From the NCBI RefSeq assembly GCF_002835465.1, contig NZ_PIZM01000001.1:248001-312000 (forward strand): a stretch of 64,000 nt of DNA, read 5' to 3'. Each line of letters opens with the position of its first letter. Positions within the stretch are counted from its first letter, which is position 1. Below the pieces are notes generated by a model that did not search any database, had not been told where the DNA came from, and saw only the letters and a program-made list of their open reading frames with translations. The position numbers and the translations under genes were made by a program. Positions 1 to 64,000 of this stretch are shown here, one piece after another. Source of the stretch: Psychromonas sp. psych-6C06 (GTDB taxonomy: Bacteria > Pseudomonadota > Gammaproteobacteria > Enterobacterales > Psychromonadaceae).

Positions 1-1614
1 CATCAATTCTTTAAAGATAACCAAGCACTGCTTAACGATATCGAAGAGCTTGAACATAAATCACGTCGTCGTGATATTTTGGTCGATGATGAAACCCTAT
101 TTACGTTTTACGATGAACAGATCCCACAAAACGTCTGTAGCGCCAAACAGTTTGATAGTTGGTGGAACCGTGAGAAGAAAAAGCAACCGAGCTTGCTTAA
201 CTATGAGCGTGATGATGTCATGGCGCACGATGCGACCCATGTGACCGAAAATGCTTATCCAGATTACTGGCAACAGGGCGATTTTAAACTCGCACTGAGT
301 TACGCCTTTGAGCCGGGCACCGCGCAGGATGGGGTGACCGTAAATGTACCACTCGCGCTGTTAAACCAAATTAAACCACAGGGGTTTGAATGGCAGATTC
401 CGGCATTACGCGAAGAGTTATTGATTGCACTGATTAAAACATTGCCTAAACCGATTCGTCGTAACTTTGTGCCAGCGCCTAACTATGCTCAGGCCGCAAT
501 GGCCAACCTTGAACCACTTAAGGTGCCTCTTTACGAAGCCTTTGAGAAACAACTTTTACGCATGACCGGTGTGCGCATTCCGGAAAAATCGTGGGATGTG
601 AGTGCATTACCGACACATCTGCGCATTAAGTTCTCGGTCATTGACGACAATAAAAAAGTGGTCGCCGTAGGCACTGATATCGTGCAACTTCAACACGACT
701 TAAAAGGGGCTGTGAAGCAAACGCTCTCTAAAGTTTCAAAACAGGGGATTGAAAAAACCGATATTCAAGAGTGGGACTTTGGCAAATTACCTAAATCCTT
801 TAAAAAGGATCACGGGGGGTATGAGGTCAAAGCCTACCCCGCATTGGTCGATAAAAACAAAAGCGTTGCCATTGAACTATTTGATAGCGAGGCTAAAGCG
901 CAACGTGTTAATCAGCGTGGCTTACGCCGTTTAGTGCTGTTAAACGTGCCGTCACCAATCAAATACCTGCAACAAAGTTTACCCAATAAAGCCAAATTAG
1001 GGCTCTACTTTAACCCCTTTGGACAAATAAAAGACTTAATTGATGATTGTATCGCCTGTGCAACAGATGCCATTTTAGAAGGGCAGATAACACCACAAGA
1101 TGCACAAGCCTTTGAGTTACAAAAAGAGAAAGTACGTGCCGAGCTTGCCGATCGTACCTTGCTGATCACTCAGCGTGTTGAAGAGGTCTTAACCCTTGCA
1201 CATGGCGTCAATAAAAAGCTTAAAGGTAAAATAGACTTAACCATGTTAGTTGCGCAGGGAGATATTAAATCGCAATTAGAGCGGTTAATCTTCCCCGGTT
1301 TTGCGTGCCAAGTAGGGGAGCAAAAACTGCCCGATTTAAAACGCTATTTGCAAGCGCTAGAAAAACGTTTACAAAAATTGCCCATTAATCCAAATCAAGA
1401 CCGACTCAATACCATCGAGCTGCAGGAGCTTGAGCAACGTTATTTAGCACTGTGTAAAACCATGCTCTCTAATGAAAAAGAGAATGAGCAGCTCGCTGAA
1501 GTGTATTGGATGATGGAAGAATTACGTGTTTCGTTATTTGCACAGCAACTCGGTACCGCTTATCCGATATCCGCGAAACGTGTTAAACAAAAATTAACCG
1601 AACTTAAGGGGTAA
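1..1614 (+). CDS. hrpA: ATP-dependent RNA helicase HrpA, C-terminal part
   Basis: The reading frame is open from base 1, so the gene starts outside the window; about 537 C-terminal residues are present of a protein that is usually near 1300 residues. HrpA is a DEAH-box RNA helicase acting on mRNA and stalled ribosomes. The helicase core lies upstream and is not visible. What remains matches the long HrpA tail (DUF3418 region), for example the stretch ending in PKPIRRNFVPAP and the final segment with LYFNPFGQIKDLIDDCI. A strong terminator hairpin follows 15 bases after the stop. The call rests on family recognition of the tail; I am confident of it. Confidence 0.9.
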   Translation, partial: HQFFKDNQALLNDIEELEHKSRRRDILVDDETLFTFYDEQIPQNVCSAKQFDSWWNREKKKQPSLLNYERDDVMAHDATHVTENAYPDYWQQGDFKLALSYAFEPGTAQDGVTVNVPLALLNQIKPQGFEWQIPALREELLIALIKTLPKPIRRNFVPAPNYAQAAMANLEPLKVPLYEAFEKQLLRMTGVRIPEKSWDVSALPTHLRIKFSVIDDNKKVVAVGTDIVQLQHDLKGAVKQTLSKVSKQGIEKTDIQEWDFGKLPKSFKKDHGGYEVKAYPALVDKNKSVAIELFDSEAKAQRVNQRGLRRLVLLNVPSPIKYLQQSLPNKAKLGLYFNPFGQIKDLIDDCIACATDAILEGQITPQDAQAFELQKEKVRAELADRTLLITQRVEEVLTLAHGVNKKLKGKIDLTMLVAQGDIKSQLERLIFPGFACQVGEQKLPDLKRYLQALEKRLQKLPINPNQDRLNTIELQELEQRYLALCKTMLSNEKENEQLAEVYWMMEELRVSLFAQQLGTAYPISAKRVKQKLTELKG

Positions 1615-1628
1615 ACAATTTACAAAAT

Positions 1629-1657
1629 AAAACGCGATAGCTCAGTTATCGCGTTTT
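1629..1657 (+). terminator. Rho-independent terminator of hrpA
   Basis: A perfect 11-base-pair stem (AAAACGCGATA / TATCGCGTTTT) with a 7-base loop lies just after the hrpA stop codon. The right arm ends in TTTT and is followed by CCCTTC and then TTTATTTTTG. Confidence 0.85.
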
Positions 1658-1704
1658 CCCTTCTTTATTTTTGAGTTTTAAACTGCTTTGAATGTTTAAT
1701 ATGT

Positions 1705-1932
1705 AAAAATCAATGGGGTCAGAGTCATCGATAATTGGCTTTGCTGCCTGTGGTTAATTCAACTTACGGTTTAAAGTGCTTATCGCCTAAAACTCATGTC
1801 TTATTCTGTGCATTACGAATATCGACAAGAGTCTCGTTGCTGATACTGTGCCCAAATAACTCACAATAGGCTTTTGCTTCTCAACGTCAGACTTACTATC
1901 AGATATCAATGGATCTGACCCCATTGATTTTT
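1705..1932 (-). mobile_element. RAYT relic with perfect 19-bp inverted ends
   Basis: This 228-base block is bounded by a perfect 19-base inverted repeat, AAAAATCAATGGGGTCAGA at 1705-1723 and its complement at 1914-1932. Read on the minus strand, the interior (about 1800-1865) encodes SISNETLVDIRNAQNK followed by T, a stop, then VLGDKHF. This is the typical C-terminal signature of REP-associated IS200-like transposases, with a TGA where Trp (TGG) is expected. It is therefore a dead, internally deleted element that kept its ends. 36 bases of its left end recur identically at 3789-3824. The rest of the gene-free stretch 1615-2178 holds only the hrpA terminator and AT-rich DNA upstream of the next gene. 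Confidence 0.7.
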
Positions 1933-2178
1933 ATGCGCTCAATCCACGATAAAGCCACTGTTTTTATTGTCTTAATTTTCTTCAATTAAAGTGTAAAGAT
2001 TGTCCTAACAGATATTAATGTCAGCATAGATTTGCTATATTCTTGCGATTAAAATTTGCTGTTTTTTTTATGCGTTTTTTTGTGATGCTGAGTCACGGTT
2101 CGATGATGAAGCCTTAGCGGATTAAGCATTAAAAAAACACAACGGTTTACGCACTTATTATTGTTGACAGGATGTTAT

Positions 2179-3693
2179 ATGACAGGCTCACCTTTATCTT
2201 TTCATGGTTTAATTCGCACGCCGATAACGGCTGCTATTTTTAGTTTATTTGCACTCTCAGGTTGTGGTGGTGGCGGTTCAGATACTGCCACAACGGCACC
2301 AGAAGTGAAAAAAGATACCACTGCGCCAGTTATCACTATAACGGGCGCGAATCCATTAAAGCATGCCTATGGTAGCGATTATGTTGAGCTAGGTGCGACC
2401 GCTTTAGATGCTGTTGATGGCGTTGTTGAGGTGAGTGTGGAAGGTGGCGTGAATATCGACATGATGAACGATTACATCATTACTTACACGGCGACTGATA
2501 AAGCAGGCAATAAAGCGACTGAAAAACGTACCGTATCGGTTGAAGATTTAACGGCACCGGTGATTACGTTAAATGGTGATAATGAAGTCGGGTTGGTGCA
2601 ATTTGATACTTACCAAGAGCTCGGCGCAATAGCACAGGATGATGTGGATGGGGCATTAACCGTTGAGGCGCCTTCAGGTGAGATAGATTCAACTAAATTG
2701 GGTAGTTACCCACTAACTTATAGCATCGCAGACAATGCAGGTAATACTGCAACAACCGTAAGAACAGTTGTGGTACGTGAACAAAAACCCTTTATTACCA
2801 CGTGGGATACTACCAAGTTTGGAGTTAGTGGCAATGACCAAATTAAAATTACCACCAATTCTATTGAGAATGGAGGAGAGTTTGAATACAACTATACAGT
2901 TGATTGGGGAGATGGCACTACCAGTGAAAATTTAACCGGGGATTATACGCATACTTATGATAATGCTGTTCCTGGTTATCAAACTGGCTCGGGCGTTTAT
3001 ACTGTTCAAATTAGTGGCATTTTTCCACAAATATATTCTTATGCTCTTAGCGGTATGGATATGGAAAAAATAGTATCTATTGAGCAGTGGGGGGATATAA
3101 AATGGTTATCATTTAATGGTGCTTTTGCAGATGCAATTAACATGGTTAGCAACGCCCAAGATACTCCGGATTTACGTTTCGTGACTGATATGTATGAGGC
3201 TTTTGCAGGTGCGGAGCTATTCAATGGTAATGTTCAAAACTGGGATGTGAGCAAAGTAACCGATATGGCTGGTATGTTTATTAATAATAAAAACTTTAAT
3301 CAAAATATTGGTAATTGGAATGTGAGTGCTGTTACGAATATGGATGGAATGTTTTTTGGTGCCTCTATTTTTAATCAAAACATTGGTAACTGGGATGTCA
3401 GTCAAGTTGAAGAGACGTACAGTATGTTTGAAGGGGCTTTAGCATTTGACCAAAACTTGAGCAGTTGGGATGTTAGCTCTGCAACAAGAATGGAAAAAAT
3501 GTTTTCTAATTCAGGTCTATCTCAAACCAATTATGACGCGATACTAACTAGTTGGAGTCAATTAACGTTAAAACAAGGCGTTGAATTTGGTGCCGGCACA
3601 ATTCACTATTCATCGAGCTCGCAAGATGCTCGTAATGTTCTAACTAGTGCACCCAACTTTTGGCTTATTACAGATGGCGGTGTTGCTCCTTAG
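2179..3693 (+). CDS. BspA-type (DUF285) surface lipoprotein with Ig-like domains
   Basis: A lipoprotein signal ends in LSGC with Cys29, followed by a Gly-rich linker, so the protein is probably exported and lipid-anchored. Two tandem Ig-like DUF5011-type repeats follow (about residues 45-125 and 126-200, each with a TDKAGN/ADNAGN motif), then a PKD-like stretch containing VDWGDGTTS. The C-terminal half has at least four DUF285 units of about 35 residues, with the core NWDVSxVTxMxxMF and FNQNIGNW. DUF285 proteins are surface or secreted proteins; a role in adhesion is only a guess. The ATG at 2179 is preferred to the TTG at 2161 because the lipobox is placed normally and an AGGAT lies upstream. 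The gene stands alone between two RAYT relics, which fits mobile accessory DNA. Confidence 0.8.
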   Translation: MTGSPLSFHGLIRTPITAAIFSLFALSGCGGGGSDTATTAPEVKKDTTAPVITITGANPLKHAYGSDYVELGATALDAVDGVVEVSVEGGVNIDMMNDYIITYTATDKAGNKATEKRTVSVEDLTAPVITLNGDNEVGLVQFDTYQELGAIAQDDVDGALTVEAPSGEIDSTKLGSYPLTYSIADNAGNTATTVRTVVVREQKPFITTWDTTKFGVSGNDQIKITTNSIENGGEFEYNYTVDWGDGTTSENLTGDYTHTYDNAVPGYQTGSGVYTVQISGIFPQIYSYALSGMDMEKIVSIEQWGDIKWLSFNGAFADAINMVSNAQDTPDLRFVTDMYEAFAGAELFNGNVQNWDVSKVTDMAGMFINNKNFNQNIGNWNVSAVTNMDGMFFGASIFNQNIGNWDVSQVEETYSMFEGALAFDQNLSSWDVSSATRMEKMFSNSGLSQTNYDAILTSWSQLTLKQGVEFGAGTIHYSSSSQDARNVLTSAPNFWLITDGGVAP

Positions 3694-3704
3694 CCATTTA
3701 TTGT

Positions 3705-3724
3705 TAGCCGTAAACTGACGGCTA
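3705..3724 (+). terminator. Hairpin after the DUF285 lipoprotein
   Basis: A 7-base-pair stem (TAGCCGT / ACGGCTA) with a 6-base loop starts 11 bases after the stop and is followed by a T-rich stretch. Confidence 0.55.
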
Positions 3725-3745
3725 CTTGTATTTATTATTTTTAAC

Positions 3746-3766
3746 CACCTTGCATGGAGCAAGGTG
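3746..3766 (+). terminator. Second terminator hairpin after the lipoprotein
   Basis: A perfect 8-base-pair stem (CACCTTGC / GCAAGGTG) with a 5-base loop is followed by ATTGTTGTTTTT. Together with the hairpin at 3705-3724 it makes a tandem terminator. Confidence 0.6.
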
Positions 3767-3788
3767 ATTGTTGTTTTTATAACATTTT

Positions 3789-3934
3789 AAATCAATGGGG
3801 TCAGAGTCATCGATAATTGGCTTTACTCTTTTGATATTGTGCATATTTTCTAAATTGGGAAAGTAATAGCAACCAGTAATGCAATGGTGGTTAGTCCATA
3901 TGTTAAAAAGAGTAAGTATTAAGCCGTTGCTCAT
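3789..3934 (-). mobile_element. Second RAYT relic (3' end only)
   Basis: Bases 3789-3824 are identical over 36 positions to 1707-1742 in the first relic. The minus strand keeps a short open stretch ending in KPIIDDSDPIDL, which reads through the conserved element end. The remaining transposase is gone. The gap 3694-4151 otherwise holds terminators for the two flanking genes and, at 4040-4097, an imperfect inverted repeat (TTCGCTCAATAGG / CCTATGAGCGAA) of unknown role. Confidence 0.5.
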
Positions 3935-3938
3935 TAAA

Positions 3939-3967
3939 AAACTGCATTGAATGATTCAATGCAGTTT
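3939..3967 (-). terminator. Terminator of the HD-GYP gene (minus strand)
   Basis: A 13-base-pair perfect stem (AAACTGCATTGAA / TTCAATGCAGTTT) with a 3-base loop. Read on the minus strand it ends in a run of T, so it fits a terminator for the gene at 4152-5543. Confidence 0.6.
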
Positions 3968-4151
3968 GAGTTTCATAAAATATTAAATTTAATAAGGATG
4001 TTAAAATAAAAAAACCGTGTCTTTTCGACCTTCTTTGTGTTCGCTCAATAGGTCTTACCTGTGCTGCAATTTATACAAGTAGTCGCCTATGAGCGAAAGC
4101 TGCCATTAATGCTTCCTCTTCACACTCCTTATACTTCGCTTTGTTAATACT

Positions 4152-5543
4152 TTAGACTGCGCTCTTAAAGGCGGTTAGCTCTTCGGGTAATTTCTTTAAG
4201 GCGCGTTTTAGGGCTGCAAAGCAATCAGCATCAATCGCGGTATTTAGCGATTCAGACATTATCTCTAATGTTTTAGGAACGGGAATTGCCCCACGGTAAG
4301 GGCGTTCTGCTGTGATCGCATCAAAAATATCTGCGGTGGTAATAATGCGCGTATGCAATAGGATAGCGTCTGCTTTTAAGCGGTTTGGATAACCTGTACC
4401 ATCCAATTTTTCATGATGGCTTCCTGCCATATCGGACATGTTTTTAAAGGGGGTTATTTGCGATAGAATATCTTTTGTAAATTGTGCGTGTTTTTGAACT
4501 GCTAACCATTCATCGTCATCTAACTTGCCGGGTTTATCAAGAATGGTATTGCTCACTCCTAATTTACCCACGTCATGTAATAAGGCCGCCCGTTTAAGCC
4601 ATTTTCTTTCTTCTTCAATGATCCCCATTTCGCAGGCAATCAATTCGGTAAATAGCGCCACTCTTTCACTGTGACCTGAAGTAAAGGGGCTTTTACTATC
4701 AATGATTTTCCCAAAAGCTGAGACAATACAATCGAGGTAATCATCATCAATTTCAATACGTGCCTTTGCCGGTGCGAGTGCCATCACTTTTTGAATAATA
4801 TTTTTTGCGCTTAAGGTATAGCAAAACTGTTCGTCCTTTACTATTTCATTCATGGCAGAGACCAGTGCGGGGTCAAACCAAGTGCCACTTCTTAGATTAG
4901 CTTCTTCAAGTGCGGTGGTTAAGTCATTTTCAAACTGAAATACATCGATTACCTGTGATAGCAGGGCGATACGAGAATTTAATGGAATGTTTTTTGCGCT
5001 AAGGTTATCGGGGCGACCTGAGCCATCCCAATGTTCATCTAAGGCGTGCACGCCTAAGGCAACGTTTTCATTAAACCTTAACTCTCGTGCGATATCGGCG
5101 CCTCTTGAGCAGCGTGTTTCAATCAATTCCTGTGCATAATTATCACCATTTTTTAAAATATCAATGGTGGTAGAAATACGGGTTAACCAGTTTTTATTTT
5201 TGCCGGTGTTGTTAATGACAAAGTTGATCACACTAGAGAGGCTAGTACCAACGGTTTTGAAGTTACGTTTAAATTCTTGATCGTCTGTTAGGTAGAGTTC
5301 ACAAATACGTGCTGCATTACTACTACAACCGGTGTCTTTTAATAGCAGGGTAAAATAGAGATCGTGCAACTCACTTTCAGACAACCCTATTTTTTCACCG
5401 ATATGCATGCCAATCCAGCAACAGCGAATACAATGCTCGGGGGGCTGTCCTTCGGTCATATCGAGTGCAGTGGTCAACGATAACATCAGTTCAGACAATT
5501 GAATGAAATTAGACTCGGGTAATATAGGGGCGGCTTCGTTCAT
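4152..5543 (-). CDS. HD-GYP domain protein, probable c-di-GMP phosphodiesterase
   Basis: HD-GYP proteins hydrolyse cyclic di-GMP. The C-terminal domain is intact: HSERVALF, then LLHDVGKLG (HD at about residues 323-324) and HHEKLDGTGYP (about 374-384). The N-terminal half looks like a second, degenerate HD-GYP module: it has LLLKDTG where LLHDxG is expected and EHWDGSGRP in place of HHExxDGxGYP. No receiver or membrane segment is seen, so it is likely cytoplasmic. The ATG at 5543 is preferred to the GTG at 5564, though neither has a strong ribosome site. The gene is monocistronic, with its own terminator, and is divergent from nothing nearby. Confidence 0.85.
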   Translation of the reverse strand: MNEAAPILPESNFIQLSELMLSLTTALDMTEGQPPEHCIRCCWIGMHIGEKIGLSESELHDLYFTLLLKDTGCSSNAARICELYLTDDQEFKRNFKTVGTSLSSVINFVINNTGKNKNWLTRISTTIDILKNGDNYAQELIETRCSRGADIARELRFNENVALGVHALDEHWDGSGRPDNLSAKNIPLNSRIALLSQVIDVFQFENDLTTALEEANLRSGTWFDPALVSAMNEIVKDEQFCYTLSAKNIIQKVMALAPAKARIEIDDDYLDCIVSAFGKIIDSKSPFTSGHSERVALFTELIACEMGIIEEERKWLKRAALLHDVGKLGVSNTILDKPGKLDDDEWLAVQKHAQFTKDILSQITPFKNMSDMAGSHHEKLDGTGYPNRLKADAILLHTRIITTADIFDAITAERPYRGAIPVPKTLEIMSESLNTAIDADCFAALKRALKKLPEELTAFKSAV

Positions 5544-5733
5544 GTGATTTTCCAGTTTACGCACAATTAATCATTCAAAGGCAAACCTTAAATGTAGCTT
5601 AATAATCGATAAGCTAAGTAATTTCTTTAAATTATGCGTTGATGAACGTAGTAAAGAGGGGCTAAGAACAATCGCCCTTAGCGAATCATTTTAGGCTCAT
5701 CGTGCCTTGTACCATGAGCTGTGTGTATGTTAT

Positions 5734-6000
5734 TCACTCAATATCCTGCTTGATCACCGGCTGAAAGATATCGCCATATAAGCTGTGCAACACCATATTC
5801 TCTGGCGTGGTTTTCTTTTTTTTAATGCTTTGCCAAGGCACAATATACAGAGTTTGTGGAAGCTCTTTATTGCCTTTAATGTAAGTCGTGGTCAGCTCTA
5901 GCTTGTCTTCTGTTTGGGTATTTTCCTGTGTCTCTTCACTGGCTTGCACATTGGCGCTCAAGCCAAGCATTAACAATAGTAAGTATGTTGCTACTCTCAT
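5734..6000 (-). CDS. Small exported protein of the TPR operon
   Basis: An 88-residue protein with a clear signal peptide (MRVATYLLLLMLGLSANVQA). The mature part is about 68 residues, charged, with PWQSIKKKK near the middle; no known domain is recognised. It starts one base after the stop of the TPR lipoprotein gene upstream (TAAGATG), so it is translated with it and is the last gene of the four-gene TPR operon. A periplasmic accessory role to the TPR proteins is inferred only from context. Confidence 0.65.
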   Translation of the reverse strand: MRVATYLLLLMLGLSANVQASEETQENTQTEDKLELTTTYIKGNKELPQTLYIVPWQSIKKKKTTPENMVLHSLYGDIFQPVIKQDIE

Positions 6001-6001
6001 C

Positions 6002-6598
6002 TTATTGATTCCCTAATGTCGCGCGTAACCCTGCCAACCATTGTGTCGTTGTTTCATCTTTGCTGTCGATATTGTCCAAATAAAGTTGATAGTGAGTGAC
6101 GGCGTTTGCAATGTCTTGTAAATAAATATCGTAAAGTAGCGCAAGGTTATAGTGCGCTAATGCGTATTTAGGTTGGTAATTTAGTGCTTCTTGGTAGTAG
6201 GATTTAGCTTTTAATATTTCTCCTCTTCGCTGTGCTAAATTACCTGCAAGGTTAAGCGATTGCACCATTTTTGGATTTTTTTGAAGTGCTGTTGCTACTT
6301 GTTTTTGGGCATCATCATATCGTTCTTGTTTGACGCTAATTACTGCTAAATTAGCCCAAGAGCCGGCGATATCTGGCTGTAATTCACTCATTTTGGTAAA
6401 CAGTTGCTGCGCTTTTTCAAGCTCGCCGTTATTGAGTGCGATGAGTGCTTTGGTGTATACCGCTAACTCAATTTTAGTTGATTCAGCACTCTCTTTTTCG
6501 TTGGTTGTTGGCTCGGTTTGCTCAACGGGAGGCGTGCTATTACAGGCGCAAAGTAGCGCGATTAATAACGCTTGAATGGTTAATTTAGTGTAAAACAT
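6002..6598 (-). CDS. TPR lipoprotein
   Basis: A 198-residue protein with a lipoprotein signal (lipobox LCAC, Cys19) and about three tetratricopeptide repeats: the segments AGSWANLAVISVKQ, VQSLNLAGNLAQRRG and ALAHYNLALLYD are typical TPR helices. TPR lipoproteins of this size act as scaffolds or pilotins on the inner face of the outer membrane. The gene overlaps the preceding TPR gene by 14 bases. It recalls GltE of the Myxococcus Agl-Glt machine in type (small TPR lipoprotein), but homology is not shown. Confidence 0.75.
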   Translation of the reverse strand: MFYTKLTIQALLIALLCACNSTPPVEQTEPTTNEKESAESTKIELAVYTKALIALNNGELEKAQQLFTKMSELQPDIAGSWANLAVISVKQERYDDAQKQVATALQKNPKMVQSLNLAGNLAQRRGEILKAKSYYQEALNYQPKYALAHYNLALLYDIYLQDIANAVTHYQLYLDNIDSKDETTTQWLAGLRATLGNQ

Positions 6599-9404
6599 TG
6601 ATCACCTCTTCTACTTTAGGCTGGCGATTGTAGCGAAGTGGAAATAGTTTTTGCAGTGCGGTGAGACTGTGCCTTATCCACTTATCGTTTAGCCCATCAG
6701 CGCTGTATAGCAGGTTAATTTCATGGAACTCAATTGCTTTTTCTTCAAAGGGGAAGGCTTGATCTTCGAGTAAGAACATATATTCCTCTTTTTCATCTTC
6801 ATCAAGATGTTTAGGGACTTCTGATTTTAGTAGTGCTTGGCTGAAATCGTTGTAAATTTTTGCGATAGCAAAGGTGGCTTCAGTCACGGTTTCTTCAAGA
6901 CCATATGAAGAAGCTTTAGCATAAAAATTGACGCTCGCACGCATGGTTTTCTTTTTGCGTGTGAGGTGTTTTCTCAGTGGCTGAATTAAACGAATGCTAC
7001 TAAAAATCTGGTTTTGTTGACGCGCTAAAGCGATAGCTGCGTTCGACGCGATATAATTGGTTCGCGCTGTTTTTAGGTTGCTCGGTGTTTTTTTATCTGC
7101 GTTTAATATCTGCTGTTGCCAATATAAGCTTTTTTTCTGATTCTTTTTGTCAAGCGTGAGTAGCGTTAACTGATACAACGATTCTTGATATACATTAAAG
7201 GGTTTGCTGTAATTTTTAACGTATTTTTCGTATGAGCGAATCGCGGCGGTTGTTTCGTTATTCTCTTGATACAGTTGGGCCGCTTTTAGTAACGAGGCCA
7301 TTTTATATTCAATGCTGTCTTCGTTGCTTGACAATTTTTCAAGCTCTTTCGCTGCTGCTACATTCTGTTTTGAATTCAGGTAAGCCACAGAAAGTTTTTT
7401 AGTCACATCGGTGGTGAATTTATGTTTCGGGTAGCGCTTTCTAAACTGCTTAATATAGTCGATGGCAGGTAGCCACTTTTCATGCTCAATCGACAGGGCG
7501 ATGGCATCATATAAACCTGAAGAGGCAGCCTCGGTGTTTGGTGCGACATCAATAATACGCGCATAATGACCTATCGCCTCGTCTATCTGGTTGGCATCTT
7601 TTGCCTGCTCTGCTTGGTAAAAGATGGACAACGAAAGTCCTTCGAGCGCAGCATTACGTTGTTTGCTGTTGAGTGATTTGGTGTTTGCTAAATCTAGATA
7701 GGTCGATTCTGCGACAACAAACTGTTTATCGTGAAAATAGGCGTTTGCTTTGGTGCTGTTAATGCCATTAATGAGTGTCGATTTTTTCCCACTTACCACC
7801 AGTTCACTTAGCGCAATTGCCTGTTTATAGGCTTGGTTAGCATAGGCTGTGTCACTGACAAAAGCGATCACTGTTAAGGTGTTTTTATCGGTCGGGTATT
7901 GCTGCGCATAAAGCATAGCGTAGTCAATTAGTTTACTCAGCCACGCTTTTTTATCGCTTGGGTTGGTGCTGCTTTTATGTAATTCAGAGGCCAATAAAAT
8001 AGTTTGGTAGGCGGCTTCTTTATTGATGATGGTTTGCTCATCATAAGCGGCTAATTGATAGTATTTGACCGCATTGCTGTCATCACCTTGCTGCCCGTAA
8101 AGCGAAGCAAGGAGAAAATAGATGTTATCTTGACGCGCATAGCTCTTGAAATAGCGTAGGTAGTTATTGTACCAACGCTGAGCATATAAAAAGTCTTCTT
8201 GCTTTTTACTCTGCTGATATTGCTTATGGTAAGTCGCTGTTTCAGTCAGTATTTGAGATTTTAGTGCTAGGGTTGATTGCTCATATATTTTTTTGTTGAT
8301 CGGACTCTGGCTTTTCCAGTAGGCGCTATCAGGGTGATAAGTTTGATAAAAATGGTTAAACGCTTCGCTTCGTTTGTCGATAAAACCCGCTTCTTTCCAT
8401 ATTTCGATCATTTTTAATGCCGCCAGTGGGGCATGTTTTGAGTTCGGGTTATATTTGATAAAGCTGCTAAGACTGGCTGCTGCATCATTGTATTGTTGTT
8501 GCTTGAAAAACACCGCACTTAAACTGCGGTAGATGTAATAATCATCGTCCGCGTATTCTGAACCTTCTAGGTATATATTAAGCTGCTCTGCGCCCCCTAA
8601 ATATGAAAAAGACAGTGCCAATGCACGAAAGTATTCATTAAATAAGTTTTGTTGGCCGTTATTTAACTGCTCATATTCGGCAAAGCTATTTAAGTTAATA
8701 ACACGTACAAAATCATCGGCCGCTTCTAAGTAGAACTGTTGCTTAAAGCGAGACCAACCACGTTTGTAGAGCGCTTTCTCATAAAACACATTGTTCTTTT
8801 TAGACACGATAATTTCGGTATATTTATCTTCTGATAACCGGTAATTGCGTTTCGTAAACTCATACTCTGCTAATCGAAATTGTGCTTCTAAATAGAATTT
8901 CGATTTAGGGTATTTGTTAGCAAGTTGTTGAAGTGCTTTATGGGTCTTTTCATACTCCCCTTTTTGGTCGTAAGCTTTGGCAAGTTGATATAAAGAAACA
9001 TCATTATGGCGTGCATCAGGATAGTCCTGTAGTGATGTTTCAAGTAGTTCGATTACACGATTTAACTTCTGCTCTGCTAGCTGCGAGGCAACTTTCTCGT
9101 CTTCACTTTCTGTCAGTAGCTTCTCGGACAGTTTAAACTCGATATTTGCTAAACGGTTTAACGCTTCTGAGCGTGATAAGTCCTCTGTTGATGAGTGCTC
9201 AATATAGTTGATATAAGCATCACGAATATCGCTTTCAGATTTACTGAGGTCGACTTTTTTCTTCACTAATGGTTGCAACAGTGAGGTATCGTCCATGCTT
9301 TCGAGTGTCTGCCGTTCGGCAATATCCGCTTCATCGCCACAGGCACTAAGCAGTAAGCAAAAAAGCAGTGAGCTTGTTAGTTGTCGCATTTTAATGTGCA
9401 TCAT
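6585..9404 (-). CDS. Large TPR lipoprotein
   Basis: A 939-residue protein with a lipobox (LSAC, Cys22) followed by an almost continuous array of TPR-like helices, for example ASLYQLAKAYDQKGEYE-type segments such as LYQLAKAYDQKGEY (residues about 150-165) and LLASLYGQQGDDSNAVKYY near the middle. Families of this size occur beside ExbB/ExbD/AgmX clusters in gammaproteobacteria and serve as periplasmic scaffolds. It is the second gene of the operon 10848 to 5734. The start at 9404 is the first of three close ATGs (9404, 9401, 9389), none with a clear ribosome site. The function is inferred from domain type and context. Confidence 0.75.
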   Translation of the reverse strand: MMHIKMRQLTSSLLFCLLLSACGDEADIAERQTLESMDDTSLLQPLVKKKVDLSKSESDIRDAYINYIEHSSTEDLSRSEALNRLANIEFKLSEKLLTESEDEKVASQLAEQKLNRVIELLETSLQDYPDARHNDVSLYQLAKAYDQKGEYEKTHKALQQLANKYPKSKFYLEAQFRLAEYEFTKRNYRLSEDKYTEIIVSKKNNVFYEKALYKRGWSRFKQQFYLEAADDFVRVINLNSFAEYEQLNNGQQNLFNEYFRALALSFSYLGGAEQLNIYLEGSEYADDDYYIYRSLSAVFFKQQQYNDAAASLSSFIKYNPNSKHAPLAALKMIEIWKEAGFIDKRSEAFNHFYQTYHPDSAYWKSQSPINKKIYEQSTLALKSQILTETATYHKQYQQSKKQEDFLYAQRWYNNYLRYFKSYARQDNIYFLLASLYGQQGDDSNAVKYYQLAAYDEQTIINKEAAYQTILLASELHKSSTNPSDKKAWLSKLIDYAMLYAQQYPTDKNTLTVIAFVSDTAYANQAYKQAIALSELVVSGKKSTLINGINSTKANAYFHDKQFVVAESTYLDLANTKSLNSKQRNAALEGLSLSIFYQAEQAKDANQIDEAIGHYARIIDVAPNTEAASSGLYDAIALSIEHEKWLPAIDYIKQFRKRYPKHKFTTDVTKKLSVAYLNSKQNVAAAKELEKLSSNEDSIEYKMASLLKAAQLYQENNETTAAIRSYEKYVKNYSKPFNVYQESLYQLTLLTLDKKNQKKSLYWQQQILNADKKTPSNLKTARTNYIASNAAIALARQQNQIFSSIRLIQPLRKHLTRKKKTMRASVNFYAKASSYGLEETVTEATFAIAKIYNDFSQALLKSEVPKHLDEDEKEEYMFLLEDQAFPFEEKAIEFHEINLLYSADGLNDKWIRHSLTALQKLFPLRYNRQPKVEEVINVLH

Positions 9405-9435
9405 TTATAAACCATTTCATCATGTCACCAACTTA

Positions 9436-10848
9436 TTATTGGGTGTTATTGTCAAAGAGCCTTGCTAAACCGTAACGTGACTGGTTTAAGTAGCTAGTTA
9501 GGTGGCTGGCGCGTTGCGATAATATTTTTTTACTCATTTTACTGGCTAGCTTTGCGTAAGCTTGGCTCAGTGATTGAAGTTTTTTGGTTAGTGCTGGCTG
9601 CTGAATTTGCTGGGTTTCATTGCTAAAAGTGCTGATTGCATTGTAGTTAGCAAAGAAGTAATCGGGATAATGTGTGGAAAGGTTGACTTCATTTCCGGCG
9701 ATACTGACGCGCCTTGAATCATTTTTATTAATGCGTAAATCAGCAATCTCAAAAGAAGATTTTAGTGCTTGATTGATGGTCTTAATTTTTTGCTGATAAT
9801 AATCACTGGCTTCACTATAACCAACAGAAGCGGGCACTAATTGGTGCGATTTTTCATAGAAAAAGGGCATCAAAAGGTGTGACTCATGTACGGGTAAATC
9901 ATCTTGTGGGCGGTTTTTTAGAAAACGAGTGGCGTTTAATGCGCCAATGTCGTCATCCTGTTGTGCTGCTGTTAAAGCAATGCCAAGAATGGCTTGGTTG
10001 GCGTAACGACTATTAATGCCGACTTGGTGAAAAGTATTGCGAGCAGTGCGGTAATAGCCCTGATTAAGTAATGAGTAAGCGAGTGTGATATACAAGCGAT
10101 TTAAGGTCTTCTCTTGTGGTCTTTTTTGCTGCGCCTTTAAGAGATCTTTAATAATAATATGTCCATCTGTCCACCAACCTTGACGCAAGTTAGCAATGGC
10201 GAGGTTCAATTGGGCTGCAGTGTAATGGCTTGAGCTCGCCGGGATTTTTTCATAGATTTTTATCGCTTTATAATGCTCACCTTGTTGTTGCAGGGCGATA
10301 CCTGCCATCAGTAAAGCGTGCTGATGATTTTCTGGCGCTAGCAGGTTGCTATCTTTACTGAGCAGAGCTTGTACATCAGACCATTGTTCGCGTTTGAAAT
10401 AGTATGTCGCTAATAGATAGTTTGCGCGTGCAGTGAGTCCATCATAACCCTGTTCGATAATATGATTAAGCAACTGGTTTGCTGCATTGAACTCATTTAC
10501 TGCAAGCAATTTTTCTACATAATTGAAATATGTTGGATCGTCATAATAACTTTTTATCATGGCTAAGTTATTGACGATTAATGCGCTGTTGTGAACAACT
10601 TGCGTGGGTGCTTTATCAAGTTCTTTCTGTAATGCTGGTAACGATGGAAACTTTGCGCTTTGGTATTGAGGCTGTTTGAGTAAAGTTCGAAAAAAGGTCT
10701 GTGAAAACTGCTGATGCATGTCATCAACATCTTTTAACATGGTTGTAATTAATATTGACTCATTATCAGTGTCATCGGCCAACAAATACTGACTATAGGT
10801 TAAGCAGATAACAATAAAAAGTGTGGCTATATATTTCCAAGGATGCAT
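9436..10848 (-). CDS. Periplasmic TPR protein
   Basis: About 470 residues, with a signal peptide (MHPWKYIATLFIVICLTYS, then LLADD) and TPR-like helices through the middle, such as ARANYLLATYYFKREQW and HALLMAGIALQQQGEHYKAI. There is no lipobox Cys, so it is probably soluble periplasmic or anchored by its signal. The ATG at 10848 is preferred to the GTG at 10863 because GGA lies nine bases upstream. It is the first gene of the TPR operon and follows the clpV terminator, so the operon probably has its own promoter in the 35 bases beyond the hairpin or is reached by read-through. Confidence 0.7.
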   Translation of the reverse strand: MHPWKYIATLFIVICLTYSQYLLADDTDNESILITTMLKDVDDMHQQFSQTFFRTLLKQPQYQSAKFPSLPALQKELDKAPTQVVHNSALIVNNLAMIKSYYDDPTYFNYVEKLLAVNEFNAANQLLNHIIEQGYDGLTARANYLLATYYFKREQWSDVQALLSKDSNLLAPENHQHALLMAGIALQQQGEHYKAIKIYEKIPASSSHYTAAQLNLAIANLRQGWWTDGHIIIKDLLKAQQKRPQEKTLNRLYITLAYSLLNQGYYRTARNTFHQVGINSRYANQAILGIALTAAQQDDDIGALNATRFLKNRPQDDLPVHESHLLMPFFYEKSHQLVPASVGYSEASDYYQQKIKTINQALKSSFEIADLRINKNDSRRVSIAGNEVNLSTHYPDYFFANYNAISTFSNETQQIQQPALTKKLQSLSQAYAKLASKMSKKILSQRASHLTSYLNQSRYGLARLFDNNTQ

Positions 10849-10883
10849 TTGAATTCCGTTCACTGCATGAAGTCCATATAAAA

Positions 10884-10919
10884 AATTAGGACAACATTAT
10901 ACCTAATGTTGCCCTAATT
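10884..10919 (-). terminator. Terminator of the minus-strand T6SS operon
   Basis: A 15-base-pair stem with one mismatch (AATTAGGACAACATT / AATGTTGCCCTAATT) and a 6-base loop lies after the clpV stop. On the minus strand it ends in a T run (complement of TATAAAAAATT). Confidence 0.8.
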
Positions 10920-10972
10920 ATTTACGCTATATTTACGATGTTTGTCATTATTTAAACTTAATCTCTTAAAAA

Positions 10973-13672
10973 TTAAGAGATTTCGTAGCTAAATAAACCT
11001 TCATCGCAAACATTAACGTTGATGTGCGAAATCGCCTCATCATTAGACATTCTGGTCAAACACTCAATCGCCATTTCTGGTAACAGTGTGCGCGTTAGTA
11101 TGTTTTCAATATTACGTGCCCCAGTGTCTACTTCTTGGCTACGTGCAACAATATGTAACATTACATCATCATCGTAGCTAAAGGTCGCGTTATAGTGCTC
11201 CTTCACACGTTTAGCGATGCGGTTCATATTGATTTTACAAATTTTCAATAGATTATCATCGCCTAGTGGGTAATAAGGGATCACTGTAGTACGTCCAAGG
11301 AATGCTGGCTTAAAGTAGTTAAGTAGCTGTGGTCTGAAGTTATCTAGCAATACTTCTGGATCTGGCAGCTCTTCGCTTTGATCACAAATCGCACGAATAT
11401 GTTCTTCAGCCGCATTTGAAGTCATGATGATCACTGTGTTTCTGAAATCAATATCACGTCCTTCACCGTCTTTGATGGTGCCTTTATCAAACAGGTTATA
11501 GAAGATGTCTTGCACGCCCGGGTGCGCTTTTTCCATCTCATCTAACAGGATGATGCTGTGTGGTTTACGACGAGCAGCCTCTGTTAAAACGCCACCCTCA
11601 CCGTAACCAACGTAACCTGGAGGTGAACCCAGTAACATAGAAACTTTATGCTCTTCTTTAAATTCTGACATGTTAATGCAGGTGATGTTTTGTTCGCCAC
11701 CATAAAGTTCATCGGCCAGAGCTAAGGCTGTTTCTGTTTTACCGATACCACTTGAGCCAACCATGAAGAATACGCCAACCGGTTTACGTGGATCCGTTAA
11801 GCCCGCACGGGAAGTTTTAATACACTCTGCAATCGCTTCTAATGCGTGATCTTGTCCGATAACGCGTTTCTCTAATGAATCTTTAAGACCCATAATAGAT
11901 TTAATTTCGTTAGACACCATTTTGCCCACTGGAATACCTGTCCAGTTAGCAACAACCTCAGCAATCGCTTGCGCACCAACATTAACCTGAATCATCGGCT
12001 CATCGCCTTGTAATTCATTTAATTCACTCATTAATGTTTGTAACTGTTGTTTAATCTCAGCCAGCGTTTGCTCATCTAATAGTGCTTCATCAGCCTCTAC
12101 TTCTTTATCCTGTGATACGGCAAGCTGTGCTTTACTTTGCGCGTTGAAACTATTTTCAATCTGCTTTTGTAAACCGTGAATAGTTTCAACTAGCGCTAGC
12201 TCTTTTTTCCACTGCGCTTCTTGCTCCACCAATCGTTCTTCTGACGCTGCTTTCTGTGCAATTAATTCATCAATTTTTTCTTGATGATTACCATGTGCTG
12301 CATGTTCACGTTGAAGCGATTTGATCGTAGTATCTGCTTGGAGAATAAAGCGACGTGTATTTTCCACGCTTTCCGGTGTTGCACTTTGACTTAATGAAAC
12401 ACGTGCGCAGGCGGTATCTAATAAGCTCACTGATTTATCAGGTAGTTGACGAGAAGTGATGTAACGACTTGATAGTTTTACTGAGTCGACAATCGCTTCG
12501 TCCATAATGTTTACACCATGGTGATTTTGCAACATACCCGCGATAGCACGCATCATGTTGATCGCTTTTTCTTCACTTGGCTCTTCAATTTTAACTACTT
12601 GGAAGCGACGTGTTAACGCCGGATCACGTTCAAAGTATTTTTTGTATTCAGCCCATGTTGTTGCTGCAATGGTACGAAGTTCACCACGCGCAAGTGCTGG
12701 TTTAAGTAAGTTTGCAGCATCGCCTTGACCCTCTTTACCACCGGCACCAATGAGCGTATGCGCTTCATCGATAAACATGATGATAGGCTGCGGTGATGCT
12801 TTAACTTCTGCGATTACAGATTTTAAGCGATTTTCAAACTCACCTTTTACGCTTGCACCCGCTTGTAATAAACCTAAGTCTAATGAACGAACCGATACAT
12901 CTTTTAATGCATCAGGCACATCACCAGATGCAATACGCAGTGCAAATCCTTCAATAACCGCTGTTTTACCAACACCGGCTTCACCGGTTAAGATTGGGTT
13001 ATTTTGACGACGACGAATTAAGATATCGACGATTTGACGTATCTCTTCGTCACGACCCAAGATCGGATCAATTTTGCCTTTTTTAGCATCATCGGTGAGG
13101 TTGACAGTAAATTTATCCAGTGATGGTGTGCTGCTTGGCGTCGCTGATGCCGCATTGCCGTTTGATGTAGTATCACCCATCATGTTGCTTGCTGATTCTG
13201 CTGTGCTGCCTACAATCGCACGCGTTACTTCACGTAATGATTCTGGTTTGATTTTTTTCAATTCACCAGAGAGTGCGCCTGTTGTTTGACGTAATGTATC
13301 ATCAAGCAGTAATGCCGTTAAAATATGTGCTGAAGTTGCAACCGGCTGACCATACTCTACCGATGCAAGCATCCAGGCATTTTTGCTGATATCGACAATG
13401 GTCGGAGAAAGCGCTGGGGCACGGGTATTACCGCCTTTAATTCGGTCTAGTTCACGATTGATATCTTGAACAAGTCGCCCTAAGTCTACGTCGAACTTTT
13501 CTAAGATAGCGACAATATCGCTATCTCGGACTTCCAATAATTTTAATAACCAATGTTCAATTTCAACATTGAAGTGGGTACGCGCTAAACAGATCCCTGC
13601 TGCCCCTTCGAGTGCATTACGGGAGGTTTCATTTAAGCGACCAACCAATGACTTTAAATCAATTGTAACCAT
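10973..13672 (-). CDS. clpV: T6SS sheath-disassembly ATPase ClpV (TssH)
   Basis: ClpV is the AAA+ unfoldase that recycles the contracted TssB/TssC sheath. The 899-residue length is normal. Order: an N-terminal Clp repeat domain (about 1-150), a first AAA domain with Walker A GEAGVGKTA (about 227-235), a coiled middle domain (about 420-560), and a second AAA domain with GSSGIGKTE (about 635-643) and the sensor region SIILLDEMEKAHPGVQD. The N-terminal domain begins IDLKSLVGRLNETSRNALEGAA, the typical sheath-binding form. The start is supported by AAGGAATATAT directly upstream. It is the last gene of the minus T6SS operon. Confidence 0.96.
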   Translation of the reverse strand: MVTIDLKSLVGRLNETSRNALEGAAGICLARTHFNVEIEHWLLKLLEVRDSDIVAILEKFDVDLGRLVQDINRELDRIKGGNTRAPALSPTIVDISKNAWMLASVEYGQPVATSAHILTALLLDDTLRQTTGALSGELKKIKPESLREVTRAIVGSTAESASNMMGDTTSNGNAASATPSSTPSLDKFTVNLTDDAKKGKIDPILGRDEEIRQIVDILIRRRQNNPILTGEAGVGKTAVIEGFALRIASGDVPDALKDVSVRSLDLGLLQAGASVKGEFENRLKSVIAEVKASPQPIIMFIDEAHTLIGAGGKEGQGDAANLLKPALARGELRTIAATTWAEYKKYFERDPALTRRFQVVKIEEPSEEKAINMMRAIAGMLQNHHGVNIMDEAIVDSVKLSSRYITSRQLPDKSVSLLDTACARVSLSQSATPESVENTRRFILQADTTIKSLQREHAAHGNHQEKIDELIAQKAASEERLVEQEAQWKKELALVETIHGLQKQIENSFNAQSKAQLAVSQDKEVEADEALLDEQTLAEIKQQLQTLMSELNELQGDEPMIQVNVGAQAIAEVVANWTGIPVGKMVSNEIKSIMGLKDSLEKRVIGQDHALEAIAECIKTSRAGLTDPRKPVGVFFMVGSSGIGKTETALALADELYGGEQNITCINMSEFKEEHKVSMLLGSPPGYVGYGEGGVLTEAARRKPHSIILLDEMEKAHPGVQDIFYNLFDKGTIKDGEGRDIDFRNTVIIMTSNAAEEHIRAICDQSEELPDPEVLLDNFRPQLLNYFKPAFLGRTTVIPYYPLGDDNLLKICKINMNRIAKRVKEHYNATFSYDDDVMLHIVARSQEVDTGARNIENILTRTLLPEMAIECLTRMSNDEAISHINVNVCDEGLFSYEIS

Positions 13673-13714
13673 ATATATTCCTTAAGATTATTGTCTAACT
13701 TGTCGTGATACTTG

Positions 13715-14131
13715 TTAGCATACGCCAGCTACTTTTTTGCAGCAGGCGACACCGCATATTTTCGTAAAGCTACTATTTTCGTTATAAAACTCCCCGACAC
13801 CACCTGCACGAATCACCCAGTTGAATTTTTCTTCATCAAGGTAAACGTAGCCTGAACTAAAACATGGGAGTGCTTTATAGCGTTCGTTAAGTGTTTCTTC
13901 ATGCGTTACCGCCGCATGTTCAACAAATGCGTTAAAGGTCTTTTCTGAAACATGAAAGCCTTTACAAACCTCTGCCATTTTTGGACGGGTTTCGATATTT
14001 TTGCCTTGCGCTAAAATGGCAAAACGGGGTTCGTCGTTAAAGTCCCATAAAGAGGAGCAAGCGCTCAAGGTGCTAAATAAGAAAACAGATAAACCGTATT
14101 GGCCTATTTTTTTTAGTGCACTGTTTTTCAT
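13715..14131 (-). CDS. Small T6SS-linked lipoprotein, unknown
   Basis: A 138-residue protein with a lipoprotein signal (lipobox LSAC, Cys25). The mature part is about 114 residues with several cysteines near the C terminus, including a vicinal pair in GVACCKKVAGVC. It does not look like TssJ, which is encoded at 25233. The ATG at 14131 is chosen because it places the lipobox correctly; an upstream start would overlap tssG. It lies between tssG and clpV in the operon, so a role in the T6SS or its export site is inferred from position only. Confidence 0.6.
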   Translation of the reverse strand: MKNSALKKIGQYGLSVFLFSTLSACSSLWDFNDEPRFAILAQGKNIETRPKMAEVCKGFHVSEKTFNAFVEHAAVTHEETLNERYKALPCFSSGYVYLDEEKFNWVIRAGGVGEFYNENSSFTKICGVACCKKVAGVC

Positions 14132-14132
14132 T

Positions 14133-15221
14133 TTATTTTCTTTTAGAAATTGGGATGTCAACAATCTCATCAGTTGTACCTATCTCTTGTTGTTTTTTGG
14201 ATAACCAACTTGTCCAGCCAAGAATCGACTGGCTATTCAGGTTGGATTGTGGAATATCTTTCTTTAGTATCCTGAGAGTGAAGCTATAGTCGTGTTCAAA
14301 CCCTAGGTAAAGGCGAACGATCTCATCAAGTGCCTTGAGGTGTGCTGTATGTGGCGTAAATTGTGCTAGCTGTTGTTTATTTAAAGGGCCTAAAATTATA
14401 TTTATTTTCCCCTGTGCGAACCAACCCTTTTTACCCAACATGACGGTTTTACCGAGCTGGTTATTTTGCCCTAGTGCCATACTGCTCGGAAAACGGGTAC
14501 GCACATCGTCAATTAAGTCTTGCCATTGCCCCACGAACTCTTTGATCTCAACGGGCAGTGAAAAGTGACTTTCTAGAATCTGTTTTAAACCAGAAGCACT
14601 GCGCACATTGCTGTTTAATAAACCCGCGTAGTAGAGCAATGATTCATCTTTGGTATATAAGCGATCAGTTAAGTGCTTGCCGTTTAAGCCAACCAGCGCC
14701 ATTAACATCTGCGTAAAATCATCTTTCACTTTACGCTTTTGTAAGTGGTTTCGTTCATATTGCAACGGCGCGTTATATTTACTTGATGCTTGAAAAAACA
14801 GCGAGGTTGTTCGGTGGTTAAAGACATCAAAAAATGCCTTCATGGAGGTATCTTTAAGTTTGAGACGTTTTAATACGGTTTCTGTGTAGTGGTATGGCAA
14901 TACGCCATGGCTGCCGGTTAATCCAATAAAGTTAACATCCATCGACCACTGCTTTTTGAATTGCGTTTGTTGAGTATTATGCGTAATGGATGCAATTTCT
15001 GATGCTGGAAAAGACAGTGATTGATTGCTTGAAAAACGAATACACTCAGCCTGCGGAGGCATGAATTTACCCACCGCATGAAGTGCAGTCGAATCAATGT
15101 GATCACTGTAGTTGTTACTTCGTTCGAGTACCCTGACCGCCTGCTTAAAGGAGAACTGGTAAGGGTGCTCGGTTAACTTCTGGGTTACAGAAGTACTTTT
15201 TCGCCAGCTCGTGGAGGACAT
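14133..15221 (-). CDS. tssG: T6SS baseplate subunit TssG
   Basis: TssG (ImpH/VasB) forms the baseplate wedge with TssE, TssF and TssK. The 362-residue length is usual. Family features seen: the N-terminal YQFSFKQAVRVLER, the segment LTGSHGVLPYHYTETVL, and LGFEHDYSFTLRI near the end. The gene overlaps the end of tssF by 37 bases, which indicates translational coupling. Confidence 0.93.
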   Translation of the reverse strand: MSSTSWRKSTSVTQKLTEHPYQFSFKQAVRVLERSNNYSDHIDSTALHAVGKFMPPQAECIRFSSNQSLSFPASEIASITHNTQQTQFKKQWSMDVNFIGLTGSHGVLPYHYTETVLKRLKLKDTSMKAFFDVFNHRTTSLFFQASSKYNAPLQYERNHLQKRKVKDDFTQMLMALVGLNGKHLTDRLYTKDESLLYYAGLLNSNVRSASGLKQILESHFSLPVEIKEFVGQWQDLIDDVRTRFPSSMALGQNNQLGKTVMLGKKGWFAQGKINIILGPLNKQQLAQFTPHTAHLKALDEIVRLYLGFEHDYSFTLRILKKDIPQSNLNSQSILGWTSWLSKKQQEIGTTDEIVDIPISKRK

Positions 15222-17020
15222 TTCTTTAAATAACCTTCTTTATTTTTGGTTTTGATCAGTAATCGTGTAAAAGAGTTGATAGAGCAATATAAGCCAAAGA
15301 AGTGCTCTAATACGGTAGCAAATAGATAAACGCTGGTGCCACTCAGTAGTGAGTCATCAATTTTAACGGTAATTTCAATACCACGACACATGGCGGTAAA
15401 GCCATCAATGGTCAATGGTGAACTGATCGGTTTGGCGTTAACTTCCATAATCGATTCTATCAATGCACGGGAAACGGCTGAGTTTTTAAAGTCGTACAAA
15501 CGCAGCATCTCTTTCAAGGCCATGCAGGCATCGTTACCACCTGTTAACGATAAAAAGTTTAAGTTCAAATGCGAGATTAAACGCCAGCGAGCGTGATCGC
15601 GAAGTGGTGGTCTAACTACCCGTGTTGGTTGCACAAGGTAGCGTATTGCAGAGCACGGTGGAGCGCTATCGACACATTGTAATTGTGATTCACCCACTGA
15701 ATAGGGGAGCTTTTGTGGTAAGTCGCGATTACTACACATTGTTTCGATACTAAGCGTGCGATCTTCTGGAATATTAGGGTTAAATTTTAAATCCACTAAA
15801 GATAAGAAAACGTCTGTACCTTCATCACGATCGTAATTATCTAACTTGGCATGGCGACGTTTAGCAAACCAGAATGCATGCGCATCATCTTCCTGTTGGG
15901 CATGGTTTTGTCCATAAAATGGTAAAAAGTCGAGATCTTCACCGACGTAGGAGGAAGCACACACTTTATCGATGCTGTAAACCTCATAACCGAGCGTGCG
16001 ACGTGAATCAGGGGTCACTTTATATTCATGTTGGGTATGATCTAACTTAATCGGGTCTGCGCTGTGTTGAAACAGATTAATGACTGGTGTACAGCCTAAA
16101 TTAAAGGTGTTTTCATCGATGTTATGTTCGAGTTCGATATCTGCTTCGTTGAGATAAATATAAAGGTCAATGGCATCTGATTGATGCGACTTTAGCTGCG
16201 CTGCAATACCGGTAATATCGATGAACATGAATTTTTCTGGAAAGGCAAAGTATTCACTGAGCAAGCGATAGCCTATAAACGAGTTATCAGGGTAGGGCAA
16301 TAAACCCTCATCGCTTTTAAACCCAACCGGTTTGATGATATTTAACCCCAGATCAATCGGTTGAGTATCGTCCTCTGATTTGGCTAGAAAGCTACGGTTA
16401 CAGCTGTTTAATAACATCTGGTAAATAGGGTTAATATGCTGTGACTGCCCCTTAAGATAAAAACGCAAAGTATCAATATTTAAATCACAGAAATGAATAT
16501 CGCTGGAAAAAGTTTTTAATGAAAGCTTCAATACACTTTCAGCGCCACGAATACGATTAGATCCCGGAGTAAAAAAGGGTTTACCCATCACCGAAGCTTC
16601 GCTTACCTCAATCGGTAACAGAGGAACATCATAACCTGTTGTAAAACGACAGTTTTCACCTTGAAACTGTGTTGTTTCCAGTAAGGTACCACTGGCTATC
16701 GGGTAATTAGAGTCTAACTGTTCTTTGTCTGCCACAAACTGCACAACCGACATGGACGGTAAAGGGCGTTGATAATGCGGGTATAAGCTACCTAATAACG
16801 CATCACTTATTTCAGGGAAGTCGTCATTGAGCTTATGTTGAATTCGCGCGTTGAGAAAGGCAAAACTTTCTACCAAACGTGAAGCATGTGGATCTTCAAT
16901 ATTGTCGTTATTAATGCCTAAACGGGCTGCGATTTTAGGGTGTTCTTTGGCAAATTCAGCACCGAGTTGGCGCATGTAAACCAACTCTTTTTCGTAATAG
17001 GGGAGTAACTCATCAGTCAT
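15185..17020 (-). CDS. tssF: T6SS baseplate subunit TssF
   Basis: TssF (ImpG/VasA) is the main baseplate wedge protein. The N terminus MTDELLPYYEKELVYMRQLG and the motif EFAKEHPKIAARLGI are diagnostic, as is DPHASRLVESFAFLNARIQ. The 611-residue length is normal. AAGGAAAT lies upstream of the ATG, two bases after the tssE stop. A downstream overlap with tssG couples the two. Confidence 0.95.
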   Translation of the reverse strand: MTDELLPYYEKELVYMRQLGAEFAKEHPKIAARLGINNDNIEDPHASRLVESFAFLNARIQHKLNDDFPEISDALLGSLYPHYQRPLPSMSVVQFVADKEQLDSNYPIASGTLLETTQFQGENCRFTTGYDVPLLPIEVSEASVMGKPFFTPGSNRIRGAESVLKLSLKTFSSDIHFCDLNIDTLRFYLKGQSQHINPIYQMLLNSCNRSFLAKSEDDTQPIDLGLNIIKPVGFKSDEGLLPYPDNSFIGYRLLSEYFAFPEKFMFIDITGIAAQLKSHQSDAIDLYIYLNEADIELEHNIDENTFNLGCTPVINLFQHSADPIKLDHTQHEYKVTPDSRRTLGYEVYSIDKVCASSYVGEDLDFLPFYGQNHAQQEDDAHAFWFAKRRHAKLDNYDRDEGTDVFLSLVDLKFNPNIPEDRTLSIETMCSNRDLPQKLPYSVGESQLQCVDSAPPCSAIRYLVQPTRVVRPPLRDHARWRLISHLNLNFLSLTGGNDACMALKEMLRLYDFKNSAVSRALIESIMEVNAKPISSPLTIDGFTAMCRGIEITVKIDDSLLSGTSVYLFATVLEHFFGLYCSINSFTRLLIKTKNKEGYLKKCPPRAGEKVLL

Positions 17021-17022
17021 GG

Positions 17023-17511
17023 TTATATTTCCTTAACGCTAACGGAACGTGTTACAGAGTCGAGAATGGAGTCAAATACAACCACTTCAGGAATAGGATC
17101 TGCATAAATCACCGTATCAATGCGAAATCGCAGTGTACGGTCGACGCTATCGCTGTTATCTACAAAGGCAACCTTCACTGACTTAAAGCGAGGTTCGTAA
17201 CTCTTAAGCGTTGTTTCTAAATGGGTGATAAATTTTTTGCGATGTTCCATATCGCGAATATTAACGGTTGCTAAATCGGGTAAACCATAATTGAAAATGG
17301 AGTGTTCAACCTCTTGAAAATCACTGCTTGGTTGTAACATATGGTAACGGGTATTTAGTAACGATTCTAAGTCACGACTAATACTGATACGTAACTGTTT
17401 CACTAGTTGGTGATGTTGTAATTTTTGTTCGTTATTGTGTAACGGCTCATCATCAAATAGTCTGTCTAAAATAGAAGGGCGTAATTTTTTATCTTTTTCA
17501 ATACGTGCCAT
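17023..17511 (-). CDS. tssE: T6SS baseplate subunit TssE
   Basis: TssE is a gp25-like baseplate protein that starts sheath assembly. The sequence has the family pattern PSILDRLFDDEP near the N terminus, followed by ISRDLESLLNTRY and YGLPDLATVNI in the centre. The 162-residue length is normal. It begins two bases after tssC2 ends and two bases before tssF starts on the minus strand. Confidence 0.94.
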   Translation of the reverse strand: MARIEKDKKLRPSILDRLFDDEPLHNNEQKLQHHQLVKQLRISISRDLESLLNTRYHMLQPSSDFQEVEHSIFNYGLPDLATVNIRDMEHRKKFITHLETTLKSYEPRFKSVKVAFVDNSDSVDRTLRFRIDTVIYADPIPEVVVFDSILDSVTRSVSVKEI

Positions 17512-17513
17512 CT

Positions 17514-19019
17514 TTATTTCCCAAAGCTTGCAAGTTCGGTGACCAGCTCTAATTCAGACACCATTTGGTCGAGCTGATAGTGCGGTTGCACATGGATAAC
17601 ACATAAAAATTTACCCGGTTTATTTGGGTGTTCTTTAACGCGCACGTAGCCATCTTTCAGCGGGTACTTCGCTTGTTCGGTCCAGTCTAAATCTTCGCTA
17701 CCGGTTGTGTATTGCATTAACCATTTACGGATATAATCCTCACAGCTTTCTGGACTGATAAAAGAGCCGATTTTGTCGCGTACCATTAACTTGATGTAAT
17801 GGGAGATACGTGCGCCACATAAAACGTGCTGTAGCATTGATGATATTTTTGCATTGGTATCAACATCAATGGCTGCGTAACGCTTAGGTTTATGAATCGA
17901 TTGGTTATTATAAAACGTGCTATAGGGTGATAAATAACCTTGGCAAAGCGAGATAAATCCTAACTCGCTGATTTTCTTTTCACTAGCATCAGTGAGTACA
18001 ACATTTGTAATGGGCTTATAAGCTATATTATTTGCATCGGTTGCATGGCTATCGTGAGCAAGCTCTTTAAAAATACCCCCTGATAGGTGATTACGAGGAG
18101 CACCACGAATATGGCCGAACCAACCAATATCGGCGAATTCACGGATGAGAATACACCCAAAGGCATAACTGGCATTGCCCCATAGGTTATTTTCACCATG
18201 GCGGTCTTTTTTCTCGTAAAAGTTGACCCCTTTATAACTTGCCATCGCTGTTTGGTAAGGGCGTCGCATCAATACTTTAGGGAGTGTGACACCGATAAAA
18301 CGCGTATCTGTGGTTTTACGTAGGGTATTCCATTTTGTATATTCATTTTGATCAAAAACATGGTCAAAATCGATGGGTAATCCAAACCCTGAAAAATCAT
18401 CCATACCGAATAGCTCGCTGGATGCACCGGTGATGAAGGGTGAGAATGAAGCTGCCGCAATTTGTGCAATACCGGCTAAGGTTGAAAGATCATCATAAGG
18501 GTGTGCTTTACTGACGCGATGACTTATTTCATAGTCTCCAATAATCGCACCATAGGGTTCACCACCGGGAATACCAAACTCTTCGCTATATATTTTTTGA
18601 AACAGTTGGCTTTGGTCAAATTCCATCGCTTTGCTTAAATCTTTAACAACCTCTGACCATTTAATATCGAATACTTTTACTTTAACACTACGGCATCCAT
18701 CGGCTTGTTTTACCAATAACCACAAACCACGCCATGAGGCTTCTAATTTTTGTAAACGAGGGTGGTGAATGATTTCATTAATTTGATCATTAATTTGTTC
18801 ATCAATATTAGCGATAAGGTGCAGTAGGGCATTTTTAGCTAAGCGTGTGCTTTGTAATTTACTTTTGTCGACAAAGTTTTCAAGGCAGTATTGAAGCGCT
18901 TTAGTATCATCCTTTTCATTAACAAGATCAGTTAAATCAGTGATGTATGAAGGCTGTTCTAAAACAGAGTCTAATAGTGATGTGTCTGATTGGGTCATGA
19001 GTCTAGGCGAATAAGGCAT
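17514..19019 (-). CDS. tssC2: Second T6SS sheath large-subunit paralogue (TssC2)
   Basis: A 501-residue EvpB/VipB family protein with the family block LEASWRGLWLLVKQADG, EFDQSQLFQKIYSEEFGIPGG-type core, and the C-terminal LCVIHVQPHYQLDQMVSELEL. It is clearly related to, but distinct from, TssC1 at 19220. Paired TssC genes are known, for example TssC40 and TssC41 in Agrobacterium, where both are needed for the sheath or baseplate. It is coupled to the small ORF upstream with a two-base gap. The choice between the ATG at 19019 and the one at 18998 is open; neither has a good ribosome site. Confidence 0.9.
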   Translation of the reverse strand: MPYSPRLMTQSDTSLLDSVLEQPSYITDLTDLVNEKDDTKALQYCLENFVDKSKLQSTRLAKNALLHLIANIDEQINDQINEIIHHPRLQKLEASWRGLWLLVKQADGCRSVKVKVFDIKWSEVVKDLSKAMEFDQSQLFQKIYSEEFGIPGGEPYGAIIGDYEISHRVSKAHPYDDLSTLAGIAQIAAASFSPFITGASSELFGMDDFSGFGLPIDFDHVFDQNEYTKWNTLRKTTDTRFIGVTLPKVLMRRPYQTAMASYKGVNFYEKKDRHGENNLWGNASYAFGCILIREFADIGWFGHIRGAPRNHLSGGIFKELAHDSHATDANNIAYKPITNVVLTDASEKKISELGFISLCQGYLSPYSTFYNNQSIHKPKRYAAIDVDTNAKISSMLQHVLCGARISHYIKLMVRDKIGSFISPESCEDYIRKWLMQYTTGSEDLDWTEQAKYPLKDGYVRVKEHPNKPGKFLCVIHVQPHYQLDQMVSELELVTELASFGK

Positions 19020-19021
19020 AT

Positions 19022-19186
19022 CTATTTACTGTGGGTAATGCTAATTCGCAGAAATGGATTCTCTTTGATAAAAAACAAGGGAATAGAAAAATGACTTAGC
19101 TGCTGTCCATTGATTAACATCAGTAAGCGCTGCAAGCCAGTAGTTACTGTTGTTGTATGGCTAAAAACAGCCTTGATTAAGTGCAT
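19022..19186 (-). CDS. 54-residue small ORF between tssC1 and tssC2
   Basis: A small gene not usually reported because of its size. It starts with ATG at 19186 behind AGGGAATAGATA, a good ribosome site, and ends with TAG two bases before the tssC2 start. Translation starts MHLIKAVFSHTTTVTTG and ends RISITHSK. It has a hydrophobic, basic character, with FSIPLFFIKENPF in the second half, and no recognised domain. Its fit between two sheath genes suggests it is translated, perhaps only as a leader that couples tssC2, perhaps as a small T6SS protein. Confidence 0.5.
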   Translation of the reverse strand: MHLIKAVFSHTTTVTTGLQRLLMLINGQQLSHFSIPLFFIKENPFLRISITHSK

Positions 19187-19219
19187 TATCTATTCCCTGA
19201 GTGTTTTTTAGTTAGCTAA

Positions 19220-20710
19220 TTAACTTGATTTTGGAATCTTAGCAACAAGACGTAATGACGTTGTTAACTCTTCCATTTGTAACCAAGGTTGTAGGTGTGC
19301 AATTGCACTATAAACACCAGGTTGTCCAGGTACTTCTTTTACTTCAACGTTTGCTTCACGAAGTGGGTATTGTGCTTTCATTTCTGCACTTGCATCAGAG
19401 CTATTATTTACGTAGCTATTGATCCATTTATTTAACCACTCTTCAGCATCACTTGCTTCTACAAATGAACCGATTTTGTCACGACCCATTACTTTTAAGA
19501 AGTGAGCAATACGAGCTGTTGCCATGATGTAAGGAAGACGCGCAGAAATTTCGTAGTTCGCTGTTGTATCAGGATCATCAAATTTCTTCGGTTTCTGCGT
19601 TGTTTGTGCACCAAAGAACACCGCGTAATCAGTATTTTTGTAGTGACATAATGGAAGGAAACCAAGCTTACTTAATTCCGCTTCACGACGGTCAGTAATA
19701 CCAATCTCAGTCGGACATTGTGAATCTAAATCCCCATCGTCACTTACGAATGTATGGCTTGGAAGCCCTTCAACTTTACCGCCACCTTCAGCGCCACGGA
19801 TACTTGTACACCAACCGTAAGTTGCAAATGATTTAGCCAGGGTTGCGCCCATTGCGTAAGATGCATTCATCCAACAGTAATGTTCGTGTTCACTTTGACG
19901 TTGACGACCATCTGAACCAATTGTGCCCTCTTCGAAGTTAAATGCTTCGATAGGTTTTGTAGCAGCGCCGTAAGGAAGACGTGCTAAAACACGTGGCATA
20001 GTTAGCGTTACAAAGCGTGAATCTTCAGTATCACGGAAACCACGCCATTTGATGTATTCAGAAGAGTCGAAAATTTTCTCTAAGTCACGTGGCTTAGAAA
20101 GCTCTTGGAATGAGTCGAAACCAAACATTTGTGGTGCAGTTGCTGCAATGAATGGACAGAAACCGGCTGCTGCAATGTTAGAAATGTTTGCTAACATGTC
20201 AACATCGTTCGGGTGAGAAGAGAACTCGTAATCACCGATAAGTGCTGCATAAGGCTCACCACCGGCTGTACCAAACTCACTTTCGTATACTTTTTTGAAG
20301 GTTTGGCTTTGGTCAAACTCAACGGCTTTTTCTAGATCTTTTTGGATCTCTTTTTTGCTCACATTTAATACACGAATTTTAAGCTGAGAACTGGTCTCAG
20401 AATTCATGACAACGTGATGTAATCCACGCCAAGAACCTTCAAGTTTATTGAATTTTTGGTCTTGCATAATGGCAGATAACTGCTTTGATAATGCAGAGTC
20501 AATCGCATCGATAGCCGCATTAATCGTTACCGTTAAGCTTTTATCCCAAGTAACAGTCCCATTCATCGCTTCTTGCGTAAGCGTTTTTAATAGCTCTTCT
20601 GTTTCGTTACGTGGTGTTTGACGTGTTGCACCGATTGCTTGCTCTAAAAAGCTACTTTCTAGTACTTCACTGCCTTCCGCTTGTGCTACTGCACTCTCTT
20701 GTACTGACAT
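19220..20710 (-). CDS. tssC: T6SS sheath large subunit TssC1 (VipB)
   Basis: TssC and TssB form the contractile sheath. The 496-residue protein has the typical blocks [40 protein letters not shown]-type core and IGDYEFS. AAGGAGATAAATA gives a strong ribosome site. Its ATG overlaps the stop of tssB by one base (TAATG), so the two sheath subunits are made together. Confidence 0.97.
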
Positions 20711-21231
20711 TATTTATCTCCTTCTGAGTCTTTTGCTTCAACACCTAACTCACCAGAAATAGAAGCTAATGCTTCTGTGTTGTTTAGGATGTTTTCTAAG
20801 ATATCTTCTAACTCTTCAGAACGATCGGCTTTACTCAGTAGGTCACGTAATTTATCACGTGTTTCAAGTAATTTCTTAAGCGGTTCAACTTGATCAACAA
20901 TTTTATGCGGTTCAAAATCTTCGATGTGGTTGAAGTTTAATGCCACAGACATTTCACTGCCGTCATCTGCTAATGTATTTTGCACTTTCAAGTTCAGGTT
21001 AGGTGCTGTTTTAGCCATGATATCGTTGAAGTTATCACGGTCAATTTGTGAAAATTTACGGTCTTTAAGGGCTTTTTTGTTCTCAGTGTTATCACCTGAG
21101 TAATCACCCATTACACCCATAACAAAAGGAATATCCTTTTTCGCTACTGCGCCGTTTGTTTCAACATCATAAGTGATGTGTACGCGGGGTTTCCTTACTC
21201 TTTTCAGTTTGTTATGAATACTTTCAGCCAT
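20710..21231 (-). CDS. tssB: T6SS sheath small subunit TssB (VipA)
   Basis: TssB is the small sheath subunit that carries the ClpV-facing surface. Family marks are [16 protein letters not shown] near the N terminus, [12 protein letters not shown], and [18 protein letters not shown]. The length of 173 residues is standard. GGAGA lies about eight bases before the ATG at 21231. Confidence 0.97.
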
Positions 21232-21295
21232 GTTTTTTCTCCGTGTATAAAAAATAGTTTACTAAGTTTGCACAATGTCAGTTGTGTTGTGTTGG

Positions 21296-22435
21296 TTATT
21301 CATCAACTTTTACACCTGTCAGCGAACTGTAGGTATCGCGTGAAGATGAGTCAGGAATAAGCTCTTTCATTAACTCTTCAAGTGGCATATTGCCCCACTT
21401 GATTGCTTTGCTTAAAATATAAGAGATAGGAGAGTGAGGCTCTGTTTTCAAAAAGTATTCAGCAATTGTATTTAACTGTTTGAAAGCATCATCTCGAGAG
21501 TTTAATGCTTGTGTTATTGCATCTACAGCAGGGGCCGCAACTGCCGCTGCTACCACTGGCTCTCCTTCGATATCTTCTGCGATTTCTTCAACCGCTTCTG
21601 ATTTTATCGGTAATTTTGCTTTAGCGATGTGGTTGATTGCACTTTTAGCTTCTTCTACCAGCTCAATAATTTTACTTGTTGAAGGTGCATCATAGCTGCC
21701 ACAGAAATCTGTAAGGAGTGTATTAACACTTCGGTATTCACTGAGGCAAATCTCAACATCATCAAAGAGTGTTGCGTAAAATTCTGATGATGATTGATTT
21801 ACTGCTTTTTCAATATCTTCTATTGAAAAACCATTTTTTTCGATAACCGCATTTCGTTTACGATCATCTTCCATGCGACTTACCACAACAGCTTGGCTGT
21901 ATTGCCAAAGACTAAATGGCTCTACAGCAGCGTCTTCAGTGATTGCTGAGTTACGAATTGGGCTCAATAGCACGCCATCAGCGCCTTCACCATTTAAGCC
22001 GGCAACAGGTGCAACACGGGTTTCGATACCGTCTTCATCTTCTGCTGGGTATAAACCTGCCTCCCAAAAGTTTTCGACTAATTGTCTAATCAGTGTGAAA
22101 CCATCTTTTAGACCTTGGAAACCTGATTTGCGAACCAGTGCTTCGGTCAACCAACACGCTACTTCTAAGTCTTTTGATTGATCTGCGAGAATCTTAGGTG
22201 CCAGAACAAAAATTTTCTGCCAATGCTCTAAGGCTTCGCTGTTATCACCGTCAAACATATTGTTACGCTCTGCATCTCGTGCAGCACGTCGCGCATCTTT
22301 AATTTGCGCGTAATTAGAGTCATATGAGGGATCTTCTCGAAGGTCGTTACCGACACTAAGTTCTCCTTCAATTGGGAGAATTAAAGCTGGAATATCTATT
22401 AATGAGGGTGATGGCATTGAACTTACAAGCTCCAT
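21296..22435 (-). CDS. tssA: T6SS assembly protein TssA
   Basis: TssA caps the growing tail and links baseplate to sheath. The N-terminal ImpA_N domain is clear: PISPxGD-type start replaced by LSVGNDLREDPSYDSNY, then DNSEALEHWQKIFVLAPKI and a block ending VENFWEAGLYPAEDEDG. The C-terminal region (about 320-370) contains EPHSPISYILSKAIKWGNMPLEEL, quoted here in parts: PISYILSKAIKWG, a short TssA tail motif. It is the first gene of the minus T6SS operon, so its promoter must lie in 22436-23232. Confidence 0.93.
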   Translation of the reverse strand: MELVSSMPSPSLIDIPALILPIEGELSVGNDLREDPSYDSNYAQIKDARRAARDAERNNMFDGDNSEALEHWQKIFVLAPKILADQSKDLEVACWLTEALVRKSGFQGLKDGFTLIRQLVENFWEAGLYPAEDEDGIETRVAPVAGLNGEGADGVLLSPIRNSAITEDAAVEPFSLWQYSQAVVVSRMEDDRKRNAVIEKNGFSIEDIEKAVNQSSSEFYATLFDDVEICLSEYRSVNTLLTDFCGSYDAPSTSKIIELVEEAKSAINHIAKAKLPIKSEAVEEIAEDIEGEPVVAAAVAAPAVDAITQALNSRDDAFKQLNTIAEYFLKTEPHSPISYILSKAIKWGNMPLEELMKELIPDSSSRDTYSSLTGVKVDE

Positions 22436-23062
22436 TGAAGTAGTTAAATCCGTTTTAGAGTGGCAAGCCTATTATGTAATTGTTTACATTGCAATATGAT
22501 GGTAAAAAAAATGATAAATATTCCTGATTGCTCAAGGAATGCAATAATAACAGTGGATTTCATGTCACTAATTTGCATTCATTTTTATCCCCTATTTATT
22601 TTAAAATAGGGCACCTTAGGTATGTTTTTGAGTTTGATATTATACCTACTGTTTGATGCGCATTTATGGTTGCTGGCTAACCATATTGCTCAACTTTATT
22701 GATATCCCTAATGAGCATAGCAATGACAATGCTCAACTAAACATTTTTATGAAACAATAAATTCGATTATAAGTACCTGTTAATTATAAAGTGCCTTGTA
22801 TCTTTAAGGGGTGTTTGTTAATGGTTTTGTTGTGATGAGTTTAATATTTCAAAAATAAACAAGTGAACCACTACACACAAAATAATGTTTAATGATTGAT
22901 ATGAGTGAGCGCTCATAATGGGTTAATTTTGATAGCTTTTACTATTCAATATCTGTTAGCATAGCCTTGTTTTTGATATATCCAAACTGTCTGTGTTTTG
23001 TCAAATTAATGCGCTACAAATTTTGAGGTTATTCAACCTTAAAGCAACTTAATAACGAATAT

Positions 23063-23090
23063 TTGACAATATCTTCAATACAATAATAAA
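23063..23090 (+). promoter_or_regulatory. Possible sigma-70 promoter of the tagH operon
   Basis: An exact TTGACA (23063-23068) is followed after about 15-16 bases by TAATAA/AATAAA. If used, transcription would begin near 23097, leaving a 5' leader of about 135 bases that contains the inverted repeat at 23144-23182. The short spacing makes this a weak call. Confidence 0.3.
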
Positions 23091-23143
23091 GCTGAAAACA
23101 GCACTAATGAAGATGTTGTATACAGGGACGTTAGGTGTTTTGT

Positions 23144-23182
23144 CATGTTTCGACAAAGCGAAAACAATTTTGTCAGAACATG
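23144..23182 (+). promoter_or_regulatory. Inverted repeat upstream of the plus T6SS operon
   Basis: Two 14-base arms, CATGTTTCGACAAA (23144-23157) and TTTGTCAGAACATG (23169-23182), are inverted copies with two internal mismatches. The right arm and the flank of the left arm carry TTTTGTCA octamers 30 bases apart, about three helical turns. This could be an operator or an RNA hairpin in the leader. It sits 50 bases before the tagH ATG. Confidence 0.5.
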
Positions 23183-23232
23183 ATGTTCTTTGAATTAAAT
23201 TTTATGGGGTTCCTTATTTAAGGAATAATGTT

Positions 23233-25218
23233 ATGTCGATTGAAATAACAATAATATATTCTCCTGATAGCGTGCAGATTAGCCAACCTAGCTTTATTTT
23301 TCCGGAAGAAGGGGGCACGTTAGGCAGGGCTGCAAGTAATTTTTGGGTTTTAGAAGATCCCAATAAATATATGTCTTCGGTACATGCGAAAATATCCTGC
23401 GAAGCGGGACAGTACTTTTTAACTGATTTGAGTACTAATGGCACATTTATCAATGGCGCTTCTGAGCCCGTAGGTAATGGTAACCAAGTTGTCCTTAACG
23501 AGGGTGACCATTTCACGATTAGTGATTATGAATTCGTGGCTAAGCTCAGTAATTCAATGTCTGCAAACATGCCATTCGCGGCCCCAGAAAATAACGATCC
23601 ATTTGCAGATTTTTCTGCCGGTGCGCAGAGTAATGTTAATAATGACTTTGCAAGCGTTGATCCCTTTAAAGATGATGCTTCTGATCCTTTTAAAAACGAT
23701 TTAGATGATCCCTTTGCTTTTAATAATACGCCTAGTAACAATGATCCATTTGCACAGGTAAGCTTAGGAAATACAGTTGATAGTATTGCGCCAAGCATAC
23801 AAAGTGAAGCACAGACAGATCCCCTAGCTTTGTTGGATAAAGTTGATGTCGCTAATAACGACCCGTTCTCAATGGCAAGTGTCGGTAGCGATCCTTTTGC
23901 TGATGTCGGGGCAACGGCAACAAATAATCTTTCTGACTCAGTGTCTGATAATCGAGTAATGAATGAGTCCGTGCAGTGGCCAACGGCGAGTCCGGAGAAA
24001 AGCCTTATTCCTGATGATTGGGATGACTGGGACGATGATTTGCTTGGCTCAGATCCCGCACCAGCTAATACTTTTCAGCCTTCATCAATCCCTGAGCCTG
24101 TTATAAATCAGCCACAGGTAAGTCCTGCAAGCGCAACACCGCAAACGTTCGCTAGTACTTTGGATAGTTTTAATGCTGTTAATGGTGCAGAGCAAGTTGA
24201 TGACTTGATGGTTGAGCAGCCTGCCATTGTAAATGATCCCTTTGCACAGCCAGCGCAAACTAGTGCATTTAGCCAAACGCAAACTATTCCTGATGATCCT
24301 TTTACTGAGCAGGTTGAAGTTGAATTATCACCATTTCAACCGACTCATGATCCTGTTGCCGACACTGGACCGGTTGCAAGTGTCGCCAGTGCAAGCATGG
24401 TCGGTGCGACGGCAACATTAGCCGAGCCTAAACAACATAATACCCATAGCGAACAAGCGTACCAGCAATTAACGGTTAAGAATCAGCAATTAGAATTACA
24501 AAACCAACAACTGCGCACTGAGGTTGAAGCTTTAAAACAGCAACTCTTGGTGGCACAGCAACCAGCGCAACCTTCGACAACACCTGCAATGAGTGCAAGT
24601 GGTGACTTAAATCGAGTTGTCGATGCAATGGGCCTTGCTAAGTGGAACTTGGATGATGCTAAGAAAATTCAGATAAATGATACTGTTGGTCTCTTAATGC
24701 GTGAAACGATGCAAGGCATGATGCAGGTCTTAAAATTTCGCAAAAAGATCAAAGAAGAGTTTCGTATTAATGTGACGACAATTCAATCCGTTGAAAATAA
24801 TCCTTTGAAATTCTCAGCCAATATTGATGATGCATTAGAAAACATGTTCATCAAAGAGAACAATGCTTATAAAGCCCCTGTGGATGCAGTTAAAGAAGGC
24901 TTTCAAGGTATTGCTGAACACCAAGTGGCAGTGGTCGCGGGTATGCAGGCGGCTTTCCGTGGCTTAATCGAACGATTCGATCCTAATCACTTAGAAAGTC
25001 GATTTGAAAAATATAAAAGTACAAGTTTGCTCAGTTTAGGCAGTAAAACCAAACGTTGGAATGCTTATAAAGAATATCACAAAGGACTTGTTGATAATCT
25101 TGATGACTCCTTTCAACATCTTTTTGGCTATGACTTTGTTCAAGCCTATGAAGAGCAAATGCAAAGTTTAATTACCGCCAGAGTAACGGCAAATAACGAT
25201 GAACAAACCTCTAACTAA
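23233..25218 (+). CDS. tagH: T6SS FHA-domain protein TagH (Fha)
   Basis: TagH reads phosphothreonine marks and switches T6SS assembly on. The N-terminal FHA domain (about 20-100) shows GRAASNFWVL, MSSVHAKI and STNGTFING. A long acidic linker (about 110-390) carries roughly nine DPF motifs, mostly as NDPFA or DDPF. A coiled segment with QQLELQNQQL-type repeats follows, then the T6SS FHA C-terminal domain (about 455-655). It is the first gene of the plus operon, and its stop lies beside the tssJ start region. Confidence 0.93.
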   Translation: MSIEITIIYSPDSVQISQPSFIFPEEGGTLGRAASNFWVLEDPNKYMSSVHAKISCEAGQYFLTDLSTNGTFINGASEPVGNGNQVVLNEGDHFTISDYEFVAKLSNSMSANMPFAAPENNDPFADFSAGAQSNVNNDFASVDPFKDDASDPFKNDLDDPFAFNNTPSNNDPFAQVSLGNTVDSIAPSIQSEAQTDPLALLDKVDVANNDPFSMASVGSDPFADVGATATNNLSDSVSDNRVMNESVQWPTASPEKSLIPDDWDDWDDDLLGSDPAPANTFQPSSIPEPVINQPQVSPASATPQTFASTLDSFNAVNGAEQVDDLMVEQPAIVNDPFAQPAQTSAFSQTQTIPDDPFTEQVEVELSPFQPTHDPVADTGPVASVASASMVGATATLAEPKQHNTHSEQAYQQLTVKNQQLELQNQQLRTEVEALKQQLLVAQQPAQPSTTPAMSASGDLNRVVDAMGLAKWNLDDAKKIQINDTVGLLMRETMQGMMQVLKFRKKIKEEFRINVTTIQSVENNPLKFSANIDDALENMFIKENNAYKAPVDAVKEGFQGIAEHQVAVVAGMQAAFRGLIERFDPNHLESRFEKYKSTSLLSLGSKTKRWNAYKEYHKGLVDNLDDSFQHLFGYDFVQAYEEQMQSLITARVTANNDEQTSN

Positions 25219-25232
25219 TGGAAGATAAAGCG

Positions 25233-25727
25233 ATGTTTAAATCTACAATTTTAACCCCTATTTATGCCATCACAATGATGGTGTTACTAAGCTCATGTTC
25301 TGCAGTGAATACTAAAGTGGGCGGTGTTTTAGACCTAGATACCGATTTTCAATTAAGTTTTGTCGTTGATGAAAATATTAACCCTGATGATAATAAGGTA
25401 CCTTCACCTGTGATCATCAGAATGTATGAATTAAAATCGACTAAGTTATTTGAAAAAGCGAATTTCATTGATCTTTATGAAAGAGATTCAGAGGTACTTG
25501 GTAAATCACTGATTGGCCAACAAGTTCTTAAAGCTGTTCAACCTAGTGAACAACGTACTGCTAATTTTGTATTGAGTAAAGATACCCAATACATTGGTTT
25601 ATATGTTGAATTTTTGCAGTTTGAAAATGCGAAATACAAAGTGACTATTCCTATCGCACAAACTAACGTAGTGAGTAGCTCAGCGAAAGTGCAACTCTCG
25701 GAAAACACCATTAGCATTTTAAAATAG
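25233..25727 (+). CDS. tssJ: T6SS outer-membrane lipoprotein TssJ
   Basis: TssJ anchors the TssM/TssL membrane complex to the outer membrane. There is a lipoprotein signal with lipobox LSSC (Cys22), and the body has the family pattern SPVIIRMYELKSTKLFEKANFIDLY and KDTQYIGLYVEF. The ATG at 25233 has GGAAG eight bases upstream and is preferred to that at 25218, which overlaps the tagH stop. The 164-residue size is normal. Confidence 0.93.
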   Translation: MFKSTILTPIYAITMMVLLSSCSAVNTKVGGVLDLDTDFQLSFVVDENINPDDNKVPSPVIIRMYELKSTKLFEKANFIDLYERDSEVLGKSLIGQQVLKAVQPSEQRTANFVLSKDTQYIGLYVEFLQFENAKYKVTIPIAQTNVVSSSAKVQLSENTISILK

Positions 25728-25812
25728 ATTTGTTGTTCGGTTGCCCTATGCTGCATTTTAGCGGGCGACCGATAGCTTTAAAAACGGATTCATAGAGCGG
25801 TAATAGAAATAT

Positions 25813-27147
25813 ATGTCATTAGATAGCAAAGTAGTTTGGTCAGAAGGGATGTTCTTAAATCCCCATCATTTTCAGCAGCAAGAACGTTATTTAGAGCGCT
25901 ACATACAAGGTAAATGTTCAGCACTTGGCGCCTATGCTTGGGGTGTTAACAAGATTGAATTTGATCAAGAGCTATTAAAATTAGGAAAAATTTCACTCAT
26001 TAGTGGTGCTGGTATCTTCCCAGATGGGACTCCTTTTAGCTTCCCTGAGCATAATAATCGTCCGGATGTCTTTGAGGTTCCTGAAAATACCGCAAATCAA
26101 GTCGTTTATCTTGCTATTCCTGTAAAACGCCCCGGTGCACTAGAAATTCTTGATAGTGAAGAAACACAGGGACTTGCGCGTTATTATTCTGAAAAACAAC
26201 AGGTCCGAGATGTTTCATTTGATGGTGGCGAAGCGTTAGATATTGCAGTAGGTAAACCGCGTTTACGTTTATTGCTCGCTTCTGATGATTTAAGTGGTTA
26301 TGCAACCATTGGCGTATTACGTATTGTTGAAACACGCGAAGATAAAAACGTTATTTTAGATGCCGACTATATTGCCACCTGTTCTGATTGTGCGGTATCG
26401 CCAAAACTATCTGGTTTTTTAAGTGAACTAGTCGGACTTTTGCATCATCGTGGTCAATCAATTGCTGGTCGTTTAGCGGATACGCAACGTGGCGGTACTG
26501 CTGAAATTGCTGATTATATGATGTTACAAATGATCAATCGTTTAGAGCCACTTGCAGATCATTTGTCTAAATTACAAAGCTTACACCCACTTGATTTATA
26601 CACCGAAATTGTACAAATGGTAGGTGAGTTTTCAACTTTTGTTACCGATACAAAAAGGCCTCCAGCATTTTCCGGTTACTTGCACAGTGACTTACAAAAG
26701 ACCTTTGCGCCTGTTATCGGTTCATTGCGTAAATGCTTGACCATGGTTTATGAACAAACAGCGGTTTCATTACCATTAGTTGAGAAAAAATTTGGTATAC
26801 GTGTTGCTCAAATTACTGATCGTACTTTATTAACAAGTGGTGTATTTGTATTAGCTGTACGTGCACAAGTGCCTGAAAATACATTACGTAGTCAATTTCC
26901 GGCAACGGTTAAAGTGGGGCCTGTTGAGCGTATTCGCCAGTTGGTTAATGCTGCCATGCCAGGCATCCCACTTAAAGCTCTGCCTGTAGCACCAAGACAA
27001 ATCCCATATCATCAAGGATATTGTTATTTTGAGCTGGAACGAAACAATGAGTTTTGGAAAGAGCTACATCACTCTGGTGGTTTTGCCTTCCATATCGGCG
27101 CCGATTTTCCTGAGCTAGAACTGGATTTCTGGTCAATTCGCCAATAA
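25813..27147 (+). CDS. tssK: T6SS baseplate-membrane connector TssK
   Basis: TssK joins the baseplate to TssM/TssL. The N terminus VVWSEGMFLNPHHFQQQERY is diagnostic, and the central and C-terminal parts (HPLDLYTEIVQMVGEFSTF; IPYHQGYCYFELE) are typical. The 444-residue length is standard. It follows tssJ by 85 bases, which is the largest gap in this part of the operon. Confidence 0.97.
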   Translation: MSLDSKVVWSEGMFLNPHHFQQQERYLERYIQGKCSALGAYAWGVNKIEFDQELLKLGKISLISGAGIFPDGTPFSFPEHNNRPDVFEVPENTANQVVYLAIPVKRPGALEILDSEETQGLARYYSEKQQVRDVSFDGGEALDIAVGKPRLRLLLASDDLSGYATIGVLRIVETREDKNVILDADYIATCSDCAVSPKLSGFLSELVGLLHHRGQSIAGRLADTQRGGTAEIADYMMLQMINRLEPLADHLSKLQSLHPLDLYTEIVQMVGEFSTFVTDTKRPPAFSGYLHSDLQKTFAPVIGSLRKCLTMVYEQTAVSLPLVEKKFGIRVAQITDRTLLTSGVFVLAVRAQVPENTLRSQFPATVKVGPVERIRQLVNAAMPGIPLKALPVAPRQIPYHQGYCYFELERNNEFWKELHHSGGFAFHIGADFPELELDFWSIRQ

Positions 27148-27174
27148 TCAACCTATTACATCAAAGGAATGAAA

Positions 27175-28077
27175 ATGTCTGCACCTGACAATGCTGATAA
27201 AACGGTTTTTAGACAGCCTATAAACCGTGGTGATGGCACCGTTGTTCGTCCAATGCCCGGTGGACGAGCTGTTGCTGGTCAACCAGCCCCGGCTGCACCA
27301 GCCTATCAACCGCAAGCAGCGGTTCCTCGTGAAAATATTCCACGTGATTTATCTGCATTAAACGGACTTAATCCGTTAGTTAATGCTGCTTCTACATTAT
27401 TAGCTGTTTTTTCTAAAACACGCGATGCGCTTAACCATCCTAATGTCGGTGGTTTGCATCAACAGCTTGATAGAGAGATTAAAAACTTTGAGATCAAAGC
27501 GCGATCTGAAGGGGTAAAAGAAGATAACGTTGTTGTTGCTCGTTATCTGATATGCACCATTTTGGATGAGGCTGTGTTAAATACACCTTGGGGAGCTGAG
27601 AGTGCTTGGAACCAGCGTACGCTGCTAAGTGTGTTTCATAATGAGACCGCTGGTGGTGAAAAATTCTTTGCTATTATCGACCGCCTACGCAGTAACCCTG
27701 CTGAAAACATCGATGTGCTAGAACTTGCATATATCTGTTTAAGCTTAGGCTATGAGGGTAAGTTCCGCGTTGTTTCACGTGGCCGTGAGCATTTAGAGCA
27801 GTTGCGTGATGATCTGTTCCATATTATTCGCACTTATCGTGGCGAATATGAGCGTGCGCTTTCACCGCGTTGGCAAGGAATTGGTAATACGCGTAGAACG
27901 TTAGCTAACTATATTCCAATGTGGGTTGTTGCCAGCATTGTTGCCGGTATGCTGGCATTAACCTACACAGGTTTTAGATATTGGTTAGACCAGTCTTCAG
28001 CAGTTGTAAGTCAAGAATTTGTTGATGTACAAAGCCAGCTAATACCAGAAAAGAAAGACACCTCTTTATCTAAATAA
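27175..28077 (+). CDS. tssL: T6SS inner-membrane protein TssL (DotU/IcmH)
   Basis: TssL is the cytoplasmic partner of TssM. The N-terminal tail holds two threonine motifs, DKTVFRQP (Thr10) and GDGTVVRPMPGGR (Thr22); in Agrobacterium the equivalent TssL threonine is phosphorylated by PpkA and bound by Fha. The DotU domain follows (LNGLNPLVNAASTLL to HIIRTYRGEYERALSP), then one membrane segment near residue 240-260 (MWVVASIVAGMLALTY) and a short periplasmic tail without a peptidoglycan-binding domain. ATG 27175 has AAGGA seven bases upstream, better than 27169. Confidence 0.95.
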   Translation: MSAPDNADKTVFRQPINRGDGTVVRPMPGGRAVAGQPAPAAPAYQPQAAVPRENIPRDLSALNGLNPLVNAASTLLAVFSKTRDALNHPNVGGLHQQLDREIKNFEIKARSEGVKEDNVVVARYLICTILDEAVLNTPWGAESAWNQRTLLSVFHNETAGGEKFFAIIDRLRSNPAENIDVLELAYICLSLGYEGKFRVVSRGREHLEQLRDDLFHIIRTYRGEYERALSPRWQGIGNTRRTLANYIPMWVVASIVAGMLALTYTGFRYWLDQSSAVVSQEFVDVQSQLIPEKKDTSLSK

Positions 28078-28100
28078 TGTAAACATTATCAGAGCATTCA

Positions 28101-31100
28101 ATGAAACATATCATCGCATTTTTTAAAAATAGAATTGTTATCTCCTTAATTGGATTGATTATCCTGTCACTACTGGTGTGGTTTATCGGGCCCGGCATAA
28201 AATTTGGTGATCAAAATACCGCCTTTTTAGCCTCTGAAAGCACGCGTTTGATTGTCATCTTAATTATGTCGCTATTATGGGGCATCAATAACCTGCGTAT
28301 CCAGCTTCAAGAAAAGAACAACAACAGTAAATTGGTAAACGATTTACAGCAGGTTGATGATAACGCTGGCGATATTATTTCTGATCAAACATCAGAAGAG
28401 ATGTTGCAGATGAATGAGCGTTTTAGCCAAGCTTTAACGACTTTAAAAGGCTTAAATTTCAGCGGTAAAAATTCCAAAGCTGCTCTCTATGAATTGCCAT
28501 GGTACATTATTATTGGCCCTCCTGGCTCGGGTAAAACGACAGCATTGGTAAACTCTAGTTTAGATTTCCCGCTTGCTGATCAGTTTGGTAAAGGGGCGTT
28601 ACAAGGTGTCGGTGGAACGCGTAATTGTGATTGGTGGTTTACCAATAATGCCGTGTTGATTGATACGGCTGGTCGTTACACTACACAAGATAGTCACAAA
28701 GTCATCGATAGCTCTGCATGGGAAGGTTTTTTAACTCTATTGAAAAAACATCGCCGCAGAAGACCGATTAATGGTGCGATTGTTGCTATAAGTTTACAAG
28801 AACTGTTAACGCAAACGGAAGAAGAGCGTGTTAAGCACGCGAAGACTATCCGCTTACGCATTGATGAATTAATGGAGAAATTAGAAGTTCGCTTCCCTGT
28901 TTATTTAATGTTTACCAAGTGTGACTTAGTGTCTGGTTTTACAGAGTTTTTTGAAGATCTTGGTAAAGAGGAACGTGAGCAAATTTTGGGTATTTCCTTA
29001 CCCGATGCACCAGAAGCGTCTCAGGCACCTGATTTTGCAACTATTAGTAGCGAATATAAAAATATCGTTAAACGTCTTTACGAACGCGTTTTATCGCGCT
29101 TGCACAATGAACGTGATGTGAAGCGTCGAAGCGCTATTCAAGGTTTCCCACAGCAGATGGAAAGTCTACAAGACACCATTGATAGTTTCTTACAGCAAAC
29201 CTTTGTACAAAACCGCTTTAAGCTTCAACCCTATTTACGTGGTGTTTACTTTACTAGTGGAACGCAGGATGGAACGCCGATCGATCGCTTAATGGCATCG
29301 GTTTCAGCTAACTTTGGCTTTAACAGCGTTAATAGTAATAGTCCTTTACAGCAAGGTAAAAGTTACTTTTTAGGAAAAATGTTTAAGGATGTTATTTTTC
29401 CAGAAGCTGAATTAGTCGGGACAAACCCCTTTTATGAGCGACTATTAAAATGGACGCAACGTTTTGCTTATACGGCATTAGTTGGTGTCTCTGTTACGCT
29501 GATTGCATTTTGGACTGGGGCGTTTTCTCAACATGAAAACAATACTCAAGCGGTACAAAATTATTTAGCCGAGTATCAAGGCTATATCGAAACGCAAAGT
29601 AGATACAATAACGATATACGTGCAACGTTGCCGGCACTTAATGCATTAGCTAAAGCTAGTATTGTCTTTGACCAAGAGCAACAGCCTTGGGTTAAAAGTT
29701 TAGGTATGTATGATGACAGTGTGAATGATGCTGCCGATGAAGCTTATTTAAACCACCTTAAATTGGTTTTCTATCCGCAACTTATTAAATATATTGAGAC
29801 ACATCTTAATAGCAATACCATTGATGAAAATTTGTATAACGCCTTTAGAACCTATGTCATGTTTAATAAACTTGAACATATGGATAAGGCGCTAGTTCAG
29901 GAGTGGTTCATTGAAAAATGGGAAGTTGCTTTCGCACAAAACAGTGACGATAAACAAGCACTACTTGCACATCTTGCTGTGTTCCTCAATACAGATTTAC
30001 AACCTGCTGTATTAAATAATCAAGTGTTGACCTCAACACGTCAACGTTTATTACGTATGCCAATTGAGCAACGTATCTATCAACGCATAAAGTCTCGACC
30101 AGAGTTCTCACAAAAAGTGAATATGCTTAACGAAATGGGCGGCGCTGTCCGGGATACCTATTTAGTTAATCCAGCCATGCAACAGGCATTAATTATCCCT
30201 GTTTTGTACACCAAAGGTAGCTATGATCAAATCGACTTTTCAGAAGATTCTGAGTTGATTGTAAGCATCGCTAAAGAAAAGTGGCTATTACATGATGAAT
30301 CAAAAAATGAAGTTAACTTTGTTAGTGATGATTTAAAAAGTATCAGTAAAAAAGTGAAGAAGCTTTACCTAACCGATTACAATAAGCAGTGGCAGAATAT
30401 TTACAATGCGATGAATGTAAAAACGGTCAGTAACTTGATGCAAGCCAATAATGTGATGACCAGTTTTGCCGATCCTATTTATTCGCCTATTGTTGCTATT
30501 TTGAACGTGACCTCCTTTAATACCGAGCTCTCTAGTCAAATGGCAGCTAATATTGCTGACGATAATACAAAGGGAGCAAAAGGTGAGATCGCTAAGTTTG
30601 CAGCGAGTAAAGTGCAATGGACAAGTGTTGATAAAAAATATCGTGATATCAATGTTTTGCTGAGAGAGTCTAAAAAGCAGCCTCCACCAATTAATACTGC
30701 TCTGATGAAAATCTCGCAGGTGCAGGAGATGTTAAACTCTATCAGTTTAGCGCCAGATCCAAATAAAAAAGCTTTTGATTTAGCGCGTGCTCGTTACCAA
30801 AGTGGTGCCAATAATGCGATCACTTCGCTCAACTCCTACGCGAAAAACACCCCAGAGCCTGTCAAACGTTGGTTAAGAACATTAGCCGATGAAGCATGGC
30901 GTATTGTATTGCGCTCAGCGCATCAGCATGTGAATACTGAGTGGCGTAATACCGTATACCAGCCTTATCTAGACAGTATAGCCGGACGTTATCCTATTGT
31001 TGCCAATGCGAGCAGCGACATCGCACTGTTTGATTTTGTTGAGTTTTTCAAACCCGGTGGGAATATTGATTCATTCTATCAAGGTTACATTAAACCTTTT

Positions 31101-31637
31101 ATCACCACACGAGGTGGGTGGAGAAACAAAAGTGTTGATAAGCATAGCCTTGGGTTATCTTCAAGAACACTCGCTCAGGTAAAACGAGCGCTAGAAATTA
31201 AGAGTGTATTCTTCCGAAAAAATCCAGAAGTACCCAGTTTAGCCTTTAACTTAAAACCTAACTCAATGCCTAAGAACAATGTACGTTTTATGCTTGAAGT
31301 TGGTGATAATCGTTTAAGGTATAGCCATGGCCCTAAATTTTGGAAAAATCTAACATGGATGGCGGATGGTGAGCAAAATCGTGTTCGCATTGTGTTTGAA
31401 GATCTCGATGAACAGGAGCACAGCAAAACCTTCCATGGTCCTTGGGCTTGGTTTAAGTTATTAAAAGAATCAAAAGTAACCAAGACCTCTGCAAAGAGCA
31501 CTTATATCGTGACTTTTGCTATTGCTAATGGCAGTGACGATAGCCACAAAGTTTCTTACCGAATCCAAGCAAAAAGTGTTAAGAATCCTTTTGAGAAGAA
31601 ACTGTTGAGTAAATTTAGATGTCCAGAGGGAATCTGA
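28101..31637 (+). CDS. tssM: T6SS membrane complex protein TssM (IcmF)
   Basis: TssM spans the envelope and binds TssJ at its periplasmic tip. At 1178 residues it is of full length. Two N-terminal membrane segments (about 10-28 and 42-60), a cytoplasmic NTPase-like domain with Walker A GPPGSGKTT (about 138-146) and DTAGRYT (about 187), then a third membrane segment (about 453-475, LVGVSVTLIAFWTGAF) and a large periplasmic part. The intact Walker A separates it from TssM variants that have lost it. It overlaps tagF by TGATG. Confidence 0.96.
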   Translation: MKHIIAFFKNRIVISLIGLIILSLLVWFIGPGIKFGDQNTAFLASESTRLIVILIMSLLWGINNLRIQLQEKNNNSKLVNDLQQVDDNAGDIISDQTSEEMLQMNERFSQALTTLKGLNFSGKNSKAALYELPWYIIIGPPGSGKTTALVNSSLDFPLADQFGKGALQGVGGTRNCDWWFTNNAVLIDTAGRYTTQDSHKVIDSSAWEGFLTLLKKHRRRRPINGAIVAISLQELLTQTEEERVKHAKTIRLRIDELMEKLEVRFPVYLMFTKCDLVSGFTEFFEDLGKEEREQILGISLPDAPEASQAPDFATISSEYKNIVKRLYERVLSRLHNERDVKRRSAIQGFPQQMESLQDTIDSFLQQTFVQNRFKLQPYLRGVYFTSGTQDGTPIDRLMASVSANFGFNSVNSNSPLQQGKSYFLGKMFKDVIFPEAELVGTNPFYERLLKWTQRFAYTALVGVSVTLIAFWTGAFSQHENNTQAVQNYLAEYQGYIETQSRYNNDIRATLPALNALAKASIVFDQEQQPWVKSLGMYDDSVNDAADEAYLNHLKLVFYPQLIKYIETHLNSNTIDENLYNAFRTYVMFNKLEHMDKALVQEWFIEKWEVAFAQNSDDKQALLAHLAVFLNTDLQPAVLNNQVLTSTRQRLLRMPIEQRIYQRIKSRPEFSQKVNMLNEMGGAVRDTYLVNPAMQQALIIPVLYTKGSYDQIDFSEDSELIVSIAKEKWLLHDESKNEVNFVSDDLKSISKKVKKLYLTDYNKQWQNIYNAMNVKTVSNLMQANNVMTSFADPIYSPIVAILNVTSFNTELSSQMAANIADDNTKGAKGEIAKFAASKVQWTSVDKKYRDINVLLRESKKQPPPINTALMKISQVQEMLNSISLAPDPNKKAFDLARARYQSGANNAITSLNSYAKNTPEPVKRWLRTLADEAWRIVLRSAHQHVNTEWRNTVYQPYLDSIAGRYPIVANASSDIALFDFVEFFKPGGNIDSFYQGYIKPFITTRGGWRNKSVDKHSLGLSSRTLAQVKRALEIKSVFFRKNPEVPSLAFNLKPNSMPKNNVRFMLEVGDNRLRYSHGPKFWKNLTWMADGEQNRVRIVFEDLDEQEHSKTFHGPWAWFKLLKESKVTKTSAKSTYIVTFAIANGSDDSHKVSYRIQAKSVKNPFEKKLLSKFRCPEGI

Positions 31638-32362
31638 TGAATATGCAACAACCTCTAGGTTTATACGGAAAACTCCCTAATTACGGTGATTTTATTCACC
31701 GTAATTTACCGGCAAAGTTTATAAATGTTTGGGATGACTGGTTACAACAGTTTGTTAGTGGCTCGCAAACACAGATGGGTGAACAGTGGCTTGATGTTTA
31801 CCTCACTAGCCCTATTTGGCGATTTGTTTTATCTGCAGGCATTATTGATGAACAACATTGGGCGGGTATTGTGCTACCCAGTGTTGATCAAGTGGGTCGA
31901 TATTACCCATTCTCGATTGCCATCCCATTACCTTCTTCGGTAAACCCTTTTGAGTTTATCTCGACTAATGGGCAATGGTTTGAACAGATAGAAGAGCTTG
32001 CTTTACGTGCTTTAGATGGACAGATTAATCTTGATGAATTAAGTGAGATGTCCGAACATCAAAAGTCACTTTTTCCGATGTCTTATCGAAAAACAGGTCA
32101 ACAACTGCAGGGTAACTGTAGCCAGCAAATTAACTTTCAATTTGCAGAAGAGCTACCAATAAATGCTTATGCCCATCTACTAGACAGCTTATTAACGGCG
32201 AATCGTGCTGCTTATAGTGTTTGGTCGACAAGTGGCTCAGAAAAAATATCCCCTTGCTTAGTCAGTACCCTAGGGATGCCATTGAGTAGCCAAATACCTG
32301 CCATGATGGATGGTCAATGGTCGCATTGGGGTTGGACTCAACCTTACACTGCCAATGAATAA
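31637..32362 (+). CDS. tagF: T6SS negative regulator TagF
   Basis: TagF (DUF2094) restrains T6SS, acting on Fha/TagH by a phosphorylation-independent route in Pseudomonas and Agrobacterium. The family signature GLYGKLPNYGDFIHRNLP opens the protein, followed by WAGIVLPSVDQVGRYYPF. The ATG at 31637 overlaps the tssM stop (TGATG) behind AGGGAATC, preferred to a start at 31619 inside tssM. Confidence 0.92.
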   Translation: MNMQQPLGLYGKLPNYGDFIHRNLPAKFINVWDDWLQQFVSGSQTQMGEQWLDVYLTSPIWRFVLSAGIIDEQHWAGIVLPSVDQVGRYYPFSIAIPLPSSVNPFEFISTNGQWFEQIEELALRALDGQINLDELSEMSEHQKSLFPMSYRKTGQQLQGNCSQQINFQFAEELPINAYAHLLDSLLTANRAAYSVWSTSGSEKISPCLVSTLGMPLSSQIPAMMDGQWSHWGWTQPYTANE

Positions 32363-32376
32363 ATGGATTTAGAATC

Positions 32377-33132
32377 ATGAATGACATAACGATTAGACGC
32401 CCTTTAACTTGGGTAAGTGAAGGGGCAACTGATGTTGGCACGGTAAGACCACTCAACGAAGATTCCTTTTTAATGCAACCCGATATGGGGCTGTGGACCG
32501 TCGCAGATGGCATGGGTGGCCATGATGGCGGTAGCGTTGCTAGCCAAATGATTGTTGAAAAATTACAACAGCTACAGCCTCAAAATCATCTTAATGACAT
32601 TGTTGACACAATTGAAAATAGCATCATAGAAGTCAATGATCGCTTACTTGCATACTCTCGTGAGCAGCTTAATGGTCGTACTATTGGCAGCACTGTAGTG
32701 TCATTATTGATTAAAGGTAACGTTGGTGTGTGTATGTGGGCGGGAGATTCACGTTTATACCGTTTTCGTCATAACCAGCTAACCCAAATTAGTACTGACC
32801 ATAGCCATGTGGCTGAACTTATTAAACAGGGTGTTATTTCAGAGGCTGAAGCTGAAACGCATCCTGAACGTAATGTGATCACTCGCGCAGTAGGGACCTC
32901 TGAGAAAATCGATGTTGATATCGATGTCTTTGAGCTTAATGTCGGTGATCAGTTTTTGCTTTGCAGTGACGGGCTTTATAATGCCGTTAATGATGTCGAT
33001 ATTTGTGCTTGTTTAAACCTCAATAGCCCAGCAGAATCGGTTGATAAACTGATACAAACGGCATTAACCAACAAGGCATCAGACAATGTTTCGGTTGTCT
33101 TGGTCAAAGGGATGTACCAAAGTGCAGAATAA
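32377..33132 (+). CDS. pppA: T6SS PP2C phosphatase PppA
   Basis: PppA removes the phosphate placed by PpkA. It has the metal-binding PP2C motifs: NEDSFL, VADGMGGHDGG, GDSRLYRFR, SDGLYNAV and SDNVSVVLV, in order, with a normal length of 251 residues. No membrane segment. It sits directly before ppkA with a 24-base gap. Confidence 0.95.
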   Translation: MNDITIRRPLTWVSEGATDVGTVRPLNEDSFLMQPDMGLWTVADGMGGHDGGSVASQMIVEKLQQLQPQNHLNDIVDTIENSIIEVNDRLLAYSREQLNGRTIGSTVVSLLIKGNVGVCMWAGDSRLYRFRHNQLTQISTDHSHVAELIKQGVISEAEAETHPERNVITRAVGTSEKIDVDIDVFELNVGDQFLLCSDGLYNAVNDVDICACLNLNSPAESVDKLIQTALTNKASDNVSVVLVKGMYQSAE

Positions 33133-33156
33133 CAGTAATGGAGTAGCGGGATAGTC

Positions 33157-35946
33157 ATGTCTGAAAATGATTCGCAAAATAAGCACACTGGTGGTCAAAA
33201 TAAAAGTGTTGTACAGGATGATAATAAAACTGTTTTTCGTAAAAATACGACGCAACCTGGTGCTGTAAAATCAACCACTGTTGATGATCAAACGGTGATT
33301 GCTAATAATATAACTCAGCCGATAAGACCGAGAGTGCAACCCAGTGCTGATGATGCCACTCGTTTTCAAGCACCGTTAAAGGGTGATGTAACGGATGCGA
33401 CAAAAATACGTTCTTCATCTACCCAAGCGCCACTGCAAACTGAACGAGATGATGCAACACAATTTCGTCCTACAGCTTCACGCGACGATGCGACCCAGTT
33501 TCGTGCGCCTTTAGGTGATACCAGCAGTGAATCAGTAAGTGCTATCGACCTATTACTGAATACACCAGAAGCTGATATTCAAGCACCAACTAGTAAAATG
33601 CTAAAAGGGCGTTTTGTCCTTGAAGATGTATTGGGTGTTGGTGGTATGGGGATAGTTTATAAGGCAAAGGATCTGCTTCGTGTAGAAGCACACGATAGAG
33701 ACCCTTATGTTGCCATTAAAGTATTAAGTGAAGAGTTTAAAACACACCCCGAAGCGTTTATTTCATTGCAGCGTGAATCGAAAAAAGCACAACATATTGC
33801 CAATCAAAATACCGTAAAAGTATACGATTTCGACCGTGATGGTGATGTGGTTTTCATGACCATGGAATATATGATTGGTCAGCCGTTAGATGAAATGGTA
33901 AAGCAATACCATGCGACTGGGTTACCGCGTAACGAGACCTGGAATATTCTCCACGGCATGTGTGCCGCACTTATTCACGCACACAGCGAAAATATCGTTC
34001 ATTCAGATTTGAAGCCGGGTAACGTATTTGTTACCGACCAAGGTATTGCTAAGATTTTCGACTTTGGTATTGCGCGAGCCGTGGCAACCATTGACCGAAG
34101 TAATAACGAAAAAGATAAAACGGTATTTGATGCCGGCAATTTAGGTGCATTAACACCCGCTTACGCAAGTCGTGAAATGCTACTCGGACAAGTACCAGAC
34201 GTGCGCGATGATATCTACGCATTAGGTTGTATCGCTTATGAAATGTTAACTGGAGATCATCCTTTTACGCGTTTGCCTGCTGATGAAGCCTACAACAAAA
34301 AATTAAAACCAAAGCGTATTCAAGGTATTAAAAAGCGCCATTGGAAAGCAATTGAGGCTGCGCTTGCCTTTAAACGTGAAGATCGTATCGCTTCAGTTGA
34401 AGTCTTTTTCAAGCAGATAACAGAAAAGAAAAAAACCAATATGGCAGCTTGGTTATTGTTCCTTTCTGCAGTAGGGGCAAGTGGCTACGCCTACACAGAA
34501 TTAACGAAGGTAGAAGCACCAAAAATATCGCAAGAAGAGTTAATGAATCAGCTCGAATTTAAAGTGCGCTATGAATTACTGCAAGAGAATATTAATAAAT
34601 TGTTAGCCGATGCCAATTTTACAGAGCGATGGCAGTCGTCGCTGTGGGATGAGATGCAAACCGTAGAAAACCTCTTCCCAGAAACACCAACACCATGGTA
34701 TTTCGAGAAAAAAGCAATTATTTATCAGTTGTATATTGAACAGATTAATGGCGCTATTGAAGGTAAAAATATTGCCTTAGCAAATAACTTGATCAGTAAT
34801 GCAGCACGTTACAATGATGATTTGACGTTACTTGATGAATACAAATTAGCTATTGAGCAATTGGTTGCTGAGCAAGCCGCTAAGCAGCAGGCAAATAAAG
34901 CAAAAAATGCAGAGCTTGAAGAGGCTAATAGGTTAGCTGCCGCAGAAAAGAAACGAAAAGCGGCTGCTGCTTGGAAAGCGAAACAAGCTAAGTTAAAGGC
35001 GCAACAAAAAGTTTCATCACAAAAGAAACAGAATCTTGAGTCTTATAATGTTGCGATGAGCAATGTGGAACAGCAACTTACCTGTACACAACGATTGAAT
35101 ATGCGTGACTTTAAAATTGCCATTGAAAAGTTGCGCTCATTAGATTTTTCTCGTTACCAAAAATCAGAAACCAATATCATTAAAGATCTTGCTAGTTGTA
35201 TCTCAACGGTTGCAGAAACTCATCCTGATTCAGCGCGTGATGCTAAGCGTTATGCGATGTTATTATTCACCAATAACTCAACCATTGAAGGTATTGAAAT
35301 CAGTGATATTGATGGTTGTCAATTGTCCATTGCTGGCTTAGGTGCTCGTGGTTCTCGTGCCGTGTGTAAAGATGCCTTAAAAGCAGGGGGCACTGCGCCA
35401 ACGATGGTGGTTGTTCCTGCAGGCAGCAAAGTGAAGGCATTTGCGATTGGTAAATACGAAGTCACGGTTGGGGATTACAATCATTACTGTAAAAAAACCA
35501 AGGTGTGCTCTTCGCTAAGTAATGTGAGTAAACGCTTACCAAAAACTAACCTCAGTGTTGCGCAAATATCGGCTTATATAAAGTGGTTAAATAGTAATAC
35601 AGGTAAGAAATATCGTTTGCCGACACAAGCGGAATGGACATATGCCGCTAAAGCAAATACAGGAAAGCTTGATTCGAACCGGAACTGTAACATTAGTTCA
35701 CGTGGTATCGAAAAGGGTAAAGAGTTGATCAACACCACAACCGGCAAACAAAACAAGTGGGGATTAGTTAACTATGCGGGAAATGCACAGGAGTTAGTGT
35801 ATGCTTCTGGCCGAAAATTAATGGCCGTAGGAGGGTCTTATCAAACTTCTATGCATGAGTGTACTAGTGATACCGTTGAGCCCCACAGCGGAAAAGCTGA
35901 CCAATATACGGGATTCCGTTTAGCAAGAAATATCGTAGGTAGTTAA
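33157..35946 (+). CDS. ppkA: T6SS Ser/Thr kinase PpkA with FGE-sulfatase domain
   Basis: PpkA phosphorylates T6SS parts to start assembly. The first 120 residues hold six short threonine motifs: KTVFR (Thr25), DDQTVI (Thr46), DDATRF (Thr68), DATKI (Thr82) and DDATQF twice (Thr101, Thr113). The kinase domain (about 150-420) has a glycine loop LGVGGMGIVYKAK, Lys188, HSDLKPGN (282-289, HSD in place of HRD) and DFG (302-304); KTVF recurs at Thr322 in the activation segment. A membrane segment (about 429-446), a charged coiled coil (about 565-640) and a formylglycine-generating-enzyme-like domain (about 755-926) follow, the last probably periplasmic. Kinase-FGE fusions are known in T6SS; whether the FGE part is catalytic cannot be told. 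Confidence 0.94.
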   Translation: MSENDSQNKHTGGQNKSVVQDDNKTVFRKNTTQPGAVKSTTVDDQTVIANNITQPIRPRVQPSADDATRFQAPLKGDVTDATKIRSSSTQAPLQTERDDATQFRPTASRDDATQFRAPLGDTSSESVSAIDLLLNTPEADIQAPTSKMLKGRFVLEDVLGVGGMGIVYKAKDLLRVEAHDRDPYVAIKVLSEEFKTHPEAFISLQRESKKAQHIANQNTVKVYDFDRDGDVVFMTMEYMIGQPLDEMVKQYHATGLPRNETWNILHGMCAALIHAHSENIVHSDLKPGNVFVTDQGIAKIFDFGIARAVATIDRSNNEKDKTVFDAGNLGALTPAYASREMLLGQVPDVRDDIYALGCIAYEMLTGDHPFTRLPADEAYNKKLKPKRIQGIKKRHWKAIEAALAFKREDRIASVEVFFKQITEKKKTNMAAWLLFLSAVGASGYAYTELTKVEAPKISQEELMNQLEFKVRYELLQENINKLLADANFTERWQSSLWDEMQTVENLFPETPTPWYFEKKAIIYQLYIEQINGAIEGKNIALANNLISNAARYNDDLTLLDEYKLAIEQLVAEQAAKQQANKAKNAELEEANRLAAAEKKRKAAAAWKAKQAKLKAQQKVSSQKKQNLESYNVAMSNVEQQLTCTQRLNMRDFKIAIEKLRSLDFSRYQKSETNIIKDLASCISTVAETHPDSARDAKRYAMLLFTNNSTIEGIEISDIDGCQLSIAGLGARGSRAVCKDALKAGGTAPTMVVVPAGSKVKAFAIGKYEVTVGDYNHYCKKTKVCSSLSNVSKRLPKTNLSVAQISAYIKWLNSNTGKKYRLPTQAEWTYAAKANTGKLDSNRNCNISSRGIEKGKELINTTTGKQNKWGLVNYAGNAQELVYASGRKLMAVGGSYQTSMHECTSDTVEPHSGKADQYTGFRLARNIVGS

Positions 35947-35949
35947 TTT

Positions 35950-36207
35950 ATGAATATTACAGAGTGCTCACCACAACTGAGCGAGTTAGCTGATAAACAT
36001 GCTAACTATCAAATTTCATTTGAATCTTATCGTGCACAACGCAAGTTGTTATTAGATAGCTTAGATAAACAATACAATGGCGTAACTGCGACGGCCTCGG
36101 TGGTGCTTCCTGAGCCAGCCATGGAAGAGGAAGAAACACTTGACAAAACACAGCCCTATTTGGCATCAAAAATTGGAAAATGCATCAATTTTTTGAAACG
36201 TAATTAG
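35950..36207 (+). CDS. 85-residue protein between ppkA and exbB
   Basis: The gene starts four bases after ppkA and precedes the ExbB gene by 50 bases, so it belongs to the operon. The protein has a helical N-terminal half (ITECSPQLSELADKHANY), and the tail contains DKTQPYLASK, which resembles the threonine motifs of PpkA and TssL. No domain is recognised and no signal peptide is seen. I infer a link to the PpkA/TagH switch from position and from that motif. Confidence 0.55.
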   Translation: MNITECSPQLSELADKHANYQISFESYRAQRKLLLDSLDKQYNGVTATASVVLPEPAMEEEETLDKTQPYLASKIGKCINFLKRN

Positions 36208-36257
36208 TAACTTTTAAACACAACAATTTTAAACAACACAACAATAAAGGTATTTTT

Positions 36258-36875
36258 ATGGAAATCGTTAAATTATTTCAAGCGGGTGGCACGTTTATGT
36301 ATCCGATACTACTGGTATTAGGCATCGGTGTGGTGATCTCGATTGAACGTTTTATTTATTTAAGTAAAACGCAACGCTCAACAAACTCTCTATGGACTGA
36401 GCTTGTACCGATGCTTAAAGCACTCGATTTTCAACGCGCATTAAAATTAACAAGTAATAACAAAACGCCAATTGCAACGGTCCTTAATTACGGTTTTGCT
36501 CGTCACGAAGACAATAAAAGCCGTGAAGTGATTGAAGCTGCAATGGAAGAGGGCATTATGGATGAAATGCCTAAACTGACCAAACGTACGCATTATTTAG
36601 CAACCTTTGCTAATATCGCCACTTTACTTGGGCTACTTGGTACCATTATCGGTCTTATTCAAGCCTTCACCGCGGTTGCACAGGCTGATCCCGCTGAAAA
36701 AGCGGATCTACTCTCTGCCAGTATTTCGGTCGCGATGAACACCACGGCATTCGGTCTGATTGCCGCTATTCCTTTATTATTAACACACTCATACCTAGTG
36801 ACTAAAACAGCACACTTAGTTGATAACATTGAAAAATCTTCATTAAAAGCACTGAACTTAATGGTGCGAGATTAA
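36258..36875 (+). CDS. MotA/TolQ/ExbB proton-channel protein
   Basis: TolQ/ExbB proteins form the pentameric stator of proton-driven envelope machines. This 205-residue protein has three membrane segments (about 10-30, 120-145, 160-185), with the family block LATFANIATLLGLLGTIIGLI and the second block SISVAMNTTAFGLIAAIPLLL. AAAGG lies before the ATG. It is followed by two ExbD genes and an AgmX-like gene, the arrangement known from gliding (AglRQS) and AgmX clusters. A link to the T6SS is inferred from the shared operon. Confidence 0.9.
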   Translation: MEIVKLFQAGGTFMYPILLVLGIGVVISIERFIYLSKTQRSTNSLWTELVPMLKALDFQRALKLTSNNKTPIATVLNYGFARHEDNKSREVIEAAMEEGIMDEMPKLTKRTHYLATFANIATLLGLLGTIIGLIQAFTAVAQADPAEKADLLSASISVAMNTTAFGLIAAIPLLLTHSYLVTKTAHLVDNIEKSSLKALNLMVRD

Positions 36876-36879
36876 CAAT

Positions 36880-37413
36880 ATGAGAAGAAGAGGCTTTAAA
36901 ACCATCCAGCAAGCGGAAGAGCTTAATATCACCGCCTTTTTGAACTTAATGGTGATATTGGTTCCTTTTCTGCTTATCACAGCCGTGTTTTCACGTTTAA
37001 CGGTGCTGGAGCTTAACTTGCCAGCCCTTGATGCAAAGGGTGATAACTCTGAACAGATAAAATTACAGTTAGAGCTGGTGATCAGGGACGATAGATTTGA
37101 TATACAAGATGGTAATTTGGGCTTGATTAAATCGATTGAAAGAACAGGGACCGATAGTCAATGGAAACCATTTACAGATGCAATGATTGCAATAAAAACG
37201 CGTTTTCCAGATGAAAGTGGTATCTCACTTTTACTTGAACCAGATGTGGAATATAAAACCATGATAAAGGTAATGGATAAAGTACGCAGTGCCGATGTCG
37301 TTGCAGGTTTTGAAGTAGAAACGGTGGTGCTGTTTCCTGATATATCTATCGGAGATGCACAACCTTTAGCGTCCGTCGAAAGCAGCGCTAATCAAAGTAA
37401 TGGTGAAGAGTAG
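36880..37413 (+). CDS. ExbD/TolR-like protein without the channel Asp
   Basis: A 177-residue ExbD/TolR protein with one N-terminal membrane segment (NLMVILVPFLLITAVF) and a periplasmic domain. In this family the segment carries an aspartate needed for proton passage (FIDxM pattern in ExbD). Here the matching position reads FLNLM, with Asn22. The paralogue next door keeps the Asp. This protein may therefore be a partner rather than a proton carrier. It starts four bases after the exbB stop. Confidence 0.85.
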   Translation: MRRRGFKTIQQAEELNITAFLNLMVILVPFLLITAVFSRLTVLELNLPALDAKGDNSEQIKLQLELVIRDDRFDIQDGNLGLIKSIERTGTDSQWKPFTDAMIAIKTRFPDESGISLLLEPDVEYKTMIKVMDKVRSADVVAGFEVETVVLFPDISIGDAQPLASVESSANQSNGEE

Positions 37414-37418
37414 ATATA

Positions 37419-37931
37419 ATGAATAACGCTAAGTTATCAGGCCGTTCAAAACGTATGTCAAATTTTGAAGGTCTACATAAACACACTGGACTAAACCTTG
37501 TCTCATTAATGGATATATTTACCATACTGGTTTTCTTTTTATTGGTTAGCTCTGGCTCGCAACAATTACCTAATAGTAAAGATATTGCGCTACCTAGCTC
37601 AACTGCAGATAAGGTGCCACAAGAGACGTTAATTATCAGTATTACGGAAACTGAAATATTGGTTCAGGGACAAAAAGTTGCCGATATTGCACCATTGTTA
37701 GCAGACGATTTGCAAACCACACTCATTGCTGGCTTGCAAAAAGAGTTAATGTTCAGAGCAGATAATCGACTAACTACAGGTGATGATCAAACTGAAGGGC
37801 TAGCAGTGACAATTATGGGGGATGAGAATATTCCCTACCGTATACTGCGTAAAATATTAGCGACCTGTCGTCAAACCAACTATACCAAAATCGCATTTGC
37901 CGCAGTGCAAACGGCTAAGAGCAAAGGGTAA
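37419..37931 (+). CDS. ExbD/TolR-like protein with channel Asp
   Basis: A 170-residue ExbD/TolR protein. The membrane segment reads SLMDIFTILVFFLLV, with Asp32 at the proton-relay position, and a periplasmic domain follows (about 45-165). With the ExbB protein it should form the proton-driven unit. It lies five bases after the first ExbD gene and five before the AgmX-like gene. Confidence 0.9.
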   Translation: MNNAKLSGRSKRMSNFEGLHKHTGLNLVSLMDIFTILVFFLLVSSGSQQLPNSKDIALPSSTADKVPQETLIISITETEILVQGQKVADIAPLLADDLQTTLIAGLQKELMFRADNRLTTGDDQTEGLAVTIMGDENIPYRILRKILATCRQTNYTKIAFAAVQTAKSKG

Positions 37932-37936
37932 TATCT

Positions 37937-38965
37937 ATGACCGTTGCGAATTATCAACAACTGGCCCTCGATTGGCACCCCGAGAGTAAAACCGATAAAT
38001 CTTTTTTAATTTTTGCCATTGTTACTTTATCGTTGCTGATGGCCTTAGGTTTCTATATGGGCAGCATTGAGCTTCCTAAAGAAACACAACGCCAAAAAGT
38101 GGTTGTTCCTGAACGGGTTGCCAAGTTTATTCTAGATAAACCCAAGCCAAAACCTATTCCAAAGCCGGTAGTAAAAGAGCCACCTAAACCGAAACCGGTT
38201 AAGAAAGAGGAGCCTAAACCTAAGGAAGAGCCTAAGCCGAAAGAAAAGGTTCAAATAAAGAAGCAACCACCTAAAAAAGAGCGTGTGTTAACAGAAAAGC
38301 AGATTAAAGCACGTGATACTGCAAGTAAAAGTGGTTTATTAGCGTTAAGCAATGATCTTGCTGATTTAATGGATACCTCTGATATCGATGATATGGTCGG
38401 GACTAAACTTGCTAAAAGTAACAAAGCGGGAACCGATGCAGCAGTATTAACAGCGAGTAACGGAACAAATGTACTAACTGCAGGCGCGAGTAAAGGCAGT
38501 GGTGGTGTGAGTGCGGGTAACGTAGGCTCTGGTGGAAAATCCAATGTTGCACTTAACAAGAGCGCTGTTGCCGATGCACAACAAGCATTATTGGCATCGC
38601 GTGAAGACACTAAAATTGTTAAAAGTGAGCAGAAGGTTGACAAATCAAGTACTAAAAATGCTAAGCGTACAGGTAATTATCGTCCTGAAGAAGATATTGC
38701 ATATGTAATGGATAAAAACAAAAGTAAATTGCATGCTCTGTATCGTAAAGCGCGTCGTACGAATCCAAATATTCAAGGAAAAATTGTTCTCGAAATCACC
38801 ATCTCACCGACCGGCCAAGTGTTAAAAGTTAACATTGCTTCGAGTGAACTTGATGATGCAAAACTTGAAAAACGAATTGTTGCACGTGTTAAAAAATTCA
38901 ATTTTGGTGCGGATAATGTGAAAGCAGTGACCGTGACCTATCCTATTGAGTTTTTACCTTCGTAA
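37937..38965 (+). CDS. AgmX/TonB-like energy transducer
   Basis: A 342-residue protein with a short cytoplasmic start, one membrane segment (about 22-41, FLIFAIVTLSLLMALGF), a Pro/Lys-rich stretch (about 60-115, repeats of PKPK and EEPK), a Gly/Ser-rich middle, and a C-terminal AgmX/PglI-type TonB-like domain (about 255-342, GKIVLEITISPTGQV, then KFNFGADNVKAVTVTYPI). TonB-like proteins carry the energy of ExbB/ExbD to outer-membrane partners. In Myxococcus AgmX (GltJ) works with the AglRQS stator in gliding. It is the last gene of the plus operon, ahead of the terminator at 39005. Confidence 0.85.
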   Translation: MTVANYQQLALDWHPESKTDKSFLIFAIVTLSLLMALGFYMGSIELPKETQRQKVVVPERVAKFILDKPKPKPIPKPVVKEPPKPKPVKKEEPKPKEEPKPKEKVQIKKQPPKKERVLTEKQIKARDTASKSGLLALSNDLADLMDTSDIDDMVGTKLAKSNKAGTDAAVLTASNGTNVLTAGASKGSGGVSAGNVGSGGKSNVALNKSAVADAQQALLASREDTKIVKSEQKVDKSSTKNAKRTGNYRPEEDIAYVMDKNKSKLHALYRKARRTNPNIQGKIVLEITISPTGQVLKVNIASSELDDAKLEKRIVARVKKFNFGADNVKAVTVTYPIEFLPS

Positions 38966-39268
38966 CACCTAAATGTCATATTATTAAACTAATATGAAAA
39001 ATATAGCGACTAGAGAACATCCCTAGTTTTGTAGTCGCTTTGTTCCTTCCTTTTACAACTATTCCACATATCACATTGTATTTTCGGACTATTTCTACCT
39101 GAAAATGTTAAATGTTTGTAAATGACTTGTTGTTGATTTGTTGATCTTCCACTACAGTAAGAAACTAAATTACTTACATAAATTCACCATTCGAGTCGCG
39201 ATTTAACCGATTTAAATGATGGAGTTTATATTTCAATAGCAAATCATGAATTAATAGAGAGGCAAAAA
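38966..39268. other. Intergenic region after the T6SS operon
   Basis: 303 bases without a gene. It holds a terminator (39005-39039) and an upstream short inverted repeat CATATTA / TAATATG at about 38977. The rest is AT-rich and should carry the promoter of the next gene; I see no clear consensus site. Confidence 0.5.
39005..39039 (+). terminator. Terminator of the plus-strand T6SS operon
   Basis: An 8-base-pair stem AGCGACTA / TAGTCGCT with an inner partial pairing, followed by TTGTTCCTTCCTTTT. Confidence 0.75.
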
Positions 39269-39856
39269 ATGAAAAATTATTACTGGCTACCGTTCAAAGA
39301 TGATGGTTGGCATAGCGATACGCTAAAGAGAATGAACAATAACGATTTTATTTTACCTTTCTTAGATGGTACATCCGCCGCTCGTAGCTCGTTAGGTGCT
39401 TCAAGACCTGCAGGCGCTTGGTCAGATGTCGGTAGTAGTGATCAATTGTTTATTGGTGGTCACGGACATAAATACAGCACTGAAAAAATCACTTGGGTAT
39501 TACCTGGAAATAATAAAAGCTGGACTGCTTCACAGCTCGCATCTGCCATTAAACTTAATTTAGCAAATGGTGCACAGAGAAAAATCGATTTTCACGTACT
39601 CGCTTGTTTTGGTGCGAATAACATCACACCACTCTCTAAAAGCTTTGGTTCAAAGCTTGCTAAAGAACTAAAAGCGCGAGGTTTTAGAGGAACTGTGACT
39701 GCTTATAAAGGTGCAACCGGCATGTTAGGTGCGCAGGGACACCAAACAGGAAGCAGTCGAATTACGGCACTCCCACAGTTTGCATTTGGTGGACAAGCAA
39801 GTACCACTGGCCCGTTAACAACAGAATCAGGCGTGACTTGGCAACTTCACCAGTAA
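39269..39856 (+). CDS. Unknown His-Gly-His / Cys protein, possible protease-type effector
   Basis: A 195-residue protein without signal peptide or membrane segment. It shows LFIGGHGHKYS (His65, His67) and FHVLACFGANN (Cys113), a pattern like the HxH and Cys dyad of clan CD (caspase-like, C80-like) cysteine peptidases, with a typical spacing of about 50 residues between His and Cys. This is motif reading only; no full family match is claimed. The gene has a GAGAGG ribosome site. It stands alone right after the T6SS operon, next to the DUF4123 adaptor region, which suggests a T6SS effector, but a housekeeping or anti-phage role is possible. Confidence 0.5.
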   Translation: MKNYYWLPFKDDGWHSDTLKRMNNNDFILPFLDGTSAARSSLGASRPAGAWSDVGSSDQLFIGGHGHKYSTEKITWVLPGNNKSWTASQLASAIKLNLANGAQRKIDFHVLACFGANNITPLSKSFGSKLAKELKARGFRGTVTAYKGATGMLGAQGHQTGSSRITALPQFAFGGQASTTGPLTTESGVTWQLHQ

Positions 39857-40203
39857 AGTGGTTATTGTAACGATAGCCTGTTAAATGATTAACAGGCTGA
39901 TTGCATATCTAGCATTCTCAGTAATGAACAAAAATACTTTTTATGTTTAGATGTTAAATTTTGTTTTTTAAACGTGTTTTGACCGACACAGGTGTAATGT
40001 CAGCTCGTCATCCAAGTCAATAAATCACTGCCCAAAAACTGGCAAAGAACAACCTCACCCAATTACTACAACAAAAATCTCTACAACAATAATTGCTACT
40101 TAAAATGTCAAATTTACAATAAAAACGTGTATTTGAAATCAATTTGAAGATATAATTGCCAATCTTATTGAAGAGTAATTGCAAAGGATTGTAACGATAT
40201 AAC
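39857..40203. other. Intergenic region with hairpin
   Basis: 347 bases without a supported gene. Besides the hairpin at 39875-39898, it is AT-rich DNA that should contain the promoter of the accessory operon at 40204. No clear promoter is identified by eye. Confidence 0.4.
39875..39898 (+). terminator. Hairpin after the His-Cys protein gene
   Basis: A perfect 10-base-pair stem AGCCTGTTAA / TTAACAGGCT with a 4-base loop begins 18 bases after the stop. The T run is poor, so it is a hairpin of uncertain strength. Confidence 0.5.
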
Positions 40204-40995
40204 ATGTATACTTCTCAAGTGGTTAAAGATAGAGCTGGACAATGTTATATTGTTTGTCTTAGAAATAGCTCCCTGCAAACTCAGGCTCTTAAACCTGAGA
40301 AATTTGTCAACGCATTTACAAGCTTTCAATTCGTAACCTCGTTACAAGCCCCCTTTGGTTTCTGGCAACGCTTAGCGACATCAAATACCTTATTTAATCT
40401 ACAACGCTGGCAAAACAGTAATCCAACACTCACAATCGAACATTATGCCGCTGAAGCATTAGCACAGGGTTTTGTTCAGGTTTATAAAACAGCGGATGTG
40501 CAAACATTAAACCAACAGGCACATAACGCCCGCGTAAAAGATAATTTTGGTCGTGGTTATCAACTTCAACCAGCGACAAGTTTGTTGCTTAATCACCATC
40601 AAGAAATAAAATCTATTACCAGTCGTTCAGAAGCATTACAGCTTATCGACAAGCTCTCACTTGATGATGATGCAATCTTAAAAATGCTTGAAGCGAATAA
40701 AATTAATATTGTGAAAGCGCCTTCAGAAGAGTTAGTCACAGCACTGGTAGATGGGGAGTTAGTTGTTTCAATTATGCCTCCTGCACGCAAACCTGTTTCA
40801 AAAACCGACTTCATTGAAGAAGTCATTAGCAGTGCTGAGCCTGCGCCTGCAACGACTAATGTAGCTAGTAGCCCTAAACGAATTGTTAAAGCAGAGTCTA
40901 CACGTAATGATAAAACCACCGCTGAAGTATTAGAAAAAGCAGCCGAAGCAGGTACCCCATTCTGTGAAGAGTGCCAAAAAGATCAAGCCGCATAG
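40204..40995 (+). CDS. T6SS cargo-region protein with C-terminal CxxC motif
   Basis: A 263-residue protein with no signal peptide. The N-terminal half (about 1-120) is not recognised, and a Pro/Ala-rich linker (about 195-240) leads to the tail GTPFCEECQKDQAA, with a CxxC that recalls the short C-terminal PFCExC tails seen in T6SS cargo proteins. The two cysteines could bind metal or a partner. It is followed 20 bases later by the DUF4123 adaptor gene. I cannot assign a family; a loading or tip-associated role is a guess from context. Confidence 0.45.
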   Translation: MYTSQVVKDRAGQCYIVCLRNSSLQTQALKPEKFVNAFTSFQFVTSLQAPFGFWQRLATSNTLFNLQRWQNSNPTLTIEHYAAEALAQGFVQVYKTADVQTLNQQAHNARVKDNFGRGYQLQPATSLLLNHHQEIKSITSRSEALQLIDKLSLDDDAILKMLEANKINIVKAPSEELVTALVDGELVVSIMPPARKPVSKTDFIEEVISSAEPAPATTNVASSPKRIVKAESTRNDKTTAEVLEKAAEAGTPFCEECQKDQAA

Positions 40996-41015
40996 TAATT
41001 ATTCTGAGATATTCC

Positions 41016-42272
41016 ATGACCCAATTAACAGTACAAGAGTTAACTACAGAACAAACTTTTTTCATACAAGAAAAATTATGGCAGTGCAATGAAAGTGGCC
41101 TAGAGCCAATCGTCTATGCGATTCTTGGTGGGGCGCGTGATAAGCAGATAGAAAAAATAATTCGTCTTGGCTCGTTAAAAAGCGCTTGTTTAATTGATGG
41201 TGAGCTCAGTTATGAGATGGCCGTGGCTGCACCTTATATGGTCCGCCTAGAAAAAAATCATGTTCAAACCTTAGAAATTTTAAAAAAAGGCTGGGGGAAC
41301 AGCTGGGGTATTTTTGCTATCACCTACTCACCCGCCACGTTAATTAAAGTTCGCCAAAACTGTAAAAAAATGGCAAAAGTAAAACTGCCTGATAACAAAA
41401 CTGCCTTTTTCAGATACTACGATCCTCGTGTGATGCGTCCTTATTTGCCAACTTGTACAAGTGAAGAAGCAAAACAAGTATTTGGGCCGATCACTGAGTA
41501 TGTGATGGAAGGGGAAGTGTTGGGAGAGTTACATCGGTTTAAGATATGTGATGGGGAGGTCAAAGACTTATGTCAACCTATATCAAGTCAAGTTACCACA
41601 GTGGCTACAGATGAGAGACAAAAACTAAGTGGAGAAGAACTACAGCATGTTGAACAACTTAAAAAGCAACTGGGCGATAATTTTATCAGACAAGCAGTCG
41701 GTTATTTAAAACTTAAGCCATTAGCCTATACAGAGCCAACAGATAATACTGAAATTTATAATCTAATTGATTACGCATTAGTTGTTTGTTATTACTTTGA
41801 CCTCAACTTAACACAGCCTGAAACCTTAACTGACTTAGCGCTTATTGTTGAACATTGGGGAGTTGAGTTAATCGAAAATGATTGGGTTCAGGCCATTTTA
41901 CGAAACCACCATGAGTATACTGAACAAGAAAGAATCAATGAAATTTTCTTAGAAAAAGTGGTAAGAGATGTTGGTTTAAATAGTGTTAATTTCCCTATTT
42001 ACTGTATCAAGCGATTTACTGCACGCTTTCCAGAGATGGAAGTTGATAAAGCTCATATTCACGTGGCATCGGAGCTTGCCAGTGAAATTGCTGAGCACTA
42101 TCAAATTATAGGGTTAACAAACCACTACCTTTGTACCGAAATGGTGCTGTTTAGTGGAGACTTTCGTGAAGAGAAGCAATATCAACCAATGCAACAACTA
42201 CTTAGTGATACTTCTATTTCTGAACATCAGCGTGTAGAGCAAGCCATTAACTGGTTATACGAAAACGATTAA
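41016..42272 (+). CDS. DUF4123 adaptor (Tap/Tec-like chaperone)
   Basis: DUF4123 proteins load effectors on VgrG. The family region lies at about residues 15-150, with EPIVYAILGGARDKQIEKII, and APYMVRLEKNHVQ, then WGIFAITYSP and AFFRYYDPRVMRPYLP, all typical. The C-terminal half (about 200-418) is helical and unknown. The ATG at 41016 is taken as start. The usual VgrG gene is missing; instead the CxxC protein lies before it and the large candidate effector after it (31-base gap). Confidence 0.8.
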   Translation: MTQLTVQELTTEQTFFIQEKLWQCNESGLEPIVYAILGGARDKQIEKIIRLGSLKSACLIDGELSYEMAVAAPYMVRLEKNHVQTLEILKKGWGNSWGIFAITYSPATLIKVRQNCKKMAKVKLPDNKTAFFRYYDPRVMRPYLPTCTSEEAKQVFGPITEYVMEGEVLGELHRFKICDGEVKDLCQPISSQVTTVATDERQKLSGEELQHVEQLKKQLGDNFIRQAVGYLKLKPLAYTEPTDNTEIYNLIDYALVVCYYFDLNLTQPETLTDLALIVEHWGVELIENDWVQAILRNHHEYTEQERINEIFLEKVVRDVGLNSVNFPIYCIKRFTARFPEMEVDKAHIHVASELASEIAEHYQIIGLTNHYLCTEMVLFSGDFREEKQYQPMQQLLSDTSISEHQRVEQAINWLYEND

Positions 42273-42303
42273 GCTTCCCATATTTAAGGATGAGTGAGTT
42301 AAC

Positions 42304-44880
42304 ATGTTAGGATTTGGCAAACAAAAATCAGCGTCAGAAGAAAAATCTCCCGCCTATAAAAATGCGGGCATGAAAGATAAACAGATAAGAAAACTAAAGC
42401 AGAAAGATCCTGAGTCGTATCATGCGCTACAAAAAACCTATGACCAGATGGATAATACATCGGTTACTGAACTGTTTGAGTCAAGTAATAAAGAGACCAT
42501 TGCAGCGATATCTATTGCAACCTTACGTGTTGCTGAAGAAGGTAAACTTCCTAAGAAAATCAAGAACGAAAAACAAAAAATAGCTTTAGAAGAGCGAATT
42601 AATAAACATTACCAGCAAGCTTTGCAAGATATCAAAGATGGACATGTTAATACTCAAGATCCTAAGCAATTTTTGATGAAAGATAATATTGCTAAAATAG
42701 ATGCTAAAAAAGCAAAACAGAAACAAAAACAAGAAAAGCAAGAAGAAGAAGCTAAAAATGCCAGAAGCTTAAAATCATCAGGTAAAGTATTTGCAGTAGA
42801 AAAAATGGTTGACTGCCAGAAAAAACGTTGTGAATTGACAGAGTTCAAAATTTCACAAACCGAGAAGAATACACTTTATGAAAGTTGGGCCGCAGGTGAT
42901 GGAATAGTTAAACTTCCCAAAAGAGCAAGTAGTAAAGTTAATGAGATATTAGACAAAGTTTTTCGTGATGAGGAAAAAGAAAATAGTACTAACTTATTGG
43001 TCGATTTGATCAAGTCTGATGATGCGCTTGATCATTATCATTTTGTAGGTGGGCATTTATCATATTTCCAAAGGCACTTTGAAATAGCGGTAAAAGGGAG
43101 CTGTGCTTATGGTTGCGGAACAAGTTGCCCGTCTGTTTCTATTAAATCAAACAAGCGTAAGCATGTTAAAGGCTTGAGTGATCAAAAGCCTTATTTTCAT
43201 AATAATGCAGGTGAGCTTAAACAACTTACACTAACTCCACAAAAGTGGTTAGATACAATTGAAAGAAAGTGGGGCATGGCGCGTTCGCTACTAATGATGG
43301 ATGTAACAAACAAGTCTCAAACCTATAGCTTTTTTTTAACCAGTTGTAATCCAAGTGGTGCGTTTCTATATAGTGATTTTACCCCTGTCATTACAATACA
43401 CCAGCCAATCATCGTTAAAGCGTCTATGACATTTACTTGGGAGTTTAAAAATAAACAGGTTGCAGCCTCACTAAATTTAAATGGTCGTGTAGATGAGCAA
43501 ACCTATGCATGTAGTTTAAGTAATGCTGATATGCCTGGGGCAGTTGGCGATCTAATTGGTAATGCCAACATCGCAAAAGCAATTAAATATGCAGGTCAAG
43601 TTTACAGTTATTTTGCAACGCTAAGTCATACAGATGAGCTCGATGGTCCCGCAGGTGGTCAGCAATGTGAGGCCTCTGAGAGTCCAACTCAACAAAGCAT
43701 TACTGAAAATAAGAAATCCGATGAAGAGTGCAAAGTAATCATTGAGAACAACCCGTTTGGCTTTAAAGCACCGTCAGTTAATATATCGTATTTAGCTAAA
43801 CGCAGTGATCAACCTAGCTTAAATTATAGTAAAACCGGTTTCTCACACACCATTTTTATTTCTGGTTCTCCGCTAATTAAGATTGAAAAAGAGATCAACA
43901 TAAAAGCATTGATATGGCGTGCAAGCGCTGAAAAAGTATCACGTGCAGCATTAGCAGCTTCGACTAGTGGTCTCTCTGAAGTTGCCATTTTTGCATTGAA
44001 ACACACAGAAGTATCAGAAAATATCAGTAATTCATTTAATAATGCCTATCACTTGTTCAAAACGACCATCGCCAAAGCCTCTAATGAGGCTCAACAATTT
44101 CTTGGTTTGACTGAACAGAAAATTGAAAATGAAACCACAACAGAAAATCAAGAAGCATCACTAGATGACTGTAATAAAGTTGCAGAAGATAAAACGAAAT
44201 CACAATGCTCATGTAAACTAACCATTTCAGCAGCCGCAGAAACCGATGATCCAAGTGCCGGTCTTGTCTTCACTAAACGGCCGGGTGGCAAATTTTATGA
44301 CTTTGATTTAGACAGTAGCACCAGTACACTATATGCAGGCCTTAATGCACAAATTGAAGCGCAGCTCTCAAGTAACTTACAGCTATTAAAATGTATTGGC
44401 TTAGCGAATCAATTTGCTGAAGTAGAAGAAGCTGGGGTGAAAGCCATTGCACAGTCAGCAGATAAAACGGGCGAGTCGAGGTTTGGCTGGACCTTCCGCT
44501 ATTTAACACAAGCACGTCAAGACCAAGAAAAACAGAAAAAGGCACAATTTAAAACAGATAACAAAACACAATACGATCAAGAACTTATTGATGCTCCATT
44601 GGGTCTGTGTTATCAAGTTTTTTATAGTGGTTTATCTGTTTATGTTGAAGCCTTTGTTAATTTCACTAAATCAGAAACAAGTGCTAAGGTTGCTCCATCA
44701 AAACCTGCGAGACCAGGAAAACCTGCCAAAGATGATGTGAAGGAAGAAGACTTTACTTCAAGTGCTAACAAGCAAAAAACTTTAATCAATTTACGAATTT
44801 TACCTGAGCGAGCCTCGCAGTATCAGAAAGTAAAATCAATTTTAAGTTTTGGCGGTGCCCATAACATTGCTGAATCGTAA
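42304..44880 (+). CDS. Large candidate T6SS effector, family not recognised
   Basis: An 858-residue protein behind AAGGATGAG, directly after the DUF4123 adaptor, the position of a T6SS cargo gene. The N-terminal 150 residues are Lys/Gln/Glu-rich and helical (QKQKQEKQEEEA). The core has many cysteines (GSCAYGCGTSCPSV near 260-275) and beta-rich segments, and the C terminus holds PSKPARPGKPAK before the final 40 residues. No catalytic motif that I can name. A pore-forming or membrane-active toxin is possible from ISTxAALAASTSG-type segments, but this is speculation. The partner gene at 44906 may be its immunity gene. Confidence 0.5.
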   Translation: MLGFGKQKSASEEKSPAYKNAGMKDKQIRKLKQKDPESYHALQKTYDQMDNTSVTELFESSNKETIAAISIATLRVAEEGKLPKKIKNEKQKIALEERINKHYQQALQDIKDGHVNTQDPKQFLMKDNIAKIDAKKAKQKQKQEKQEEEAKNARSLKSSGKVFAVEKMVDCQKKRCELTEFKISQTEKNTLYESWAAGDGIVKLPKRASSKVNEILDKVFRDEEKENSTNLLVDLIKSDDALDHYHFVGGHLSYFQRHFEIAVKGSCAYGCGTSCPSVSIKSNKRKHVKGLSDQKPYFHNNAGELKQLTLTPQKWLDTIERKWGMARSLLMMDVTNKSQTYSFFLTSCNPSGAFLYSDFTPVITIHQPIIVKASMTFTWEFKNKQVAASLNLNGRVDEQTYACSLSNADMPGAVGDLIGNANIAKAIKYAGQVYSYFATLSHTDELDGPAGGQQCEASESPTQQSITENKKSDEECKVIIENNPFGFKAPSVNISYLAKRSDQPSLNYSKTGFSHTIFISGSPLIKIEKEINIKALIWRASAEKVSRAALAASTSGLSEVAIFALKHTEVSENISNSFNNAYHLFKTTIAKASNEAQQFLGLTEQKIENETTTENQEASLDDCNKVAEDKTKSQCSCKLTISAAAETDDPSAGLVFTKRPGGKFYDFDLDSSTSTLYAGLNAQIEAQLSSNLQLLKCIGLANQFAEVEEAGVKAIAQSADKTGESRFGWTFRYLTQARQDQEKQKKAQFKTDNKTQYDQELIDAPLGLCYQVFYSGLSVYVEAFVNFTKSETSAKVAPSKPARPGKPAKDDVKEEDFTSSANKQKTLINLRILPERASQYQKVKSILSFGGAHNIAES

Positions 44881-44905
44881 AAAATCGAAACAAATAGAGA
44901 TTAAT

Positions 44906-45883
44906 ATGAATTACAAAAAACCTTTTTACAGCTTACGCTTAAAGTCTAATAATGCGGGCTACTATTTAGTTATTAATGGTTGCATAATTGAAGAGCATAA
45001 TGGTATCGAACCAAATCAAATGGAATTTCCCATTAATCAGTGGATTAAAAATGGCGAAAACAGCTTTGAAATTTATCATTTAAATGTGCCAACTGGTTTT
45101 GGAAAGCTTGGGCTCCGTGCCGATGGTGAAATTATTCTAGAACTTTGTGTTAGAGAAAATGATGAACAAAATGCCATAGTTATACAAAGAACAGCCTATG
45201 TGGGAACGACACTAAATTTAGATAGGAACAAAGTTAATTATTCCGATGTAGAAGCATTGCAATCCACACTAATAAGCTCTTCAAGGCCTTGCCAGTTTAA
45301 TATTCATAATAGTAATATTAAACTGGCCGATGATGGGAAATTCGCTATTGGTGAATATCAAGTTGGTAAAGGTATAACAGAAGCATTACAAATCAGCCAA
45401 ACCATCACGTTACCAACACCCTTCCCATTATGGCGTTTCTTCGAAGCTGACGAGTTAAAACATCATTACGATATGACTGATGAAGAGTGGGAAGTAGCGC
45501 GCAAAGACCTGTATAACAATGCTTACCAACCGTTATGGCAAGCCATAAATGATAATGATAAAGAGAAACTAAAACAGTTATTTACAGAGCGTGGCAAAGA
45601 ATACGATCTCGCCTTCTATAAACCCAATAAAGGTCAAGATACTTACGAAATGGTTCATCATATCTCAGGATTAATTAATGACTCTGAATTAGAATCAGTT
45701 CTTCCAATCAATTTTGATTACAGTGATATCTGTGTTTCGTTTAATCATCAACTAGCTTGGCTACATAACTTTGAGCTCCCATTGTCTAGCAAGTTGGAGT
45801 TTAAGCATAAAAATGCAGATCTTGTTACCCGTATTCCTGTCATGTTCGCTCACTTTGATGGCAAATGGGAAATCGTTCGCTAG
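44906..45883 (+). CDS. Putative immunity protein, cytoplasmic type
   Basis: A 325-residue protein without a signal peptide, starting 25 bases after the candidate effector. It is related to the protein at 48403: both share TPFPxWxFFxAD, ERxKEYDxAxYxP and a C-terminal DGKWxIxR, and both open with P(F/Y)(Y/F)(S/T)xR and a beta-rich N-terminal domain (about 1-100). An immunity role is inferred from order and from the repeat of this arrangement. The family is not identified. A terminator follows at 45896. Confidence 0.5.
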   Translation: MNYKKPFYSLRLKSNNAGYYLVINGCIIEEHNGIEPNQMEFPINQWIKNGENSFEIYHLNVPTGFGKLGLRADGEIILELCVRENDEQNAIVIQRTAYVGTTLNLDRNKVNYSDVEALQSTLISSSRPCQFNIHNSNIKLADDGKFAIGEYQVGKGITEALQISQTITLPTPFPLWRFFEADELKHHYDMTDEEWEVARKDLYNNAYQPLWQAINDNDKEKLKQLFTERGKEYDLAFYKPNKGQDTYEMVHHISGLINDSELESVLPINFDYSDICVSFNHQLAWLHNFELPLSSKLEFKHKNADLVTRIPVMFAHFDGKWEIVR

Positions 45884-45895
45884 CATTACTAATAC

Positions 45896-45923
45896 GCCAC
45901 CTTAATATGAATATTGAGGTGGC
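45896..45923 (+). terminator. Terminator after the putative immunity gene
   Basis: A 12-base-pair stem with one G-T pair (GCCACCTTAATA / TATTGAGGTGGC) and a 4-base loop, followed by TTTT. Confidence 0.75.
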
Positions 45924-45944
45924 TTTTACTTTCAGAAGGTTATT

Positions 45945-46298
45945 ATGCTTACTATTCGTCAAGAACAAATTAGTGTCATGATGCAAGACAAGCAATCACT
46001 TATTTCTGCTACATTGAGCAATGCTTTAAAAGGTTTACCCTTTTTCCAGTTTTATAGTTCCAAACAGCTACAAATTTGGGTCAGTAAACAGATTGATTAT
46101 TTAGCTGCGCTAAATATTCACGAAAAAGAGAATGTTGAGAATATTTTAGAGCTGCTAGCAATGCATGGAGAAAACTTTGAGCGCTGTGATGACCCTAGCT
46201 GGGCACTTACAATCATCGAAGACATTAATACCCATGAAGGTATTAGAGCCGTCATGTTAAAACGTGCTCATCAAGAGTATTTAGACAATTTTGAGTAA
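45945..46298 (+). CDS. Unknown small protein of the cargo region
   Basis: A 117-residue soluble protein beginning MLTIRQEQISVMMQ, with AGAAGGTTATT before the start. It is helical (ENVENILELLAMHGENF) with no recognised domain. It starts about 20 bases after the terminator at 45896. Similar short proteins with the MLTIRxEQ start are common beside T6SS tip and effector genes, but that memory is not a database result. Confidence 0.5.
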   Translation: MLTIRQEQISVMMQDKQSLISATLSNALKGLPFFQFYSSKQLQIWVSKQIDYLAALNIHEKENVENILELLAMHGENFERCDDPSWALTIIEDINTHEGIRAVMLKRAHQEYLDNFE

Positions 46299-46361
46299 GC
46301 AGACTGTCAACTCTTTATTTAATTTACCATTCCTAAACTTTTAAGCTACGTATTAGACGCT

Positions 46362-46829
46362 ATGGCTCATCTCTCTGAAAATTTTTACACTACGCACTTA
46401 GTCCTTTTTTTCGTTGTTGCAATTCTACTACTTCACCGAGCCAATCCGGTGAAGATAATAATATGGTGGACATTGAAATACGATGAGAAGCTACTCGGCA
46501 TTGTTGCGTCTATCATCATCTTAGGAATACTTTGGATGGGATGTGCCATCTTTGTCGACTATGCAATGCTCTATTTTAACCATGAAATAAAAAGTATGAT
46601 TTACATAGGTGACTTCCAAGGCACTCCTCGTTTTATCTCTCCTGATTTTAGTTCTCAACAAGGCGATTTTAACTTTCCCAGTTATGCTTTTTCATTTGAG
46701 CAAATTTATCGCCAAATTCAGTTTGCAGATAGCCTTGGAAAAATAGAACAAAGCGTGCCAGTTGCCGAGTTATCTCATGAATTCTTATTTTTTTATAGTT
46801 GGCCAATGCTTGTTATGCTGCAAAAGTAA
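46362..46829 (+). CDS. Unknown membrane protein, perhaps truncated at the RAYT end
   Basis: 155 residues with two probable membrane segments (about 13-28, LVLFFVVAILLL, and about 45-68, LLGIVASIIILGILW), the rest probably periplasmic. No ribosome site is evident. The stop codon sits one base before the RAYT left-end repeat at 46831, so the original C terminus may have been replaced by the insertion. Function unknown. Confidence 0.45.
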   Translation: MAHLSENFYTTHLVLFFVVAILLLHRANPVKIIIWWTLKYDEKLLGIVASIIILGILWMGCAIFVDYAMLYFNHEIKSMIYIGDFQGTPRFISPDFSSQQGDFNFPSYAFSFEQIYRQIQFADSLGKIEQSVPVAELSHEFLFFYSWPMLVMLQK

Positions 46830-46830
46830 T

Positions 46831-46860
46831 TGAGGACACCCGAAGCTTTTTGACGAATCT
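46831..46860 (+). repeat. RAYT left-end repeat, copy 1
   Basis: A 30-base block containing GACACCCGAAGCTTTTTGAC and then GAATCT lies 50 bases before the transposase start. It recurs at 51432-51460 (2-3 differences) and, degraded, at 53402-53429. Confidence 0.7.
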
Positions 46861-46909
46861 CCAGTAACAACCTATGTTTTAATATACAGTGTTTGTTGTT
46901 GGAGGCTTC

Positions 46910-47902
46910 ATGACTCAATCTCGCGATTCATTAATATCCCTTTCTGATACCCCTTATTACCATTGTATTTCCCGCTGTGTTCGCCGTGCGTTCTTGTGTG
47001 GGCAAGATAAATATACAGGGCAAAGTTTCGAGCATCGGCGCCAATGGGTGATTGATAGAGTGAAATACTTAACTGATGTATTTCCAATTGAGGTGTGTGC
47101 CTATGCGATTATGTCTAACCATTATCACTTGGTATTGTTTGTTAACGAGGATGCACTCGCTAACTGTTCTGACAGTGAAATCTGCGAACGCTGGTGCAAG
47201 ATATACTCTGCCTCTCACCTGGTACAGCGTTGGCAGAAAGGAAAGTTAACGTCAGATATTGAAAATGAAACTGCGTTAGATATTATTGCGAAGTGGCGTA
47301 AGAGACTATCAAGTATCTCTTGGTTTATGCGTTGTTTGAACGAGTTTATTGCAGTCAAAGCGAATAAAGAAGATAAGTGTAAAGGGCGCTTTTGGGAGGG
47401 GCGATTTAAGTCCCAAGCCTTACTTGATGAAAACGCGTTGCTGACTTGTATGGCTTATGTGGATTTAAACCCTATTCGTGCCAAGATGGCGTCCAGTGTT
47501 GAAAGCTCTGAGTTTACCTCAGTATTTGAGCGCATCCACAACAAAACACATTATGGTGATAACCAAGCGGAGAAGAGCGGTAAACCATTAGTTAAGTTTA
47601 TTGGTGCAGAGCATCAACATCAGCCGGCTGGTATTAACTTCACGCTGATTGATTATCTTGAATTGGTTGATTGGAGTGGGCGAATGATACGAGAGGGCAA
47701 GCGTGGTGTTATCACAGGGCAAACTCCTGCTTTGCTAAATACGCTTGGCTTAGATGATGAAACATGGCTTGGTTTAGCAAGTGATTTTGGTAAAACCTAC
47801 CACGGTGCCGTTGGCTCACTAGAAGAGTTAGCCTTGTTTGCGGAGCATACGGGCAAACAATGGATATCCGGAAAGAATAGATTGCGACGAATCTACCACT
47901 AA
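46910..47902 (+). CDS. REP-associated tyrosine transposase (Y1/IS200-like)
   Basis: RAYTs are single-strand HUH transposases linked to short repeated sequences. The HUH motif is HYH (His71, His73 in SNHYHLVL), and the YxxxNP pattern AYVDLNPIRAKM supplies the likely catalytic Tyr183. The 330-residue length and long C-terminal extension fit the larger RAYT class. The ATG at 46910 has GGAGG six bases upstream, so it is preferred to the GTG at 46889. No tnpB is present. The gene lies inside the effector region and separates the two effector-immunity pairs. Confidence 0.9.
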   Translation: MTQSRDSLISLSDTPYYHCISRCVRRAFLCGQDKYTGQSFEHRRQWVIDRVKYLTDVFPIEVCAYAIMSNHYHLVLFVNEDALANCSDSEICERWCKIYSASHLVQRWQKGKLTSDIENETALDIIAKWRKRLSSISWFMRCLNEFIAVKANKEDKCKGRFWEGRFKSQALLDENALLTCMAYVDLNPIRAKMASSVESSEFTSVFERIHNKTHYGDNQAEKSGKPLVKFIGAEHQHQPAGINFTLIDYLELVDWSGRMIREGKRGVITGQTPALLNTLGLDDETWLGLASDFGKTYHGAVGSLEELALFAEHTGKQWISGKNRLRRIYH

Positions 47903-48101
47903 ATAATTCCCTTCTACAAATTCAACTATTAGCTTATCTGCTGATGTTTAACGTGCTTTAAAATCAGTATATTGCAGTTAATTTTCTGAACTATCCTTGT
48001 TAGTATTCTTTTTCGTCATTTTGGTGATACAAGGGAGCTCTGTTTGATGATTTATGCAGTAACTTACTTGCTGAACGTGGCGTATACAATATGAAAAATA
48101 G

Positions 48102-48422
48102 TATTGGGATGTCCCATTCTTTTTTTTCTTTTTTTTTGATATCACCAAACAAAATGAGCAGTTGATGGTGGATGGTGCTTTTGAGTGGAATGGATTGGCG
48201 ATTATTACTGCGTCATATAAATCGGCTGGTGTTGGAGCTAAAGATAATAATGATCAAGGGCCTTCTAAAGGAGCTGGAAGACCAGGCGCTAAACCGAAAC
48301 CAAGAGCAATTCAAAATACCTTCTCACAAAAAGATTTAAAAAATCAGTGGGTATTAATTGCCCCTGGTAAAACCCCTGAAAATCCACAAGCGGTACCCTT
48401 AAATGAATACTTTACGTCTTAA
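48102..48422 (+). pseudogene. Remnant C-terminal end of a second effector
   Basis: An open frame without a convincing start runs to the stop at 48422. Its frame is continuous through QNEQLMVDGAFEWNGL and contains PSKGAGRPGAKPKPR, close to PSKPARPGKPAK in the intact effector at 42304 and at a similar distance from the end. Upstream is a T-rich run (48117-48137) where a frame change is likely. It lies directly before an immunity-like gene, as in the intact pair. I read it as a decayed effector tail whose body was lost around the RAYT. Bases 47903-48101 show no gene. Confidence 0.45.
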
Positions 48423-49428
48423 ATTAGCACTAATTAGTGCTATTATATTAACTCTTTTATTCACGACCTATACGCAAGCAGAGGACTCTATGCTCACTAA
48501 AAAACCCTATTTCACCTACCGTATTGAAGCTAAAGGGGCTCTTTATCAAGCCAAAATAAATGGCATATTGTTAGAAGAAGACTTTGAAGGTCACGCACTT
48601 AATTTTGAGCAAGTGGTGAATCAATATATGCGCACGGGAAGAAATCGCGTGGGTTTTGAGCTATATACTTATACCCCTGAAGAGTTTGAGGCAGCGAAAA
48701 TTACCATCAGTTTATACGTTAATCAAGATGAGGCGCCTGAATCACAAAAAAAAATGATCAGCCAAGTGACGTTTAAAGCCAGCGATTTTGCGATTAAAAA
48801 AAATCCAGAGCAAGCGATTCAAGCTAGTATGCCAGCTGTAAAGCTAGATTCAACGAATGAGTTTTTGGCTGCTGAAAATGGTGATGTATTAGTACACCCC
48901 CCAAAAATAGAACCATCAAAAATTGAGCCTACCGCATACCATATTTACCAAGATATTGAGTTAGTAACGCCATTCCCTGAATGGGGATTTTTTAAAGCAG
49001 ATATATTAGACTTTCCAACGCTTTGGTCTGCTTTTACTGATAATGTCGAACATTATGATAAGACTTTGCTTAACTCTCTATACAAAGAGCATGAGAAACT
49101 GTTTACGTTATTAAAAACCGAAGACTTTGATAAGATTTTACCTTTATTTGTTGAGCGTAATAAAGAATATGATATTGCCTTGTATTATCCAGAGGGTACT
49201 TATGATGAAATGCTGAAAAAAGCGTTTAAAAGTGATTTCGATGATAAAAATTATGTTTTAAAACTTCATAACACTGAATATGCACAACCAGCTATCAGCG
49301 ACGATAAAAAACTGATTCGTATTGGCTCGCCACAAATGATTTATTTCGAAAATGAAGAGCACTCACTGTTTTCAAAATACCCTATCTGGTTCTACAAAAA
49401 AGATGGTAAGTGGATCATCTCGCGCTAG
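48403..49428 (+). CDS. Putative immunity protein, exported paralogue
   Basis: A 341-residue paralogue of the protein at 44906. Unlike it, this one has a clear signal peptide (MNTLRLKLALISAIILTLLF, cleaved near AQA) and should be periplasmic. Shared marks: TPFPEWGFFKAD, ERNKEYDIALYYP and the final DGKWIISR. Its ATG overlaps the last 20 bases of the effector remnant, so it was coupled to that gene. It would now be an orphan immunity gene. The terminator at 49451 follows. Confidence 0.55.
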   Translation: MNTLRLKLALISAIILTLLFTTYTQAEDSMLTKKPYFTYRIEAKGALYQAKINGILLEEDFEGHALNFEQVVNQYMRTGRNRVGFELYTYTPEEFEAAKITISLYVNQDEAPESQKKMISQVTFKASDFAIKKNPEQAIQASMPAVKLDSTNEFLAAENGDVLVHPPKIEPSKIEPTAYHIYQDIELVTPFPEWGFFKADILDFPTLWSAFTDNVEHYDKTLLNSLYKEHEKLFTLLKTEDFDKILPLFVERNKEYDIALYYPEGTYDEMLKKAFKSDFDDKNYVLKLHNTEYAQPAISDDKKLIRIGSPQMIYFENEEHSLFSKYPIWFYKKDGKWIISR

Positions 49429-49450
49429 TTCATTTACCGACCATTTAATC

Positions 49451-49483
49451 ACATTAGCCCAGCAGTTGAAATTGGGCTAATGT
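49451..49483 (+). terminator. Terminator after the second immunity-like gene
   Basis: A perfect 11-base-pair stem ACATTAGCCCA / TGGGCTAATGT with an 11-base loop, followed by TTATTTTTAA. Confidence 0.8.
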
Positions 49484-49543
49484 TTATTTTTAATATACTA
49501 ATCGTTAATGCTTAGCACTTAATTAATCCCCGTTGTGAAAACT

Positions 49544-50104
49544 ATGAAAAGAACAATTCCCAAGTCGACCTACATTACTCTTGTGATTCTCGCATTATTT
49601 GCTTCACTCTATTTTGAATATATAAGCGCACACGATATGGCCGTTGATTACGAAACGCGTATCGATGCGCAATGGAATCATAACCGAAATACACTAAGTC
49701 AATACAACCTTAAAATACAAGAAGCGGTTCAGGTACCAGATATCTACCGTGACGACTTTATTAAAACTATTCAAGCCAGTATGACCGGCAGGTACGGTCA
49801 ACAAGGTAGCAAAGCAACTATGCAGTGGTTTCAGGAGCATGCCATCGAATTGCCACATCAATTATATTTGCAACTCCAACAAATGATTGAAGCGGGCCGC
49901 AATGAATTTCAAAATGAGCAGAAAAAATTACTCGACTTAACCAGAAGCTATAAAAGAGTAACCGGTACAGTTTGGACTGGATTTATGATGAATATCGCTG
50001 GTTTTCCATCGAAAGAATTTACTTGGTCTAAATACGAAATTTTGGTTGATGAGCAAACTCAACAGCAATTTAGTGAAAAAAAAGCAAAAGCGATCAAACT
50101 TTAA
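49544..50104 (+). CDS. LemA-like membrane protein
   Basis: A 186-residue protein with one N-terminal membrane segment (YITLVILALFASLYF) and a helical C-terminal domain. The pattern RIDAQWNHNRNTLSQYN near the start and QKKLLDLTRSYKRV toward the end fit the LemA helical bundle, though the match is divergent and the usual start motif is not intact. The ATG at 49544 is taken. The next gene begins 85 bases after it. LemA proteins have an unclear role in membrane stress and two-component signalling. Confidence 0.5.
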   Translation: MKRTIPKSTYITLVILALFASLYFEYISAHDMAVDYETRIDAQWNHNRNTLSQYNLKIQEAVQVPDIYRDDFIKTIQASMTGRYGQQGSKATMQWFQEHAIELPHQLYLQLQQMIEAGRNEFQNEQKKLLDLTRSYKRVTGTVWTGFMMNIAGFPSKEFTWSKYEILVDEQTQQQFSEKKAKAIKL

Positions 50105-50188
50105 TTTTAATGGTAACTGGCAATATTTACTAACGATGATAGCCAATTGCTTATTGGTACTTTTTCTTAATTATAATAATGGAACACA

Positions 50189-51391
50189 ATGGAATTTATC
50201 ATTTTTTTTATCCCCGTCGCATTATTATTACTGGTTAAATATTGGTTTCCAAAACGCATCACCTTTTTTGAAGTTGGCGTTGGTGTTGTGCTCATTACCT
50301 TATCTGCCTATCTTGTATTTCATTATAATATCTTTAGTAAAATCATTGATGAAGAGATTTTAAATGGCGAAGTGATAGAAAAAGTACGTATCAATGTAGA
50401 CTGTGGGCATAGTTACAATTGCGAATGTAACGGTAGCACGTCAACTGAAACATGTACCTGTTTTGAACACAGTCACGATATTGATTGGAAACTAAAAACA
50501 ACAGTGGGTGATATCACTATTTCTCGGGTAGACCGTCAGGGCACAACCCCACCAGAGGACTGGGTCAATGCTTATGCATCAGAGCCAGTTTCTCGAGTTG
50601 GTTTATATGAGAACTATTTACAGGGCGCGGAATCTTCGTTGTTCAATGATAAGCACTTCGTTGTTGAAACTCGTTTTAAGCATCTCATACCGTCGTATCC
50701 AATAGAAATCTATAACAACTACCGTTTTAACCATGCACTTGCGATGGAGGTATCTGTACCTGATTTAGGTGAATGGAATAACTTGCTTGCAGAGTCGCTA
50801 AAAAAATTAGGGCCAGAAAAACAAGTCAATGTGCTGATGTTGATGGTTAACACCGATGATGCCAGCTATGCTCGCTCCTTGGAGAAATCGTGGCTTCGAG
50901 GAAATAAAAATGACGTTATTGTTGTTGTTGGCAGTACCAATTATCCTCACATAAATTGGGTTGAAATTGTTTCTTGGACACCCTCTGAGCTATTTAAAGT
51001 ACAACTTCGTGATGAAATAAAGGCACAAGGCACACTCATCCCCGCACAAATCATCCCTATTATTGAAAATCATGTACGTACTAAATATATCCGCCTTGAT
51101 ATGAGCCAATTCGAACATTTAAAAAGCGAAGTCAAAGTATCAAAAAATACCTATTACTGGGTTTTCAGCTTCTTAGTATTAGGCTCCTTAGTATTTTCGT
51201 TTATAGCGTATAAGTATAAATTATCTGAGCTGTTCATTAGGATTGGTAGTATTGCCTTATTATTAGGTTTTAGTTATATCCTCATTAATATTAACTTTTT
51301 TATCATATTTTTCAGCTTCCCTGTTGGGGTCGTTATTTGGCTTGTTTGGAGCCATTTTAGTACTAAGCGAAAAATGAAAAATGCCAAATAA
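50189..51391 (+). CDS. Membrane protein with possible TPM-like domain
   Basis: 400 residues with two N-terminal membrane segments (about 2-18 and 27-45), a cysteine cluster CGHSYNCECNGSTSTETCTC (about 72-91), a soluble domain and two further membrane segments at the end (about 322-345 and 355-390). The middle (NVLMLMVNTDDASYARSLEK, then DVIVVVGST) resembles TPM domains that often accompany LemA genes; the match is by eye only. The Cys-rich segment could bind metal. It follows the LemA-like gene, so the pair is probably functional together. Confidence 0.45.
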   Translation: MEFIIFFIPVALLLLVKYWFPKRITFFEVGVGVVLITLSAYLVFHYNIFSKIIDEEILNGEVIEKVRINVDCGHSYNCECNGSTSTETCTCFEHSHDIDWKLKTTVGDITISRVDRQGTTPPEDWVNAYASEPVSRVGLYENYLQGAESSLFNDKHFVVETRFKHLIPSYPIEIYNNYRFNHALAMEVSVPDLGEWNNLLAESLKKLGPEKQVNVLMLMVNTDDASYARSLEKSWLRGNKNDVIVVVGSTNYPHINWVEIVSWTPSELFKVQLRDEIKAQGTLIPAQIIPIIENHVRTKYIRLDMSQFEHLKSEVKVSKNTYYWVFSFLVLGSLVFSFIAYKYKLSELFIRIGSIALLLGFSYILININFFIIFFSFPVGVVIWLVWSHFSTKRKMKNAK

Positions 51392-51431
51392 TCCTTGAGT
51401 CATTTTGGCAACTCTCTGTTTCAAAAAATAA

Positions 51432-51460
51432 TCGAAGACACCCGAACTTTTTGACGAACC
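51432..51460 (+). repeat. Solo RAYT left-end repeat, copy 2
   Basis: 29 bases matching 46831-46860 with a few differences (AGACACCCGAACTTTTTGAC, then GAACC). No transposase follows, so it is a solo end. It lies in the 214-base gap between the TPM-like and GIDE-like genes. Confidence 0.6.
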
Positions 51461-51605
51461 TTTAATTATATCTCTATTTTTGATCGTTTTAAGGTTTATG
51501 TATCCTATCTTTCATATTCTGAATCCTGCTGATTAAACTGCTATATATCCTTTGCAATTTACGCTATCTTAGTTTAATTCAAAAATAAGTGTTTCTTTTT
51601 TATAA

Positions 51606-52394
51606 ATGCATGATTATTTATTTTCTACTGGTTCTTTTATGTTTGCTAAAAACTCTTTATTCGTGAAAATTTTCAAATTTTTGGCTTTCCCTGTGCTTGC
51701 CTATGCATTTTTTGCTCACACCTTTGCTTTTTTCTTTATTTTTATTGTTGGTATCATATTAATGAATGTGTTTAAGCCATCAACCAAAAGCAACTTTTTA
51801 AAATTACAGGCTGCATTACCCACTTCAACTATCCGATCATTGGCGGTTGGACTTGCTGAAATACAAGGGAAAACAAAAAGCGCGAAGTTAATTAAAGCCA
51901 AAATCGGTAATTACCAGTGTATTGCTTACCATTACTCTGTCAGGCGTGAAACGAAAGATAGCGATGGTAAATCAACATTTAAGGTGATCGATACAGAAAC
52001 CCAAATTTCCCCCTTTTTTATCGAAGATGCTACTGGCAAAGTGGACATTAGCAACGAAGAGCTGAATTTCGTTTGGCTACCAGAGAAAGGCTCATATCAA
52101 TCAGGTGATCTACATTATAAGCAGCAAGTACTCATGCCCGGCGATGAAGTGTTATTAATTGGTAACGTACGCAGTCAAAATGGCACGCTTATCATGGAAA
52201 AAGATACACACAACAATGTCTTTAACTTAAGCCATGCTTCATCCATCTCTAAATGGAACACGTTTAAACCTTTGTTAAATAGTCTGTATGTTTTCGGAGG
52301 TCTATGCTGTTTGCTTGCCATTGCGATAGTACTGAGTGACGTATCCATCGAAAACGGCGTTGTTTTTTATAACTTTAATCATCTATTGGGGTAA
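51606..52394 (+). CDS. GIDE (MULAN)-like membrane protein
   Basis: A 262-residue protein with two N-terminal membrane segments (about 20-50), a soluble GIDE-like domain (about 75-215: YQCIAYHYSVRRET, then GKVDISN, MPGDEVLLIGNVRSQNGTL) and a C-terminal membrane segment (about 233-250). GIDE is the domain of mitochondrial MULAN; bacterial forms occur beside LemA genes, as here. The start at 51606 or 51639 is uncertain. It lies three bases before the LemA gene. Confidence 0.65.
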   Translation: MHDYLFSTGSFMFAKNSLFVKIFKFLAFPVLAYAFFAHTFAFFFIFIVGIILMNVFKPSTKSNFLKLQAALPTSTIRSLAVGLAEIQGKTKSAKLIKAKIGNYQCIAYHYSVRRETKDSDGKSTFKVIDTETQISPFFIEDATGKVDISNEELNFVWLPEKGSYQSGDLHYKQQVLMPGDEVLLIGNVRSQNGTLIMEKDTHNNVFNLSHASSISKWNTFKPLLNSLYVFGGLCCLLAIAIVLSDVSIENGVVFYNFNHLLG

Positions 52395-52397
52395 TTT

Positions 52398-52952
52398 ATG
52401 ACTGATATCGTCATTGTAGTCACACTCATCATATTAGGTCTTTTTGTCTGTAAATACTTTATAGACACATACAATCGATTAGTGATGCTTAACTTTAATA
52501 CCGACAAAGCCTTTGCCAATATCGATGTGGTATTAATGCAACGTGCCGACGAGATTCCTAACCTAGTCAAAGTCCTTAATAAACACATAGAATATGAAAA
52601 AAACACTTTAGAAAAGCTCACGCAACTTAGGGTAAGTTGCCAACGCACTAAAAACCAGACAGAAAAAGTGAGCATGCATAATGAGATGACGTCCCTGCTT
52701 GGCAATGTATTAGCAGTGGCAGAAAACTACCCAGAGCTTAAATCCAGTGACTCTTTCTTGTCATTACAAAACCGGGTATCGAAGTTAGAAGATATTATTA
52801 GCGACCGCAGGGAGTTTTTTAATGAAAGTATTAATCTATTTAATATTGGCATTCACCAATTCCCGGATCTCTTTTTGGCGAAAATGATGAGCTATCAAGC
52901 TAAATCCTTATTAATTGTCAGCGAGAAAGAGAAACAATACGATGGAATTTAG
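52398..52952 (+). CDS. lemA: LemA family protein
   Basis: A 184-residue protein with one N-terminal membrane segment (IVVTLIILGLFVCKYF) and the LemA core YNRLVMLNFNTDKAFANIDV, then LMQRADEIPNLV and HIEYEKNTLEKLTQLR. It starts three bases after the GIDE-like gene and overlaps the next gene, so GIDE and LemA are co-expressed. The role is not settled in any species. Confidence 0.85.
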   Translation: MTDIVIVVTLIILGLFVCKYFIDTYNRLVMLNFNTDKAFANIDVVLMQRADEIPNLVKVLNKHIEYEKNTLEKLTQLRVSCQRTKNQTEKVSMHNEMTSLLGNVLAVAENYPELKSSDSFLSLQNRVSKLEDIISDRREFFNESINLFNIGIHQFPDLFLAKMMSYQAKSLLIVSEKEKQYDGI

Positions 52953-53295
52953 CTTTGCAATCCCGACTTACGTAGAAAATTTTCTGAATATTCAAGACTT
53001 GGATATTTTTCTTATTTTTTTCTGTTGCTTTGGTATCTTGATATTAGCCGCGTTACTAGGGATGCTAATGAAACCATACCAGCATAAAACCAAAGCGTAT
53101 ATTTTGATTATCGCACCCGTATTATTAACCTGGCCAACCGCTTCTATCTTCACGGCCGTTTTCAACGGACTGGATATTGAAGCAATTAAAATAGTCACCA
53201 TGATCATACTTATTTACCCATTAATGCTTGTCTATTGCTTACTGAACCTTAATCTATTAGAAAAATATATGCTCGACAGCAGTAAAGAGCCTTAA
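52942..53295 (+). CDS. Small membrane protein of the LemA-GIDE operon
   Basis: 117 residues with three probable membrane segments (about 20-40, 50-68, 78-100). It starts within the lemA stop region (overlap of 11 bases). No domain is recognised. It closes the membrane operon. Confidence 0.6.
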   Translation: MEFSFAIPTYVENFLNIQDLDIFLIFFCCFGILILAALLGMLMKPYQHKTKAYILIIAPVLLTWPTASIFTAVFNGLDIEAIKIVTMIILIYPLMLVYCLLNLNLLEKYMLDSSKEP

Positions 53296-53401
53296 GAGCG
53301 ACGAGTTGTCATGCCGAGCAAAATCAAGTCATAGGATCATTATCTGGGCTGAAGTGAAATTAACTAGGATATTAAATTACCATCCGAGTTATAAACAATC
53401 G

Positions 53402-53708
53402 TGGGTATTCGCTTCTTTTTGACGAATCTGAAATTAGGCCTTTTTTATAGGGTATGTTTTAGTTTAAAGCTTAAAGCTTAAAGCTTAAAGCTTAAAGCCA
53501 TACTACAAGACCCATTAGATTCCCTTTCAAAATCGTTCTTTTTGACAGTGTTTGACGGCTGTGTTCGTCGAAATTTTTGTATAGTTTGTATCAGTAAACT
53601 GGACTAGGTTTGTAATATCGAGGCCAATGGGGGCTTGATGAAATATTTATGTACTTAATGTATTTCCTATTTGTGCGCGTGTCTATGCGATGATAGCGTT
53701 CCTTACTA
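53402..53708 (+). pseudogene. Decayed RAYT pseudogene
   Basis: The left-end repeat is recognisable at 53402-53429 (TCTTTTTGACGAATCT). Beyond it the DNA follows the intact transposase at 46910 in order: GGCTGTGTTCGTCG (intact: CGCTGTGTTCGCCG), CGAGGCCAATGGGGG (intact: CGGCGCCAATGGGTG), TGATGAAATATTT, and GCGCGTGTCTATGCGATGAT (intact: GTGTGTGCCTATGCGATTAT). The distance from end repeat to this last match is about 273 bases against about 260 in the intact gene. It breaks off just before the HUH motif, where the MITE at 53712 begins. Frames are broken throughout. Confidence 0.7.
53464..53498. repeat. Heptamer tandem repeat, 5 copies
   Basis: TTAAAGC repeated five times without interruption inside the decayed RAYT. 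It probably arose by slippage. Confidence 0.9.
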
Positions 53709-53711
53709 CTA

Positions 53712-53862
53712 AGACCAAAGAAAATATATTTTACTGGTTAAAGCAATTTACTTCTTCGTTTAAATTTTCGTAAATGGAACAATTTTTTATGTCAAATTTC
53801 GCCTTGAGTTAAGTAATTTTTTCTGCGCAAAATCTAGATCACATACTTAATTCGATTGGTAT
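53712..53862. mobile_element. MITE-like element, copy 2
   Basis: About 151 bases, related in sequence along its whole length to 57608-57768: shared blocks TTACTGGTTAAA / TTTACTAGTTAAAA, the GGAACAA/AGAACAA block and the end GATCAC...TTGGTAT. The right end, read inverted, is ATACCAATCGAATTAAG..GTGATC, the widespread Vibrio-Shewanella type repeat. The left end is worn (AGACCAA). It ends 12 bases before the stop of the next gene. Confidence 0.65.
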
Positions 53863-53874
53863 AAGCAGCAGAGT

Positions 53875-55173
53875 TTAATTTATCTTAATTTGTAAGCAAT
53901 CATATTGCATTACATCGTTGTTAGGGCTATTCAGACACACCTGTGTTTCATTTTCTCTTAAGTATGCTTTTTCATGTTTAAGTGAAGGAAATAGGTTTGT
54001 TGCTTGATCAAAGCTATGTTTCATACTTGGCTTGCAAATATTGGTATTAAAAAGTCGAATTTTATTATTAATACTCCAAAAGCGAGCAATTATTTTTGAA
54101 TAATCAGTGGTAGCCATTTGTGTAAGTACAGTACCAATCCAGTTTCTAAAATGATGCATTGCAAGTGTGGGGTAGTCACTTTGAGTTAAAAGTTGTTCGC
54201 TAAAGCGCGTAATATTTGCTTCTGACAGCTTCGCATAATAATGGAGTGGTTTATAGCTTTCATTGCTACTCATATTTGGCTTAAACAGAGCGCGGGTTAA
54301 CCAAGTTGGAAACCGAAACCCGTTAGTTTCTCCAACCTTATGAAATATATCTGGCGCTTTATCTAAAGATTGATACAGGTTGTTCATCATCTTTATTTCT
54401 CGGTTTAAAGGAGCTAATAAACTCCTTTCCTTGGTGTTTAGTGGCTGTATCTCTGTTGTCAGAATTTCGTTGTGATTGCGACTAATGAGGTAGATGAGAT
54501 CAATATTTTCAGAGAGTAAATTTAGGAAAATTAATTTACCAATAATAGTATCCTGAAGTGTTAATTGCTTACGTATTTGATCATGAGTATAGAGCAATGC
54601 ATTAATTGATTCTTTTGTTTCGCCGGATGCTGCACGATAAATCTGCTTTAGCGAGAGTAATCTAACTGTGTTGATGATAGGGGAGTAATCAAGGAGGGGC
54701 TCTAATATTGAAGCTTCTGTTAAGGTTTGAAAGTCTTGGTAATCAGTAAATTTATCAAATCTTTGCATATATATTTGGTGTTTTGTAATTAATGCAGGTA
54801 TTGATTCTATCGCGTTAAAAATAGTTGCCAGGCAATTTTCTTCACTATAACGACATAAAAGAGAGCCCTTTAATTCTGGTAGGCCAGGATCTACATTGAA
54901 TTCTAAAAACTGTTCACTTACTGGTCGCTTTAAATTTTCTCTTTGTTGTTGCTCAATATCTGCAAAGTATTTTTTTCCTGTGGATACCGGATCTTCCATT
55001 GGTCCTGCCATAAAGCCTAAAAGAAAAAAATAAGCCTCATTGTCTGTTTTATGTTCACTGTCTAAAATTCGCTGTAAATTGGGGTCTACTTCGTTATCTA
55101 TTTGCAGAAACAAAATTGCACATAACAGTATTGATATGATTGTAAAAAAAACGACTAACGACTTTTTTATCAT
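53875..55173 (-). CDS. Unknown membrane-anchored protein
   Basis: 432 residues with one N-terminal membrane segment or uncleaved signal (SLVVFFTIISILLCAILFL) and a helical, probably periplasmic, remainder. No domain is recognised. Segments NEAYFFLLGFMAGPMEDP and FRNWIGTVLTQMATTDYS are distinctive. Paired cysteines occur near 108 and 115 and near the end. It is monocistronic, and 51 bases separate it from the GGDEF gene stop region. Function unknown. Confidence 0.6.
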   Translation of the reverse strand: MIKKSLVVFFTIISILLCAILFLQIDNEVDPNLQRILDSEHKTDNEAYFFLLGFMAGPMEDPVSTGKKYFADIEQQQRENLKRPVSEQFLEFNVDPGLPELKGSLLCRYSEENCLATIFNAIESIPALITKHQIYMQRFDKFTDYQDFQTLTEASILEPLLDYSPIINTVRLLSLKQIYRAASGETKESINALLYTHDQIRKQLTLQDTIIGKLIFLNLLSENIDLIYLISRNHNEILTTEIQPLNTKERSLLAPLNREIKMMNNLYQSLDKAPDIFHKVGETNGFRFPTWLTRALFKPNMSSNESYKPLHYYAKLSEANITRFSEQLLTQSDYPTLAMHHFRNWIGTVLTQMATTDYSKIIARFWSINNKIRLFNTNICKPSMKHSFDQATNLFPSLKHEKAYLRENETQVCLNSPNNDVMQYDCLQIKIN

Positions 55174-55224
55174 TGCAAACGTCCAGGGTAATTATTAACT
55201 GAAACAATATATGCCATTTTATGT

Positions 55225-56520
55225 TTAATCATTAGCGCTCCACACTGTATTTTTTCCAAGTTTTTTAGCATGGTATAGGGCATTGTCTGCCCTCGAAAAT
55301 AAAGCATCAAAACCTTTGTCGCTATTTTTACGTGTTGCGAGGCCAATACTGATTGTTACTCGAATATCTCCTGCTTTGTCAGTATTTATGCTTAGTTTTT
55401 CTTGCGATTCTCGGATTCGCTCAGCAAGTTGGTGTGCTTGTTCTAAATTGGTATCGGGTAAGAGTATTGAAAACTCCTCTCCACCTGTTCGGGATAGCGT
55501 GTCTTCGGCGCGAACGGCTTTTGCGAGGTTATTACTCAGTGCGATAAGTACAGCATCTCCGGTGGGGTGACCAAAGTTATCGTTAATATCTTTAAAGTTA
55601 TCAATATCAAGGGTGATAACACTCATGGTTAAATTATGGCGCACACTGCGTTGGTATTCTTTATCGGCACACTTTATAAAAAACCGGCGATTATTTAACT
55701 GTGTCAAAGAATCGGTGTTGGCTTGTATTTGTAGCTCTTCTTTAAGTTGATAGAGCTGTGTTATATCTGTGGAAAAGCCAATTACTGCCGGCGTTTTATC
55801 ATTGATATGGTAGGGCATTTTTACGCTATGGAAGCGATAATTATTGTTTTCTTTATCGGTAAAAATTTCTTCGCAAACATGCTTCTTCTGCGAGGCGAGT
55901 ACTTGTCTATCTGACTCCCAAAATGCATCTGCAATATCTTGAGGGATAATGTCGCTGTCTTTTTTCCCAATAATTTTTTCAATCGGTAGGTCAAATGCTT
56001 CTGCAACATGTCGGTTTGCATATCTAAAAGTGCGTGTATGGTCTTTCATGTAAATATGCGCATCAACGTTATCTAATACCGCATCGAGAAGGTGCTTTTG
56101 TTCACGGATAATCTCTTCGTAGCGTTTTTGCTCGGTGATATCGTAGGAAACGCCACAAATACCCGCTATTTTTCCGTTATTATCAAATAAAGGTGTTTTT
56201 ACTGTTTTAAAGGTACGAAATTCTTCGAGTGAACTGATGTAGTTGGTTTCTTCGAATGTGATCTCTTTTTGTTGTTTTATAACTAGCTGATCATTTTTTA
56301 AAACTTGATTGGAACGTTGCGTGTCAAAGAAGTCACTATCATCTTTACCAATGACATCTTGCATCTGCTTATCAAATAAGTCGAGTACGATTTGATTAAC
56401 AAAGGTGTAACGCCCCTGTAAATCTTTTGTATATATGTAAGCACTAATGTCGTTCAGCAAGCCCTCTAAAGTATGTATTCGATCTTGTAGGTGCTTTATA
56501 TCTGCTTGCTTTTCAATCAC
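55225..56520 (-). CDS. PAS-PAS-GGDEF diguanylate cyclase
   Basis: A c-di-GMP synthase. Two PAS domains (about 12-135 and 136-255, each starting LDxVxAxIYxKD) are followed by a GGDEF domain (about 270-428). The signature is RAEDTLSRTGGEEF: the active site is GGEEF and an inhibitory RxxD site lies five residues ahead, so the enzyme is probably active and product-inhibited. PAS domains suggest sensing of a small ligand or redox state. It starts with GTG; no ATG precedes it in frame. No membrane segment. Confidence 0.9.
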   Translation of the reverse strand: MIEKQADIKHLQDRIHTLEGLLNDISAYIYTKDLQGRYTFVNQIVLDLFDKQMQDVIGKDDSDFFDTQRSNQVLKNDQLVIKQQKEITFEETNYISSLEEFRTFKTVKTPLFDNNGKIAGICGVSYDITEQKRYEEIIREQKHLLDAVLDNVDAHIYMKDHTRTFRYANRHVAEAFDLPIEKIIGKKDSDIIPQDIADAFWESDRQVLASQKKHVCEEIFTDKENNNYRFHSVKMPYHINDKTPAVIGFSTDITQLYQLKEELQIQANTDSLTQLNNRRFFIKCADKEYQRSVRHNLTMSVITLDIDNFKDINDNFGHPTGDAVLIALSNNLAKAVRAEDTLSRTGGEEFSILLPDTNLEQAHQLAERIRESQEKLSINTDKAGDIRVTISIGLATRKNSDKGFDALFSRADNALYHAKKLGKNTVWSAND

Positions 56521-56828
56521 GTTATTTCGCTCATTATTATTAAAGTGGTGTCGATTATAAATAAAAGACAGGATTATAGTAGGGGTTAATTGTCTATAAA
56601 TTATCTTTTACATATGTAATTGCTGCTTATTGTATGTAGATGACTGATTTTATTGTTTCTTTTTATATGGTGCTGAGGTTGGGTTTAATCTTTTTCTGAT
56701 GATTTCGTAGGTCACAAAATCATCATATATATTGCTATGGTTAAGTCCGCACTTTCTTATTAAATAAGTTTGCTTTTCCTAGAAAATGAATACAGTGGTT
56801 AATTTATTGACCCATAAAGGAAATAGTG
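56521..56828. other. Divergent region between GGDEF and YbjQ genes
   Basis: 308 bases without a gene. It should hold both promoters and contains a perfect 9-base inverted repeat at 56697-56725. Confidence 0.5.
56697..56725. promoter_or_regulatory. Perfect inverted repeat, possible operator
   Basis: TGATGATTT and AAATCATCA, perfect inverted arms with an 11-base centre, midway between divergent genes. Confidence 0.4.
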
Positions 56829-57143
56829 ATGATAATTACGAATACAGAAACGATCCCAGGGAAGAAAATAGTCGCTTGTTATGGCGTTGTATCAGGTAGT
56901 ACAGTCAGGGCAAAGCATGTTGGACGTGATTTAATGGCTGGTTTAAAAAATATTGTTGGTGGGGAGTTAAAAGGTTATACCGAATTACTAAGTGAAGCGC
57001 GTGATCAGGCGATGTTAAGAATGCAACAGCAAGCTTCACAGCTTGGAGCAAACGCGGTGGTCAATGTCCGTTTTTCAACTTCTTCAGTTGCAGCAGGAGC
57101 TTCTGAAATATACATCTATGGGACTGCGGTGATGGTGGAGTAA
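56829..57143 (+). CDS. YbjQ/UPF0145 family protein
   Basis: A 104-residue soluble protein with the family pattern VVSGSTVRAKHVGRD, GYTELLSEARDQAMLRM and LGANAVVNVRF. The ATG at 56829 has AAGGAAAT eight bases upstream. YbjQ proteins form pentameric rings of unknown role. A second, membrane-anchored family member follows after three bases. Confidence 0.9.
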   Translation: MIITNTETIPGKKIVACYGVVSGSTVRAKHVGRDLMAGLKNIVGGELKGYTELLSEARDQAMLRMQQQASQLGANAVVNVRFSTSSVAAGASEIYIYGTAVMVE

Positions 57144-57146
57144 GCT

Positions 57147-57605
57147 ATGTTTAATTTAATCATTTTACTTACTTTATTGTGTTTAGGTTATCTAGTCGGA
57201 CAGTTTTTAGAAAAGCGCCACTTTACATCGATCATCAATCGTGAGAAGTCATTTATTAATTTGAAAACCACTAATAGCAACCGGCCTATTGGGGAACTTG
57301 GCGACATCATCGAGACTAAATTAGTGTGTGGTAGTGCCGTTATTTCTGTAGATTATTTTAAACGTTTTCTCGCATCATTACGCTATATCTTTGGTGGTAA
57401 TGTTACTGCTTATGAAACATTATTGGAGAGGGCGCGTCGAGAGGCAATTTTACGCCTCAAAGAAACTTGTCGTGATGCAACACAGGTTATTAATCTGCGT
57501 ATTGAAACATCTTCTATTTATAAAGGAAACGGTAAACAGGTTGGCTCAGTTGAGGTACTTGCTTACGCAACCGCTGTTTATGCAGTTAATGATACAACAA
57601 CTTGA
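57147..57605 (+). CDS. Membrane-anchored YbjQ-like protein
   Basis: 152 residues: a membrane segment (FNLIILLTLLCLGYLVGQF), then a YbjQ-type domain (about 45-150) with GSAVISVDYFKRFLA, AYETLLERARREAI and VINLRIETSS. It is co-transcribed with the soluble paralogue (3-base gap, GTAAGCTATG). The pair likely forms mixed rings at the membrane; this is inferred from sequence likeness only. Confidence 0.8.
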   Translation: MFNLIILLTLLCLGYLVGQFLEKRHFTSIINREKSFINLKTTNSNRPIGELGDIIETKLVCGSAVISVDYFKRFLASLRYIFGGNVTAYETLLERARREAILRLKETCRDATQVINLRIETSSIYKGNGKQVGSVEVLAYATAVYAVNDTTT

Positions 57606-57607
57606 TA

Positions 57608-57768
57608 ATACCAAATCCATTAAATAACTGATCATTTTTACTAGTTAAAAGAAGCTATGCCTGCGTTAAAAGTTTTGCAAATAGAACAACTATTTACTGT
57701 AACTTTGGGCTTGTGCTACCTCCTTTTTCCTACGTAGAATTTGATCACTATATTAGCGGAATTGGTAT
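57608..57768. mobile_element. MITE-like element, copy 1
   Basis: 161 bases with imperfect inverted ends of about 26 bases, ATACCAAATCC...CTGATC at the left and, inverted, ATACCAATTCC...GTGATC at the right. No coding sequence. It starts two bases after the YbjQ-like stop, so it may form the transcript's 3' end. Confidence 0.7.
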
Positions 57769-57827
57769 AGCCAGAAGTAGCTAAATAGGGGAAGTGGCTA
57801 AGCTACTTAAATATTTACTAATGATAC

Positions 57828-58088
57828 TTAAAATTGAGCATTGTTAAGTTTAGTGCCACTTAAATTTGCGCTACTTAGATCTACGCCCTTCAATATTGCG
57901 CCTGTTAGGTTCGCTTCAGATAAGTTAACACCGTCGAGATCTGCTCGAGTGAAATTTGCACCACGTAAATCTGCATGGCTAAAGTCTGTATTAAAGAGTT
58001 CTTGTGCTTTAAAGTTTGCCTGTTTTCCAGCCTTTCCTGCACTATTTAAAAACAATTTATGATCCATTAATATCTTTTGAATATCCAT
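57828..58088 (-). CDS. Pentapeptide-repeat protein
   Basis: 86 residues, with about nine A(D/N)L-type pentapeptides from residue 35 on (ADLRGANFTRADLDG, then VNLSEANLTGAIL). Such short helices mimic DNA or serve as structural rods. The start has AAGGTTGAAATA upstream. Function unknown. Confidence 0.85.
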   Translation of the reverse strand: MDIQKILMDHKLFLNSAGKAGKQANFKAQELFNTDFSHADLRGANFTRADLDGVNLSEANLTGAILKGVDLSSANLSGTKLNNAQF

Positions 58089-58240
58089 TATTTCAACCTT
58101 GCGATAGCTTATTGATTTCTAAGCAAGGTAAAGTGTTAATATTACAAAAAAATGAAGGCGCTTCTAAATATATCTTTTTAATTCAATAATGATATCGAGA
58201 ATAAAAAAGAAAAGAGAGAACGGTGTTCATCTTCCGTTGA

Positions 58241-59875
58241 TTAACGTCGACTGATCTCTTTAAATTCTGCTTGTAATTCGTTATATCGCTTTGCATGCTC
58301 AATGGGTAATTGCGTATTGCTGAGGAGTTTGAAGCTGTTATGACAATTATTGATATGTTGTTGGCGATCATCTTCACCGCTGTGTTTTAATAGTTGTATA
58401 TGTGCTTGAATACAATTTAACAATGCGATGGAATTTAACGGCTCAAGTGTTAACGCTTGATTAAAGTGGTTTAAAGCACTTTCATAATTTTTTGCACTAA
58501 ATGCTTGAATACCCAGTTTATTATGAACCTTAAAGTTATTCATACGTTTCTCAAGTATCTCGCCAGTTTGTTCACTGATTGCAACCTGCGTAGTAGGGTC
58601 GATAATGTCACGTTGTTCTAACTCTTCAAGGTAGGGCTCAGCATATTCAAATTCACCAATATCAAGTAGTGAAAATAAACTTTCATATAAAAAAGTATTA
58701 TCTAACTCTTCAACGCCAGATTCATTTTTTTCTAGCGTATTTAAAATACGCCGTTTCGCTTTAAGTGGCTCTCCTTGAGAAAAAAATACTTTGGCCTGAC
58801 AAATTTCATCAAAACTATTAAAGTCAAAACTTTTGTTTCTTCCCTCTTCAAAGCGACTTTGGTAAAGCGTTGAATTAACTTGTTTTAAAATCTCTTTCCT
58901 TTCGCTCATCTCATCCTGAGCATTCGCATAGTTAAGAATACTGCGAATATAATTCGCAAGGTGACAAGGATCAGGGTAAAACGAGTTACGACTGAGTTGT
59001 AAAATCGATTGGTAGCTATTAAGCATCACTTTATGCTCATCAATCTCTTTGGCGAGTAATGCGACCTCTTGATGTTTTTCAATGCTGTGGTGAGTCATGT
59101 TTGCCGCATGAGTTAAAATGTTTAACGCTTTGCTGAGTTCTCCTGCCCCTTTATAAGCGCGGGAAAGCCATTGATAGGCTTCCATTTGTAATGGGTTATT
59201 AAAGATAACCTCTTTTAAGATCTTAATTGACTCACTATATTTACGTTGCAGACAATAAACTTTACCTAATGTTATGCTTGCGCGAACTAAAGGGCGCTTC
59301 TCAACCATCTTTTTAAGTAACTTTTCAGCCGCTTCATAATCTTCGCTGCTAATAAAAATATCGGCTAATAAGCTTTTACATACGCTTTGATATTTTTTAT
59401 CGTTCTTAATTTTACTCTCGCACAACGTTATTGCATGCTTATATTTTTTTTCTGAAATCGCTTCGAATATTCCCGATAATGCTAACTTTTTATCGGCAGC
59501 TTTGCTTAATCGATTAAAAAGCTGAGTTTGCGAGAAAGGTTTCATCAAATAGTCATCGGGCGCTTTTTCAATGGCGGTAAGTACCATGCCTTTATTATTG
59601 TCACCAGTGATAATAAAACACAGTGCACTACTTGGGATTAATTGGTTGTAACGAAGGTAGTCCAACAGTTGAGAACCATTTTTTCCTGAGCCAAGGTTAT
59701 AGTCGATTAAGTAGATATCGAACTCACGACGATGCGCAAGTTTAGCAGCATGCTCAGCACTGTCTGCAAAACTAATGTTTTTTGCACCTTGATTCGTGAG
59801 CATCGTTTTCAGCATGACATGAAAAGGCTTTTGATCATCGACGATTAGAATACGTTTATTTTTGTAGCTAAACAT
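58241..59875 (-). CDS. Response regulator with C-terminal TPR domain
   Basis: 544 residues. The receiver domain (1-125) has the acidic pair at IVDDQ, Asp58 in LIDYNLG and Lys112 in LMKPF. The rest is helical TPR-like (about 170-540), for example CKSLLADIFISSEDYEAA and ALNHFNQALTLEPLNSIA. There is no DNA-binding domain, so output is probably by protein contact. No histidine kinase gene is adjacent. It is the single gene of its transcript. Confidence 0.88.
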   Translation of the reverse strand: MFSYKNKRILIVDDQKPFHVMLKTMLTNQGAKNISFADSAEHAAKLAHRREFDIYLIDYNLGSGKNGSQLLDYLRYNQLIPSSALCFIITGDNNKGMVLTAIEKAPDDYLMKPFSQTQLFNRLSKAADKKLALSGIFEAISEKKYKHAITLCESKIKNDKKYQSVCKSLLADIFISSEDYEAAEKLLKKMVEKRPLVRASITLGKVYCLQRKYSESIKILKEVIFNNPLQMEAYQWLSRAYKGAGELSKALNILTHAANMTHHSIEKHQEVALLAKEIDEHKVMLNSYQSILQLSRNSFYPDPCHLANYIRSILNYANAQDEMSERKEILKQVNSTLYQSRFEEGRNKSFDFNSFDEICQAKVFFSQGEPLKAKRRILNTLEKNESGVEELDNTFLYESLFSLLDIGEFEYAEPYLEELEQRDIIDPTTQVAISEQTGEILEKRMNNFKVHNKLGIQAFSAKNYESALNHFNQALTLEPLNSIALLNCIQAHIQLLKHSGEDDRQQHINNCHNSFKLLSNTQLPIEHAKRYNELQAEFKEISRR

Positions 59876-60000
59876 TGGTGCTCTTTAAATAAATTAGGTG
59901 CACAAAGTTTAGGTTAAAGCATCACGCAAAGGAAAGTTAATGTTTGTTTATTTTGATGTGCGATGAAGTTTTTGAGATGTGTCTAACTAAGAAAGGTGAA

Positions 60001-60085
<85 letters not shown>

Positions 60086-60207
60086 TCATTTCGCGATGCA
60101 TAATATCAGAATAAAGGAGCTTGTGAAGAGAAAATTTAAAAAAACAGTAAATAAAATCAGTTTCTTGCCGATAACTTTTATTGTCTAGGGTAATTGATGG
60201 TTTTTGA

Positions 60208-60741
60208 ATGAAAAGTGAACAGATAGAAGCAGGGTTAGTTGTAAACGAGTGGCAATTAGGTAAGCAACTAAATGTTGCGTTAGCTAATGGGACGCGTGAC
60301 AAATTTAATCTGTTATTGAGCCTGCTTTCGGATGACGCGCGTGACTTTTCTCAATTTGATATTCCAAAAGCCACACAGGCATCACTTTCCCAAGTCGAAC
60401 TGCGCGATTCGCTCAATCTAGCTCCCCAGCAACCCTTGATTAATGAAGGTATCTCATTAAAACAAGCTGAAAAATTAAGTTTAGCTATTCAGAGAAGCTC
60501 CCTGTGCGATGTACGTTTGCAATATATGCTTAACAACGAGGCTATTTTATCACGTTATCAAAAAAGTGATATTGAGCCAGACATAACAGATAACCTTTCA
60601 TTCTTATCTCAAACGCGTTTAAAGCACGCAGGAGAGGAGAGAGAGAGGCAACCTAGTGCGAAAGGAGTTGATCATGCTCTCATGGCTAAGTATGAGGCGT
60701 TGAAGCTTAGTGAAAAACCGCTAAAAGTAAATTATATTTGA
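60208..60741 (+). CDS. VC2046/SO_2500 family protein
   Basis: 177 residues, soluble. The opening VVNEWQLGKQLNVALANGTRDKF and the middle LLSLLSDDARDF are the family's pattern. Role unknown in all species I know. It starts with ATG at 60208 without a strong ribosome site. It converges with the minus-strand gene at 60767. Confidence 0.75.
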   Translation: MKSEQIEAGLVVNEWQLGKQLNVALANGTRDKFNLLLSLLSDDARDFSQFDIPKATQASLSQVELRDSLNLAPQQPLINEGISLKQAEKLSLAIQRSSLCDVRLQYMLNNEAILSRYQKSDIEPDITDNLSFLSQTRLKHAGEERERQPSAKGVDHALMAKYEALKLSEKPLKVNYI

Positions 60742-60766
60742 TAGATATTGACGTTAACGCTAAACA

Positions 60767-60985
60767 CTATAATTCTTCAATACACTTCTGAATAGGCTTG
60801 CCAATACTGAAGCAATGCTTTATTTTTTTCTCCTGTTTTTCTGAGAGAACAAAAGGGCTTTGCTCACTACCTTGAGCTAAATGTCGAATGATTCGTCTGC
60901 GATAAATTGCTAATCGATTGAAGTGCATTATCAAGCCGGATAGTGCAAATACAAAACAACCACATAAGATGTAAAAAATAAGCAT
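60767..60985 (-). CDS. Small single-pass membrane protein
   Basis: 72 residues, one membrane segment (FYILCGCFVFALSGLIM) and a basic tail. AGGAG precedes the start. It follows the SDR gene by nine bases and is likely co-transcribed. No domain is recognised. Confidence 0.6.
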   Translation of the reverse strand: MLIFYILCGCFVFALSGLIMHFNRLAIYRRRIIRHLAQGSEQSPFVLSEKQEKKIKHCFSIGKPIQKCIEEL

Positions 60986-60994
60986 CAGTTACTC

Positions 60995-62443
60995 CTAGTT
61001 AATCTGGGTTTTATTATGTCGACACTTTTTCTGAATCGCTTTGGCCATACCTTTAAAAATAAAAAGATGTGCTGGCATTAAAGCATACCAATACAACAGC
61101 CCTGAAAACCCTGCAGGATGCCACCAAGCGCGTATATCTAGTAACCGATAATCGCCTTTGTCTTCAATAATAAATTCAAGTCGGCCAAGACCTGGTGCTT
61201 TCATTCCTAATAATAAAGACAATACGTGTTGTTCTTTTAATGCGATCACTTTCCATGAATCAATCGTATCTCCTAAGGAAAGGGTTTTGGGATGACGACG
61301 GTAGCGTTTTAAGGCATCTCCCCCGACTGCACAATCCATAAGCTCCCTTATTCGCCACAAAATATTGGCAAAAAAGTAGCCTTGCTCTGTGCCGATCAAT
61401 TGAATCTGTTGCCATAATGAAGCTGAACTAATCTCTGTTTTTAGTGTGTAACCTGCTTGTTTTGCATAATACCCATAGCTGGGTTGCCAGCGCGATCGAG
61501 CATCACCATCAACTCCCCATGTCTGCGTATCAATGATGTTGATCTCATTCTTTAAAGTGTTGCTAACTGCTTCTTCAAAAGACAATAATTTTTGTGGTAT
61601 TAGATCTTGTAACTGCTTCGCATTCGCGGTGAGATCATATTGCAAACCACTTACCAGTGCCTTTGCAATATTTGTTGGGACGGAAGTAATAATTTTAAAC
61701 CAGTATGAAGCAATTTTGGGTGTTAAAAGTGATAACGGTACAATAATGACTTTTTGTTTAGTTAATTTTGCAATAACTTGAATCTGTTGCTGATATGTCA
61801 TCAATTTAGGACCTGCCACATCCATAATTTGATGTTCTTGGGGAGTAAAGCTTAACAATTCAGTTAGGTAATAAAGAATATTCTCAAGTGCAATAGGGGA
61901 GTTATGCGAGTTGATCCATTTAGGGGTTATTAGTAAAGGGAGGTGAAAAACGAAGTCTCGCATCACTTCAAAGGCCGCTGAGCCAGGACCAACAATAATA
62001 CCTGCTCTCAATTCGATAACCGTTGTTTGGCTTGATCTTAAAATATCGCCGGTCTGTTTACGGGCAATAAAATGCTCTGAGTGCGCCTTTGTAGGTTGCA
62101 AAGAACCAAGATAAATAAGTTGCTTAACTGTACTTTTTTTTAAATATTGACTGAAATTTTTGGCGATGTTTAACTCTACATTGACAAAATCATGGCCATG
62201 ACTCATGCCATGAACTAGGAAATAAACGACATCCACTCCTTTCAGTGTCTCAGTCAAATCGGTATCGGAGGATAATGTCAATTGGATGATATCGATATTT
62301 TTATTTTTACTCCAAGGCTGTTTTTCAAGTTGTTTAACATTTCTTCCTGTAGCAGTGACATGGTGTCCTTTTTGTGCCAATAGAGGGACTAACTGACTAC
62401 CGATATAGCCAGATGCACCGAGCACTAAAATATGTTTAACCAT
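60995..62443 (-). CDS. SDR-type NAD(P)-binding protein with DUF2867
   Basis: 482 residues. The N-terminal half (about 1-220) is an atypical Rossmann NAD(P)-binding domain starting VLGASGYIGSQLVPLL with the GxxGxxG pattern, and LIYLGSLQP. The C-terminal part (about 310-480) is a DUF2867 domain (MDCAVGGDALKRYRRHPK, then PGLGRLEFIIED). Members are putative oxidoreductases or steroid-binding-like proteins. AAGGAATG precedes the start. Confidence 0.88.
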   Translation of the reverse strand: MVKHILVLGASGYIGSQLVPLLAQKGHHVTATGRNVKQLEKQPWSKNKNIDIIQLTLSSDTDLTETLKGVDVVYFLVHGMSHGHDFVNVELNIAKNFSQYLKKSTVKQLIYLGSLQPTKAHSEHFIARKQTGDILRSSQTTVIELRAGIIVGPGSAAFEVMRDFVFHLPLLITPKWINSHNSPIALENILYYLTELLSFTPQEHQIMDVAGPKLMTYQQQIQVIAKLTKQKVIIVPLSLLTPKIASYWFKIITSVPTNIAKALVSGLQYDLTANAKQLQDLIPQKLLSFEEAVSNTLKNEINIIDTQTWGVDGDARSRWQPSYGYYAKQAGYTLKTEISSASLWQQIQLIGTEQGYFFANILWRIRELMDCAVGGDALKRYRRHPKTLSLGDTIDSWKVIALKEQHVLSLLLGMKAPGLGRLEFIIEDKGDYRLLDIRAWWHPAGFSGLLYWYALMPAHLFIFKGMAKAIQKKCRHNKTQIN

Positions 62444-62871
62444 GGATCATTCCTTGAAGTATTTATTGGCCACTGTGTTGCTTAATCATCAATACAACGA
62501 AATTAATGATTAAGCTTAGCGTTTTTTATCATGGCTTGAAATGTTGAAAGCGTGATAAACGATATTATTTGCAATAAGCGACTTATGACCCGACCTTTCT
62601 TTTGATAAACAGTAGGCTATAAACTATACAATAAAAAATAGTGCTATGTACGCTTATATTAATTTGATCTAGATCAAATAACTTCATCGACTACTAACTC
62701 CTAAAAGTGTGATTTGAATACATGAAGAGATGCTTATCTTTGCTACACTGTTGAAAATATTAATAAATTAAGCATTGAATTATAAGGCTGAAATTCAGTT
62801 ATTAAATATTTTTTAGAGCTGATGATAACAGGTTAACATTAGCAAGATTGTAAGTAACCCAAGGAGAAAGT
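62444..62871. other. Divergent control region with FNR-type box
   Basis: 428 bases without a gene between the SDR gene and the binding-protein gene. Besides the FNR-type site, it has several AT-rich stretches but no clear -35/-10 pair that I can defend. Confidence 0.5.
62664..62677. promoter_or_regulatory. FNR/EtrA-type binding site
   Basis: TTGATCTAGATCAA, a perfect match to the FNR consensus TTGAT-N4-ATCAA, 194 bases before the ATG of the binding-protein gene. It may act on the plus gene, the minus SDR gene, or both. Its distance from the start is large for a class II site. Confidence 0.6.
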
Positions 62872-63699
62872 ATGAAGTTAGTAAAAAAGATTTCGTTAGT
62901 TGTTGCGTCAATTGCTGCCCTAGGTAGTATCTCAAATGCAAGTGCAGATAAACTGGATGACGTTATAAATCGTGGTACTTTAAACTGTGGGGTTGTATTG
63001 GATTTTCCACCTATGGGATATACCGATAAAGATAATAAACCTGCTGGATTTGATGTTGATTACTGTAATGATTTAGCGAAAGCAATTGGTGTTAAATCAA
63101 ATGTAATCAATCTGACTTGGGGGGATCGTATTCCTTCTTTAATCTCTGCGAAAACCGATGTAGTAGTTGGGTCAACTTCGGATACATTAGAGCGCGCAAA
63201 ATCTGTTGGCTTTACCTATCCCTACTTTGTATTCAAATTCCAAGTATTATCGAAAAAAGGCGTGAAAATGATCTCTTTTGATGATTTAAAAGATGTCAAA
63301 GTTGGCGCAGCATTAGGCACCACCTATGAAACTGAATACTTTAAGTATGCCGATTCAAAGGGGTGGGGAAGAGATAATTATACTTCGTTCAAATCAGAGA
63401 ATGATGCATTCTTAGGGCTATATCAGGGTAAAATTGATGCTTTGATTTCAACTAATACTAATATTGCAACGAAATTAACTTCTGGTCAGTTTGATAACTT
63501 TGTCGCTGGTCCTTATGTACCTAACTATGATGATGTGGTTGGTTTGATTGCTAAAAGAAACGAGTTAGCTTGGATTAATTATTTGAACCTATTTTTAGTT
63601 CACCAAATCCGTGATGGCCGTTTAAATGAGCTTCATATCAAACATTTCGGTACGCCAGTGGCTTCCGATATGGTTCAATCTTTACGAGATAATAAGTAA
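62872..63699 (+). CDS. Amino-acid-type ABC transporter binding protein
   Basis: 275 residues with a signal peptide (cleaved near SNASA) and an SBP_bac_3 family body: LDDVINRGTLNCGVVLDFPP at the start of the mature part, then PAGFDVDYCNDLAKAIGV and GAALGTTYETEYFK. AAGGAG lies before the ATG. The family binds polar amino acids or related ligands in the periplasm; the ligand cannot be named. The next gene begins at 63989. Confidence 0.9.
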   Translation: MKLVKKISLVVASIAALGSISNASADKLDDVINRGTLNCGVVLDFPPMGYTDKDNKPAGFDVDYCNDLAKAIGVKSNVINLTWGDRIPSLISAKTDVVVGSTSDTLERAKSVGFTYPYFVFKFQVLSKKGVKMISFDDLKDVKVGAALGTTYETEYFKYADSKGWGRDNYTSFKSENDAFLGLYQGKIDALISTNTNIATKLTSGQFDNFVAGPYVPNYDDVVGLIAKRNELAWINYLNLFLVHQIRDGRLNELHIKHFGTPVASDMVQSLRDNK

Positions 63700-63875
63700 C
63701 ATCATTGCGCATAATATTGTGGTCAGCGCTTGTTGAAAAAAATGATACAAAGTAAGGCGTATGATTAAATTATCGTTCGCTATTACGGTTGTGTATACAA
63801 CGTTGTTATCTATTATTTTAATCGACAAGATAGATTAGATACTTATGCGTATTGGTATGACCTTAAACATCTATT

Positions 63876-63906
63876 AAATACTTTCCCGTAAAGCGGGAAA
63901 GTATTT
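63876..63906 (+). terminator. Strong hairpin after the binding-protein gene
   Basis: A perfect 13-base-pair stem AAATACTTTCCCG / CGGGAAAGTATTT with a 5-base loop, 176 bases after the stop. It can act on either strand. Confidence 0.75.
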
Positions 63907-63988
63907 CCACTAGGTTCATCAGTAGCCTCCTCACACATGATTTACCTAACAACACAAGCGAAGTCATTCGCTAATATAAAGAGGAAAT

Positions 63989-64000
63989 ATGGAAAATTAT
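63989..64000 (+). CDS. Start of the next gene (partial)
   Basis: AAAGAGGAAAT followed by ATG GAA AAT TAT at the very end of the window. Product not determinable. Confidence 0.45.

What the first reader, a model, noticed from the sequence alone, without database searches (positions are those of the whole stretch)
5734..38965. T6SS operons end in two halves of an Agl-Glt-like energised envelope module
The plus operon runs from ppkA through the 85-residue gene into ExbB, ExbD, ExbD and AgmX-like genes with gaps of 4-50 bases. The minus T6SS operon is followed directly by four TPR/lipoprotein genes. ExbB-ExbD-ExbD-AgmX plus TPR lipoproteins is the parts list of proton-driven Agl-Glt-type machines. 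Here the parts bracket a T6SS instead of forming one cluster, and one half shares the T6SS operon. A proton-driven complex that places, opens the wall for, or senses the T6SS is a plausible new coupling.
Basis: partly seen in the sequence, partly recalled or inferred. Interest (0 to 1): 0.8.

Follow-up and report, generated by a model that had tools for sequence, protein, structure and literature searches.

The report
T6SS locus with built-in envelope motor
In this marine Psychromonas-type bacterium and dozens of relatives, the genes of a bacterial harpoon (type VI secretion system) come with a set of genes for what looks like a proton-driven machine spanning the cell envelope, which suggests that a motor helps to place or trigger this harpoon.

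Summary
In detail: the plus T6SS arm ends ppkA-s85-exbB-exbD-exbD-gltG-like, and clpV on the minus arm is followed by three TPR genes and a small exported gene. In relatives these genes form one cluster, the gammaproteobacterial Agl-Glt "core complex" of unknown function (PMC3169522).

The split is not a one-off. Among 365 genomes of the order, 8 of 64 ExbB orthologues are T6SS-linked, in three families. With named genomes, 43 distinct linked loci were found. The ExbB/ExbD tree separates 48 of 48 linked rows from 40 free-standing ones. Some genomes keep both kinds. Linked T6SSs have TssK at least 60% identical to the window's; in 88 genomes with TssK at 50% or less, no ExbB hit lies beside TssK.

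So this is a T6SS-dedicated Agl-Glt-like motor. Most likely it acts with PpkA (beside ExbB in 42 of 43 linked loci) to trigger or place the T6SS; this function is inferred. Against strict coupling: a few genomes keep motor and PpkA away from any T6SS core. My literature searches found no earlier description.

The parts
5734..6000 (-). small88: exported small protein with conserved GNKELP...YIVPW core; last gene of the TPR half; probable counterpart of the extra core-complex gene
   Evidence: no Pfam or NCBIfam hit; found in linked and free-standing loci (alignment A4)
6002..6598 (-). TPR198: TPR lipoprotein, GltE/Tgl-like
   Evidence: TPR families, GltE model 39.7 bits, below its cut-off of 225; N-terminus ...LLCACN read by eye
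6585..9404 (-). TPR939: large TPR lipoprotein in the position of GltD
   Evidence: TPR_6, YbgF and BamD-type TPR matches; N-terminus ...LLSACG by eye; relative lies upstream of ExbB in free-standing loci
9436..10863 (-). TPR475: exported TPR protein, possibly in the place of GltC
   Evidence: first gene after clpV, also upstream of TPR939 in some free-standing loci
10884..10919 (-). terminator-like hairpin between clpV and TPR475
10973..13672 (-). ClpV/TssH
   Evidence: TIGR03345 1257.5 bits
14133..22435 (-). T6SS minus arm: TssG, TssF, TssE, second TssC-like (17514-19019), TssC (19220-20710), TssB, TssA
   Evidence: TssF not scanned with a model, placed by conserved position and 63-88% identity in seven relatives
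23233..33132 (+). T6SS plus arm: FHA/TagH, TssJ, TssK, TssL, TssM, TagF, PppA
33157..35946 (+). PpkA: Ser/Thr kinase (155-392), C-terminal FGE-sulfatase-like domain (758-882); one TM between them by eye
   Evidence: Pfam; FGE domain in 40 of 40 PpkAs scanned
35950..36207 (+). s85: small protein between ppkA and exbB, conserved YR..RK.LLD.ID..NG pattern
   Evidence: alignment A5; similar small ORF in most of the loci listed (by eye)
36258..36875 (+). ExbB/TolQ/AglR-type motor subunit
   Evidence: PF01618; linked-clade alignment A1
36880..37413 (+). ExbD1: ExbD/TolR-like, Asn at the transmembrane Asp position
   Evidence: PF02472; N in 101 of 102 rows, S in one
37419..37931 (+). ExbD2: ExbD/TolR-like with transmembrane Asp
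   Evidence: PF02472; D in 100 of 100 rows
37937..38965 (+). GltG/PglI-like force-transducer: one TM and Pro/Lys-rich stretch (by eye), TonB-like C-terminal domain
   Evidence: PF03544, NF033768 above cut-off; A3

Best explanation
A duplicate of the gammaproteobacterial Agl-Glt core complex (an ExbB/ExbD/ExbD proton motor, a GltG-like transducer, exported and lipoprotein TPR proteins) has become a standing part of one T6SS subtype, split over the two arms and inherited with them (shown by synteny and trees). Inferred mechanism: ExbB-ExbD1-ExbD2 converts proton flow into motion of the GltG-like protein, which crosses the periplasm and works on the TPR939/TPR198 lipoproteins at the outer membrane. 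This trans-envelope link engages the presumed periplasmic FGE-like domain of PpkA, which then phosphorylates FHA-binding threonines, so that the T6SS is assembled where and when the link is under load (contact, damage). It would do the job that TagQRST, TssW or TslA do elsewhere, but energised.
For: Linkage: 8 of 64 ExbB hits in 365 order genomes, seven about 10 kb from TssK and the eighth (G012) on a short contig with tssM, tagF, pppA and ppkA. Of 8 class genomes with TssK 60-73% identical, 7 have ExbB about 10 kb away and in the eighth it is cut by the contig end; 0 of 31 with TssK at 50% or less have an ExbB hit on the TssK contig. Exb-half split: 48 of 48 linked rows, 0 of 40 free-standing, UFBoot 93 (seven of the 48 repeat a genome). 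Of 40 linked-type TPR939 copies in the tree, 29 have ClpV in the stretch read, mostly 1.5-2.4 kb away, also after inversion in two. In L077 and L079 the Exb half sits inside one co-directional T6SS gene string. PpkA lies just upstream of ExbB in 42 of 43 linked loci (in L098 the contig ends) and in four loci without T6SS core genes nearby (L086, L089, L090, L113). FGE domain in 40 of 40 PpkAs scanned. Motor residues are kept. Precedents: PpkA plus trans-envelope modules trigger or place T6SSs (PMC12607579 abstract and passages; PMC10482370 passages); the Agl motor serves both Glt and Nfs complexes (PMC3858216 passages).
Against: No functional or interaction data. FGE-type PpkA also occurs in 2 of 9 PpkA-like kinases scanned from T6SSs without a linked motor (L222, L224). 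L089, L090, L113 and L100 belong to the linked clade but lie away from T6SS genes, in genomes whose T6SS is of another subtype (TssK 44-47%), and the genome of L086 gave no TssK match: the module can persist without its own T6SS core. In 3 of 36 linked loci whose genomes were searched (L078, L081, L095) only a free-type TPR939 or none was found (drafts). The IQ-TREE TPR939 tree puts five free-standing sequences (L104, L105, L107, L108, L110) inside the linked group. A terminator-like hairpin separates clpV from the TPR half here. TagQRST in the genome was not tested.
Confidence: 0.5

Rival explanations
1. The motor is a mechanical part of the T6SS: it moves, steers or locks the membrane complex laterally in the envelope, as Agl-Glt and Agl-Nfs complexes are transported, independent of PpkA signalling.
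For: Agl-Glt/Nfs complexes are transported along the envelope by the AglRQS motor (PMC3858216 passages); the halves end both T6SS arms, not only the kinase side; the Exb half lies inside the T6SS gene string in L077 and L079.
Against: PpkA, not a Tss gene, is the constant neighbour of ExbB, also in four loci without T6SS core genes nearby.
Confidence: 0.22
2. Hitch-hiking: the module has an unrelated envelope function and merely rides at the operon ends, gaining T6SS-like expression only.
For: The module family mostly occurs free of T6SS (56 of 64 hits); members of the linked clade persist without an adjacent T6SS (L089, L090, L100, L113); both halves sit at the arm ends in the window and the six genomes.
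Against: The linked clade is separate and conserved over several families, both halves stay at the same T6SS despite inversions and re-ordering, and some genomes keep separate generic copies.
Confidence: 0.17
3. An energised uptake or export unit paired with the T6SS, for example taking back a T6SS-secreted metal- or nutrient-binding protein, as TonB systems do.
For: TonB_C domain; T6SS-secreted proteins that feed TonB-dependent or porin uptake are known (PMC10482370 passages).
Against: No outer-membrane transporter was recognised among the neighbouring genes scanned; the ExbB, ExbD and TolQ/TolR equivalog cut-offs are not met; TPR proteins are the usual partners.
Confidence: 0.06

Closest known systems
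Agl-Glt core complex (group B: gltC, D, E, G and aglR, Q, S plus one extra gene) of Gammaproteobacteria, Luciano et al. 2011 (PMC3169522; sections 11-13 and passages read)
   Same: Same kinds of parts; relatives of this locus have them as one cluster in one order; function unknown in that paper
   Different: Here split in two and built into a T6SS locus; separate clade; the paper holds no 'type VI secretion' and no 'T6SS' (0 occurrences)
Myxococcus Agl-Glt (gliding) and Agl-Nfs (spore coat) machines (PMC3169522 sections and passages; PMC3858216 passages)
   Same: PMF motor with a GltG-type transducer and TPR/lipoprotein envelope parts; earlier examples of the core being specialised
   Different: Partner is a T6SS, not gliding or spore coat; no group A gene was recognised among the locus genes scanned; one ExbD lacks the TM Asp
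TagQRST-PpkA (P. aeruginosa), TssW-PpkA-Fha (A. citrulli), TslA/OmpA (Acinetobacter) (PMC12607579 abstract and passages; PMC10482370 passages)
   Same: Trans-envelope modules that activate or place a T6SS, the first two through PpkA
   Different: In the passages read none contains an ExbB/ExbD-type proton motor or TonB-like transducer
Proton motor of type IX secretion and Flavobacterium gliding (PMC8986121; search listing only; the name GldLM is recalled)
   Same: A proton-driven motor serving a secretion system
   Different: Different secretion system and (recalled) different transducer

Membership tests
Type VI secretion system | Core genes tssA-C, E, G-M in one locus | tested here: met
   TssA, B, C, E, G, H, J, L, M over NCBIfam cut-offs, TssK; TssF by position and identity only
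Type VI secretion system | Hcp and VgrG encoded | tested here: met
   hcp and vgrG next to each other on another contig of the genome, G000:C14 5416-8172
Agl-Glt core complex | TolQ-like plus two TolR-like genes clustered with a GltG-type TonB_C protein | tested here: met
Agl-Glt core complex | GltE and GltG equivalog models | tested here: not met
   39.7 of 225 bits and 51.4 of 650 bits; the domain model NF033768 is met. Hence 'Agl-Glt-like'.
Agl-Glt core complex | GltD and GltC homologues | tested here: inconclusive
   TPR939 and TPR475 are assigned by position; no GltD or GltC model matched at E 0.01; no Myxococcus sequence was compared
Agl-Glt core complex | Single clustered region in non-Deltaproteobacteria | tested here: not met
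   Split by the T6SS in the window; clustered in the nine relatives read
TonB or Tol-Pal system | ExbB/TolQ and ExbD/TolR equivalog cut-offs | tested here: not met
   TolQ 75.8 of 221, ExbB 46.3 of 206.2, TolR 25.8 and 29.7 of 127.3
PMF-driven motor | Conserved TM Asp in ExbD-type subunit and channel Thr in ExbB-type subunit | tested here: met
   Asp in ExbD2 100 of 100; T129, T162, T163 invariant in A1; their role is recalled from ExbB/TolQ work
Gliding machinery | Group A genes gltA, B, F, H-K | not tested
   Only the window and loci were read
TagQRST-type trigger | tagQ, R, S, T genes | not tested
   No genome search was made for them; none recognised among the locus genes scanned

The most novel reading that the evidence does not exclude
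There is a class of T6SS whose assembly or firing is powered or steered by the proton-motive force: a dedicated Agl-Glt-type motor is physically coupled to the T6SS membrane complex and moves it to, or arms it at, contact sites.
Probability: 0.3. Interest if true: 0.95.

Novelty: new variant of a known kind. Interest (0 to 1): 0.8.

Why it matters
How T6SSs choose where and when to assemble is still being worked out, and the gammaproteobacterial Agl-Glt core complex was described in 2011 as of unknown function (PMC3169522). This locus ties the two questions together: it gives the orphan motor a concrete partner and gives the T6SS field a candidate proton-driven positioning or trigger module. 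Named environmental carriers such as Colwellia echini, Saccharophagus sp. K07, Teredinibacter sp. ISS155 and Aliikangiella make it testable.

Tried and rejected
Rejected: one-off split or assembly artefact (recurs in independent assemblies); simple T6SS insertion between small88 and exbB (the TPR half would then point the other way; it is inverted relative to the clustered order); FGE-type PpkA as exclusive signature of the motor (2 of 9 kinases from T6SSs without a linked motor have it); a DKT motif in s85 as a general feature (only in the Psychromonas/Colwellia rows); module-borne PpkA as sole kinase in G746 (five other kinase hits).

Inconclusive: whether the T6SS in G761, G747 and G755 lacks its own PpkA (contigs end; in G746 no PpkA was found within the cluster stretch read); the linked Exb half in G776 (TssK 70%, contig ends after pppA); G154's ExbB against its TssK (position not listed). 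Structure prediction, fold search, RNA-family tools and the other collections (viral contigs, phages, plasmids, E. coli) were not used. PADLOC matched PpkA only, through its kinase domain; PDB sequence searches gave TolQ/ExbB for ExbB, PvdO and ToxD for the PpkA C-terminus, nothing for the GltG-like protein.

Selections: PpkA scan took 40 of 52 listed PpkA sequences (window plus 51 references, the full-length ones mostly); of ten kinases found in T6SSs without a linked motor nine were scanned (L229 left out); order genomes were 57 of the T6SS-positive ones with strong scores, besides the linked ones.
Full report
What is there. The window lies at G000:C1:248001-312000 of a 3.7-Mb genome. Two divergent T6SS arms run from the centre. 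The plus arm is FHA-TssJ-K-L-M-TagF-PppA-PpkA-s85-ExbB-ExbD-ExbD-GltG-like; the minus arm is TssA-B-C-C2-E-F-G-lipoprotein-ClpV-TPR475-TPR939-TPR198-small88. Reading frames from ppkA to the GltG-like gene are 3-50 nt apart.

What the parts are. Relatives in the same order carry the terminal genes as one cluster in the order (TPR475)-TPR939-TPR198-small88-ExbB-ExbD1-ExbD2-GltG-like. I read nine such loci (G021, G036, G109, G123, G045, G059, G026, G053, G081). tblastn found TPR475 in only one of the nine, small88 in five, TPR198 in eight; in G081 the stretch ends after ExbD1. This fits the "core complex" of gltC, D, E, G and aglR, Q, S plus one extra gene that Luciano et al. describe as clustered in Gammaproteobacteria and of unknown function (PMC3169522, sections 11-13 and passages). 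By NCBIfam the AgmX/PglI C-terminal domain model is met, but the GltE and GltG equivalog cut-offs are not, so I call it Agl-Glt-like.

Is the split real and conserved? In 148 relatives, ExbB orthologues with E below 1e-50 occur in 24 genomes; three (G000, G013, G012) are T6SS-linked. In 365 genomes of the order there are 64 ExbB hits at E 1e-40 in 52 genomes. Seven lie about 10 kb from TssK, and the eighth (G012) sits on a short contig behind tssM, tagF, pppA and ppkA; these eight are in three families. The other 56 are not near a listed TssK; for G154 the TssK position was not listed. The eight are 65-100% identical to the window's ExbB, the others 47-61%. Reading G205, G303, G339, G260, G268 and G013 in full shows the same two-arm layout. 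G012 shows it in part, with TPR475 at a contig end and no TPR939 found (51% complete). G205, G303, G260, G268 and G339 also have one or two unlinked ExbB copies; five of these copies were read and are free-standing clusters.

Wider sample. A scan of 84,980 species genomes with the linked-clade ExbB alignment gave 223 relatives; the best 80 were kept, so weaker ones are unseen. By gene content within 10 kb, 41 are T6SS-linked, 9 have PpkA but no other T6SS gene in reach (five of them, L068, L071, L073, L075 and L080, on contigs that end close by), 3 have neither (L063 and L088 at contig ends; L100 in a housekeeping neighbourhood), and 27 are free-standing. With the eight order genomes and G602 that makes 50 linked rows, of which seven repeat a genome: 43 distinct linked loci, the window included. 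They include Psychromonas, Colwellia, Aliikangiella, Agaribacterium, Saccharophagus, Teredinibacter, Marinagarivorans and many MAGs labelled Gammaproteobacteria; one (L073, PpkA only) is labelled Bacteroidetes.

Both halves. TPR939 was sought in 50 handles; six genomes appear there under two handles. Of the 36 linked loci in that set, 33 have a TPR939 copy 37-60% identical to the window's; L078, L081 and L095 show only copies of 28-30% or none. The TPR939 tree holds 40 linked-type rows: 29 have ClpV in the stretch read, 9 do not (L179, L182-L186, L188, L195, L202; several end at a contig end), and 2 are L089 and L113. Of the 29, 26 have ClpV and TPR939 on one strand within 2.4 kb, one at 7 kb (L187), and two on opposite strands but adjacent (L198, L199).

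Rearranged cases. In L077 and L079 the GltG-like gene is followed co-directionally by TssA-B-C-C2-E-F (TssG too in L077), so the Exb half sits inside the T6SS string. In L089, L090 and L113 the TPR half stands divergent from ppkA-exbB with no T6SS core between; L086 shows TPR475 divergent from ppkA at a contig end. These four (five rows) form a group with UFBoot 100 inside a 31-row group with UFBoot 100. The genomes of L089, L090 and L113 hold a T6SS of another subtype on another contig (TssK 44-46%); the genome of L086 gave no TssK match. That is evidence against strict dependence on this T6SS, and for a tight pair of motor and PpkA.

Trees. ExbB+ExbD1+ExbD2, 100 rows and 542 columns: one split holds 48 of 48 T6SS-linked rows, 9 PpkA-only and 3 undecided rows and 0 of 40 free-standing rows (FastTree support 0.883; IQ-TREE UFBoot 93). 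Seven of the 48 rows and one PpkA-only row repeat a genome; L091 and L180 were left out as incomplete. TPR939, 76 rows: FastTree gives 29 of 29 linked rows and 0 of 36 free-standing (0.991); IQ-TREE instead puts five free-standing rows, L104, L105, L107, L108 and L110, inside the group (UFBoot 89-97). The single origin of the Exb half is thus moderately supported; for the TPR half the base of the group is unsettled.

T6SS subtype. With the window's TssK as query, the class sample (369 genomes) and the handle search (80 genomes) show a gap: 60% identity or more against 50% or less. Of 19 distinct genomes on the high side (own included), 18 carry an ExbB of the linked kind and one (G776) could not be tested; in G771 (L088) its neighbours are cut off. 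On the low side, 31 class genomes and 57 order genomes have no ExbB hit beside TssK, though some have unlinked copies. Four locus genomes (G746, G747, G755, G761) have the linked-clade ExbB on another contig.

Motor chemistry. The transmembrane Asp is kept in ExbD2 (100 of 100 rows) and is Asn in ExbD1 (101 of 102, Ser in one), in linked and free-standing systems alike. The family thus pairs one ExbD with and one without the proton-site Asp; this is not specific to the T6SS clade.

PpkA. It lies just upstream of ExbB, mostly with the small s85-like ORF between, in 42 of 43 linked loci; in L098 the contig ends. All 40 members scanned, of 52 listed, have a kinase and an FGE-sulfatase-like domain. 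Among nine PpkA-like kinases from T6SSs without a linked motor (some short or cut), two have FGE and the others VWA, Cache/HAMP, caspase or none of these. In P. aeruginosa TagQRST act through PpkA; in A. citrulli outer-membrane TssW interacts with PpkA and places the T6SS (PMC12607579 abstract and passages; PMC10482370 passages). The proposed mechanism transfers this logic; every step after 'a motor encoded with a T6SS' is inference.

Print. Searches showed, in the titles and abstracts listed, no paper that describes an ExbB/ExbD/GltG/TPR set in a T6SS locus. Some of these lists were cut (15 of 253, 12 of 48, 20 of 31), and most subscription papers and all preprints are missing from that library. 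PMC3169522 and PMC12204202 do not mention type VI secretion.

Verdict. A conserved T6SS subtype with a dedicated Agl-Glt-like proton motor: well supported as a genomic unit, function open.

Noticed in passing
17514-19019: Second TssC-like sheath gene between tssC and tssE (TIGR03355 429.7 bits); also in the linked loci read across that region, while three T6SSs without a linked motor (L031, L205, L207) have ImpE there instead.
   Followed up: partly
36880-37931: Two ExbD-like subunits, one with Asn and one with Asp at the proton site, across the family: a possibly asymmetric motor.
   Followed up: partly
39269-39856: o195: no family hit; His and Cys motifs (GGHGH, LACFGA) look like a clan CD peptidase (by eye). 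In Colwellia loci L171-L173 a 74-79% identical gene sits beside small88 at the other end of the locus.
   Followed up: no
40204-44880: o263, a DUF4123 protein (40971-42272) and an unassigned 858-aa protein: looks like a T6SS effector island after the motor half; relatives of the first two also follow it in G013.
   Followed up: partly
G000:C14:5416-9714 (L231): hcp, vgrG and a DUF2169 gene away from the main locus.
   Followed up: partly
33286-33502 and 27169-27240: PpkA and TssL N-termini carry DxT-type motifs, possibly FHA-docking phosphothreonine sites (the role is recalled).
   Followed up: partly
13715-14170: Small Cys-containing lipoprotein-like gene between tssG and clpV with no family hit; found in Psychromonas and Colwellia loci and some others.
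   Followed up: no
46889-47902: 337-aa gene with the look of a REP-associated tyrosine transposase (by eye, not searched).
   Followed up: no
L187 (between ClpV and TPR475); L184, L188 (upstream of TPR475): o263-like genes near the start of the TPR half.
   Followed up: no
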